Below, piece by piece: positions 1 to 64,000 of a stretch of DNA of 64,000 nt. The DNA lies in the NCBI GenBank assembly GCA_037043015.1, contig CM073325.1, forward strand, positions 7,295,001 through 7,359,000. Reading direction: 5' to 3'. The DNA comes from Bryum argenteum. Lineage: Eukaryota > Streptophyta > Bryopsida > Bryales > Bryaceae. Numbering within the stretch: position 1 is the first letter of the stretch; every line of letters starts with the position of its first letter. The position numbers and the translations under genes are program-made. A model generated the notes under the pieces. The model ran no database searches. It worked only from the letters and a program-made list of their open reading frames with translations, and was not told the DNA's origin.

Positions 1-233
1 GTTCTAGTGAGTTCTAAATCAATGTTTTAAGGTTATATCAAAGGGTACAACGCTGTCGTTTGGATTAGACTCGGAATTTGGTACGACCCTCTGGAAACTG
101 ACCCATGATTCAGAAGCTTGTTGTCATGCTTTTTGTCACTATCGAGTCATGTCTGGTTGATAGTTGTTTCACTCCATTTTCGGATAATTTCTGTAAGAGC
201 TTACTGTTGTTTATGAATGAGGAACTGATTGAG

Positions 234-3200
234 GTATCACTTCCTGAAACAGATTGTGAATTGCAAGGATGAGATTGCACAGTACTACTTGATGGACTGC
301 ATCATTCAGGTGTTCCCAGATGATTTTCATCTGCAAACTCTAGAGACTCTTCTGAGTGCTTGTCCACAGTTACAGGTAAAGCCACGTACATTATTGCACT
401 TATTCCTGTAGAAGCTATCTCCAATGAAAGGACTCAAGCAGGAATAGTTCCAGTTTTCTTACATGGAGACCTGTAATTCATTGGAAACTCATGAGAGCAG
501 CGAGACTTGCACCCTTGTATGCTTATCTTGTACATTTGAGTTGCCAACAAATGCGTTTCTGTTTCTTGATTCATCATTGTCCTGCATGAGCTCGGCAAAT
601 TAAGCATAGACCCAAAGATATGAACAGGGCTTACTTAGTGTGTGTGTGTGAGCGCAGCCAGCAGTGGACATAAAGACAGTGATGTCTCAATTGATGGAGC
701 GCCTTTCGAAGTATGCTGCTACATCGCCGGAGGTCTTGCCTGAATTTTTACAAGTGGAAGCTTTCACAAAGTTCAGTCACGCTGTTGTTGAGGTAACAAG
801 AACCTTCACAATTCGGCTTGCAATCAATTCACATTGGCGTTCTTTCGTACATTTTGTGAATTGTACAAATGCGGTCTATTAGACACAAGCAACAGTAACT
901 TTCTGGAGGGTTCTGTAGCAAGTCTTGGTCGCCTCCTTTCTCACACTGTCGTTGCGAAGGTAACTCCTGTAAACAAGTTCAAGGCTTTGAAGTGTATGTT
1001 CTCTGAAGCGTGAATGGATTATATGTCAACTTGATAGGTGATTGAAGCGCAACCTGACATGCCATTAGTCGGAGCTGTGAGCCTATACGTGGCGCTACTT
1101 ACTTTTGTGTTGCGGGTTCATGTCGACCGTTTGGACTACGTCGATCAAGTTTTGGTAAGCACTATTCCTATCTCGATACCATTTCGTTACTTGTGTCATG
1201 GCCGCTTGGTAGTCGAATACTGCAGAATGATTAAAGGGGTTGTTTATTTTGAGCGTGAAAGCCGAGCTGAGAGAAACCGAAGTCAAGGGAGGTGCTACAG
1301 AGATGATAACCTGAGAGTGTTCACAGAACCTATCCTTATTAGAGCAAGCCGATCTGACCTCCAGCCTGTGGTCTTGATACGACAGGGAGGCTGTGTGAAG
1401 AAACTAGAAGGCAAAGGCAAGGTGAAGGATGCTAAAGCGACCAAACAGCTCGTGGCGCTCTTAAATGCTCCTTTGGAAAAATACAAGGACGTCGTTACTA
1501 TTTTGAAGCTGAGTAATTATGGGAAGGTGATGGAGCACTTAGACTATGACACAAACAGGGTGATGGCAGTGGTTCTCATCCAGTCAATTCTGGCTAATAA
1601 CACTCTTATTACAGCTCCTGAGAAGGTAGACTTCCCGCTGATGCACCTTTCCTACTTCGTCAGGTAGTTGCGAGTACTGCCTGGAGCTTGATTGGCACGA
1701 CATGGTTGGATTGATGCTTGGCAGCTACTCTTTTCTTGTGTATGCTCCGTCTGTTGCCGTACTTTAGGTTCTTCTCGTGTAGTTCCTCCGATTGCAAGAG
1801 GTCCTTGTTTGAGGAAAATGTCATGCGGTGATAGGATGAGTCGGTTCTTTGTATGGCTTCTTGCCCTGTTTGGCTTTTAGAGATATTGATATAGCACGGT
1901 GCAATGACAGGTGGATGGACTGTTCGATCTGTTGAAAGAACTCATCCAGGACAGTGAGGGGGCGCCATCTATCGATGAGGTGTGTTTTGGTGAACCTGTT
2001 TTTATCTTAATGCTTTGCTCTTGTAGATTCATGCCTCTATAGCTCTTTCAAACTAGCGCGATTGGATTGGATCATGGATCGTGTTACTGTCTGGTGTCAG
2101 CTGGACGAGGAAGACTTCAAGGAGGAGCAAAATTTGGTGGCGCGTCTGGTGCATATGCTGGTGAACGATGATAATGAGCAGATGTTTCAGGTGAGCAACT
2201 AGATTGTGTCATGTTCTTTGTAGAACTCGATGAACCGCTTGCAAGATGGAAGGACAAAGTCTCCAAAGTCCTGGAATCTGTTGTCCAATATCCAAAGTTT
2301 AGTATCGAATATGAGCTTGGTGGTGCCAAGGAGGTTAACCTTGACGGTTTGGTGCAGATCTTAAAGGCAGCGAGGAAACGGTTTGGTCAAGGAGGGCCAA
2401 AAAGACTGCCCTTCACTCTTCCACCACTCATCTTTGCCTCCCTCAAGGTTCAACTCGTTCACCTATCCAGCTTCTTTTTAAGTCAAATTCTCCTTGTACT
2501 GACGTCCACATCAAATACGTATTGATTTATATCATTTTGGATCACAGTTGGTCCGCTCCTTGCAAAACGAAAATCCACCCGAAGAGGGCGCTGTATCCTT
2601 GAAGAAAGTCTTCCAATTCTTGCATCAGGTGAGTACAGTGGGGGCAGTTTGTAGGCATCGCAAATTGGAGATTGGTCAGGCAGCTGGGATTAAGTCATGG
2701 GTGTTAGTATAGTCCAGTTTTCGTTTTACATGCCAGGCAGGTCTTTTATCTTTGTCCTGACTGGCTTTACTTGGTCTTTTCTCTTTGTTCTGACTGATTT
2801 TACTTGGACGAGGTTTCTTGGGAAGACCATTCAGTACGTGTTTTCATGAATGCATTCAAGATTCTGACCTCAATTGTTGTGAATGTGGTAGACTGTGGAG
2901 GCATTGTCCGTGGTACCAGCCCCAGAACTTGCCTTGCGGCTCTACTTGCAGTGTGCAGAGGTGAATATCCTTTACCCTCTGATGGCTCTTGTGTACCTTC
3001 GGGTCTTCGTTCCACAGCTACATTGTAATGACTTGACCAGGAAGTTGTTATGACTGTGTCACTTACATTCGCTGTGGACTATTTTCAGGCTGCGGGTGTC
3101 AGCAACTTGGAACCAGTTGCGTATGAGTTTTTCACACAGGCTTTCATGATCTATGAAGAGGAGATTGCGGTATGTGGTGCCTTCTTCTCATACAATTGCA

Positions 3201-4264
3201 ATTCATTTACATCTGCTGCATAGGTATCGTTCTTTTATGAATGCAGACGAGGAGTTCCTGAAACTTGCTCGGTTCTGCGGTATTCAGGATTCGAAGGCCC
3301 AGGTGACTGCCCTGCAGCTGATAATCGGCACCTTGCAAAGAACACGAGTTTTTGGTGTGGAGAACAGGGATACGCTTACGCACAAGGCAACGGGGGTAAG
3401 ACAAAGATACTTGCTCGTTCTAACAACAACTCCCGCTTACGTTTCATTATTATCACTATCTGCATATCGTATCAGTATCAAGTTAGTACTCTGCCTCTCT
3501 GGTAGTTTTCCAGGCCGCGAACAGAATGCATGGTTTTTGCTCGTTAATTTTTAGGCCATCTTCCTCTAAACGATGGGTTAATGGCTGGTGTTTGGGTGCA
3601 GTACTCAGCGAAGTTGTTGAAGAAGCCTGATCAGTGTAGGGCTGTGTACGCTTGTTCTCATCTCTTCTGGGTCGAAGAGGGAAGTGGTGTCAAGGATGGG
3701 GAAAGGTATGCTGCTATGATCGTGATGGATCCTGGGAAGATTTGCACAGCAGCATTTTAGGGCCAGAAGCAAATCGTTCATAGTGCTAATTCTTTTTGTG
3801 TTGTGTTGAACACAGGGTATTGTTATGCTTAAAACGAGCTTTGCGAATTGCGAACGCTGCACAACAGATGTCTAGTGCTACCCGAGGAAGCAATGGGCCA
3901 ATGACGCTCTTTGTGGAGATTCTGAACAAGTAAGTTGCGGCCATTCAAATTACCAACATATCATTTCTCTGGGTATTCGAATGAGCGTATAATTTCTCAT
4001 GGTGGCTGGTGATCAAAAGAGATCATTTGTGTGTGGGCAATTTGTAGGTACTTGTACTACTTCGAGAAAGGCAATACCCAAGTGACAAGTACAATAATAC
4101 AAGGATTGTTGGAGCTGATTGTGACTGAGATACAAAGCGAAAACACCACGCAAGATATGCAGGTGGACGCATTCCTGGCCAACACATTGAGATACATCCA
4201 GTTCCAGAAGCAGAAGGGTGACTCAGTTGCCGAGCGATACAGCGACATTCAAGTGCCCAGTTAG
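234..4264 (+). CDS. VPS35: VPS35 retromer subunit, C-terminal ~551 residues (5' end outside window)
   Basis: VPS35 is the alpha-solenoid core of the retromer cargo-recognition trimer (with VPS26 and VPS29), which recycles vacuolar sorting receptors from endosomes. Fourteen exons with consistent phases can be read: 234-375, 658-792, 1038-1154, 1386-1625, 1911-1979, 2101-2190, 2358-2447, 2548-2628, 2892-2960, 3089-3169, 3288-3395, 3602-3705, 3816-3929, 4048-4264. They give VPS35 hallmarks in order: [99 protein letters not shown] and a C terminus with [13 protein letters not shown] before TAG at 4262. Plant VPS35 is about 790 residues, so roughly the first 240 lie upstream of the window. All introns are short GT-AG. 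Product identity is certain; exon edges are my reading. Confidence 0.95.
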
Positions 4265-4529
4265 GTCCGTCCGTCTTCATCGTTATCATCTTTTCCGTTG
4301 TCTTATAAGCGCTCTTGAAAGGGTCAGTAATTTTGTAAAGGATTGATTTCTGCTTCCTCTGATGTACTGTACAAGTCTTGAATCTGTTTCAGTTTGCCGG
4401 ACTTCTTCATTTGGAGTCTTGGCTGTAGTCAACTGTACAAAAATGATTTTTATTATCTTCATGCTCACTCATGTTGCATGCTTTTCTCTTCCTCTGGATT
4501 GAACCATTCAATGAGTCCTGGTATCTCAA

Positions 4530-5041
4530 TTAACCCCTAAGAGCCGAAAGGGATTGGAGAAAAACTTAGATGTGTTATTATGTAACTCTTATGAGGTTTT
4601 GCTCAAGAGATAGTATGAATATTTTAATGCTTAAATTAGATTGATGTGGTTAAATTTCTCAAAATAGAAACTATTTGTTTTATGATGTATTCAGGAACCT
4701 CAAACTTTCAATATCAATCAAAAGAAAATTTATCATTAGTAGTTGGAAAATTGATATGATCGGCTAAAATCACATATTATATCATATCATCAAGAAAGGC
4801 CATCATCAGCCTAAGAGAACACCATCGGTTTTCCAAAATAGTAAGTGTTTCAACATTGAAGAAACCTTGTATTGTTTGATCGCATACTGCGAACAATGTA
4901 TGACTCCAAACGATGTGCTATAAATTGAATGTAGTTTTCAACACACCAAAGTTTTCGGGTTAAATATAAAGTTTCAGAATTTTAATTTTTATGGATTGTT
5001 TAATCGACTTTAAAATAGTGGATTGGGCACTTAGGGGTTTA
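4530..5041. mobile_element. TTAA-flanked MITE, 504-bp core (element d)
   Basis: The core is 4534-5037. It is flanked by TTAA (4530-4533) and TTTA (5038-5041). The left end reads CCCCTAAGAGCC and the inverted right end CCCCTAAGTGCCC, a near-perfect terminal inverted repeat. There is no coding capacity. It belongs with the other TTAA-flanked elements of this window. It lies in the spacer between VPS35 and centrin and abuts another MITE cluster on its right. Confidence 0.7.
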
Positions 5042-6396
5042 GAGCATTCCTTACGATTTGGCTAAAGGATTAGCTAAATGCAGCTAGGGAGTAGGGGTTG
5101 TTGGATGTAGCACCCCTTTGAATTTTCATCCTTTTTCAACAAATTGGCTAAAGGACCTTGCTAAATGACCATGCTATGTTCTATATTCTCAACACATCCA
5201 AGGAATTTAAGAGACCCTTAAAAATATAAAGACAATCAAAAAATGTCAAAGAAAAGTAGAACAATGTTAAACAACTATATGTGGTTGGTCTCTGAGAGTT
5301 TTACTTTGGCTGGCTCCCAAAGGTAATAGGTTGTTTAACTACACTAAAAATTATATTTAGTGTTGGCAACACTAAATACGAACAACAACACCAATTGTCA
5401 ACAAGGGTAGAATTGTAGCAACTCTAATTGTCAATTCCAACACCAATTGTGAACAATAGTAAGAATTAAAGAATTGAAAAATGAAGTAGTTGACATTTAG
5501 TGTTAGATTTTGGTTTGGTGTTAGCCAACTTGCAACTTTGGTGACTAAATGGGAGGCTGCCATTAAGATATGGTGGCCCCCAATACACTATTGTCTACAA
5601 GTTGACTATAAAAGGGAGGTTGCCATTAAGAAGGGGTGGCCCCCCAATACACTAATTGTCCACAAGTTGACTAATAGTGTTGGAGCATGATGGTGGGTAC
5701 TACACTAATTGTCATCCAACACTAAATATAATTTTTAGTGTAGTCCTTGGAAAAGGGTGTGGATTTAAAAGTGGCTACATTTAGCAACCCCTCCTCACTG
5801 GCTACAATTAGCCAGACCTTTAGCCGTTGGAGATGCTCTAAAAATAACCAATTTAGAACATTCCTAGTGCCTTGACTAAATGGACAAGAGTGGCTACATT
5901 TAGCGAGGCAAGAATCATGTGTCTTTTTTGACGGACTAGCTAAAAGACCTCTTACCTTTAGCGACCCGCCAAAGAAACGCTCAAGGATCCGTACCTGCCA
6001 TGTGTGATGGCCGACCACAACCCTATCTACTGACCCACCTTCTATATTAGAACCCAAAGTACTTTCTTCATGGTTGCAATGCTTCATCATTATTTGAGCA
6101 TCTTTCTATCTTCAATATTTCTGACATCTTTCTAATGTTGTCATTTTTTTCATCCTCTACTTTCTTTATTTTTGTTCGACATCTTTCTATTAGCTTCACA
6201 TTTTTTAGTCTCTTTCTATTTTCTTAAATTTTTTATACGTGTTGAGAATATAGAACATAGTATGGTCATTCAGCAAGGTCCTTGAACTGATCTGTTGGAA
6301 AAGGATGTGAAATCAAAGGGGTGTTATATTTAGCAACCCCTCCTCCTTGGCTACATCTAGCAAGTCCTTCGGCGAGCCCGTTGGGAATGATCTTAG
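5042..6396. mobile_element. Composite hAT-like MITE cluster with ~170-bp inverted ends
   Basis: The outer arms 5042-5215 and about 6235-6396 are inverted copies of each other. They start AGAGCATTCC and GATCATTCCC and share a run built on GCTAAAGGA, GCTAAATG and an A-rich stretch ending in ATGTTCTATATTCTCAACAC. The end type, GAGCATCTCCAACGG, is typical of non-autonomous plant hAT-like elements. A further right end of the same type lies at 5790-5840 and a further left end at about 5850, so two or more copies are nested or joined. A separate MITE interrupts the cluster at 5338-5744. I could not define an 8-bp target duplication. Confidence 0.55.
5338..5744. mobile_element. MITE with perfect 29-bp terminal inverted repeat (TACACTAAA ends)
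   Basis: Positions 5338-5366 and 5716-5744 are exact reverse complements (29 of 29), beginning ACTACACTAAAAATTATAT. The interior holds further short inverted copies of TACACTAATTGTC and a duplicated GGTGGCCCCC segment. It is inserted in the hAT-like cluster. A second element with the same end type is at 40836-41060. The ends read (AC)TA then CACTA, so either a TA duplication or a CACTA-type terminus is possible; the palindrome hides the exact boundary. Confidence 0.65.
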
Positions 6397-6415
6397 TTGT
6401 GTTGCTCATCAATTG

Positions 6416-6776
6416 TTAACCCTTGAACGCCCATAGGGTCTAAAACGGGCAGCCTAGAATTGGATCACAACATCTTTTGGACTTGGGCATCATGAATAGT
6501 GCACTTTTCGAACTTGGGCATCATGAGTAGACCAATCAATGATGAGCTTGCAACCTCCTACAAGGTTATGTACAACCCCAACCTACCTACCACAATCCAC
6601 AAAATCATTCATACAAATTGTGATTTGAATTGTGAAATTTCATTTTTTGAATGCATGAGAAGAAGGTGACCAGTTTGACATCAAAATATAAGTGAAATGT
6701 TGAGTACAGAGAGAGCTACAGGGAAGATTATGTTGGAATCATGCCCCTCGGGCTTGCTTGGGCGTTTAAGGGTTAA
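6416..6776. mobile_element. TTAA-flanked MITE, 353-bp core (element c)
   Basis: The core is 6420-6772 with TTAA on both sides (6416-6419, 6773-6776). The left end is CCCTTGAACGCCCA and the inverted right end CCCTTAAACGCCCA. The interior contains a repeated phrase ACTTGGGCATCATGA at about 6480 and 6510. There is no coding sequence. Its right-end sequence recurs at 28901-28922, where another element has inserted. Confidence 0.72.
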
Positions 6777-7261
6777 TTTCACAAAAAATGGTGGAATGAT
6801 ATGGTAGAAGACATCCATTTCCGTCGACTTCACCCATACAGGACGTCCATCGACGGAAGTTTCATATTTGATGAACGAACGAACGAACGAACCTGCCTGC
6901 CGCATACTGTACAGTAACCGCTCCGTTGCGGGGAGGACAGACGGTTTGGCGACGGTTGCGACCGACGACCAATAACAACGCGCTTTTGCTACCTACCAGG
7001 GGGAGGGGCAGTCGGTTACAGCGCCACGGCTATAGGAACAAGAGGGTGTGACCGCCCCTACCTACCGACTGCCTCCTCCGTTCTTGCCGTAACCCTTACC
7101 TCCGCCCGCCCACCGATCTCTCCCATTGCTGCATCCTCTTCGATTTCTTGTCACAGTCCATCTTCAGTCCCTTGTTATCGCAGGCGATCACCCGACTGCA
7201 CCAATTGCTGCATTCTCAGGATTTCGATAAACCTTTTCGCGGTTTAGTGCGAGCTCCAACG

Positions 7262-8766
7262 ATGGTAAGTGAGCATTTTGTGTCGGAGGGATCTAGAAAT
7301 GGGCTTTTGAAGGATCGTTCGATGGAGAGCTCTGATTTAATTGTTTTTTGGCTTTCTATTGCTGAAGAGCGCGCCTTTTGCTCTGTAATTGCAGGCCAGT
7401 ACGGTAAGGAACTGATGATGATGATGCTGGAAAAAACATCCATGTCGTCACACGAGCAATGAGTCACTAGTATTCTGAGGTTTTGCCTGTGCATTGCAGA
7501 GTTTCCGCAAAGGCATGGGTACCGCGAGGCGGGACAAGAACAAAGGCCGCTCGCAGGGGCTCACGGAAGAGCAGAAGCAAGAGATTCGTGAAGCCTTTGA
7601 CCTTTTCGATACTGATGGCTCTGGTATGATATTGATCAAACCATTTCATTTCTCAGGACGTTCGGCAATTTGATTTTGGTGATCGGAAATTTTTCGATCG
7701 GCATTTGAATTTTGGTGACCGATACTTTTTCGTGTGTGTATCTGTGTTTTGTAGGAACGATCGACGCGAAGGAATTGAAAGTCGCCATGAGGTAATTCAG
7801 AACATATGCAGACTAGAGATAGATCGAAGATTTAGTTAGTTGCTGAGGATATTGTCCCCGGAACTTAGTGTTTGACTGCTAATTTTTTATGGTGTGTGGC
7901 AGGGCTCTCGGATTCGAACCAAAGAAAGAGGTCAGTTGTACTTTGATTTCAAAAGTTACTTGCTTATCGAAGTTCGGTAGGAATAGTCAGCCTGCTGCTG
8001 GTGCTAATGGTCTGCTCATATTTGATGTCTTCATGTGAGATTTAGTTCGCTAATTGACACTGTCATTTGTGAATGAAGATCAATGAAAGTGAAAGCGCAT
8101 TGGTACTGATTGTCGTTTGATGTCGTGTATTTCAGGAAATCAAGAAGATGATCGCAGATATCGACAAGGATGGAAGTGGTACTATCGATTTTGAGGAGTT
8201 TTTACAAATGATGACAGCGAAAATGGGTGAACGTGATTCCAAGGAAGAAATCATGAAAGCCTTCCGTCTGTTCGACGATGATGAAACTGTGAGTGGATTG
8301 CTCACTTGATTTTTTGATGCTCCATTGATCCAGAGTGATTATGCTGCCACTGTTACAAGCATCGCTGGTGGCTCTATAGTTCGGTGTAGAAGGTACTACT
8401 TGGATGTGTACACATACAATTGGTTATCGAGTACTCTTTTTTAATCGAAACTGGTCGATTATGTTGAAATATGGAAGCAATCACTGAAGCAATTGGTGTT
8501 TCACTACAGGGCAAGATTTCATTCAAAAATCTGAAGCGAGTTGCAAAGGAGTTGGGTGAGAACATGACAGACGAAGAGTTGCAGGAAATGATCGACGAAG
8601 CCGATCGCGATGGTAAGCTTCACTTTTTCGATGAGCTTGATGGTTGATTCACAGTAGTTACCGTTATATAGTCCAAATTTTTAACTTTCTGTGATTGTGA
8701 ACAGGCGACGGGGAAATCAATGAGGAGGAGTTTTACAGGATCATGAAGAAAACAAGCCTCTTCTAG
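7262..8766 (+). CDS. Centrin (caltractin), four EF-hand calcium-binding protein
   Basis: Centrins act at basal bodies, centrosome-like organizers and, in plants, in nuclear-pore mRNA export and DNA repair. Exons: 7262-7264, 7500-7623, 7755-7791, 7903-7930, 8136-8288, 8510-8612, 8705-8766. The product is about 170 residues, the normal size. It has a short basic N terminus ([17 protein letters not shown]), [17 protein letters not shown], then EF loops [36 protein letters not shown] and [12 protein letters not shown], ending KKTSLF. Loops 1, 2 and 4 keep the usual ligands; loop 3 has T at position 5 and N at position 12, so it probably binds calcium poorly. The initiator ATG is the last three bases of exon 1. 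Similarity is to centrin rather than calmodulin because of the N-terminal tail and the MKKTSLF-type C terminus. Confidence 0.95.
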
Positions 8767-9951
8767 TAACGTGAAGAGGTGAAACATCGATGCGAGACTG
8801 CATGTAGGTTCTTGCACAAGATGAAGCATCAGAGTGCACAAGGGAAACACTTTCTGATCATCCAACGGTGTAGGTTCAGCACTTTGGGAGGGTGATGTGG
8901 ATATTTGTACAGTTATCCCTCATTACATGCACTGGAAATTGCCCGCATATCATCTGCACAGGCGCTGGCTTAGCGCCATTTTGGCCGAGGGATGTGATAG
9001 TTTTAACTAAGTTAACAATATGCTCTTGAAGAATATGTAGCCCTTCAGCTGTTTGGAGCCCAGTATATCTGTAGGATGTAGATCGAAGTTAGGTCAGGAT
9101 GAGCCTCTATCTGTAGACCGATGTAGGAGTTTCCAAAAATGATTGTCAAAAATGTCAACAGTAACAGCGCACTCTAAATTTCCGTGATGTGATGATCACT
9201 GTGCGTGCAATATCTCTGTATTCCATGTTTGTTCACCTCCTTGCTACAGATCACCGGGTTAAAATACCGCACGGTTGATATGGTTTTCCTACCCGTACGT
9301 CAATCTCAGGATTCTATACCTCAGGTCCAAGACCTTGGTGCCAAGGTTCTAGGTTTGATGCTTTCAATACAACACAGGTTTAGATTTGTCAATTCTTGAC
9401 AATAGAAATGAATCCTATATCTAGAAGTTTCTCAATGGGCAAATTGATTCATTTTTCCTTCTTGCTGATTCTGAGGTTAACGCAGGGTACACCTTAGAAG
9501 ATTCCTGCCAGAAGTCTGTTTCTTATTGAGAAAGGCCTGCTCTAGAGGAAACCTAAATCTTAGCCGATACTCGAAAGTTTCAGTTCAAGGTTGTGTCAGT
9601 TTATCTGAACTCAGAGAGTACTGCAGATTGTTTCGTGTGAGCCTGGTGTCCGAATTAGAGAACACGAAACCCACGTATTGACCCAGTAGATGAGTATTTG
9701 ACACACTTTGAAGGCAAGCTCTCACGCCAAAAGTGTTACGTTTTTAAATCTACTTCACAAGGATAAGATTGTTACTTGTTTTGATCGCACGCCATACGTG
9801 TAGGTTTCTCAGAAATTTAAAAGAAGCTGTAAAAGAGGCTGTAAGGGAGATGGTCCCACTCCTACCCGGTCGTCTGTCCCATATGTATTGGCGCTACGAA
9901 CGTCGATACGAGAGTATAGAATCCTGAGCATTCCAGGCAGTTGTCACGGAG
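8767..9951. other. Centrin 3' flank, no gene seen
   Basis: This holds the likely 3' UTR of centrin followed by A+T-rich spacer. I see no exon chain, element ends or strong repeat. Confidence 0.4.
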
Positions 9952-10026
9952 CCGGGTGCTCAGCACAGAGCGAACTATTCTTTCGCCTTTTACTAAAGAA
10001 TACCGTTCGCTGGGTACACTCACCGG
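9952..10026. repeat. Imperfect hairpin, ~30-bp arms
   Basis: The left arm (CCGGGTGCTCAGCACAGAGC then GAACTATTCTTT) pairs with the right arm whose reverse complement starts CCGGTGAGTGTACCCAGCG and ends GTATTCTTT. A loop of about 11 bases separates them. Weaker pairing may extend outward. It could be a short foldback element or a small-RNA precursor; nothing decides between them. Confidence 0.4.
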
Positions 10027-10516
10027 CATACCACTTTTTTTGGAACGCCCCTCACGGGGCCCATCCATCACAACCCCAAACTGGAACACGAAATACGAGT
10101 GCAACTCTTGGTATTAGCGCTGTGGCTTGGTTGCCATAACCTTTCACACAGTATCGAAATCCTGCCCTAACCTTTCATTCATTACCAAAATGCTGCCCTA
10201 ACCATTCTTACAGTATCAAAATCCTCAATTCTTTCAGGCATTAAAATTCTTTCGAACAAGAGCATTGGAACATTTCAATGACACTAGTTCAATTACAGGA
10301 AATGCGATAGGTGCAATAGAAAAATTTACCATTTTCAATGACACTAGTTTGTGAGGTTCTAGAGTTCTTAGTACAATCACAAAAATCTTTTCAGAAGAGG
10401 AGGTTGAAAGAAAAATGTCTTTTTGTCTATGAAGAAAGAGAACGAAAACAAGTTCTCTTGGAGCTTGAGAGACATACTAAAGGAAGATTCCTTAACTCTT
10501 AAACGTCGAACTCTTT

Positions 10517-11500
10517 TAACCCCCAAACATACCACCCTATTATTAGCTAAAAAAACATATTCTTAAAAAAAGTGTCATAGGTGAAAATGAAGATAATTTA
10601 TTAAGATTCCAACCAGACAAACTCGTAAATGACTTGTTGTTGGTCATCTGGACCAAAATTTGGGTCATGGGACCTCATAAATAGGGAGATTGTAATGTAT
10701 TAGTACTAGTAATAAAGTGCAAAATTTCATCATTTTCACTTTGAGGTGGAAATTCTACAATTATATCTACTGCAATGAAAAAATCACCAACTGGAAATAT
10801 GTTCTTCTTCATCTCAATAACACCTTTCCCCAAAAAAATTCATTAAAATTTTGTTTGAATGAAATTATAGGCTTGCTATGGTGAAGATTGCCAACAATTT
10901 TACACAAGGGAAATGGTCTAAAACTAGATCTTTTGCACTCAACTTTATGCCTTATCTTTGAAACATCTTTGATCTTGATAAGGTTTCTACCTCTAAAACT
11001 AGACTCTAATTAGGATCCATTCCAAAAAATAAATTAAAACTTTGACGATAGATGAAGGAGATATAGCTCCTCAAATATCATCCAATTTCTCACTTTTTTC
11101 ATTGACAAAACATCATTGCAATTCCATTAGCAAAATTATTTGGATCAAATAACTTCCAACTAGAAAGTTTTGAAGGATCACCTTAAGATGATGATCATGA
11201 GGAAGTAATTTGTGAAAAACTATTTTTAATCTTACAGAATTGGCTTGCAATGGTTAAACGTTCTCCATGCAAGGAAATTCAAATACAAGAGTTGTTTTCA
11301 CCAAAATGCATGCCATTAATTCATTATTCATTCAATCGGTCTGAAATTTTTTCTACACAAAATAGACTTGATACGGAACCCAACCCAAGTGATTTCATCC
11401 AAAACAGACTTTTAATGAAGAAGTTATGTCTCTTCAAAATTATTGCCTTCCATCCAAAATGTAGTTTTTCTACTTTCAGCGCATTTAAGGGTAAAGTCAC
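10517..11500 (+). mobile_element. Long-arm TTAACCC-type element, right end missing
   Basis: The sequence starts at TTAACCCCCAAACATACC (10517) and runs through three blocks: A about 10560-10800, B about 10800-11220, C about 11230-11470. Each block is recognisable elsewhere. A, B and C recur in inverted order at 18393-19560, and A plus B recur at 37190-37690. Shared marks are AGTGTCATA-GTGAAAAT, TTCACTTTGAGGTGGAAAT and GAAGGAGATATAGCTCCTCA. It is non-coding and diverged, so an old copy. Confidence 0.5.
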
Positions 11501-12099
11501 TCAACAACCCTCTCGAAACTCCCATTAGTACAATTTAAGAATCAATATAAAAAAACTTCTAATTTTTTAACTTAGAGTAGTAAGGGCTTCAAGTTAGTTT
11601 GCCCCTTTAACTATTGAAAGTTTAGCCTAAGACCATAAGATTTGACCACCTAGAATTACAAGACTTGTTTTCAAGCTTCCATGCCCACACTAAGTACTTG
11701 AAAAGGTTGGTTGTTAAAAGAAAAAAATAGGCTCAATCAACACATATATAGGTTGATGTTTAATGCACATTCATTCCATTTGTCAACTTGAATAGTCATC
11801 AATAGATTCAATTCATTGTTGATGAATCTCTAAACCAAGAGTGTCTCAAAACTACACTACATGGTGAACACAACCAACGTCAATAACTTTGGAGCTCAAT
11901 GAACACGGAAAAATAATAAAAGCTCAATCTAGCCGGTCTCTAAAGATATTATCATTTTTGACTTCCAAAAAGCCTAATTGCAATAAAAGCTCATTATTTG
12001 CATAAGCCAATGAAATGCAAACTATAACTATTACATATGGTAGTATACTCAAATACATATATCCCATATTTTTTTAGCGAATGAGATATGACTACCGCG

Positions 12100-12325
12100 T
12101 AACACACTTTCCGGTTTGGGTTGCCCGGGTTCTTTTCTGTAAGATGCATTATGCCGTAATCCCCTATGCGGTAGTTTTCCTTTGTAATTTGGTTGAAATA
12201 AAGTTCTACCTCGAAAGGCAAACAATAGATTTTTGAGTTGTCGCCATTGTCGACTTGTCAAGAGCGAGCATTACAGGACGGGAGCTCCTATCAAATGAAC
12301 GGGCCCAAAACTGGAAAGTGTGTTA
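12100..12325. mobile_element. MITE with TAACACACTTTCC ends, copy 1
   Basis: The left end TAACACACTTTCCGGTTTGG and the inverted right end TAACACACTTTCCAGTTTTG frame 226 bp. The interior shares TTTTCTGTAAG-TG, GTAATCCCCT and TCAAATGA-CGGGCCC with a second copy at 26269-26470. It lies about 340 bp upstream of the PRMT6 start codon. The target duplication is unclear: CG flanks both sides here but not in the second copy. Confidence 0.6.
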
Positions 12326-12663
12326 CGAGGAGTCCAAATTGTACATAGTCCAAAAAAGTAAAAGTAAAAGGGTCGAGGGAGGTTTTCCAAAACATGGAGG
12401 ATAATTCTATTGTACGGCAAATGGTGTTTGCCAAAAATCTGCAAAGAAAATCAAATGAAGAAAAGGAAGGTGGACTTGAGCGGGGAAGATGACGGGTCCC
12501 GGAAAGGGGAGTCGTCGTCGTTCATGTCCTTGTCCTCGCCGTCTGCACTTCAATGCATTCTGCCATGGCCGTGCCGCCATTTTTCTAAGTAACGCATTCT
12601 AGGCATCTCTCTTCACCCTCGCTCCATCTCCAAGCGTTACTGAGCAATCGTTCGCGGTCCATC

Positions 12664-16806
<4,143 letters not shown>

Positions 16807-18388
16807 TGAGCTTCCTTTGCTACAGAATCGGACTCCTCTCTCCACAAATTTCAACCCTGTTAGGTACCATTTTTGATAGAGAAATCTGGGCGTTGGATCA
16901 AACCCGCGAAGCCATCTGTTGGTTCCCGAACAAAAGCATGGAATGTAAACAACTGGTTTCCCCAAAGCATTACGATAGGTATACGTTCATCACGCTTGTC
17001 TTTCCAAATTGGAGATGACCAGAAACATTGCAGGGACCCACACATCTAATGTGGTACCTGAAGTATTTTCGTTCCCCGTTCTTGATTCTTTAGACCTCAA
17101 TCAATGTCATGCATGCATTGAAATTTAAATATGCTTGCCTAGAGCATGTGTAAGTTTTTTCTTCAATCTCAAATTTTTTACACAAATTTGATTAAATACT
17201 TCTAACACGTCGTCTTGGGCTTCAATCAGTTCCAAAAAGGTACAAGTTTTACTGAGAAACTCATGATTTGTTTCCTATGCAGAATTTGAGTTTAACAAAT
17301 CATATGGTGCCTAATTGTCTAAAGCAGGTCTAATTGCCTACAGCAGGTATCGAAATAATATAGTGGTGAGCAGTTTAGTACTGGAAGTAAGGATCATCGC
17401 TTTTTGTTGTTGATCATCATGGATACATGACAGCTTTAGAGAGTACAATGCATTAGTTCATTCAATCAGTTATGTCACTTCGAGGTAGCAAATGATAAAT
17501 TTTCAATTCGTTTAATATGTCAATGATAAATCCATCACACGTCAAAACATCTCAGTGGAATGATAACTGAAAAATCATCACAAAATGATAAACCATCATG
17601 CAACAATGATAACAATGAATATTTAAAGAACACTCCATTTTTGCAACAAAAACATCTCAGTCGAAAATTTTATCATTGAACCAAATGATAAATTCATGAT
17701 TATTTTCCTAGAAGCATATTGAAGTCAAAATATCGTATGGGTACAGATGCAAACAACTTCTAGAGCACTTATGATGTCAAGATTTAGATATATTACTCTC
17801 TCTCCCAAACTGTCATACCTCCTCTCTTCCAAACTGTCTATGATGTTAAATTGAAAGGTCCTCTCAAATCTCCCAAAGTGTCTCCCGAATGCCTGATCCG
17901 TGTGTTCTCTCAAATTTATTCTTGAGAGCAGATTTGAGAGAACCTAAGATATTTATGTATGGGACATTTTGGGACAAGAGTATATTTATAAAGATGTGGG
18001 TGTTTTATTGTTGTGTTGATATTGAGAAGAAGTATATCCATAAAGATGTGGATGTTTTATCGTATGTTTATTGTTGTGCTGATATCTCGCAGTCTCCTCA
18101 TTTGAGAAAGAAAAAAAGCTTCTAGTTGTTATACTACTCTACAAAGAGTTTTTTTCTAGAGTTCATCAAACACAAATAATAAATTTTATCTAAGTATACT
18201 TTGAACATTGAGTTGCAGGATCTAAAAGTTTACTCATTTGTACTAGCTATCCCATTTGACAAAATATCAGAACCTCCCAAACCGCATGCAAATCCTCATA
18301 AAGCATAAGGTTTCGAGAAATCACAATAGATTTTGATATTGTAGGCACCTACCCAGACTCTCACATGTCCGTAATAGATACAAGGTCC
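16807..18388. other. Intergenic A+T-rich spacer, no gene seen
   Basis: This includes the PRMT6 3' flank. Between 17500 and 17720 the phrase ATGATAAA recurs several times, and 17760-17945 has scattered inverted TCTCTCAAA / TTTGAGAGA words. I could not assign an element. Confidence 0.35.
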
Positions 18389-19565
18389 TTAACCCATATA
18401 TATATATCCATGGAGTGTATTTAGCCAAAAACTTACTTTCAAAAAAAGTGTCATAAATGAAAATTAAGATAAGTTGTTTAGATCTCAACTGTACAAACTT
18501 GTAATAAACTTGTTGTACATCATGTAAATCAACACTTAACTTAAGTAACCTCATAGATTGCAAGATTGTAATACCATCATCATCAATTTAAAGTGAAAAA
18601 ACTACCAACAAGAAATTTGCAATGAAAAAATCCCCTATAGGTCCCTAGTGTCAAACTGCAACATTTTGGATGAAGGGCAGAATCTTTGAAGAGCCATAGC
18701 TTTTTCTTCCAAACTCTCTTTTTGCCAATTTCACTCGGGTTGAATCCCTAACTAAGTCTAGTTCGTGTAGTAAATATTGCACACCAATAAAATGAAGTAT
18801 GAACTAATGGCATGCATTTTAGTAGAGACAACTTTTGGTTTTGGAATTTCGAACATAAGGCATGTTTTACCATTGCAAGCCAATTATGTGAAATCAAAAA
18901 TGGTAATTTACAAAAGAAGACTGACATAATCATGATGTCAAGATAATTTTCAACAAATCTCTAGCTAGAAGCTTTTTGATTCAACTCCTTTTGATACTAA
19001 GTTTGTAATAAAGTTTGTACAATGGAAACACCGAAAAAATGGATGGTTTTTGATGAGCTATATCTCCTTCATCCATTGTTACAATTCAACTTTAGTTTTT
19101 TGGAAAGATTTCAATAAGAGTCTAGTTTAGAGGTAGGAAAGTTGATTAGTTCAAGGTGCTTTGAGCGCAAAGAGTCTACTTTCAGACAATTTTCCTTTGT
19201 AAATTTTTTTGGCAGTTTGACCATTGCAAGGCTACTATTTGAGCCAAGAATTTTTTTTGAAGAATTCTTTTGTGCAAAGGTGTTAGTGAGATGACGGTGA
19301 ACAACTTTCTAGTTGGTAATATTGTGATTACATTTGGTTTGTTGATAGAATTTCCACACTAAAGCGAACTTGATGATATTTTACAGTACATTATTGGTAT
19401 TAATGTATTGTGATCTTGCGATCTAGGAGGGTTCATGACTCAAATTTTGGTCCACATGACTTGAATAAGTATACTATAAGATTATATGATTGAGATTTCA
19501 AAGTTTTGCATTCCTTTTCATGCATGTCAATTTATTTTAATATTTTTGGCTAAAGATAGGCAATG
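18389..19565. mobile_element. Long-arm inverted-repeat element, most complete copy
   Basis: The region starts TTAACCC (18389). An A block reads forward at 18420-18650. It is followed by blocks C (about 18650-18935), B and A in reverse (19000-19560) relative to 10517-11500. Read on the minus strand the order is A-B-C-A(inverted), so the element has ~200-bp terminal inverted arms and no coding capacity. TTTAGCCAAAAA occurs near both ends in inverted orientation. The right boundary is uncertain. Confidence 0.5.
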
Positions 19566-19643
19566 ATGTGAAAATACTAAAATTTATACGATTGCTCATT
19601 TTTGGGAAAAATAGAAGCTTTTTACCCCCTTGAACCTTTAGGA

Positions 19644-20453
19644 TTAACCCCTAAACAACCATGGTGTTTTGGAGGCTCCAAGCTCCAAAACTGCGATTGT
19701 ATAAGGTAGGAGTGGTGAAAACCGTCTGAATTTCAGCTTTGCATACTTGGAACAATGGTGTAAAATTTTAATTATTTTTTGATGGTCTGCAAAGCTAGTA
19801 CAAATTCATCCCCCAAAAAAAAAAAACATTTTTTAAGTAATCCTATAATTTCCTATGAATTTTTGAATCTCGAGTCTTAGGAGTCCCACTACCCGAACAT
19901 AGAGTGCTGGCTTTTTTGCAAGGTTGTATTCCGAAAACTGTGGATTGAATGTCCCAATATGAATTAAAATAGGCTTAGGAACTGACATAGGAGATGTCTA
20001 AAACCGTTCAGCATGCATGGTGGGAGCTAAAAACAATGGATGGTTCCCAAAACCTGTCAATTTACCATGAACGGACGGTTCTACAGCCCCTACCCATAAA
20101 CCTACTGTGCAGATTTTGGAGCTGGACGGTTTTCACGACTCCTACCTTACCACCTTGTAAACTTTGGGGTATGAGAAACTTTGTTACACTTTTTTTAAAA
20201 ACTTTTAACCGTAAGATCCTGAAGAGAAGTACTGTCAGAGATAGTGGTTAAAATTTGAAATGTTGGATATCTGCCATTTGAAAGATCATAAAATTCAGAG
20301 TTGATACCAAAATATATATAATACAAAACAGAAACGTAAAACAATAATAAGAAAGAAAAATAAAATAAAATTGAGAGACATCGTCTACTTTGCGTACAGG
20401 AAGTCTTGATGATTAGTACCTCAAACATCTTGCTCATATTCTTTTCCATGTAG
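19644..20453 (+). mobile_element. TTAA-type element fragment, left end only (element f)
   Basis: TTAACCCCTAAACAACCATG (19644) followed by GTGTTTTGGAGGCTCCAAG resembles the end of elements a and b (TTAACCCCTAAAGATCC... TGTTTTGGGAGCTTG). The internal family motif (GTAAGATCCTGAAG... and AAATGTTGGATAT) occurs in reverse at 20205-20290. No matching right end was found; element g begins immediately downstream, so f may be truncated or split. Confidence 0.45.
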
Positions 20454-20720
20454 TTAACCCCTAACTCTCCTTGTTGCAAGACGGTCTAAGTCACAAAATT
20501 TGACCTTCCTTTAGATTAAGCTCAAAAAATCTCAATCCAAGCATTATTTAAAAGATTCAATCGTAAGATCTCAAATTTCACTTGACATTCTTCTCACATA
20601 CCAAATTTAAACCGTTCATTCTTCCTCATTTGTGAGATTATAATGGTCAAAGTTGGCTGAGTTTTCTCCTGCAGGAACCTCCAAAACCCATTTCAGGTTT
20701 TAAAGAGAGTTAGGGGTTAA
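20454..20720. mobile_element. TTAA-flanked MITE, 259-bp core (element g)
   Basis: The core is 20458-20716 with TTAA on both sides (20454-20457, 20717-20720). The left end is CCCCTAACTCTCC and the inverted right end CCCCTAACTCTCT. The interior carries diverged forms of the shared family motif (TGTGAGATTATAATGG on this strand). There is no coding potential. Confidence 0.72.
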
Positions 20721-20824
20721 CCAACTTTTAAGTTCACTCATATTGCCCCTTAATGGAGGTGTGGGTGTAGAAGGGGGTTGTAAAAACTTTCATCCCCCCA
20801 TTTTGGCTTGGAATCTTGTGCAAA

Positions 20825-21190
20825 TGCGGGGCGGTGGTATAGCGCAATACAGAAAAGATATTCTAGTGGGATCGGAGAAGTCGAGCGTTCGAACGGGAGA
20901 TTCTTCACAATCATGCACGCCACACATGTAACCCCTATGGTCATGACGCACTCATCAGTGGAGGTTCAAACTCCAGCTTGCCGACTCTTGCACTTCTATA
21001 TCGAGGTGCTCTTCCATCTATACCACCGAACGGTTTGGTTGTCACACTCGACAAATTACTATTCATCCCATTGAACACATTGGACAAGTTCTATTTTTCA
21101 CACTAAAATTGACCCGATCACAAGGCCAAGATATAAATTCGGCCAAAGTATTCAATGTAAGGTAGCGACACCCATAAGCATCCGTGTCTC
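20825..21190 (-). repeat. tRNA-related SINE-like sequence
   Basis: On the minus strand at about 21035-20955 a segment reads GGTGGTATAGATGGAAGAGC, then after a spacer GGAGTTTGAACCTCC, resembling the A and B boxes of a tRNA-derived SINE head. A second box-like pair sits on the plus strand at 20830-20900 (GGTGGTATAGCGCAATACAG ... GCGTTCGAACGGG). Part of the body (GATGAATAGTAA-TTGTC and GACACCCATAA) recurs inverted at 21620-21700. Confidence 0.35.
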
Positions 21191-22243
21191 CATTGGCGTG
21201 ACCTATAATTGTACATATTGCTGACCTTTTTAGACCCATGGCTGACTATTGTGAAAAAGGGACGGTAATGGGTGTACATCAAAGCATGCTTTACTGCCGA
21301 TTGGTTGGGAATGGATGTTGTATGTCATGGTGTAAAGTGCATAGTGTTTTAATGTTCTCCCTCTACTGGTGGTTCTTGCTTATCCACAACTTGGAATTTT
21401 GAACCACGATGGGACGTTTTTCAATTCCCCGTTTAACTTTTAACTGTTTAGCTCCACCTATGGACAAGCATATAACTATGTTTATTTTGTACTTTGGAAT
21501 ATTCTTATCAATTCAGACTCGTCACAAAACCTCATCTCTCAAAGCAAGTATTTTTCACTCCCAATTGCTAATCTACAGATATTTTTTTCAAGCTTCCTTG
21601 GTGGTTGTAACCAACCATATTTGCTTACTGGGACGGTTATGGGTGTCACTATCTTGATGAATAGTAAATTGTCCAATGTGACAACCACGACCGGACTGAA
21701 CCTCTTACTAATGGCACACTGATCTAGCCGAGGTATGGAAGGTGGAAAGTGCGAGAACTTATCTACCCCCACCCCCAATTTAATTAAATACATAATTTCC
21801 TAAATCACCCAACAAACCTCCTTATAAGGGGCACTTCACACTATGGCCGAAGGTCGAGAGGCCGTCGATTTCAGCCAATGAAATTGCAAGAAACCCTTGT
21901 TTCGGCCTCTCGAGCCTTCACACTAGAAGCCAAAGTCCACCGGCCGTCACTCTCCAAATCACCTACGTGGCAGCACTTTTTGACCAAGGCGACGGCCTCT
22001 CGACGTTTGTTTGGGTCCTGCATTTTGCAAGACCCAAACTATGGTCGAGAGTCCGTCGGATTTTATTCATAAAAAATTCAAAAACTGACAAGATCTTGAC
22101 CGTTAGATCAAAAAGATGCCTTCGACAAGGAATATAGTGGAATGCTTCTTCTCTTCCTCTCTCTCTCTCGCTTCTCTTCTTTGTTCTTGTTTTTTTTTTT
22201 TCTGCTGATTTTGGCTCTCTCAATTTTTTCGCGAGTAGCATAC

Positions 22244-23682
22244 ATGGATCATCTCTCTCAAAATCCTTACTATTGTAGCCAGCCGATTCTAGTGGGGAAT
22301 GAAAATTTTTTAGCCTCAAACTCATATAGAGCATTTCAGCCCTACTTAGGTCAAGTTTTGGAGAGAAGAGAAGAGGAGAGGGATGATAAAAGAGTAGAAG
22401 AGAGAGTTGTTCAAGAAGAAGAAGATTGTGAGATTGTAGGGTCTTCGAAGAAGAGAGCCGCTCCTAAGCAAAAAGCTTCAAAGACAGCAAAGACTCCAAG
22501 GGCTTCAAAAACGGTGGTGAAAATCGAAGGAGAAGGAGAGGAAGCAAATCGAAAGTGGGAGGATTCGGAGGTGCTTCAACTCATCGCGCTGAAAGGAGAG
22601 ATGGAGCCAGAGTTCGTGCGAAATGGCAAAAAACAAGGTACAAATTTTTCTGCCTAATTGTCAAAATTTCAATAAAAATCGGATTGAGGATTGGGGGCCG
22701 AAAGGCCTTTGCCTTCTCCCAGGCCCCCCTTTCCCCCCACAAGGACCGCAAAGAGCGTAGAGCTAGGGATTTGAACCCTAGTCTCCTCCATCACAAAGAG
22801 GAGAGTTCCCTCCTCTATCTACCACCCTCCATTGGTGACCAACTCCACCAATTTCTTGTATATGTAGCAATCACAGACTTTGTATGAGAGTCCATGTATG
22901 TGCTGCAATTTTTTTTAATGGTCAATTTTCACTCATTCTTTCATTTTTTTGCTCTTTTGGTTGCAGGAATCGACACATGGGTAAGGCTTCATGCTAGAAT
23001 GGTTGTTATGCTACCTAAATTCAACCGTACGGCCATGGCATGCCGTAAGAAATTCAAGAGCATCTTCGATGCATACAAAGAAGACAAATTGGCGAATGGG
23101 ATTTCTGGTAATAACCGGCAAGAGGGAAAATTCTATGAGGCTCTAGATGAGTGGTATCACCAAGCCGGACAAGTGATGAAGCCTGTCTCGGCTACTACCA
23201 ACGATAATGCAGACTCCCAAGTCAATTCAGCACATGAAGATGAGAGTGCACAAATTTCAACACCCACTACAACACCCACATCAAAAGGTAAACAACACTT
23301 TCAACATCGTGCAATAGATATCTTCGAAAGAATGGTAGAAACTAGCACATGTTTGATGAAAAACTTTGAGAGAACTAATGAGCTGCTAGAGAGGGTAGAT
23401 TACCAATTTGATCGTTTGATCAATAAGCTATTTATTCTCGAGCTATCTACTCTTCACTCGAGCTTGCATCATAGTCATCCTAATCATCATCGTAGGTACA
23501 ACTTTCAAACTGAAAGTTTGATTTTTTTTCCAAATGAGCTTTGTAAAAGCTCTTTGCTAGTAGTAAATGGATCCGAGTTGCATCTGCCAACATACTTTTC
23601 ATCTTCTCTTGCCGCTCTTTTTTTGTTTCATCACTTGAATCATGCATCTTCTCAATTTCTTCTTCTTCTCCTGGTTCTATGA
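22244..23682 (+). CDS. PIF/Harbinger ORF1, Myb/SANT-like DNA-binding protein
   Basis: In PIF/Harbinger elements ORF1 binds DNA and helps bring the transposase to the ends. Exons are 22244-22637 and 22967-23682; splicing joins GKKQ to GIDTW in frame. The N terminus (residues 1-100) is Glu-rich then Lys/Ala/Pro-rich (KKRAAPKQKASKTAKTPRAS), a likely nuclear signal. Residues about 110-180 form the trihelix/Myb-like fold: RKWEDSEVLQLIALKGEME, then W, then AMACRKKFKSIFDAYKEDK. A Thr/Ser-rich linker and a helical segment (HRAIDIFERMVETSTCLMKN) follow. The reading frame runs about 200 bp antisense into the transposase 3' end (23480-23682); the last 75 or so residues are low-complexity and may not belong to the ancestral protein. 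Confidence 0.8.
22685..22865 (-). repeat. tRNA-derived SINE-like insertion inside the ORF1 intron
   Basis: On the minus strand the sequence has GGTGGAGTTGGTCACC followed, after about 60 bases, by the B-box-like GACTAGGGTTCAAATCCCTA. G-rich tracts follow (GTGGGGGGAAAGGGGGGCC). It fills most of the 329-bp intron (22638-22966). It is GC-richer than its surroundings. No clear duplication or A-tail was found, so the SINE call is tentative. Confidence 0.4.
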
Positions 23683-24987
23683 ATGGTGTTTCTTCTGAAT
23701 CCAGATTGCCGTTCTGCAGCTGCCTCATTTCTCTCAATGCTGATTCTAGATAATGAAACATATCTACTTGATGCAATTTTCCTAGTGATATGTTTGCTTC
23801 ATCTTGTAGCTCCTTCTCAGCTTCTTTAGCCCACTCCATGGAAAATTCATCATTCTCTATAATGCATAAATTGTGAAGACATAAACATGCGGTAACTATG
23901 TCGGCAAATTCCGGAGTGGCATATCAACCCGTTTCAATAGTATACGCCATCTTCCTTTCAAAATCCCAAATGCTCTTTCCACAGCTATACGAGTGCTTGA
24001 CTGAATAAAATTCCAATGAGCCTTTCTTCTAGACAATCCGGTTCTTTCTCCCTTAAAAGGTAAGTAAAACCAAGGCCTCATAGGATATGCAGCATCACCA
24101 ATGAATTTGTAAGGTAAAAATGCACCTTTCATAGTCTTCTTTCCAATTTTAGATTTCTGAAATAATGCCCAATAGTGAATCCGTCCAGCCCATCCAAAAT
24201 TATAGTCCCAGAATTTGCAATTCGCATCTACGACTCCTTGTAGTAAACATGAATAATACCCCTTTCGGCAATAATATGCTACGGGATCATGAGATGGTGC
24301 TATAATAGGGATGTGGCTACCATCTATTGCACCTAGAATAAACGGAATGCCATGAAGTGCTTCAAAACCCTTTGCTATTTGTTTCATCCAATCAAGAGTT
24401 GGTTTTTTAAAAACCAATGGTCTCAAATGAATCCTAATTGCTTCACAACACTCCCTTACAATGATAGAAGTTGTACTCAATCCAACCCCAAATAAATCAG
24501 CAACAATTTGCAATGAATTGTCACTTGCTAATCGAGCAAGAGTAATTGCAATCCTACGCTCCACACTAATACTTTCTCTTAAATGTGTATCCTTCTTCTT
24601 CAAAACAGGCCCCAATAGAGTACATAAATGTTGAAATGTAGATGTACTCACCCTCATCCGTTTCCGAAAATCACTATCTGAAAATGACCTCATAAGCGTC
24701 TCGTCCAAAAAACCGCCATATCTTTTATGATGCCAACATCTCCTTTGATAATTCATCCGCGGTCCTTGTGTAATAAAAACTACCATCATCATCATTTGGA
24801 CATTTTGTTGAAAAATTGCAAGTTTTTGCAATGCCAAAATGCTCACAATGACATACTTCATGACCATGAAAGTTGAAAGTAACACAAGAATGCGTTCCCT
24901 ACTAGAATCCATGATAAGAGAAGGTAAGTGGAAAATTTCAGAAATTGGATGAATTAATAAAGGGATAAGTAGAATGAAGCCAAACAA
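23480..24987 (-). pseudogene. PIF/Harbinger DDE transposase, mutated
   Basis: The long reading frame 24987-23896 starts near MDSSRERILVLL or upstream and shows the PIF transposase order: RKRMRVSTSTFQHLCTLLGP, a helix-turn-helix (LASDNSLQIVADLFGVGLST), first Asp in GAIDGSHIPI, VVDANCKFWDYNFGWAGR, GDAAYPMRPW, and the Glu in ERAFGILKGRWRIL. The second Asp, normally in a GWPGS-HD block, is Tyr here (GWAGRIHYW; codon TAT at 24172-24174). Near 23902 a one-base loss ends the frame at LRNLPT; the next frame continues with DIVTACLCLHNLCI and MEWAKEAEKELQDEANI to a stop at 23480. Both changes predict an inactive enzyme. Confidence 0.88.
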
Positions 24988-25046
24988 ATGGTATGGGTTT
25001 GGACTTTGGGCTTGGCCTTTGGAGGCTTCACACTACGGCCGTCCAA

Positions 25047-25260
25047 GTTGAGAGGCCGTGAGAGTTCATGGCCAAAGCTTTGGACTTTGGGCTTGGCCTT
25101 TGGAGGCTTCACACTATGCCCGGCCAAAGGCTCCAATTACAATATTTTATTGGTTATTTTCAGTAAATTCCTTTGGACTCTCAACAAAGTTTGGACTCTC
25201 AACAAAGTTTGGACTCTCAACAAAGTTTGGACTCTCAATTCCACGGCCTCTCGACTTGGA
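25047..25260. repeat. Subterminal repeats and 18-bp tandem repeat of the Harbinger element
   Basis: TTTGGACTCTCAACAAAG is repeated about 3.7 times from 25172 to 25241. Two longer copies of a unit containing TTTGGAGGCTTCACACTA lie at about 25016 and 25098 and repeat part of the terminal sequence internally. GGCCTCTCGAC or its complement occurs at 25050 and 25245 here and at 21853, 21904, 21994 and, diverged, 22043 at the other end. Confidence 0.7.
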
Positions 25261-25285
25261 CGGCCATAGTGTGAAGCGCCCCTAA

Positions 25286-26130
25286 AACTCCGAAACATAC
25301 AAACCACATGAGCCCCACCATTACCCTTTCATCAGTTTTTTAAAAACTCCACTTCCACACAAGCCTCTCATTTCTCAACGGAAGGAAGAAGCACCACCCA
25401 GAAAACATTGAATTAGGTGAAAAAAAGAGATACGTGGACCAATAAGGCAACGAAACAAGTACAACTCCCCCAAAAAAAAAAAAAAAAAAAAAAAAATCAG
25501 CCCCATTTCCATTTTTATTGTTATTTTCCCGGGAGCCACGGGAGTGAAATTCTGAAGTGCCTGCACTGGTAAATGTGTGTGTGTGTGTTGCCTCCAACAA
25601 GTGATGTGATGATGATGCCCTCTCAGTCCGCGCATGTCAGTCAGTACGTTACTACTCACTTAGTGTGTAGCAGTTGTTTCAGTCTAGTACCTTTGGCCCG
25701 CGCCTGCTCTGCCTGCTCTGCTTGCCTGGCCTGCGCGTTGGATGAGTGATGAGCAGCAGCAGCAGCAGCAGCAGAGGTAACTTAACCACTCCCTCACTGC
25801 CTGCGCCCCAAATCTCACATTCTTGCACCACTCAGATCTTTACCTTCCTTCAATCATGCTCTTAATGGAACTATACTCTTTTACTTGCAATCATGTAGCT
25901 TATTATGGAACATTGTAGTGCTCTCCTCAGGTGTCACCTGCTCAATCATGGCCGAAATATATATACGATGGTGATTAGTGTTGGATACACTATTTTACAT
26001 AAATTTTTTCAGTTGGAAAATCATTTAACCCTCTCAAGTGGTCTATCAATATTTGATGAATATTTTTTGTCAATAGTGATAACTTATAGTATATTCGAAA
26101 GGACTCTAATAACACTAATCTACTTTCTAG
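25286..26130. other. Spacer with poly-A run, CA and AGC repeats
   Basis: An A-run of about 28 lies at 25470-25497, a (GT)n at 25575-25589, and seven AGC triplets at about 25752-25773 just before GAGGTAACTT. The 25560-25830 stretch is GC-richer and could be a transcription start region, with ATG (AGC)n AGAG as a possible short first exon, but I find no following exons. At 25975-26125 there is a diverged relative of the TACACTAA-type MITE of 40836-41060. Confidence 0.35.
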
Positions 26131-26167
26131 TGCAGTTAAGTTGAGGTACTTGCGGTGATTTTGTATA

Positions 26168-26264
26168 GCAGGAGCCCCCGATGGGAGGGTATTCCGCATG
26201 GGGAGATACTCGACGCAGACGGTATCTCCCCTCCGACAGAATACCGGACCGTCGGGGCTCCTGC
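26168..26264. repeat. GC-rich long hairpin, ~43-bp imperfect arms
   Basis: GCAGGAGCCCC at the left pairs with GGGGCTCCTGC at the right. Inside it GGGTATTC pairs with GAATACC and TGGGGAGATAC with GTATCTCCCC, around a loop of about 10 bases. The inverted words TTAAGTTG (about 26134) and CAACTTAA (26264) extend the symmetry. It is much richer in GC than its surroundings and sits directly beside the MITE at 26269. Confidence 0.6.
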
Positions 26265-26268
26265 AACT

Positions 26269-26470
26269 TAACACACTTTCCTATTTCGGCTACCCGGTTT
26301 GACGGAATTCGTAGGATTCATTTTTATGAAAATTTCTTGTGTTGTCGGGGTTTTTTTCTGTAAGGTGAGAATTGTAGAGAGCGTTATGATGTAATCCCCT
26401 CTCTAGAGCGGGTATTAAAGAACGGGAGCCTTCGTCAAATGAGCGGGCCCGAAACCGGAAAAGTGTGTTA
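26269..26470. mobile_element. MITE with TAACACACTTTCC ends, copy 2
   Basis: TAACACACTTTCC at the left and the complement of AAGTGTGTTA at the right frame 202 bp. Shared interior marks with copy 1 (12100-12325) are TTTTTCTGTAAGGTG, GTAATCCCCT and GTCAAATGAGCGGGCCCG. Orientation is the same as copy 1. Confidence 0.55.
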
Positions 26471-28900
26471 CGTTGTCGCAAGCTCGTTGTGGAGTGGCTC
26501 AGGAGATCATTTTTGGAAAATGGGTAAAGTTTGTGGGGGACTAGATCATTTTGAATTGTTGTTTTGGGATGTAGTTTATAAAATTTTAGAAGGGAGTTTT
26601 GTAAGAGCACCTCAAGAGTCTAGATGCACACCCACTTGATATCCAACTCCGAGGTACATTGGGTGAAAAAATAAAAAAATAAAAAAAAAATAAAAAAATA
26701 AAAAAAAAATAAAAAAATAAAAAAAAATCTTCCTTTTGATTAATTGATTGTGCAGTTTCAAGTTATGTTCAGTTTTTGGCATTACTATTGTGGTTGTGAT
26801 AGCAATTTGTGTGCATGGGCAAAATAAGTGAATGATTAAACCACCACCCAAACTTAGAAGTCTTGGGGCTAGAAACTTTGGAAACTACTATTACATAAAA
26901 ATTGTGAAAACACTCCTTACATTTGACAAAATTCTCCTAGAAAATCAACAAAATAATGCCATTGTAACTAGAGAGCCTCATCTCGTACACCATGACCATC
27001 AACAAGAGGCAAAGAGAGCCCGGAACTACTCCAAAGGCCCCTTTGTAATCTAATTATTGACGCCAACAAAGAGCGATAATACCCATGTGTTTAGCGAGAG
27101 ATATTTTCTATTGGTAATGTCAGACGCCCCACCGACTAGTCATCACAACAGCTTTAAGAAAAATATACAAATAAGCATATGTTGGCGTTTGAGGTGACTA
27201 TAGAAAAAAGGACACACAAAGAGAGGGGGGGTTGTGGGGGGCAGGCAGGAAACGGAACAGACTTTTTGCTGCGCACTAGAACATGATGAGAAGCAGGGAT
27301 AGTCAGACGGGGGCCTGGCCGGGGTAGAGAGAGAGGCTTGTCGTAAGGCCTTTGTTGTGGAATTTGGACAACCCCGGCATTGGGATTGAATAACCGTAAA
27401 AAGGAATAAAAACAGGCTTTCATCATACGCATCCTGCCAACAAGGTGGGGATGGGGACAAGGGAGTTTGTCAACCTGCACCTCCTGCTCCTGCTCCTCCC
27501 TCCACTTCCATTGCCATGTGCTCGCCATCGCTGGCATCGTAGTATTATTCTTGCCAGAACCTCCACCACCGCGTTTTGTCTCCCCACTCTCTTCTTACAT
27601 GGATTTTCACCAACTTGTGTGCGCGCGTCTAGGAACTAGCACAAGAGAGTATGTATCGTACCGTACCTCACCTTGCACGCAACATTTTTTATTACATTTG
27701 TACTTAGGGACGCTTTACATGGGAGCCAATGAATCTCTAAGGCAATCCGCACACATTTTGAGCCCAATTGGCTTCATGCGCCACTTTGAGAACACATTAA
27801 ACAATTAATAAAGTGGGGGCCGATTACCCCATGTGTAAAGCTCTTGGGGCCAATCTGTAAAAGGAGAAACGAGGCCATGGGGCCAATTCGTATTTTGCAT
27901 GCTTTTGATTTGTTCACATTAAAATATCTTAGTGAAATTATGATTTTGTATTGAGGGAGTACATATTCTCAAAGTATTTAGTATTCATCATTGGAAGATT
28001 GCCTGATAACTCATATATGCTAGCGACGAGTACAATGTTATTGTCTTGCAAGAGCGTCCACAATCTTTGCCTATCATGTAGGCATTTGACGAGCAGTGGA
28101 AGTCACCAAATAGGGTATGCCAAGAGTTTAGAATATTGAAAACAAAAACATATTCTATTACCATCCACAATAGTAAACTATACCATCCCATACCATAATG
28201 CATACACGAATGTGACCTCTCTTTCTCCTTACCCCTTGGCTATAACGTAATGTCATTGTGTCCTTCCGATTTGGTTACAAGCTAATAACAAACTCCAAAT
28301 GGTTGTGAAGTACCAATCAACAACAATTTCCAATTTATCCAAAGCAATAAGGTCAATATATTTTTTAACATTTCGCTGGTAACAACAACAGGGCACCGTC
28401 TTAAATAATTTTGAGCTGTTACTTTTGGAGAGCAGTACGCCATAAAACAAAATACCAGCCGCATTACAGGCAACACCATGATGATGAGTGAATGAAAGGG
28501 TGTAAGTACTCAAAAAGAAGGGGAGGGGGGGGGTAATGACAATACCTGTGAGAGGGATGTCACACCTGAACGAGCTTCATCATGTTGAAATTGACATACC
28601 CCAATTTTTTTACTTGTGTGTAGGGCATGTTTTTTAAAAACTGGTTTGATGCGGAATTTATGCCGATGGTACCCTTGTTGTTGTCGCATCCGCCTTTCCT
28701 TGTACCCCCAAAAACTTCCACTTACAATGGCCCCTGCACCTTCCTCCCGGTAGCTCCCGCCTGGCTCGTGTTGACATTGTTGGAGTTGGTGCCATCGGGA
28801 TTGCACTTAAGTTGCGGTCGTACCGTAAGCCCCACGATAGCTTTCATTTGTGCGGCTAAGAAATTACCCTCAAATGCCCTGGAGTGTGGAAAATACACTG
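26471..28900. other. Spacer without a supported gene
   Basis: 26665-26727 is an A-rich simple repeat of the form (A5-10 T)n. A GC-richer patch at 27190-27640 allows a 127-codon minus-strand frame (27537-27154) with no recognisable domain and no matching exons. G-runs at 28520-28535. Nothing else was identified. Confidence 0.35.
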
Positions 28901-28918
28901 AGGGGCTTGCTTGGGCGT

Positions 28919-29187
28919 TTAACCCCTAAAGATCCACGATGTTTTGGGAGCTTGAAATCCCAACACTGACCACTATGTACTAATGCGGGTACGTCCAATA
29001 TTTTTGGAAATTTTTGATAACTTCAACGGTAGGATCTTGAAGTAGACTACCATAGGTAGTAGTGTGAAAATTTTCAACCGTTGGATCATCACTGGATGTG
29101 AGATCATAACATTTGAAGTTGACTGTAAATTGTTTTTGGCCCTGACCGTAAAAGCCAAATTGGTGGCCATGGTCGTTTAGGGGTTAA
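28919..29187. mobile_element. TTAA-flanked MITE, 261-bp core (element a)
   Basis: The core is 28923-29183, with TTAA at 28919-28922 and 29184-29187. The left end is CCCCTAAAGATCCACGATG and the inverted right end CCCCTAAACGACCATGG. It is about 95% identical (12 differences in 261 by hand) to element b in opposite orientation. It carries the family motif: TATAAC-like ATCATAACATTTGAAG and TTTTCAACCGTTGGATC. The left flank is the right end of a c-type element, so a is a nested insertion. Confidence 0.8.
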
Positions 29188-29489
29188 GGGTTTACGCCCC
29201 TTTGGATGCTTGTACCCGCGTCCAGTCCCAACTGAAATGAGGAATTAGTAACTACTTAGTAAAACTACATGTGCGAGGAATATAGAAGCTAAAGTATTCA
29301 CTTAACTCCCGGGTCTTATTGCCCTAATTCTCTTGGAGGCTGAAAAGCCAGAATTTGTGAAAATAACTATCCTTCCTTACAAATGTGTGTCTGAATCAAA
29401 TTTCCAACCATAAAAGCATGAATTATGGGATCAATTTGTCTTCGTGATGCCCTAATATGGCACCGTATAATGTTCGCTCTGAATAAGGC

Positions 29490-29830
29490 ACGAGAAGCCT
29501 TGGCTTGGTGGTTAGGGCTCATGGCCTCCATTGAGGAGGTCGTGGGTCATATTTCTCATGCCGACGTGGTGCTCACCACCATAGTCCACCCAACTATGGT
29601 GTGGGGTTCTGGAACCTTGTTGTATGGGTACGTCAAAGCCCTTTCGGCGAATACCATGTGGGATATCTCTAAGCCAGTGGCGAGGTAGGAACTAGCATAG
29701 TATTCATCCCGAAAGGGGTTAGTAGTCCCGCCATTGGTGTGATGACCTCCGGGCATACATCCAAGGATAGGTCGAATGGACACTCTATTCACGGCCTCTA
29801 AATAGGTTGGAGTTTCTCTTCTTCTTTGCT
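29490..29830 (+). repeat. tRNA-derived SINE, copy 1
   Basis: The head has an A-box-like CTTGGCTTGGTGGTTAGGGC and a B-box-like GTCGTGGGTCATATTTC. The body includes TGGTGCTCACCACCATAGTC and GGTAGGAACTA-CATAG, and the tail GGACACTCTATTCACGGCC ... GGTTGGAGTTTCTCTTCTTC. A second near full-length copy lies inverted at 33246-33600; tail fragments are at 34285-34400 and 38395-38500. Confidence 0.65.
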
Positions 29831-29834
29831 CTCA

Positions 29835-31859
29835 ATACATGGTACAGTTGGATTGGGGGAGATATTATGTACCTCTATGTGAAGATTACTCGAGCTTCAT
29901 TTCTGGACGTGCTCCATGTTAGAGCACTCTCCAATACATCGAGATTTGCAAAATGAATCGTCTTCTTCTCGGGTGAATACAAACGCGGTTTTCGAGCGGG
30001 ATACATTGTACACAAAATATTGTACATAAATTGACTATATACAAACATGCTCAGTTGCATTAGAATCTCCCAATAATAATTTCTGACACACAATTATCAT
30101 TTAAAAATTGGGGCAAATTTTTTAAATTCTTAAAAAGGATAGAAAATATATATTCTCAAAAGTGTCCGAATGAGGAGCAAATGCAATCTGACAAAGGGCA
30201 CCAGTAGTACTAGAGAGAAAAAGTAAAGTTACGGGATTGTCATATGTTTCGTACTGCCCCACCTTTATAATATCACAGTACAACGAATGAAATCTATATC
30301 ATCCACTTCTTTTCATCCACTCTCTGCATTCACTGCAGTTGGTCAGCCTGCCCCCTGCTGCCCGCTGCCCTATTGCATTGGCTGGCAGCAGTTCCCTACT
30401 ATATAGCTTTTTTTCCCTTTTAGCCCCAATTTATGTTACTGGCTCTCAGCTTTTGTCATTTAAATTTTGCCATCAATTTGCCTTTGTCACACGTTTTCCA
30501 TCCCCGAGCTCTTGGGAATATATTAATAGCTTCAAAATTTAATTTTGGCTAGTTAAGAATTTGGAGAAATAATGTTTTTTTGGGGGGGCATTTGAAGGTT
30601 ATTATTTTTAATAATAAAATGAAAAAGCATATTTTTTTGCATTAAATGTGTCAATGGAAAGGTGGAGATATGTTTTTTCACGTTTTTGGTTGTCGAGTTA
30701 TGGACACCACTTTTGAAGAACAATTGATTTGTGGTTAGAAATGGGAATTATGGATGTGTGAAGCTTGCCAAAATGAGAAAGATGTACTTTAATTAGTGTG
30801 GGTACTGTCAAAAGAAAAAGACTAATTATGTTTAACAAATGATTGGGGGAATATTCATGAATCAATCAATGTGTGTAAATGGACTTTGATTTCCAAAAGG
30901 CACATAAAAATATCAAAGATATGAATTATTAGAAGTTTAGAGGGGATGTTTAACTATGTGTATAGTTTTTCCAAGTCACTAGTGTGTAATTTTTATTGAG
31001 TGATTTTTGTCCATTTCCCTCAACATTACTCAAATTAATGTTATTTTGTTGCACATCAGAGGAGTTGCTTCCGAGACATCTAAAGCCCTCACATCTTATT
31101 ACTAATGTTTCTCCCATCACATTATGAGGAAATGTACAAACCGCCATTAGGTTTTCAACACCCTCACCAAACATTAATTCCCACAAGGTATTTATCAAGC
31201 GTTTTGTTATGAATAACATCATTGGAGTCTCAATATGGATCCAATGTCATCTATGTACTTTGTGCAAGTTCAAAATTTTGAAGTGTGTGATGTGCCGCCT
31301 ATAAGGTGCCAAGGATTAAGCAAGAAGTGACTAGTTACAGATTAAGAGGTAATGCATGAACATCATTAGCATGTGCAAGTTCATTATGATATTTCTCAAA
31401 AACTTTTGAATCAACCCATAAATACCAATAAAATTTTCAAGTACACTATTCTTGAAAACTATAATAAGCACAGTAGTACACCTAGTCTCACTATAGTATG
31501 TGAAGCCAATTGTAAGGCCTAACCCACATCAAAATGTAAGGTACCAATTATGTTGAAAGTCTACAGTCGTCAACATATCATAAGATTTTTCTCTTTTCAT
31601 TGAACCTACAACTACCAATTTGTATTGCAAGTTCACAATAATTTTCAATCAATAATAAGATGCTTTAGACTCTCTTTGTTCTCAAGGTGAACACTTGTTT
31701 GTCGTGCACATGTGATTCCTACGATTTATCTAATTCCCGTTCAAAAAATCGGTATAATGTTCAAATTTTGGAATAATATTAAAAAAAATGAACATTTGAT
31801 ATGACTTCACACTAACAAACCGGTAATTCCTCACGTTCAAGTGGAGGGTTAGGCTACTT
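29835..31859. other. A+T-rich spacer, no gene seen
   Basis: No exon chain or terminal repeats were recognised. A GC-richer patch at about 30315-30400 is the only compositional change. Confidence 0.35.
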
Positions 31860-32795
31860 TTAACCCCTAAAAATCCAGGAAAACCGATTCGGTTTTCTGA
31901 GATTTCGGGCAGCTCATTTTAAGCATTTAAATTGATATTTTTGCCTAAGATTTTTATTGGGTGCTCTCCATACAGTAATGTGTATGTGGTAAAATTTTCA
32001 AAGTCAAATTTTAATTTTATAACCTTCACCTAGAAATTTTAGGTTTCAAGTCCTAAACGGGCAGTTTAAAATTAATTTTTTTAATTTATTTTTTTTTAGA
32101 AATATGTTCATTACCAAATTACTATTCAAATTCCAAAGTATCCGAAGTCAAAACGTTTACCAATTTTACAAGGGCAGCCTCCAAAACTTTCAAAAACAAT
32201 CTTCACAATTTCTAGTAATTTTACAATTTTTTCTTTCAAAAATTGCCAAAATTCGAGATTTTGGATTTTTTCCAAGATTTTTTTTTTTCAAAATTCACAT
32301 TATCATAAATTCACCTTCTCACTGTCGAGATTTTTCTCAAACTAAATATATCATACGTGGTGCTTGTTTTACTATATGGTTGTTTTTAGACCTTCTTTCA
32401 TAAAATATTTTACGTTAAGGTCAAAAAGTGGAATTGGTCTCTAAAATTTTGCATGAGCATACCCAACTTGATTACCTACATGAAAAAAAATGAGGGAAAA
32501 ATATTTGGAATAACAATCATCAAGTTGCCCTTGGCACCATTTCGACAATGCCTCTCACGCAGCGGCAAAAAAAAGTGTTGGTCAAACTTTGATTGTTATG
32601 ATCTCACAAATGACAAACATCCAACGGTTGAAATTTTGACCAGTCCTTTGTATACAAGTTAGGTACAAGATCTTACGGTTCAAAGTCTAAAACCGGAAAA
32701 AAAAGTTTCTCCATTTCCCCATTTCCCAACGAAGGTGAAAAATGGCAGTTTTTGGTTCTGGAGGTCGAGGAAACCCCTGGATTTTTAGGGGTTAA
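31860..32795. mobile_element. TTAA-flanked element, 928-bp core (element h)
   Basis: The core is 31864-32791, with TTAA at 31860-31863 and 32792-32795. The 16-bp ends are perfect inverted repeats: CCCCTAAAAATCCAGG. The family motif (TTATGATCTCACAAATGAC, CATCCAACGGTTGAAATTTT, ACAAGATCTTACGGTT) lies at 32597-32682 near the right end. It is the longest complete TTAA element here. The longest open frame is short and T-rich, with no transposase similarity, so it is non-autonomous. Confidence 0.78.
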
Positions 32796-33245
32796 GGGAG
32801 TGCAATGTGGCCCTAGCATGACACATACCCTAATGCAAGAACATACCTCGTTACATCATGTTTAATATTTTCTCTATCAACTCTTTCTACAACATGTCCA
32901 AGGTGACTACATTCTAGCCCCCTCGGTAGCGACCTCTTACAATAGGTACATTGTTGCCAGTCACCTTTTAAACCAACCAGCAACAAAAACCGGAATCAAG
33001 GACCCCATATCCACAAAATTCATCACTTTTTTAGACAGCTCGAATATCATGAGGTACAAGTCAAGGGCCGTTAGTACAAAATCCCGAGCATTCCTGAACT
33101 TCGTTGCATTATCAAATGACAATGGACCAAGCGATTGATGCACATGATGGACATGAAGGAGGACATGCAAGTAAAAAAAGTTCAAGTGGAATCTTTTCTA
33201 GCAAATTAGCAGTTACAAGCTAGATAATTCTTTGTATGTTGATAC

Positions 33246-33600
33246 GTGAAACGAAGTAGAAGAAGAGAAACTCCAACCTTTTTAGAGGTCAGTGTGAATA
33301 GAGTGTTCGTTCCACCTATCCTTGTATTTATGCTCAGATGTCATCACACCAATGGCAGACTACTTGCTCCTCTCCGGGTGAACGCTATGGTAGTTCCTAC
33401 CTTGCGAGTAGTGCCTTCGAGATACCCGACATGGTTTTTCCCCAAAGGCTTTTCCCACCCCCCCCCCCCCCCACTATAGTTGGGTGGACTATGGTGGTGA
33501 GCACCACGCCAACATGGGGAATAGAACTCACGACCTCCTCATTTAATTTTGATGAATAACAAACATGGATTGCTTGGTCTTAGGGCTCTTATCTTCTACC
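33246..33600 (-). repeat. tRNA-derived SINE, copy 2
   Basis: On the minus strand it has the same order as copy 1: AAGACCAAGCAATCCATG in the head, GAGGTCGTGAGTTCTATTCC (B-box-like), TGGTGCTCACCACCATAGTC, a C/G homopolymer of about 16, GGTAGGAACTACCATAGCG and ACACTCTATTCAC ... AAGGTTGGAGTTTCTCTTCT. Divergence from copy 1 is moderate. Confidence 0.65.
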
Positions 33601-34010
33601 TCTAAGAATTATCTATTAAACAAGGCATATTGTTTGTTTTGTGAGTGCGTGAGTGATTCTATGATCTAGGGTATCGACGGTCGGATCGAGGCGCACGAGG
33701 TGTTGTTGGAAGTGGGTTCTGGTTAAAAGGTGGGGACAACAATCGGATCACGACCACACCGATGGATCCCCAGATTTTCAATTTCCAAGTAATCATAGCC
33801 CCCAAAATCACCAGAAATTACATAATTTTAGATTTAGCAGAAAATGAGAGGGGCATGGTCAAAGTATTTTACTGGGCCTGGCAATGCCGCAGAGACATAC
33901 TAGTGGTTGATTAATTTCACATAAGCAAATTGCAAATTACAAGGCCATGTTTGGGGTGGTTTACCTTGCACGTTGTACAATACTAGATATTTTCTCTAAC
34001 CAAAATTTTA

Positions 34011-34116
34011 TACTCCCTCTGTCACATTACAATCGTAGAGTAGGTTCTCTTATATCTATCTCTTGAGGTAGTTTTGAGAGGACCTAGTAGACAATTATAA
34101 TGGGACACATGGAGTA
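34011..34116. mobile_element. Stowaway MITE, 102-bp core
   Basis: The core 34013-34114 begins CTCCCTCTGTCACATTACAA and ends, inverted, CTCCATGTGTCCCATTATAA. TA flanks both sides. The CTCCCTC-GTC start is the Stowaway (Tc1/mariner) signature. Confidence 0.8.
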
Positions 34117-34284
34117 TGTAACTTGTGATCACAGTGCACAAAACTAGTGTCAACAATAGCACTCCATCCAAGGTAGGAGGCTCTAGAATCACACAACACC
34201 AAAGAATCACAAAGCACCTAAGCACGAGGTACGATATAGCTTCTAACTTCAAATTACAACATAGAATGTCCAATTCACACAACC

Positions 34285-34400
34285 ACTTCCAGATAGATAG
34301 AAACTCCGGTCCCTTTCCAAGGGGCCGGCGTGAATGAAGTGTCCGTTCGTAATGCTAATATCCCGATGGCCACCGGACAAGGGGGAATTGATCACTTCCA
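34285..34400 (-). repeat. SINE tail fragment
   Basis: On the minus strand GGACACTTCATTCACGCCGG ... GGACCGGAGTTTCTATC matches the tail of the SINE at 29490-29830. The head is missing. Confidence 0.45.
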
Positions 34401-35087
34401 GATACACCTATGAGTCTCGATACTAAAACTCATAACTAATCCAATATTTATGATTACAATTGGTCCAATCTCTTGTATACTTTACATATCCCATTGAGTG
34501 CGCCACTCCGCAACAACCTTGCAAGATGCCAATCCAAAATTATGGGGCTATTGACCCTCCTACCTTATGATGGCCAAACTCGGCCTCTACTTGGATTGAT
34601 AGATTGATACAAAAAGTACCCAAAGCCAACTTTCCACTTCTGGACAAGATTAGATGATGGAAGCAACAATGATCACCATTTGGATTTTTTTTGAAAGTAA
34701 AAAATAAACACTAGGAATTCTCCTCCTTGTAGCAATTAATAATCAAGGGCATATGTATATATTCTAACCTCAGATTTGTATGTACAATTTGGTTGCAACT
34801 AACAAGTGAGCTCTAAAAATATGGTGGTACCCTCTCCCCCCCGGGACTGGACAGGACGTAGCCGATACTGAGCATGGGAACTGGATTCGGAACCGCCGGG
34901 ACTACTGCAACAACAAGACGGGTGCTTGCTTGTCTTGGCACGCTGCTCATCAGTACAACCCACTTTACCCCCCCCCCCCCAGCGAGGCGAGTACAAGTGA
35001 TGAAGAGCGTGTAAACTCAACCCTACGCGAGCGAGCAACACATGATGCCCGCCCAGTTATGGTGACACACCCGCATCAAGTACCACC

Positions 35088-35660
35088 TTTTTGGTGATCG
35101 GAATATTTACCCTCCCTCCTTCTCACTCTTACTCCAAAAAAACACACGAAATTAAATTAATATGGGTCTATTCTTTTTCTCCGCTTTTTGGTGATCGGAA
35201 TATTTACCCTCCTTCTCTTCCGAGAAAAAACTCACGAAATTAATATGGGTTTATTTTTCTCCCCTTTTTGGTGATCGGAATATTACCATCCTCTCCGAAA
35301 AACACAAGGAAATAATATGGGTTTATTTTCTCCCCTTTTTGGTGATCGGAATATAACCCTCCTTCTCTTCCGAAAAACACACACGAAAAATTAATATGGG
35401 TCTAATTTTCTCCGCATTTTGGTGATCGGAATATTACCCTCCTTACCTCACTTCCGAAAAACACACAAAAATACTATGGGTCTATTTTTCTCCCCTTTTT
35501 GGTGATCGGAATATTACCCTCCTTCTCACTCTTCCAAAAAACACACGAAAATAATATGGGTCTATTTTTCTCCCAATTTTGGTGATCGGAATATTTACCC
35601 TCCTTCTCTCTCTTCCGAAAAACACACGAAAATAATATGGGTCTACTTTTTTCTCCGCTT
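35088..35660 (+). repeat. ~80-bp minisatellite, seven clear copies
   Basis: TTTTGGTGATCGGAATATT starts each unit, at about 35088, 35185, 35265, 35336, 35417, 35496 and 35577. Each unit continues with ACCCTCCTTCTC, CCGAAAAACACACGAAA and AATATGGGTCTATTTT. Spacings are 97, 80, 71, 81 and about 80. Decayed units continue to about 36120 (TTTTGGTAAG, TTTTGGTGATAAAATATTAC, TTTTGGTAAGGGGATAG). Confidence 0.85.
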
Positions 35661-36239
35661 TTGGAAGGGCCCTTATAGTGCATGGGATCCATAGCACCGT
35701 TTTGGTAAGTGAATATCACCCTCTTTTTGGTTCAAATAAAAACAAATGATGTTAGCAGTGCAATTTTGAGTCTACTTTTGGAGGCCCGGTTTCTAAATCA
35801 TTGGGTGTGTGAATCAAAACGTTACTATCCTTGGCACATCACAAACTTTTTGGTGATAAAATATTACCCTCCTTCCTACTAACCTAAATAACAAAAGAAA
35901 TAATGTAGGTCAAATTTTCTTGGCTTTTGAGGGAACCCATATGGTTCTATGACTTTATCCATGGCACATCACCACCATTTTGGTAAGGGGATAGTACTCT
36001 CCTTTCTACCTACCTTTTTTTCAAACAAAAGAACTACTCTAGTCAATTTTTGGAAGGTTCGTTTTTGTTTTAGATGAATGGCACATCACCGCCGTTTTGG
36101 TACGATATTTTCTCTCCGATAAACTAAAGGAAAATACACAACATTTGAGTCAATTCTCTCGCCTTTGAAAGGCCCATTTTTTCCCCATTGCACCGCTATC
36201 TTTTCTCTCTCCAATCAAAGCAATTCTATCTACCTTTTG

Positions 36240-37190
36240 AGTTGATTTTTTTTTTCGGGGGCCCGGGGCCATAGTGGATTGTTTCATGGGGTGCATGTGG
36301 CTTTTTTAGGATCCCCACCCTCCAGGAGAGAGATGAGAGCGAGGGAGGGGAGGGGGGAATATTTGCGGGGTGGTGATAAGTACTCGTAGCAATCAGTTGC
36401 ACTCATTGGAGGGGCGAGGTCTGTTGTTTTGATATGTCTTTCGCACACACCTGTAAATGCAAGGGAATTTATGTTGCCAGCGCAAAATCATTGCATTGCG
36501 CAACGAGCCTATCGCCTTCCTTCCAATTCGGAGAATGAAAAACAAACAAACTGCCTCATCATCATCATTATAGCCTACATACCCTTTGGCTCGACAATTG
36601 TATACTTACAACGCACAAGACTCCATTGAGAACGCGTTGCCCATTGTTTTATCGTCAGCCCTAGTTATTGGGTTACACTCGTAAGGTCCCGGAAAAGAAG
36701 TATCCCATGTCTACCATTTTATTTATTATTATTTTTTTAATTTTTGATATTGGTTAGACCAAGGTAGGTAGGTAGGTAAGTTTGTATATTGGTAGGTTGG
36801 TACTTTGGTGGGTAGGAAGGATCGACGTACAGTATTTTATTATAGAAGTAGATGTTGTTGCTATTTTTTTTTATTTTTTATTTTTTCAAACCTACTCCCT
36901 GTACACTTCTTCACGTACGAGAGTCATCTTTCCAAAGTAGAGGCACCTATGGGTGCTTGTTTGGGCGGTATGGGAGGAGAATTTATTTTTGGATTACGAC
37001 GATATAGGAGAAAAGGCGATTTTTTTTTAGATGCACCAAACCATCAACTTTGTATGAACGTATGTGAATTTTACGTAGATGGGTTTAATCCATAAATGTT
37101 CCTGCCATTTTCTTAGTCGATAAAGATAATATTTTGAAAGCTTCCTAAATGGAAATGCAAGTAAGGTATTTGAATTTTTTTTAATCATGC
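36240..37190. other. Spacer with GGTA microsatellite
   Basis: (GGTA)n-like sequence occurs at 36765-36810. No gene or element ends were recognised. Confidence 0.35.
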
Positions 37191-37690
37191 AATCTTGTAG
37201 TACGCTTAGTGTAGGTCATGTTGGTCAAATTTGGAGTCATGAGGTTTTATAGATTGCGAGATGAGAATGTATTTGTACTCAAAATTGATTATGAAACTCC
37301 AACATTTTCACTTTGAAGTGGAAATGCTATGAATTGCAATCAAAATTTCGACAACAAGAAAGTTGTTCACCTTCATCTAAAATTTACTCTTGGAACAAAT
37401 GAAAACACAAAGTAAAGGCACAAACACAAACATAAAGATCTTGGATCAAATGTCCTTGCAATGGTGAAAATTGTCTCGTTTTTTACAAAGGAGGAATAGT
37501 CCAGATCTAAACCTCTTGCACTAAAATCCTTGCCATGACTTGAAAACGTATCGGGTGGCATTTTACAGCAAGAGCTCGACTTCAATTGGATTCCAACCCC
37601 AAAAAATAAAATTGAAATCCAAAAGTGTATACAGGAGATACAACTCCTCAAAGACCATGCATTTCTTCGTGAGGTGGATTTCTCCTAAAG
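37190..37690 (+). mobile_element. Long-arm TTAACCC-type element, fragment (blocks A and B)
   Basis: TTTTCACTTTGAAGTGGAAAT, AACAAGAAAGTTGTTCACCT and AGGAGATACAACTCCTCAAA align with 10730-11070 and, inverted, with 19050-19400. Both ends are missing. Confidence 0.45.
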
Positions 37691-38394
37691 TCCACATTCT
37701 ACATACCATAAAATCTTTGACCACATAATTTACGACCCTCTTCACACATGTTTCTCACAAGTACAATTGGCTCAAGAAACATGCACGCCCTATAACATAT
37801 AACTAGCAAGGTATATGCCGCAATTTTACTATTATTTGCGACTTTAAGTATGTGGTCCAAAACCATACGAATTAAAGTAACATTTGACATCGCATACCAT
37901 GTCGTGTCCAAATACGCCTACAATCGTAAAGCAAGAAGGCAACACATTCCATGTCTAAAAAGCAACAATGACATATCATCCACATCTATGTCCTATCGAA
38001 TTGTGGGTGTCGAGATCATCAAGTGTAAAGGGGACGTTACCATTCGCGCAGCCATATTGCCACTTTGCTGCGTCAACAATTTATGGGGCCTAACCTTTTT
38101 GGGATTCTAAAGAGGAATCTTAGCAAACCAACATGAACTCTGCTCCAAAAGCCACCCCCTTTTGGTGTTTCTCTAAAGCAGGAGACTATTCAACAAATAT
38201 TCTTTTGTCCACATAAGCACCCCAAAAAAAAAAATCTAAAAAAAAATGAATGATCCTTTTTTGAAGCAAAGGTAAATAGTGCACAACATAAGCAATAAAT
38301 GTTTGTGTGCTTTCAATCGGCTCAAGATCTTGTACCATATTTGTGTCACACACTCCAAGTGTACGAATTGTGAAATTGGAATATTCAAAAGTTA

Positions 38395-38510
38395 GAAGTA
38401 GAACTACAACAAATTCAGACCTGTTTTGAGGTTGGCGTGAATAGTGTGTTTGTTTGATACTTATGCCTTATGGTCATAACACCAATAGTGTGGTTGAGTT
38501 ACAATTGTAG
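38395..38510 (-). repeat. SINE tail fragment
   Basis: On the minus strand CACACTATTCACGCCAACCT and ATTGGTGTTATGACCATAAG resemble the tail and body of the SINE family at 29490 and 33246. Confidence 0.4.
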
Positions 38511-38689
38511 AGCTGCAATTATAAAATATTGTAGTAAGGAACTTCTTTTTTGGTAATGGTTTTGGTTACTAAAACCCAATTTGTATGATATCTTAATTTG
38601 TGATAGACCAAGCATGTTTCTGAGTTTTACAAACCGAAAATTGCGATTATTCGACCACTTTAAAAACTAAAATTTGTGTTAAAATTTTC

Positions 38690-38958
38690 TTAACCCCTAA
38701 AGGCCCACGGCCGCCGATTCGGCTTTTACGGTCAAGGCCAAAAAAAATTTACAGTCAACTTCAAATGTTATGATCTCACATCCAGTGATGATCCAACGGT
38801 TGAAAATTTTCACACTACTACCTATGGTAGTCTACTTCAAGATCCTACGGTTGAAGTTATCAAAAATTTCCAAAAATATTGGACGTACCCGCATTAGTAC
38901 ATAGTGGTCAGTGTTGGGATTTCAAGCTCCCAAAACATCATGGGCCTTTAGGGGTTAA
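38690..38958. mobile_element. TTAA-flanked MITE, 261-bp core (element b)
   Basis: The core is 38694-38954 with TTAA at 38690-38693 and 38955-38958. Ends are CCCCTAAAGGCCCACGG and, inverted, CCCCTAAAGGCCCATGATG. It is the inverted, ~95% identical sister of element a at 28919. The equal core length (261) supports exact boundaries. Confidence 0.8.
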
Positions 38959-39104
38959 TTTGCAATTTGACTATGCATATTCTCACACACACACCTTGTA
39001 ATACAAGAAGCACCTACTAAATATTTTAAGCAAAAATATTACTTTGACCCTTTCATCAAGGCTGCCCAGAATTGCAAAAACCACTTATGACATTCTTGGT
39101 CTCT

Positions 39105-40005
39105 TAGGGGTTAAATCATAGACTTTATACTATATTTAAATACCATATATTCACTTTGTTGAAAGAACACTCTACCCACTCCAATCTCAAAATAGGTTTG
39201 ACTTTCTTGTTCACTTTTTAGCCCTAAAGGAGAGTGAAGTCTGAGACGGGACGTTTGGACTCTGGTCACGCTCACAACCACTAAATATAAACAATATGAA
39301 GTTGGAGCTTTATGAGGATAATAGAACTTTCCCATACCTTTCCAAAGAGTCATTTCATGCTTCAAAATTCCTCATACTTTAGGAAATACTTACTCTTCAA
39401 AGTTTCAAAAAACAATTTTTGAAAAGTGCCCAACTGCGGTTTATGCTCATTTATTCTCAAAATCTATCCAAAATCAATTAAAATCTATAAAATTTCAAAA
39501 ATCCACCAAAGTTTAAGATTTGATTTTTTTTTGCAAGTTTTGTTGTTTGAGCACATAGGAGAGGTATCAAGGCATGATCTCACCGCTCAGATCCCCAATC
39601 CAATAATTCTTTACATGCCTTTTTTATCGTCGAAGACTAGCCTTTGAATTTCAGCATACCTCCATGTGAAAAATCAAGCTTCTCGCTAGGTTATAGGAGA
39701 GTAAAAAAGTATGTAGACATAACTCACTTAGGAACAAGAATTTGAAAAGACTCATTTTAAAATCGTTTTTTTCAGCTCACAAAACTCCTTGATCCTTATG
39801 GCAACAAGGGCGAAAAACATTTTTTCCAACTTTGAGCGCTATGATCTCACAAATGGTAAGGAATTCGAATGTAAGATTTGGTGCACACACAAATGTACAA
39901 CTAAACTACTAGATCCTACAAATACATACTTCAAAACTCGTCAAACATTTGAAAAATTTGCATAAAAAGAAAGCAATTTTGATGCCGCTCTCCTCTAGGG
40001 GTCAA
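39105..40005. mobile_element. Degenerate TTAA-type element remains
   Basis: A right-end-like CTCTTAGGGGTTAA lies at 39104-39117 and a degraded one, CTCTAGGGGTCAAG, at 39991-40004. The family motif appears as CTATGATCTCACAAATGG at about 39839 and ACTAGATCCTAC at about 39928. No matching left ends were found, so extents are approximate. Confidence 0.35.
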
Positions 40006-40835
40006 GCTAATTAACTCATATTAATATCTTTGCAAGCTCACACACATGTGAACCCCTTAAATGCACTAAAAATAGGGAGGGTTCACCATTACAAAGATCC
40101 AAAATGGAGACACAAATATAATAGTGAAGGAAAGGGTATGGTATGCCATAGAATGGTATGGGGAAGCAAGGTGGGCTACAACCATTAGGGTTGTGTGGGT
40201 ACAAAAAGCAACAACATGGGAGCTTTCATAGCTGTTGTTGTTACACACAAGTACCAACAAAACAAAATGGGATTTGTCCTTCCTTTGATTTCCCCCTTAT
40301 TTTTTTACATACCAGTAGCAAGCCATTTATATCGTGGGCCCAAAAAAATAATAAAAATAAATTAAAAGGGGGGTTAAGATAAGGGGAAAATTTATATATA
40401 ACTTTCTAGCTAGCACGTTTTACTAGGTCTGAATCTGCAACCTGCAGCAACCTGCCACCCCTCCCTCCTCGGTAATGATGCCATCTACCTACCAGACTGT
40501 ACCGACCCCCCTGTCAGAAGCACTCATCCCTGTTCACACCTCCAAGTTTAGAAAAAGGTCTTTACTTTCTCTTGTGGCCATACCTCACGGGATGAAATCT
40601 GGAAAAAAGCATGCAAGGGGATTGGTTGCTTAGTTTTTAAAGGATTTTTTTGGAGAAAGAGTATGATATACTACAATGGCATGTGCTTATTTATGGCTCA
40701 AGGTGTATTGATAGAAATAAAGTTTGTTTGGTTGATCTTTGTAAGGTTCTAGTTTTACCGACAATGTGTAAACAATGGCTCATTGTTAGAGGCATTTTTC
40801 TATTTCTATAAAATACTTGTCACTTTTCTTGAAAG

Positions 40836-41060
40836 ACTACACTAAATTTGATAATTAGTGTCAGATACACTAATTTACATTAAAATGTTATAAGTTTTTA
40901 CTGTTGTTCAATAATTTTACCCACTATATTGGCCAAGATGGGGGTCCTTATATAGTATCAAAATCAATGCTCTTGGTAAATTTTTTTAAACAAAAGTAAA
41001 AAATCATAGCATTTTCAAATCTTATTATAATTTAACACTAATTATCAAATTTAGTGTAGT
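40836..41060. mobile_element. MITE with perfect 26-bp terminal inverted repeat (TACACTAAA ends)
   Basis: Positions 40836-40861 and 41035-41060 are exact reverse complements, starting ACTACACTAAATTTGATAAT. The end type equals that of 5338-5744. The core is A+T-rich, 225 bp, non-coding. Confidence 0.7.
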
Positions 41061-42896
41061 GCTCAATTTGATGATTAATTGATATGGTCATTGGATTCTT
41101 TTGTGTTATGTTTTTGAAAATTGGGTTAAAATCTTGCATTAAGTTCATGAATACACCTCAAAGTAAGCTTTAACGGGAATGTTGAGAATTTAAAAATGAA
41201 TACAAGTGTAATGAATTTGTGTTCTCTTGAATGATATCGCAATAAATTAGCTAGCTTATAACCCCATCCGCTCTTTTGAATTGGTGATTGAGAGATTAAG
41301 GTACATGGTGTAAGATATGTGTTTTAAGTTTTTAGAAAGGCGTGATTGTTTTGGTATAGTGGGTGAGACTAATTGACGAGATCATAGTTTCTAATCAAAT
41401 ATGACAATCTTGCCATTGGTTATTGTGACTTGCATACATTCATAAAATTAAGATCAATTTCAAATACATGCTCATGCTTATGAAATAGGTAAATAAAAAC
41501 AGTACAAGAAAAAAGAATGAAAGCTATCTTGACGAGCTGGACATTCCACACTTTATCATGACCTTAGAAACCAACATCCAAGTTTATTTTTTGGCTTTAT
41601 CCATAGTAATACTTGTTTTTTGGAATGATTTTCCACTAAGTTTTCCACACACATACACTTATTGCCTTCATCATCTTTATTAACGGGAAATTCAACAGTT
41701 ATTTTCTTGTATATTTTGGAATTGTTTTTGAGCTATAAGCTTCATCAACTTTTACCTTCATTATCCATTTCCACAACTGTATTCTCTATCAAATTCCGTT
41801 AGTAAATAAGTAATTATCTCAAAAAATGAAAATCTTCGAGTGATAAAAAGTGGAAATCTTTCAAAATTATATGTAACTAAACTTCATCATTTTAAAAACT
41901 TTACATACATGAACTTTGAATTCTTGAAGATATTTGGTGTAAAAAACAAAAAATAATCAACTCTAAAAACACCGTGATTAAATCTATATGTGGAAAATAA
42001 TGATTAATACATCTCCACACAAGTGAAATTTGGTAGAGGCTACGATAGTTATTCACATAATAATTATTTCATTTCCACACAAGTGAAATTTGGTAGAGGC
42101 ATAGGTATAGTCACTCACACACAATCCAAGTACTCTCTCTATCAATAAAGTGTTCTTATAAAATTTCCCATACTAGCTTGATATTCACCAGACTATTTTC
42201 CATTTCCCCTACCTAGCAATGATCTGATCACCAATCCTCCTTCTCACATTACTAAAAAACGTGGTTCTACAAAGCTGGCCAAAGTGCTCCTACTGTACCA
42301 AGGCTACAATACATTCTTGATGACAAATACGACCCCTAAATCAATATACAAATGGAGTGGTTACTATACAACAGTAAATACAACAAAAAGGATTTAATTC
42401 CAAAATGGAGTGGTAACAAAGAGAAGTTACTACACCACAGTAAATACATACAGACATGGCAGGAGGAACAACAGTAAGAAGAAGGGAAGGGGGCAACAAC
42501 AAACAGTAACTGAGAAAGCTGCAGCATCATAACTCTCATCCCAGAGTGTCTATTTAAGAATCGTTTTTCTAGTTACCGCATCGATCATCTGGTGTTTTGC
42601 ACCTTCATCATCATCATCATTATAAGATCATTGCAAGCAAACAATCGTTATACAAATTCCTCCTGCCATTTCTGCCGCCGCCACCTCGATCCTTGCACAA
42701 TACCCACTTCTCTACAGTAATTTACCGAGCGTTTGGATCATCATGGGTTGACTAGCTCGAAGGGGAACGAGCAAGCGGGAGAATGTGATTTTTTTTTTCA
42801 GTTTGGGCGGGGGCGGGACGTTTTTCATCCATTGATCTGTTGGCTGGTGATGGTGATGGGTACCTGCTAGAAGGTGGGGTGGGGTATGGTGTTGCG
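41061..42896. other. A+T-rich spacer, no gene seen
   Basis: TCCACACAAGTGAAATTTGG is repeated at 42014 and 42074 as part of a 60-bp tandem duplication. The last 400 bp become GC-richer toward the HD-Zip III promoter. Confidence 0.35.
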
Positions 42897-43847
42897 CGAG
42901 AGAGAGAGAGAGAATAGAAGGGTGGGAGATAGACAGTGGGTTTTTATTACTGGGAGTGATCATGTGATATGTCGGGAGGAGAGGTGGTGTGATGAGTGAG
43001 GGTTAGATATGGTTGTTTGTTTTTAAGGCCGCAAAAAAAGGAGAGTGTGCTCATGATTAGAATCCAAGTGTGAGGGAGAAATAGTAGGGGGGGGAGAGAG
43101 TTTTCTGCGGCGGTGGATATGGTGTATGAGTGTTGAGTTGTTGCTTCGATCACTTCATGGTGGGTCCGTTTTAGTGTTGCGTCAGGCCGGCGTAAGCATT
43201 TTTTCTCTTCTGTAGTTGTAGTAGTCGTAGTGCCGACAGGAGGGTTTGGTGTTTGGAGAGATAGGAAAAGATTGATTCTTGGTTTTTTGGGGTTTGGTTT
43301 GGTAGAGAGGTGGTTGGCTGATTTGAGAGGTGAGAGGTGCAAGATTGAATGAAGAGGGTGTGAAAAGGGAGATTTGATGCGGAGAGTTTCTACTTTTTGA
43401 AGAGTTTGGGTGGTTAAGGGAAAGAGTGAGAGAGAGCGAGAGAGAGAGGTGAGGCAAAAGCGGCGCTTCAATCTTTAGAGATGGTGAGGGCAGTTGGTGA
43501 CTGCGTTCTGGTGCAAGGAGAAGTTGTGAATTGAAAGAAAGTGGTTGTTGTTCTAGGATTGGGATCAGCTGCAGATGGTTGTTCTATTTCCTTCACAACT
43601 TCATTGCTTCAGTATACTCCAGAACTTCACATGACAGGTAGGTTCATGGATCAGAGCTAGACGGTACTCCCGCCCGTTTCGTAAGAATTCATAGCACATG
43701 GAGTTTTCAGATCTGAGAGTTTGCGATCCAGTTTCAGTGTCGAATTGTACTTTCTGGTACTGGCTTGCGAGTGTTGTTCAATCTTGAGGGTAACTAAGGG
43801 AGGGATCTTGATTTGTGTGGTACTTAGAATCGTGGAAGGAGCAAACG
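42897..43847 (+). promoter_or_regulatory. Promoter and leader region of the HD-Zip III gene
   Basis: Two GA tracts lie at 42897-42914 and 43420-43448, the kind bound by plant GAGA-binding (BPC) proteins. Short upstream reading frames follow: ATG at 43481 (17 codons, stop 43534) and ATG at 43575 (19 codons, stop 43634). ACAG/GTAGGT at about 43637 could be a leader intron donor. Minus-strand frames through the GA tracts are low-complexity artefacts. The transcription start is not determined. Confidence 0.4.
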
Positions 43848-46800
43848 ATGGATGCTTCAGGAAAGTATGTTCGTTACACGAATGAACAAGTGGAAGCTTT
43901 GGAGCGGGTGTACCACGAGTGCCCGAAGCCGAGTTCCATCCGGCGTCACCAGCTGATTAAGGAGAGCCCCATCCTGCAGAACATCGAGCCCAAGCAGATC
44001 AAAGTTTGGTTTCAAAATCGGCGGTATGCATGGTTTCTTGTTTCCGAGCTGATCTGAGTGGTGGTCTTTTTCGCCGCTGGCTTTTGTCCTCTTTCGGAGA
44101 GGTGTACTGTCGATGCGCAAGCATTGCTTCTTGGTGGGAAATTCAATTGTTCTTTTGTATTTACAGATGCCGGGAGAAGCAACGTAAGGAGGCAACAAGG
44201 CTGGTCAGTGTCAATGCGAAGCTGACAGCTCTAAACAAGCTCCTGATGGAGGAAAATGAGCGTTTAGCCAAGCATACTTCGCAGCTGACGCTTGAGAATC
44301 ATGCCCTTCGGCAACAGTTACCCAACCAGCCTTTCCCTGACGGACGACATCGTCTCTCATCTCAGGCGAGTGCTTGCTGCAGCCAAACAATAAATGTTTG
44401 CAGTTGTCGTTTCCACTATCTAATACGACTGCTGTTGTTGTTTCAGAATCTTTTAAAGAAGGAAGGGGCAGTCAATGGTGGCGATGAAAGCTCCACCCAA
44501 GGCGGTATCTGTGTAAAATTACACGGGCAGGCTGGTGTGGCCTCCACAGATACTAGCTGTGATTCTGCTGTTACTGGTGGTCTACCGCATCGTCGCACTC
44601 CGCAGCATTCCCCTCGCGATACTAGCCCTGCAGGGTGAGCTTCATCTGGTGATGGTCTGTTTATTGGTAAACGTAATTCGCAGTCCGTGACACTTCTCTA
44701 ACTTCGAAATCTTCTACAGGTTATTAGCTATTGCGGAGGAGACACTTACAGAATTCCTGGCTAAGGCCACAGGAACAGCGGTGGATTGGATTCAGTTACC
44801 TGGTATGAAGGTATGTAATCTAATTGCAGAGCTCCCACATGAACTTGCCAGGGGTACTAATCACATTCGAAACAGTTGAAGCTAATGAGCAAGTGATGTT
44901 GTGTGCAGCCTGGTCCGGATGCTATTGGCATCATTGCTATATCCCACGGTTGCGTCGGTATAGCTGCTCGAGCTTGCGGCCTTGTGGCCCTCGATGCTAG
45001 CAAGGTCACCGAAGTGTTAAAAGATCGTCCAGCTTGGCTACAAGACTGTCGACGCATGGAGATTCTGGGAGCCCTTCCCACAGGAAATGGGGGAACCATA
45101 GAGTTGTTGTACACCCAGGTATCACTCACACTTCTTTGTGAGTTTGAAAGTACTGTGATTCGCTTACTTAATGTGGTTGTTATATCCAGATACCACGTCA
45201 GGATTAGATTGGCAGCTCTAAAAGTACACTTGTAATTGCACATTCCCTGTATTTCCTGCAGATCTGTCGTTGTGTCCACAATTTCCACACGTCAGTCTGC
45301 ATTTAGGAGCCCGTTTAGTACAGTGCCATTAGTGAAGGTTGAGTGTACTTCACGAAGATTTTGTGAAGATTGAACGTACTTACACCGCGTTGTACCTGAT
45401 CTGCCCGAATTTAATTTCGTCTCAGATGTACGCACCGACAACTTTGGCTCCTGCACGGGATTACTGTACTTTAAGATACACTACGATTCTGGAGGATGGG
45501 AATTTGGTGGTAAGTCTCTCTCCTACTCCTTCGGGACGAATCTGTAAGATCTTGTACTGCTGAACAAGTGTCTAATTCTGTCTTACTGTGCAGATATGTG
45601 AGCGGTCACTAACTGGAGGGCAAAGTGGACCTACTATGCCACCTGTTCAATCCTTCGTCAGAGGCGAGATGTTCCCAAGTGGTTATCTGATCCGACCTTG
45701 TGATGGTGGAGGCTGCATCATTCACGTTGTTGATCATTATGACAACGAGGTAATTGACGAGTCTTTTACTGATTGTTATCGTGAGGGATCGATATGTGTA
45801 CTGATCAGTGTTAACCAATTGCAGCCTTGGAGTGTACCGGACGTCTTGCGCCCTCTGTACGAGTCACCAGCCGTTCTGGCCCAAAAGTCCACTATTGCGG
45901 TATGTAGTACCACGTTCTCAATATTGTAGTATGTTTTACGTTTTCTATTATGAGTATCTAATCTCGGTGGTTCCTGTTTACATAGGCATTACGGCATTTG
46001 CGGCGGCTTGCAGTAGAAGAAAGTGGTGAGGGAGTTCCTCGCAACGGACAACATCCAGCAGTCCTTCGTACACTGGGCCAGCGTCTAGCCAAGTGAGCTG
46101 AACAAGACTAGCTTCATGTGTTTATTTGCTTTGTACAAGACAGGCCTTAGTGTTTTCCGAAAGAGCGTATGAGTCCGCGTTGTTGATATGCTGATGATGT
46201 TTCCTATTGTGCAGGGGCTTCAATAATGCGGTTAATGGATTTGGAGACGATGGCTGGGAATCTACGGTTAGCGATGGCTTAGATGACGTTACAGTGATGT
46301 TGAATTCAACTTCCAATTCACTGGAGGGGCAGATTGCGTCGGACAAGTTGCTGTATTCTCTCGGTGGAGGCATACTTTGTGCGAAAGCCTCCATGCTATT
46401 ACAAGTATAGCCTGTCACTCTACACTTTGTTGTCCACGCGTATTCCTGTTGAAATCTAAGAATTCTTATATCTTTGTGCGCCAGATAATTGTCTTTGTCT
46501 ACGTAGTGATCGGTTGACGTGAATGAACAGGGTGTTACTTTACCGTCGAGGCTTCACTGTTTAGTAGATGTATCACCTCAAGGTTACAGTACTGATGAGT
46601 TTTGCATTTTGATGCGTTATGCAGAATGTACCCCCATCGCTGCTGATCAGATTCTTAAGGGAACATCGATCTGAGTGGGCCGATTATGACATGGATGCAA
46701 ATGTGGCGACATCCTTTCGGGGGAACGGCAACGGCTATGCTCCTCGAGTTGGTGGCGTGTCTCATGTTCAGCTCCCTCTACCTTTGGCCCATTCTGCGGA

Positions 46801-48770
46801 ACATGGAGAGGTATTCGCCTCTGAAACCTATCTAGCTAGCGTGATCTCTTTGTGTTTACAGCCTCGTGCACTTGAAAAGTTTACACCTTTTCACTTGACT
46901 TACTTACATCTCGGTGGTGTGTAGATGCTGGAAGTTGTGAAGCTGGAGGGTCACAGTTCAGTGCAACATATGGTTCTTTCACGAGACACTTTCCTTCTGC
47001 AGGTATGTATGACTTTGATGTCGATATCTTTACGTTATCAAAGCTCGGAATTGATTGTTGACTGACGTAATGTGGTGGATTCGATAACCAGCTCTGCAGT
47101 GGAATCGACGAGAGTGCAGTTGGGGCGTGTGCACAATTGGTTTTTGCTCCAGTAGATGTTGCTCTGGCTGAAGATATTCCTCTTCTTCCATCAGGATTTT
47201 GTGTTAGCCCCATCGACACAAGTGTTGCGGTACGTTCATTCCTTTTCTTATGGGTCTAGTTTTTATAGATACCACTTTTATCATGTACTGAAATACTGTG
47301 TTGTACAGGATGGGTTTGGCCTGGACCGCACTCTTGACCTAGCTTCAACTCTAGAAGGGGGCAACGACCTGCGCTTGAATGGCGATTCAAAGTCGAATAG
47401 CAACGGTGGCCAGATGCGGTCTGTTCTTACAATAGCCTTTCAGTTCGCATACGAGGTGCACACACGGGAAACCTGTGCAGCTATGGCTCGCCAATATGTG
47501 CGCACTGTAGTGGCCTCAGTTCAGCGTGTAGCCATGGCTTTAGCTCCCTCTCGAGGAGCCGCTCCGCCCCGTCAAGTGCCCAGTAACCCAGATGCACTCT
47601 CCATAGCACGTCATGTCCTGAGCAGCTACAGGTAATTGTTCAGTACACATTGAATTGTTATCATCACTCTCCCTAAATGTTACATGAGAGAGTATGTTTC
47701 GTTGTCTTGTTTACATGTCTTGACCATAGATTCTGTGGTGTGCGATGAGCAGGTTTCATTTGGGTATGGAACTAATGAGGCCAGAGAATGGAAGCGATGA
47801 AGCTCTGTTCAAGGCATTCTGGCATCATACAGATGCCATCGTATGCTGTGCATGGAAGGTACCAGAATTTCTGACGTTTAGTAACAAGTCTCATGTTTCA
47901 GCCTCGATGTCTTTTCGAGAGGCTGTTTCTAGTTTTATCATCAGATGTAGCTTTACGTCATCTTAAATTTCTTTATTTTTTTGATCAAGTAATAGCCTTA
48001 CACACCAGCTTCTCTCACTGCTACTAGAGTCTTCTGTATTTCAAAAGAAATTGCAACCTGTTCAAGGCAGTCGAAGCTAGCAAAACAATCTTGTAGTAAG
48101 TTCAAGGTCGCTGCTTTCGGCCGGCAAATGCGAGAAACAATACTTACTAAAAATTCGCATTTTAAGTGAAGAGACTGCTGTCTTCTTTTACTCTTATTGA
48201 TGAGTTTGTTTTTTCTTTGACAGGGAATGCCGGAGTTCGTATTTGCCAATCGATCAGGCCTTGAGATGTTCGAAACCACGTCAAGCTCCTTGCAAGAGTT
48301 GGACTGGGAGAAGACTCTGAACGAGAACGACTGCAAGTTGTCATACGCTACCTTCACTCAAGTTTTGCAACAGGTTTGTGCCATTTCCTCATCCATAGGA
48401 GTCGGGCAATTTCCACAAGCCAAGATATTCAGCACATAGCTCACCCATTTTTCACCAAATTCAGCTCTTCATTATTAGTGCCTGTAAACTTGACCATTCT
48501 TTGCTCACAAAGTAACCCATTAGCTTGACAATCTGCGTGTATCTGTATAATATACTTTCAAGCATCTGAATTTTGGATTTGCAGGCCTTGTATTTAATGT
48601 GCTTTCCGCTTGTGGACCAGGGTTACTGCTCCCTCCCAGCAGGAGTGCGCATGTCCAGCACAGGCAGGACCGTGGCGTATGAGCAGGCGCTGGCATGGAA
48701 AGTTGTGGATGACAACGAAGGAGTGCAGTGCATAGCCTTCCTGTTCATCAACTGGTCCTTTGTGACCTAA
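43848..48770 (+). CDS. Class III HD-Zip transcription factor (homeodomain, leucine zipper, START, MEKHLA)
   Basis: Class III HD-Zip proteins (REVOLUTA/PHABULOSA/ATHB8 family) control polarity, meristem and vascular patterning in land plants. Exon 1 (43848-44023) and the start of exon 2 give the homeodomain: KYVRYTNEQVEALERVYHEC to IEPKQIKVWFQNRRCREKQR. The zipper follows (LTALNKLLMEENERLAKHTS). The START domain opens in LLAIAEETLTEFLAKATGTA and runs through PGPDAIGIIAISHGCVG, VQSFVRGEMFPSGYLIRPCD and CIIHVVDHYDNEPWSVPDVL. The C-terminal MEKHLA-type region includes MPEFVFANRSGLEMFETTSS and ends AIAFLFINWSFVT-like (CIAFLFINWSFVT) with TAA at 48768. The intron after exon 2 has a GC donor. About 19 exons can be chained. 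The LPGMKPGPDA codons form a miR165/166-type site. Confidence 0.95.
44366..44446 (+). other. GC-AG intron in the HD-Zip III gene
   Basis: Exon 2 ends TCTCAG and the intron begins GCGAGTGCTT. Only this GC donor keeps frame with exon 3 (NLLKKEG); the next GT four bases on would shift the frame to an early stop. Confidence 0.8.
44800..44920 (+). promoter_or_regulatory. miR165/166-complementary site, interrupted by intron 44811-44908
   Basis: The spliced sequence reads CTGGTATGAAG (exon end, 44810) joined to CCTGGTCCGGA (44909 on). This is the conserved HD-Zip III target of miR165/166, with one base changed from the usual CTGGGATGAAG half. It encodes PGMKPGPDA of the START domain. In known land-plant genes the site also spans an exon junction. 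Cleavage is inferred, not shown. Confidence 0.8.
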
Positions 48771-50540
48771 GCACAGCCTTCACGTGACAGTCGACAGTCC
48801 CACTTTCTCTCTTTCCAGGAAAAGGCTATTGTTGGAAAGCGAGCCCTCTTTTTTTTCCTGCGCTCTACCCTTATGAGAGTAGTTTATCTATAGTCCAGGC
48901 TAGTAAGTGTCGCATGTCATGAAAACTTTAGACTCCAGCTGCTTTTTTCAACAACAGACTTATGCTGGACGCACTATTTGGTATTTATGGAGCTCTTTCA
49001 GCGGAGTACCCATACTCTTGCTTCTTTCTTTTTATTCCAAAGCCTCAGTGCCTTGGTCCTTCGCTACTAGATCTTTGACGATCAATTATGGGACTTTCAA
49101 ATTTCTTACGCTAGTCCATGAATATCATCAGCCCAGGTGGAAGAAATGTTATAAGCTATGGCATGCGATACTTGTGACGATGTTTTGTACAGCCTACTTC
49201 GGCCTCTACTAGATCAGTGGTAGGCGACAGCGGGAGTCATGCTTCGGCAGACAATTTTTGTACGTTATTTTTTTTCAAACCTTATGGATCTTTTATGAAC
49301 ACTTTAAATATTAGAGACTCCTGATCATTTTGATTAGTAACATGCCTTAACTGAACAGAACTTTTGAGGCGACTACAATTCTGAAGAGCTTTGCACTTCT
49401 TGGAGAGGTCTGATTGATAATGAGGCGTCAGCTAATCATCAAGATTGGCTATACTCAATAATGTATTGAGGTAAAGCATTATACCTATTTCCATGTTGAT
49501 GGTGAAAGTTTGATCAACAGTGTGTGTGGCTTTGTAGCATACTTCCATGTGAAAAAGTATATTGAGTGTCATGTTGTCCTTCAAGTATTTAATGAATAAC
49601 ACTGTACCATGTGACATAGTTTCTAGGAAATATGTAAAATAAACAAGGTTTGTATATTATTGGTTAAAAATCAAAGGTTGGAAAAGTATTATCATAATTA
49701 AGGTTGGAGTATCCCCAAAAGTGTGTATTCTAGATTCTTGCTCCTATGAAGATTTAGTCACCTGTACCCTACTCCCTGATTAAGGTTAACATGTATGGGT
49801 CATTTATAAATTTTGTAGTTATTATAAGTGCTTATAAATAATCTAAAAATAGTAATACTTTGTCATTTTCTATTGTTAATCACTAAAAAATAGGAAGCCA
49901 CTTAAGTATAGTGAAATCTTCAAATGCACGGAAATAGGTGTTCATACCTTATATTGTACAAGAGAACTCAAACCTATCTATAGAAGGCAAAATTCAAAGG
50001 TGGGGGTACGAAAGGGGAAGGGGTTATTGCTCCTATACCTCCACCTCCATTTCAACCAATGAACATTCTAGAATCCCAATGGTGCATTTAGATAGAAAAG
50101 AGGAAAAACCATCAAAATTTATTACATGGAAATAGTACTCATTACCATGTTAGAAGAAATATAAAGTCTAGTGTCTTGTAATGATGTATGATATAGACCA
50201 GAGCCTTTATTTTCCGATTTATGCATGTGACCGTAATTGTGTAGAACAAAAATCTCTTTTTGTTGTAGATTTTATTGGATCCAACATCTCGCGTTCCTGT
50301 TGCAATACAAACACTTTTATTATGTATCTATATAGCAAATATTGGTTCGAAGATAGTACTAAGAGACATAAAATATTACCTAGTACAACAATATTTGAAG
50401 TTTTTGATGGAGGTTAGACAAGAGAGTAATGTATTTTAAAAGTCAAGTTTTCTTTTCATTACAATTGTCAAAATCTATTCTAATGCCACATGCACATACC
50501 ATTGTATACCAAACCGTTAATTATTGTGTATATATCTAAC
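48771..50540. other. Convergent spacer between HD-Zip III and the RING gene
   Basis: This holds the HD-Zip III 3' UTR (+) and, probably, the unresolved last exons of the RING/coiled-coil gene (-). Plus-strand frames at 49938-50135 and 50181-50417 have no recognisable domain. Confidence 0.3.
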
Positions 50541-53526
50541 CTTTCCCAAAGTGATGGCGACCAGTGATGCCTTAATTAGTTGTGCTTTCTTCAATGTGTC
50601 TGAGTGAGCTTCTTGCAACATGCCCTTTTTACTCTTGATGTTATCCAATTCTGATAACACCATGAGATGCTCTGAACTTATCTGGTGTAAAAATTGTTTG
50701 AAATAATGTTAACAATATCTAATTTAAATCTTAAGAGCAACAAAATAATAGCCATGGGTTTAACAAATTATATGTATTATGACAACATAGGTATTTCTTG
50801 ATTATAGACTAGAAAAACTATTCTTATATTTAAGAAAATTGAAGTAAAACATAGTTGAGCAAATACACCAAAATCTAGTAGAAAGAATGCAATCACTATC
50901 AATGAAGAGCCTCGCAACAACAAACCTCTTTCAGTTTTTGCTTCAACTCTTTTTCTTGAGTACTCAAAAGGTTAATCCTTTCCTCTGCTGACGATATGTC
51001 CAGTTCTATTCTCTGTCAAGTCAATTAGTATGACCAAAGATGTGAATAAAGTTCTATTGCACGTCAATATCGTATGTGTTAAAGTGAATGAGGCTATTCA
51101 CTTTTAAAAATTCCCAACAATATTCTCGTTCAATTCGTAGAATAAAAACCTTAGTAAATATAGGCAAAAGAAGAAACCATTTACTAAGATGATATAAAAC
51201 CCATAATAAATATTAGATGTTGTTATTGCCTTTCAAAGTACATGGGGTAATCAACATCATGCCGCTTCATATAAATAGATATGATAATGAGAAATTATTA
51301 TGGAATCCACAAGGACTTTCACCTATAACTTTATTTGAAATGAGATAACTTATAAATGGCCATACATGTGAGAGTAGAATATAGAATTTTAAAACTCAAG
51401 ATGAGTTGAATGAGGGTATGTAGATTCACAAGAAGTGTCTCTCCATGCCTACGGGTAGTTGTTTTAAAGAAACCCTCCAATGTGAATATAGATCATCTAC
51501 TACCTGACATGAACTTTTTTCGAAACTATAAGAGATGCAGGGAACAATATAGCACATAATTTGATAGCTTGTATTGTGTTTCTATAAATAGCATTGTAAT
51601 ACTTCAACCTTACATCTTGTCTGTCCCTTGCTTCTTGCAATGCCTCTTGCAAAGATTGACAAGACCATGTTCCGGGTGACGTGCTCCCAATCTTATCCTT
51701 TGAAAAAAAAATACCAACACCAAACATGTTCACCATATAGAGAAACATCAAAGTTCTAATTGTAATGGTGAGCTAAATATCACCGCTTGTATTCTAAAGA
51801 GTACTATCAACAAGCTAATGATGTTCCTTTGAAACTTCTAAATAAATCATTAAACATAAACCTTGATGTATGGATACCCTCAAGGTCCTCGGGAGAAAAT
51901 GTGTTCACGTGCCATCACATGAACAAAAATTAGGCCTACTCTTCATCAACCCTTTACCGCCAGGAAGGCCCTAACATGATATTGATAGTGATAAAAAAAG
52001 TTCAGCTATTGGACATTTCAAAGCACGTCAGACGCGTGTCAAAGGCGCTGCTGACAGAAAAGGGTCAAAACTACTCTTTTGCCTATGGTTGATAGTCATA
52101 GTGCAAAAATTTGGATACAAAATTGACACTGCATGTACACTAACATAGGGTTGTTTTATCAGACAAAACTCCTATTCATTTGTCATACACAATTTAAATG
52201 AGATGTACATCTATGACGTATCAAATGTCCATCTCATCTAAATTGTGTCTAACAAATGAATAAGTATTTTGTCTGATAAGACAACACTCCTTGACTAATT
52301 ATGAGACAAAGCCTCCAAAACAGAGCAACAGACGTGGTTGCTTCAAAATTCTCATACCTTACATTCTTCAATCTTTCTTCATCTTTTGATGTTTCATAAC
52401 AATTTCACAAAAGGTTGAAACCAAGAATAATTCTGTGGACTTGTACCCTAGAAACTTCAACATAGGAGTGATAAGTACCAAGTCTGGTTTTCGTGGAGTG
52501 GCAAGCTCCTTGTACAACAACTCCCCGCGCAAGGGCGTCTTGGGGTACAAGCTGGTCACCTCCGCCTGTCGTCGATTCTCCTCAATGGCCAGCCTCTCGG
52601 TGATGATATTCTGCAGAGTGATGTTCACACTTTGGGCAACGATTCGCTCCCTGCAGTGCGGGCATGGCGGGGCGCCCATGAGACCTCCTTCCTGGCGAGC
52701 TTTCTTCCTGTGAACTGCTGTGTGCACCGCTATACACTATCCCCCCACACAATAAAACCTTCAAACATCCATTGCTACTTGACCTAATATATTATGGGTG
52801 AGTTCGAAGTTACAGCAGAATTGTCTACAAGATGAACTTCGAAAAATCATGGAAGCTTCAGAGGTTGATAAGTCTGCAGTTAGATGCATGCTATGACTTG
52901 CTACTGAAGGCACATCCACAGCAATCACGTAGGTTCTAGAGATATATGAATTCAACTCCAAGAAGCTCTTCTCGCATTCGGTAACAATAGCCTGCAATAA
53001 GCTCAGGCAATGACTGAAGTAATGAACAGGGATTGGTTCTTTATCTTTCTTGATGGAGTGGTACTGAATATTAGGCAATCGTATTTAAACACTTATGAGT
53101 TCAAATGCAACTTGCATCTTCTTGCTAATAGATTCGTGCTCCAAGTTGATGACATGAGCACATCCAGATTTGTTTTCTTGACAAGAATGGGTGCATTTTC
53201 TTTAGGTTTGTAGGGGGTTAAGGGAGCTAACCTTGGCGCAGAATGTGTGACCACATGGTGTAAGGATGATGGGCGCTAAGTGAGGAGGTTTCATGAGAGC
53301 ATGGCAAATGGGACATCTGCGGCTATCTTCCGTCACCAGGCTGCAAAATCACACAACAATGAAACTTACACAGCTCGAGAATCTTTCGTTTAAATTGCTT
53401 CAGGTCAGTGCTTAATGTGCTCTTAGCAAGAGTGAGAGAAACGTACTTGGGGAGTGAGTCGGAGGGTGCAGCACAATGCTGCCACGCAGAATTCATTACT
53501 GAAAACTCCTCCATGAAGCTGCGCAT
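50541..53526 (-). CDS. RING finger and coiled-coil protein (putative E3 ubiquitin ligase), 3' end unresolved
   Basis: Five exons in consistent phase are read on the minus strand: 53526-53447, 53340-53232, 52736-52479, 51697-51614, 51012-50926, plus 50681-50541. The protein starts MRSFMEEFSVMNSAWQHCAA, then a C3HC4 RING: CPICHALMKPPHLAP, TPCGHTFCAKC, and CPHCRERI. A 20-residue basic stretch (HRKKARQEGG) separates the last two. Downstream exons encode heptad-like coiled coil: SLQEALQEARDRQD, AEERINLLSTQEKELKQKLK, SEHLMVLSELDNIKSKKGML. RING proteins of this build usually act as E3 ligases, self-associating through the coil; the substrate is unknown. The last listed exon ends at a donor (GGAAAG/GTTAGA), so at least one more exon exists below 50541. 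The gene is divergent from the DHH gene. Confidence 0.75.
52150..52285. repeat. Intronic foldback MITE with 60-bp arms
   Basis: 52150-52209 and 52226-52285 are inverted repeats with 52 of 60 matches and a 16-base loop. The left arm starts GTTGTTTTATCAGACAAAA. It lies in the RING gene intron between 52479 and 51697, so it is transcribed as a hairpin with that gene. Confidence 0.75.
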
Positions 53527-54092
53527 TTCAAAGCAGAGAGGTTCAAATGTGGAGATCAACCTTCATTGTATCCAGGGATCATGGGATTAGAGTCTGTAAA
53601 ACGGTGGTTACGGAAAAAGGTTATACGAATTCACATGGGTTATAGAAGAGGGTGTCTCACAGTGGTGTGCCAAGAGGAAGGCGACGGAGGCCGCTTGTGC
53701 TTTACTGTTGCGGTTAGAGGAAGGCTGGGATTGATACCCGGTGTGTTTGGCAGTGGCGGGTATACGGGGTTCCACTCATTCTTTGGCCTTTTGCCCTTGC
53801 GGCGTTTACATAGGGAGTCAAGGCGAAGTGCAATTATATCATAAAGTGTTGGGACAAGTTACGACATGGCCCACACTTTGAAATTTGGGAGATACAAGAA
53901 TGGAAGGCCATTCAAGGCCGTGGGGCTCTTTCTTGAATTCATTACAAAATTATCATTTCACTAGAATATTTTATTGTGAACAAATCAAAAGCATGGAATG
54001 TAGCTAGAAATACAAGTAGACCTCATGACCATGTGACCACAAATTGAAAAGAAATGGCTTTACACTTGGGGGAATTAGCCCACAATTTATCA

Positions 54093-54256
54093 CTCCTTCC
54101 GTCTTAGAAAAATACCTTGATCTGCTTGAAAAGATTTCATATTGATGAGTAATCAAGACCATTTAAACCATATCCAATTGTATCAATGAGTAATCTAGAC
54201 TATCAGAATTCAACCATTTTTAGCAAATCATAGTGTTCTTTCTGAGACGGAGGGAG
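54093..54256. mobile_element. Stowaway MITE, 164 bp
   Basis: The left end CTCCTTCCGTCTTAGAAAAA and inverted right end CTCCCTCCGTCTCAGAAAGA match the Stowaway consensus. TA follows the right end; the left flank is CA, a probable mutation of TA. Confidence 0.75.
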
Positions 54257-54525
54257 TAAGGTGTGGCAAGTGAATTGGCATGTATTTTATAGATTCATTG
54301 GGCTTGAGTCCCGTCCGTAAATACAAGGGGCTCCTTTGTCACCGTATGCCCAAGAATGTCGACTGTGGGTCAAATCGAAAATTCTCAAGTATGATTCTTT
54401 GAGCAATATCGGGTGCAGTATTGTGACTTCAAATTTGGGAGTTGCTGATCACCGCTTCATCACGAGGGTGAAGAAATCATATGGCTTGTGCGACACCACT
54501 CAAATTGTTCTCACATTTTAAGCTT

Positions 54526-55150
54526 ACATCGCCTGCATCTGTGATCAAGAGGTGAGCACTTTGTATACCATCAATTCTTGCGAAGAAATTTCAAAAAATT
54601 AACAGCTGCACATCCAGGTTCAGGATTCAGGGTTTAGGTTTAGGAATCAACTGTAGTATCGAAAACCTCTATGAGTTCAGGGCTATGCCAAATTCTGGAG
54701 CAATCACGCGGTATTAAGCGTACATTGTCCGGAACTGTGATTAAGGGGTGAGTGATTTGTATTACATCGCATCATCTTGTAGGTCCCATGGTCCGTTCTG
54801 AGATTTCGACAAATTGCATGCAGGATCAGGGTTTAGGGTTTAGGAGTGATAGACGTTGGAAGTTATATTCAGGTCGAAGCAGGCCTGTTGTTTGAATTTT
54901 CGATTGACTATAGAAACTCTACTGAATTTAGGGTAATGTCAATGTTACTCGTTCACGTTTTTATTAGCACATATTAGGCTACATTGCCCGCATCTGTGAT
55001 CAAGAGGTGAGCAATTTGTATTTCATGTTTACGTGGTCCTGTTGAACTTTGTGAGATTTCAACAAATTGCATGCAGGTTCAGAAGTTAGGGTTCAGGGTT
55101 TAAGGATTGCTAGACCTTTGTGAGTTCCATTCAGGTAGGAGCAGCAGGGG
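54526..55150 (+). repeat. Three tandem exon-like units with telo-box motifs in the DHH gene upstream region
   Basis: Units start at 54526, 54722 and 54981 with ACATxGCCxGCATCTGTGAT-like sequence and GAGGTGAGCA. Each runs about 90 bp to TTGCATGCAG/GTTCAG or a variant, then CAGGGTTTAGGGTTTAGG-like plant telomere-type motifs. Every unit therefore carries its own splice-donor-like GAG/GTGAGC and acceptor-like GCAG. It is probably a duplicated 5' non-coding exon plus intron of the DHH gene, which starts at 55262. Confidence 0.55.
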
Positions 55151-55261
55151 CTGTCTTGAAACGCTCATGAGTTTAGGGTTTGTTGGTGTTTTTGGAGCAG
55201 TCGCTCGTTGAGCAATTGGAGCAAGACGTGTGTGAGGAGAGGCTGGACTGCTGCTGCATCC

Positions 55262-58011
55262 ATGGAGGAGCTGGGAGTTCTGAAGAAGAATGTGGTGCTT
55301 TACCATTATCCATGTCCTGATGGCATCTTCGCCGCTTTGGCTGCGCATCTTTACCATAATGCCCGTGGCCAACCCGTTTCGTTCCTTCCAAACACTGTGT
55401 ATGAGCCATTAAGGTAGCGTCTATCTATCATTTCCCAGTTTCTTATCGACCGTGTCAGCTTGAATTTCTATGTTGACTACACACTCCAAGTTCTGAATAG
55501 TTTCCAGATCAAATCTCACACAATTACTGAGATTTGAATCTTGTTCAAATGGTTTAGTACACATGTGTGTCTTGTGATTTATCATGCATTTTGTGATGAG
55601 TTTCAATCGCTGGACATACCTATATTCACTCATATTATTTTCACCATGTGATTTTTCAACCTCTGTTGTCTATAAGAATGTGAGACATGAGTAGGTCAGT
55701 TCCTTGAACCACGGTTCAGGGTTCGAGTGGTTTAGCTGTTACTCTGGCTTACGATGGTCTGAACCTGCCTGATTTTATGAGCAGGGTCGAAGATATTAAT
55801 ACCGACAATGTGGAGACTTTTTACCTGCTGGACTTCGCAGGACCGCAGGGGTTCGCAGTAGATCTGGCAAAGAAAGCTAATCAGTAAGCGCTTCAGTCCG
55901 TATTAATTTGTTCAGCCCCTTTCTCGCAGTTCTGAGTTCATCATTGTGACTCTTTTTGGTTCATTTTTCATTCAAATGCAATGCTTGTCACTGATCCTGG
56001 TGATATAATAAATTAAGGCCATATGATCATTATTTGTTCCTTTAGGAATAACAGGAGGCTCATGCATTGTTCATTGTTCTGACAGAGCATGCTCTGGTTA
56101 TTTGCCAACATAAACATGAACTTTGCAGTATTGTGGAGCGATGGATTTTTCGCTAACGTGAGCTACAATTGTGGTGCAGAGCAGAGTGGTAGTATTGGAT
56201 CATCACAAGACAGCACTAGAGACACTGCCACCGAACGGAACAGGCCCTCCGAACCTGCAAATAGTGCTCGACATGAAGCGAAGTGGTGCTACGATTGCTT
56301 ACGATTACTTCCTCCAAAAACTTTCTCCATCCCAAACGTTCATTCCGGCTGATAAAGCTTCACGTCTGGAAATTCTGTTCAAGTATATCCAAGACGCAGA
56401 TTTGTGGACTTGGGCTTTACCAGATAGCAAGCCTTTCAGCAGCGGCTTAGGTGAATCCAGGATCGAGTACAGCGTGCCCAAAAACTCTGCAGTCTTTGAT
56501 CAGGTAACAACAGACTGACACTTATATCAAACTAGAAGTGGTTACGATTGCTCAGTGGTGCTCATATATGGAGCTTTTTGTGCAGCTACTGGCGTTGGAC
56601 CCTGAGGCTCTCATCAAGAAGGGCAAAGTGAGCCTCCAGGAAAATCAGAAGCGGATTGACCAAGCCCTGGCTAACTCGTTTGCAGTATCTCTCGGCCAAG
56701 GAAAGTTCGGCCAGTGCCTGGTGAGTCTCCACATCCGGGTCCTAGTACGGTTATCCTTATGAGAATTCTATAAAAAGATCATTCTCACTCACCGCAGAGC
56801 GCAATTATTCAAACGTTTGATTCTTGGTATTTCATACAAGATCGGTGTTGAAGTGTACATCTCATGACTAGGTGTACGTCATAGATGGTCGTATTCATTA
56901 ACTTATACTTTTTCAGACTTTGGAGACTTTTGCGTCTCTAGTTTCAACAGCTAGTTTGAGGCAATTCTTTAAAATGTTGGGATTTCTTATTACAGATTAT
57001 CCTTGAGTTTAGGATAACCTTATATCTATACTCAAAAGTACGATCGAAAATATAGAATCGATAAAGAAATTCATGAAAACTCTAAAACTCATGAAAATTC
57101 CAAAATCTAGCAATAAATTGAGACTGTAATGAGTCTCGATGTATTGTATTAGGTAGGTAAGTAGTAGATATGGTAGTCACGTCTATGGTATGATAATAAT
57201 GCAACTATAGGTGGTCTGGGAGCACTCGATTTTCCGAAGATGTCCTTGTTTTGACATGAAGTATGGTGGGGGATGTTGCTTCAGGCAGTACGAGCGGATG
57301 CTGTGGCGAATCTTCGAAGCGAGCTCGGCAATCAGCTAGCTGCCAAGAGTCGAGACCAAGGTCTTCGGTATGTTCACGAAGAGCAGGATAATGTGGTGGA
57401 TTGGTCCCATTTCGAAGCACTTTTGTGCATTCTCGTGAGTTTGCAAGTGCTTGTAATATATCCTGATATTCAAGTTTTGGCAGGCCCATCGGAGCTGTCG
57501 TGTATGTGGAGGAAGCGTTGAATGATGCTTCCATGTTCAAAATAAGCTTACGCAGCATCGGAGATGCCGATGATACTACTCAAATCTCTCAGGTGTGCAC
57601 ATCCTACCTTACTCTATATCTCTACATGGGCGTATTCGCATGGTTAGGTGATCCCTTTTGTTTGCAACCGTAATTCTGGAAGAAACATCCTTTGTTGTCT
57701 GACTGGTAGGTGACAGAAAAATACACAGATTCAAAACAGATAAGCCAATACTATCATATCTATCACTTACCTATATACATGACAGTGGTAGATAGCGTTG
57801 GTTTGGAGTACTTACTGAAGTACGATTCAGATCCTGTAGTTGAATTGGATTCTACTGTGGTGTTGAACAATCTTCTTTTGGTCGTGAGTTTGTATGCATG
57901 GAGTCAAATTTGACCTTTTTGATTTGGATTTAGGTTTATGGTGGTGGAGGTCATCGCAACGCAAGCTCGTTCCTGTTGCCGAGAGACGACTTCGAGACAT
58001 GGAGAGTATAG
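55262..58011 (+). CDS. DHH/DHHA1-family phosphoesterase-like protein
   Basis: DHH/DHHA1 proteins are metal-dependent phosphoesterases that act on nucleotides or single-stranded nucleic acid. Exons: 55262-55413, 55785-55883, 56182 or 56185-56503, 56586-56720, 57285-57367, 57484-57592, 57934-58011, about 325 residues. Motif I is YHYPCPDGIFAALAA (residues ~15-30). Motif III is VVVLDHHKTALE, the DHH signature. SGATIAYDYF and LFKYIQDADLWTWALPDSK follow. The C-terminal DHHA1 motif is VYGGGGHRNASSF, close to the stop. Motif I has the Asp of the usual H-x-D-x-D pattern replaced in part by CPDG, as seen in the eukaryotic uncharacterised group. The acceptor of exon 3 offers two in-frame AGs three bases apart. 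No transit peptide is obvious. The gene is convergent with the TrpD2-like gene. Confidence 0.85.
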
Positions 58012-58819
58012 ATGTGTATACGTTAAAGAATAGAGATTTTGCATGAAGGCAAAGGAAACAAGTAAAGATTTATAAGGCGGAATTGTGTTTGTGTTTATGT
58101 TCACTTTATCTATCTGATACCTCTTGAATGAGTTTCAGTCTATGACTACCACAGGAACCTGAGTGCCGTATTTCTTTTACTGATTATTGCACCAGTTACA
58201 CCCTCATATCAACATTAGTACCTCAGAAACTCTCAACCACCAAGCAGAGTTGGTTGCAGATGTGCTTCATCTACTGAACAGCACACACCCCGTTACATAT
58301 TTGACCTAACCCTACCTGCAGGGAATACCATGAATATAGCTCGCAACCAGTGATGCTGAGGAACTAGCAGCAAAATCAGACTGGGCAAGTTATAATTTGA
58401 TACGGTGACCTGAAGTTTGCCTGTGTTCAATCTCTTGTTTCACCGGAGAAAAGCACCACTATACAGACAGTTGATAAATTAGCCCCTTCAGTTAATGAGC
58501 CCACTTTGAAATCTTCAAGTAGTCGAAGGAGACGGTGAACTTTTCGGCCTGGAAATATAAAACCGAAGTGTATCAGTGATGGACTTGAGTCACATACTCA
58601 TTGACTTAAATTGAACCTGAACCTGAACGCAAACCTGGAAGTTTCTAAGCTATAAACTGAATGTCATTCACTGAACGAGCTCTATTTACTTCTGTTCAGC
58701 AATGTAGGGTGTGATATCTGCTCTTTTTTAAATTTCTCGTAGGTAGACGAGAGTGGCCAGGTGACAAAGTCTCAATGAAGTTCAAGATTTCTCTTTACAT
58801 GGAATGGTAAAGAGATATT

Positions 58820-61800
58820 TTACCATTTGCTCCTATTGATGTAATTCAACATTGCATTGAGAGCCCGTCCGCTGTCAATGGCATCTTTCGCTCGTTCCAC
58901 AGCAAGAAGGGGAGTTTCAGCACCCACACAACCAAGTAAGTGGTCGGTCACAGCTGCATTCAGAACGATTCGGTCATAAGCAGGTCCCTTTTCTCCTCTA
59001 AGTGCTGCCATTCCCAGCTCCACGTTTTTCGCAACCTGCAAAGTGAATCATAGCATCAGAAAGTCAATCAATCAAAACAAACAGCCCACTTGTGACTGAA
59101 AAGAAAACTTTACTTACCGATCTATCAACGCGTGGTGTAGATGAAGGAGAAATGCCGTAAGTTTTGGCATTCAACTCAAGGCTGAAGGTTTCTCTCAAAA
59201 CTCCTGCAGGAACAGAAGAGGCAGAATCAGAGAAAGCTTTGGTTCATGAGGATAGTGATTGAAGAGTTGTGGGGTGAGTCTGACCTTCTGGATTTCGAAT
59301 GCCGGACTTGGAGAGCTGTTGAGGCCTGAAACCTGCAACGTAGTTCAATGGTCTTCCCTTTACCACTGCGTCAGGCGACCTTTCTTTCGTTGTGAGAGAC
59401 AATGCGCCTTCCTCTCCCTGCAATGTACACTCTTTAGCCAAAATCGCTCTTATTATCCTTCATATGAAGGGAATAAGAGGAGAACACCCCGCAGGTTTAC
59501 ATTCTATCACTGGAATGAGAATACCAATGGTCTTTAAACCCAGTCTGCACACAATCTCCTGCAAGGACCCTGTTATCTAAGCGCTATATTTGCTCCAATT
59601 AGCAAGTTGGTATGTGAATGACACATTTAAATGTCTACGGCCATTAGATGAAAAAATGGTGGTCACAACTCCAACTTTTAGATGAAACAATGGTGGTCAC
59701 AACTCCAACTTTGAAGCGTTGACACGACACAGAGCATCTGATCCCATTGAGAGATGTCTCTACTCTGCATTCCTGCATGTTTCTAAGTAAAAAAATTGAA
59801 ATCCACTACTTAACTGCAGATTTATTAGCAAAACAATCAGCTCCAACAATTCCAGTTCACTTGTTCTGAGGATCCTGCAGAGCTTAAGCAGGAATGCGCA
59901 CCTTGATGACCAGGCCAGCCTGCACTCCTCTTCTACGTATGAGCATTAAGAGAGGGTCTTCGTAGCCCTCGTGATAGAAGCTGGCCACCATCGCTTCGCG
60001 ACCTGTGCCCTGTAATGAAAAATCACATACGGTACCTCGATGAATACAACAATTGCAGAGCTTCTAGTGCTCATGCTTGCATTGATGAAAGTTGATGCAG
60101 ACTATACTGAAAGCTGTTGACCTTCAAACTAAACACGGTGTTTAGAGGGACAGAACCTTAATGTAATGCTGCACTTTTTCAGTGGTTGCAATAGGTGGTC
60201 GTTTCCTGATGTGCTCTCTCAAATCCACGAGAGAATACCTGGATGAACAAACCCAGCAGTTGTCCTTCAAAATGCTGTACCTTAAGCTATGAGACTCTCG
60301 ACATAAGCAATATTCAAGTATCAATTAAGATATTTCAAATGTCTTTTGCTAAATTTGAACCAGTATTGACAGAAATGAATGAGTACTAGTACATTCTCAA
60401 GCGATCACATGTTTCTGCAGCAATGTCCTCCTACTCGATTTCAAGTTGTGATTAGGATACTAGAATATTATCCAAATAAAACATTCTCATATCGTAGTAT
60501 TGTTTCCTCCTTAGGTCTACAAGCAAACGCTAACATTGATGGACGAGCTTCTCGTTGGCTGATGTACGCAAACCCCACGCCTTCATCCTGTGAGATCACT
60601 GAAGCTTTAAAAACATTTGTCACTGATAAATAACTTCAATACCCCCAAGATATGATGAAACAGGATGCTCACAGCTACAAAGTGAGATGTAAGAGGAATC
60701 TGGAGTAAAATGTGAGCAGAGGAAGGAAAATATCATAGATTTTGTCACTCATGGCAAGGGTGAGCAGTTCAATGGTATAGGGAAGCTCAACTCCACATGA
60801 CTCCAAATCAAAAAGGCACAAGCAATATCGCCAATTCACGAGATTGGAGTTATTGATAGATATTCATACAGACCTCAAGAAGCCTCACTGCGTCACTAGG
60901 CATTAACGTTGTGTTCGCACCCAAGTACTTCAGCATCTGCTCCTCCGTAACACCACCCTGCACCGATCATGAAGTTGGAAAATCAACGATCTCCACAACG
61001 AAAGCCACCCCACAAACCCCACAAGACCTGTTCACCTACCTTGGGAGGCATCCGATCAACTCCGTGCAAAAGACAAGCCTCTCCGTAGCTGGCACGAACT
61101 GCCGCTACGAAGAGAGAACTCCGGAAGAACCGTGTATTCCCATCGTACGGCTCACCATAATGTGTCAATGACTTCACTTTCGCAACTGGTAACGGACCTG
61201 CAAACACAGAACTGATTCCGTTATATAGACATTCTTGCATTAATCTTGTGTACAGAGGGATTCGAAAGGTGTGTACCTAGTTCATCATCAAAGGCCATGC
61301 AGTAAGCTTTAAGCTCTCTGCTAGTCTCGCCATTCATACGAGAGCAGATGAGAAGGGCAGCAAGCAAGGCATCACTGACATGGCCTTCCGGGCCTTGAAG
61401 AGGGAGCACTCTTTTGAGCAACATGACGACTTCCTCATGACCCAAGTGACCGCCTGCGAGGACTTCTCTCAAAGCGCCAACGAGACGGATATCAGGCGGG
61501 GTTCTTCCTGAGAACATGGGACCGAATTGGGAGGAGCCGCCCATGATGGTTCCTTCGGGATCGGCCAGGAAGAGAACCTCCTGTGGTAGGCACTTGTAGA
61601 GAATAGGCCAGAATTCAGACATCGCTTTTTGTTCCCCTTCACTCCATCGCGTTGGATGGGGGAAACAATTCGCTCGTAGCGTCATTGCTCCGAAGTATGC
61701 TCCCATTTGTGCCTTGGACACTTTCTCCGTGTCTGGAAGCTCCCCCCGCGCTGCAGCAGCCACACTCATCAGGAACTTCTTCCTCCTACAAATGCCAGAA

Positions 61801-62522
61801 AGAAAAACATAACTCTAGCAAGCTCTGTGCTCGAACAAGATCCCATTTACTCAGATATTCATTCAGCTCTTCATGAAGTCTCTCTCTTGCTTAGCTCAAC
61901 TACGGCTCTGAGGAACGAAATTAAGAGGTGCTGGTACTTCCAAATCTTTTAATCCTAAGTTAACCTGATAATTCATGCAATATATTTTTGTTCTGCTCGC
62001 ACATTTACTCAAAGGTTAAGGTGCCGATGCTAAAGAATATTAAGTCTCTCATTTGATGATGGGAAACTAGGAGAGGCAGTGCCATCAGATTGAACTTTAC
62101 ACAAGGCAAGGGAGGGGCTTACCTGATTGTAGAATGGTGGTGAGCACTTTGCGAGCTTGGGCTTCATCCAAGGGTCGTGTTTGTGTAGGCCCAGTGCACA
62201 CTCTGGCCTGAGCCTCAAGCAGCGTCTTATTAGGTCCAACGCCATCTTGCAATAGCTTCACTCTCGCTTGAGGCTCCCCATCGTCGTCGTCATCTGATGT
62301 CCATAATTGCGATGGTTCTCCAGCAACGGCATCCAATCTAGTCGCCGAACGTAATCTACACTTTGGTAGGCACCTGCTGCTGATGGAACAGAGCGATGAT
62401 TCCACTCTCAACGGCCAAGGACGGAGCCGCTGCTGCTGATAACTCGTGCTCTCTTGGAAGGAAACAGGACAGAGAGTGCTCTTCCATGACAGAGCATTAG
62501 TGCTCCAATGGATCGCCTTCAT
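58820..62522 (-). CDS. TrpD2-like glycosyltransferase family 3 protein (annotated in plants as putative anthranilate phosphoribosyltransferase)
   Basis: Minus-strand exons: 62522-62123, 61785-61277, 61197-61040, 60957-60874, 60587-60535, 60238-60157, 60009-59902, 59417-59285, 59203-59118, 59035-58820. The first ~60 residues are rich in Ser and Arg and poor in acids, a likely chloroplast transit peptide, followed by an Asp run. Conserved blocks: SKAQMGAYFGAMTLRA, GPLPVAKVKSLTHYGEPYDG, VRASYGEACLLHGVDRMPPK, GGVTEEQMLKYLGANTTLMP, VGFAYISQREARPSMYSLVD, REHIRKRPPIATTEKVQHYI, GEEGALSLTTKERS and AYDRIVLNAAVTDHLLG. The order matches the Arabidopsis At1g70570 type. I see no GTGGD PRPP loop of true TrpD, so anthranilate as substrate is doubtful; bacterial TrpD2 (YbiB) binds nucleic acid. 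The exon 1/exon 2 phases do not match as drawn, so a small exon or shifted splice site is missing there. Confidence 0.85.
59646..59712. repeat. 34-bp tandem duplication in a TrpD2-like intron
   Basis: AGATGAAAAAATGGTGGTCA through CCAACTTT is followed at once by a second copy with AGATGAAACAATGGTGGTCA. It lies in the intron between 59902 and 59417. Confidence 0.7.
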
Positions 62523-64000
62523 GTTGTACCTACTTGCAACAACCCCCGAAATGCTGCACGATCAGTCATCCATCCATGAAACCTCAAACCCTATATCTGT
62601 TTTTTTTTGTATAGAGAGTTGCAATTCACTCTTAAACGGTTAAAAGTTTAGGACATCCACGTCTCAGCTGCTTTGAACACGATCGACAAGATACCAACAG
62701 AAACTGAAATTTCACGTACAGCACTGGTGCATTCTTTGCTGTATTAAAATTCTTAGTGATCAAATACGAACCGATCTGTTACAAGTGACAATGTGGGGTT
62801 TTTCTTAAAACCAAAACCCAGCAGGCGATTGTTCCAAAACCTGGGTATGAATGATAGTAAACCGAGCTTAAACCCAGAAAGCGATCGTCCCATATACATT
62901 CAAAAAAAGATGCAACTGATCAATATATCAAAAGGGTAAAGAAACAATACTTAATAATCTTCCAAGCAGGATCGCCTCAAGGAATGCAAACTGCTGATCC
63001 CTCGACCCTTGCTTCAAACTGTTGCTGTCCTCGAAATAGAATGAGTAGCAGCTGCATCGCCCGATCTCCAATTGCAAGCTAAGTTGGAATAAAATGGAGA
63101 AGGATCCGAAAAGCGAAGAAGACGCAGGAGGTTGATGGGTCAGTATGAAAAGTCTGCTATTGTTTGTTGTGATTGTTTTATTTGTTGAGGATGGCGATGG
63201 CGGTGGCCCTGTGGGTGTGTGAATGGGCAATATTGTAGCAGTGCGCGGGCCGAGGCAGCGCTACTGTGGTCCTGTGGGCGCGCTCTTGTTGCACCTGTCG
63301 CCCTTTCCCCTTTCAAACTTACAAAACTTACCTGTGGCTGGGACAGAGGTTTTATTCCTCTTGACCTTTTCATGTCTCGTTTTTTCCCAAAGTAAGGAAG
63401 AGTGCTCAAAATGGCTCAAAGGATCAGATTTCCCAATCTGTAATGAAGACAAACTTGAAAGCAATTTTCATTCATGGGGAAAGCAAGTGGATGATCCATC
63501 ATTCTTGGACTTTACTTCAATTTGATCTGAATTTTTGAAGGTGGATTTGTAGGTGTTTCTATGATGGTGCCCTAATTTGACACCCTGTTATGTTTGGGAT
63601 GGGTACATGGTAGTGTTGAAATGTGAAGCTATTGTGTACCTATGATTTGTACTGCTAGCGCTTCATTATTTGTACTGCTTCATTGTTTAGCACTCTTCCT
63701 AAGGTCACAATGAGAAGTGTGAATTTATCCTTGTGAAGCGAGTAAAAGTGTTGTCAAAAACCATAAATTCATGATTGAATATCACATGTTTGTGAAATTG
63801 TCACGGAGGTGTAGCTAAATACTAAGTAGATGTGATGCTCAAAAATTGTTGAATCCCAAATTGGCAAGCTTATTGGGGAGTGGTGAAGGGAATCAGTTTC
63901 AAAAGAGGTGCAAAGTATGTACAAGATTGGACCAATTGAAATAGTAAATTTTGGATTTAACGCGAAAAAATTTTGAATTTTGGAAATGAGAGTGGAACGG
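62523..64000. other. Upstream region of the TrpD2-like gene and spacer
   Basis: The presumed promoter lies just above 62522 on the minus strand. A GC-richer patch at 63120-63300 could be another transcription start, but I see no exon chain in either direction. The last 500 bp are A+T-rich without recognised features. Confidence 0.3.

What the first reader, a model, noticed from the sequence alone, without database searches (positions are those of the whole stretch)
4530..38958. A group of TTAA-flanked MITEs with CCCC/CCCTT ends: candidate piggyBac-type elements in a plant
Seen: six complete elements (cores 4534-5037, 6420-6772, 20458-20716, 28923-29183, 31864-32791, 38694-38954) each have terminal inverted repeats starting CCCCTAA or CCCTT, and are bounded by TTAA on 11 of 12 sides (one TTTA). 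Known: duplication of TTAA with C-rich termini is the mark of the piggyBac superfamily, which is very rarely reported in plants. Inference: a plant or charophyte piggyBac-like family has spread here in non-autonomous form. The superfamily rests on the ends alone, as no transposase is in the window.
Basis: partly seen in the sequence, partly recalled or inferred. Interest (0 to 1): 0.8.

Follow-up and report, generated by a model that had tools for sequence, protein, structure and literature searches.

The report
Recently active piggyBac transposons in plant
The short repeated DNA pieces in this window are gene-less relatives of piggyBac jumping genes, and the same plant genome also holds full-length, apparently intact and recently copied piggyBac elements, a transposon group best known from animals and seldom described in plants.

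Summary
Six TTAA-bounded MITEs are present. The genome (258.8 Mb, unnamed, moss-like by inference) has 17,696 TTAACCCCTAA and 11,206 TTAACCCTTAA sites, against 317 and 428 for reversed patterns. It also encodes the missing transposase: DDE_Tnp_1_7 gave 775 candidates, and all 116 that were scored passed the cut-off. Of 20 loci read out, 14 gave TTAA-bounded elements of 4.5-6.5 kb, as did a later locus, L049. The D-D-D triad is complete in 19 of 20. MITEs 28923 and 38694 share 236 bp (89%) with a full-length element. Eight places with an identical transposase domain point to a very recent burst. It has no significant match in Pfam, NCBIfam or PDB. piggyBac membership is near certain; the role of ORF2 is unknown.

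The parts
4534..5037 (.). MITE 1, 504 bp; TTAA 4530-4533 left, TTTA 5038-5041 right
   Evidence: 723 candidates, 39 other scored copies at 71-74%; only a weak 32-bp internal match to a full-length element
6420..6772 (.). MITE 2, 353 bp, CCCTT ends, TTAA both sides
   Evidence: 2,327 candidates, 40 scored; last 32 bp 90.6% identical to the 5' end of full-length L019/L020
20458..20716 (.). MITE 3, 259 bp, TTAA both sides
   Evidence: 1,930 candidates, 40 scored; 59 bp at 83% to subterminal sequence of full-length L038
28923..29183 (.). MITE 4, 261 bp, TTAA both sides, inserted in a sequence that resembles the end of MITE 2
   Evidence: 236-bp alignment at 89.4% to the 3' end of full-length L031; joined flanks match 6750-6774 at 25 of 25 bases
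31864..32791 (.). Element 5, 928 bp, TTAA both sides; layout of an internal deletion derivative
   Evidence: 3' part (373-bp alignment at 73.7%) and first 50 bp (78%) match the two ends of full-length L038
38694..38954 (.). MITE 6, 261 bp, TTAA both sides; same family as MITE 4, opposite orientation
   Evidence: 89.4% over a 236-bp alignment to full-length L031; first 14 bases equal those of young element L049
20149..20457 (.). Diverged piggyBac-derived fragments beside MITE 3
   Evidence: blastn to L038 (69% over 156 bp) and L031 (81% over 83 bp)
40838..41066 (.). 229 bp at 82% to an internal non-coding stretch of L024; may instead be another repeat nested in L024

Best explanation
The six elements are non-autonomous members of the piggyBac superfamily. 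They spread by cut-and-paste transposition, moved in trans by transposases of full-length piggyBac elements in the same genome. The transposase is expected to bind the CCCC/CCCTT ends, cut the element out through hairpins carrying TTAA, and join it into a new TTAA, so that TTAA flanks both sides. Shown here: the paired TTAA flanks, full-length elements with the same ends and an intact D-D-D transposase, sequence shared between MITEs and full-length copies, and near-identical copies that imply recent movement. Inferred: that these transposases move these MITEs, the hairpin chemistry (known from Trichoplusia ni piggyBac), and any present activity. Most of the autonomous copies read also carry a conserved upstream coding segment, ORF2, probably an accessory protein or an N-terminal extension of the transposase.
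For: PF13843: 775 candidates, 116 scored, 116 over the cut-off, best E 7.4e-82; 93 of 116 without a stop in the match by my count. Full-length elements with TTAA on both sides in 14 of 20 loci kept, and in L049 (the search pattern required TTAA). Best PDB matches piggyBat 9c0f (E 1.2e-26) and T. ni piggyBac 6x67 (E 5.4e-26), the only two at E up to 0.01, with catalytic Asp motifs aligned; triad complete in 19 of 20 loci. MITE-to-full-length homology for MITEs 4, 5 and 6, and shorter for 2 and 3. TTAA on 20 of 20 sides in ten copies chosen by internal similarity, one of them the window's own. Counts of flank variants. Eight places identical in the 394-aa domain, the query's own included.
Against: MITE 1 has only the TIR and a weak 32-bp match to the full-length elements read, and one side is TTTA. 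The TIRs are short and the MITE families are diverse, so parentage of MITEs 1-3 is less direct. Of 21 joined-flank alignments over the junction, only 2 (one place, in L048) show TTAA in the empty site; the other 19 are diverged paralogues without TTAA there. No movement was observed and no sister strain compared. The 20 loci were taken from the best-scoring matches, so they over-represent intact copies.
Confidence: 0.95

Rival explanations
1. Tc1/mariner-like (TA-duplicating) MITEs that begin with A and end with T and merely prefer TTAA targets.
For: At a TTAA target the two models give the same flanks, so paired TTAA alone does not separate them.
Against: The outer T varies little more than the inner A: VTAACCCCTAA 1,288 (control 498) and TTABCCCCTAA 856 (control 317) against TTAACCCCTAA 17,696. 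Elements with these ends encode a piggyBac transposase.
Confidence: 0.01
2. PIF/Harbinger (Tourist-like) MITEs; the window even holds a complete Harbinger element.
For: DDE_Tnp_4 (E 2.2e-24) in the window at 23899-25032 with 23-bp inverted ends.
Against: That element is flanked by TAA and has different ends (GGGGCACTTCACACTATGGCCG); the MITEs have four-base TTAA flanks and match piggyBac elements.
Confidence: 0.01
3. Another TTAA-duplicating superfamily (Kolobok or Sola3, as recalled) made the MITEs, with piggyBac elements merely co-resident.
For: TTAA flanks are not unique to piggyBac (recalled). No Kolobok or Sola model was searched here.
Against: MITEs 4, 5 and 6 share long stretches, not only ends, with elements whose coding gene is piggyBac.
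Confidence: 0.02
4. The piggyBac elements belong to a contaminant (insect, oomycete) in the assembly.
For: piggyBac is best known from animals.
Against: The listed matches lie on each of the contigs C1-C11, which from lengths and highest places seen hold about 256 of 258.8 Mb and also carry chlorophyll-binding genes on C2-C9. The MITEs lie in a window with plant-type genes (homeodomain and START pieces, Vps35, Glycos_trans_3N).
Confidence: 0.01

Closest known systems
piggyBac of Trichoplusia ni (PDB 6x67, 6x68) and piggyBat (PDB 9c0f)
   Same: Transposase family DDE_Tnp_1_7, aligned D-D-D motifs, TTAA flanks, short C-rich inverted ends
   Different: Elements are 4.5-6.5 kb against 2.5 kb for T. 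ni piggyBac (2,472 bp, passage in PMC10140906). The open frames are longer (883 aa for L030). An upstream ORF2 precedes the transposase in 18 of 20 loci and an intron is predicted in lineage A
MITEs of piggyBac type in insects (listed in PMC9033116 and PMC5199201; seen only as search listings)
   Same: Short, gene-less, TTAA-flanked derivatives of piggyBac
   Different: Host is a plant; copy numbers and families here are their own
PIF/Harbinger elements with a Myb-like second ORF
   Same: A plant DNA transposon carrying a second conserved ORF beside the transposase
   Different: ORF2 here has no Pfam match and the transposase is DDE_Tnp_1_7, not DDE_Tnp_4

Membership tests
piggyBac superfamily | Transposase of the DDE_Tnp_1_7 family encoded by elements with these ends | tested here: met
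   116 of 116 scored (of 775 candidates) over the cut-off; 14 of 20 loci with bounded elements kept, and L049
piggyBac superfamily | Catalytic D-D-D triad | tested here: met
   19 of 20 loci complete; L025 has E at the second site; positions set by alignment to 6x67 and 9c0f
piggyBac superfamily | TTAA duplicated on insertion | tested here: met
   11 of 12 sides in the window; 20 of 20 sides in ten copies chosen without regard to flanks; flank counts; single TTAA in two empty sites, 19 of 21 joined-flank alignments uninformative or without TTAA
piggyBac superfamily | Short inverted repeats beginning with CCC/CAC | tested here: met
   Begin CCCCTAA or CCCTT in the window and CCCYT in the 14 elements kept, whose search pattern required C-rich ends
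piggyBac superfamily | C-terminal cysteine-rich domain | tested here: inconclusive
   C- and H-rich C-termini seen by eye in most of the printed proteins; no domain model matched there
piggyBac superfamily | Seamless excision | not testable with these tools
   Needs an excision assay or sister strains
MITE of piggyBac (non-autonomous derivative) | Shares sequence with autonomous copies, codes for nothing | tested here: met
   Clear for MITEs 4, 5, 6; short for 2 and 3; not shown for MITE 1 beyond its ends; no coding remnant found in the window
MITE of piggyBac (non-autonomous derivative) | Mobilised in trans by the piggyBac transposase | not testable with these tools
   Inferred from shared ends and copy number
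Tc1/mariner (Stowaway) | TA duplication with free outer bases | tested here: not met
   Outer T nearly as fixed as inner A
PIF/Harbinger (Tourist) | Three-base TWA duplication and DDE_Tnp_4 parent | tested here: not met
   TTAA flanks and DDE_Tnp_1_7 parents; the window's own Harbinger differs
Kolobok / Sola3 | Own transposase with TTAA duplication | not tested
   No model of these was searched; for MITEs 4-6 the piggyBac parents make it unnecessary

The most novel reading that the evidence does not exclude
A plant branch of piggyBac, diverse enough (five lineages at 47% or less amino-acid identity) to be old in its host lineage and still amplifying until very recently, is built from two coding segments instead of one. 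An unknown ORF2 domain of about 80-110 aa precedes the transposase, which in lineages A, C and D starts in the +1 frame at or over the end of ORF2 (after a predicted intron in most of A). ORF2 would be an accessory DNA-binding or assembly protein, or a frameshift- or splice-added N-terminal domain of the transposase, without known relatives.
Probability: 0.5. Interest if true: 0.8.

Novelty: new variant of a known kind. Interest (0 to 1): 0.72.

Why it matters
piggyBac is a standard gene-transfer tool, known mainly from animals and some other non-plant eukaryotes. A plant genome with thousands of piggyBac MITE ends and a set of near-identical, apparently intact autonomous copies would give a native plant piggyBac system to study, a transposase suited to plant cells, and a case for asking when piggyBac entered plants. 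A conserved second coding segment would change the picture of piggyBac as a one-gene transposon. MITE catalogues that allow only the usual plant superfamilies would misfile these elements.

Tried and rejected
Rejected readings: TA-duplicating (mariner) MITEs, PIF/Harbinger MITEs and contamination (see rivals). A paper search for the assembly size listed one banana paper only. Hypnum curvifolium at 262 Mb (table row, PMC13120521, passages) is near but not equal to 258.8 Mb, so no species is claimed.

Led nowhere: relatives of the transposase in viral contigs (49 stretches matched a pattern, none confirmed); ORF2 against Pfam, NCBIfam and PDB (best E 0.21, 0.25, 0.043 and 0.014, to unrelated families, taken as chance); 'piggyBac' in a moss genome paper, which proved to be the word 'piggybacking'; a paper on piggyBac evolution looked up by DOI (not held). 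Of 21 joined-flank alignments across the junction only 2, both at one unit of the L048 minisatellite, show TTAA in the empty site. In lineage B the splice acceptor could not be settled: L033 would join ORF2 to the transposase in frame, L019/L020 would not at the same place. dN/dS rows with L019's ORF2 were dropped: that copy has a stop, which broke my codon alignment. Dropped before the count of full-length elements: L027, whose best pair of ends matched at only 11 of 14; five loci (L021, L023, L025, L032, L035) gave no pair. For L019 I kept the 4,942-bp pair (13 of 14) over a 7,317-bp pair (14 of 14). Structure prediction and fold search were not run, because the rule of structure prediction names loci from other tools than those used here.
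Full report
WHAT WAS CLAIMED. Six TTAA-flanked MITEs with CCCC/CCCTT ends, proposed as piggyBac-type elements in a plant, with no transposase in the window.

All six elements lie where stated, with TTAA on 11 of 12 sides and TTTA on one. TTAACCC is in excess in the window (22 against a mean of 8.6, largest 16 in 100 shuffles). A pair search that did not demand TTAA found 12 inverted CCC..GGG pairs of 120-1500 bp in 283,107 bp of held sequence; 10 had TTAA/TTAA flanks, and reversed sequence gave 1 pair. One element is counted twice there (L002, L003), and window element 28923 was missed because its ends match at fewer than 12 of 14. Genome-wide (258,844,377 bp, 25 contigs) TTAACCCCTAA occurs 17,696 times and TTAACCCTTAA 11,206 times, against 317 and 428 for the patterns read backwards. 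Four of the six window elements were used as DNA queries; each is a repeat family (1,032, 723, 2,327 and 1,930 first-look candidates, 40 scored each). The family of the element at 4534 is the most diverged (39 other scored copies at 71-74%, mostly positions 1-420). In one search two pairs of copies lie four bases apart, as expected if one element lands in the TTAA beside another; the letters between them were not read.

THE TRANSPOSASE EXISTS. DDE_Tnp_1_7 (PF13843) gave 775 first-look candidates; 116 were scored and all 116 passed the cut-off, best E 7.4e-82. By my count of the listing 93 of the 116 have no stop inside the match. The 14 control genomes gave none, but the only one named for a photosynthesis family was a cyanobacterium, so I take them as microbial and no guide to other plants. 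Twenty loci, nearly all from the top of that list, were read out at 8.5-10 kb. With a pattern that required TTAA and C-rich ends, 15 of 20 gave a pair of matching ends; I kept 14 elements of 4,461-6,453 bp and dropped L027, whose ends match at 11 of 14. A later locus, L049, holds one of 5,701 bp. The L030 protein (883 aa) matched two distinct PDB sequences at E up to 0.01: piggyBat (9c0f, E 1.2e-26) and T. ni piggyBac (6x67, E 5.4e-26), with its LTIDE, LTMDN and MRGVD motifs on the catalytic positions. Passages of PMC7351741 name the triad D268/D346/D447 and describe TTAA hairpins and seamless repair. The triad is complete in 19 of 20 loci; L025 has E at the second position.

THE MITES BELONG TO THESE ELEMENTS. 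MITEs 28923 and 38694 align over 236 bp at 89.4% with the 3' part of L031 (240 bp at 88.3% with L024). Element 31864 matches both ends of L038 (373-bp alignment at 73.7% on the 3' side, 50 bp at 78% on the 5' side), the layout of an internal deletion. The last 32 bp of MITE 6420 are 90.6% identical to the 5' end of L019 and L020. MITE 20458 matches subterminal sequence of L038 (59 bp at 83%). MITE 4534 has only a weak 32-bp internal match (E 0.009). MITE 38694 and the young element L049 share their first 14 bases.

TTAA, NOT TA. TA duplication with an A...T-ended element would look the same at a TTAA target. But the outer T is nearly as fixed as the inner A: VTAACCCCTAA 1,288 (control 498; the list includes closely spaced CTAACCCCTAA sites, probably another repeat) and TTABCCCCTAA 856 (control 317), against 17,696. 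Ten copies picked by internal similarity, one of them the window's own, have TTAA on 20 of 20 sides. Single-TTAA empty sites are seen at one neighbouring unit of the minisatellite in which L048's MITE sits, and for MITE 28923, whose joined flanks match the end of MITE 6420 (6750-6774) at 25 of 25 bases. Against this, 19 of the 21 joined-flank alignments across the junction show no TTAA in the partner; these partners are mostly 68-80% identical paralogues or other units of that minisatellite.

RECENT ACTIVITY. The L049 transposase domain (394 aa) is found at eight places at 100% identity over its full length, L049 included; by my count 35 of 108 listed matches are at 96% or more, some partial (898 candidates, 105 scored). 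By my count 58 of 150 scored ORF2 matches share one identical score (321 candidates). Between L029 and L030 dS is 0.008 in the transposase domain. Over longer times the domain is under purifying selection: of seven pairs, four give dN/dS 0.04-0.12, two are saturated, and L029/L030 gives 1.21 on very few changes. Five lineages (A: L022, 24, 29, 30, 31, 34, 35, 36, 38; B: L019, 20, 23, 28, 33, 37; C: L026, 32; D: L025, 27; E: L021) are at most 47% identical to each other. So the group is diverse, probably old here, and has amplified recently.

A SECOND CODING SEGMENT. Upstream of the transposase, 18 of 20 loci (not L023, L032) give a tblastn match to one of three ORF2 domains at E up to 1e-3; the match in L021 lies far upstream, L035's is split between frames, and L019's contains a stop. 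Twelve sequences of lineages A, B and C share six invariant columns (W, L, P, R, F, L). Of 16 pairs without L019, eight have finite dS and give dN/dS 0.11-0.35; eight are saturated. In lineage A a GT-AG intron of 77-94 nt is predicted between ORF2 and the start of the transposase frame (ATG, or CTG in L024/L031). With it removed, the transposase frame is +1 to ORF2 in 6 of 6 elements for which the script found a donor (L022, 24, 29, 30, 31, 49), and in L034 by hand. In L038, L026 and L027, which have no such intron, the same +1 offset is read directly. L036 does not fit (offset 2 by hand); its ORF2 closes before the donor. In lineage B the 126-aa ORF2 ends at a GTGAG donor-like site in 4 of 4 open copies, and L033 could splice in frame into the transposase. 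ORF2 has no significant match in Pfam, NCBIfam or PDB. Whether it is a separate protein or part of the transposase is open.

HOST. Unnamed. Plant by content: 90 chlorophyll-binding matches, and in the window homeodomain and START pieces of what I read as one HD-ZIP III gene, plus Vps35 and Glycos_trans_3N. A 167-aa light-harvesting fragment best matches, among chains with one such domain, 7xqp and 8htu, then 8c29; I recall the first two as Physcomitrium and the third as spruce. A 620-aa chain, 9vfj_2, scored higher still. With eleven contigs holding about 256 of 258.8 Mb this suggests a moss; it is an inference, not an identification.

LITERATURE. In the held library, searches combining piggyBac with plant, moss, bryophyte or Physcomitrium terms (I saw listings, capped at 15-25 papers where more were found) showed no title or abstract start describing a piggyBac family in a plant. 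Two animal papers say in passing that piggyBac occurs in plants (PMC10140906 and PMC10813416, passages). A fern genome table lists 1,230 'PiggyBac' pieces totalling 122,417 bp (PMC6890710, passage), about 100 bp each. A survey of MITEs in 207 plant genomes has no occurrence of 'piggybac' or 'ttaa' in its main text (PMC12550479). The library is partial, so this does not prove novelty; plant genes labelled as piggyBac-derived may exist in annotations, as I recall.

VERDICT. The finding is real and the superfamily call is right (0.95).

Noticed in passing
window 21828-25282: A complete-looking PIF/Harbinger element: DDE_Tnp_4 transposase on the - strand (E 2.2e-24), a Myb-like ORF on the + strand (E 0.004, below the cut-off), matching ends GGGGCACTTCACACTATGGCCG and TAA on both sides.
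   Followed up: partly
L029 and L030, transposase against ORF2: The pair is nearly identical in the transposase domain (dS 0.008) but well diverged in ORF2 (dS 0.36), as if elements exchange their 5' parts.
   Followed up: no
G000, 58 places against about 35: More places carry the identical-scoring ORF2 than the near-identical transposase domain. Deletion derivatives may keep ORF2, but both lists are capped.
   Followed up: no
G000:C5:8161886-8412977, C5:14730833-14760859, C2:25064562-25094660: Dense arrays of weaker chlorophyll-binding matches (profile positions about 31-161), which look like ELIP gene arrays of the kind recalled from desiccation-tolerant plants.
   Followed up: no
G000:C1, e.g. 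20812913 and 20812992: Several CTAACCCCTAA sites come in pairs 71-79 bp apart, probably a separate repeat unrelated to the MITEs.
   Followed up: no
window 5041-6399: The stretch between MITEs 1 and 2 has inverted-repeat ends (75.6% over 127 bp, 5038-5161 side against 6399-6273), so another, different repeat lies between them.
   Followed up: no
window 22755-22832: A tRNA-His (gtg) prediction lies on the - strand inside the Harbinger element.
   Followed up: no
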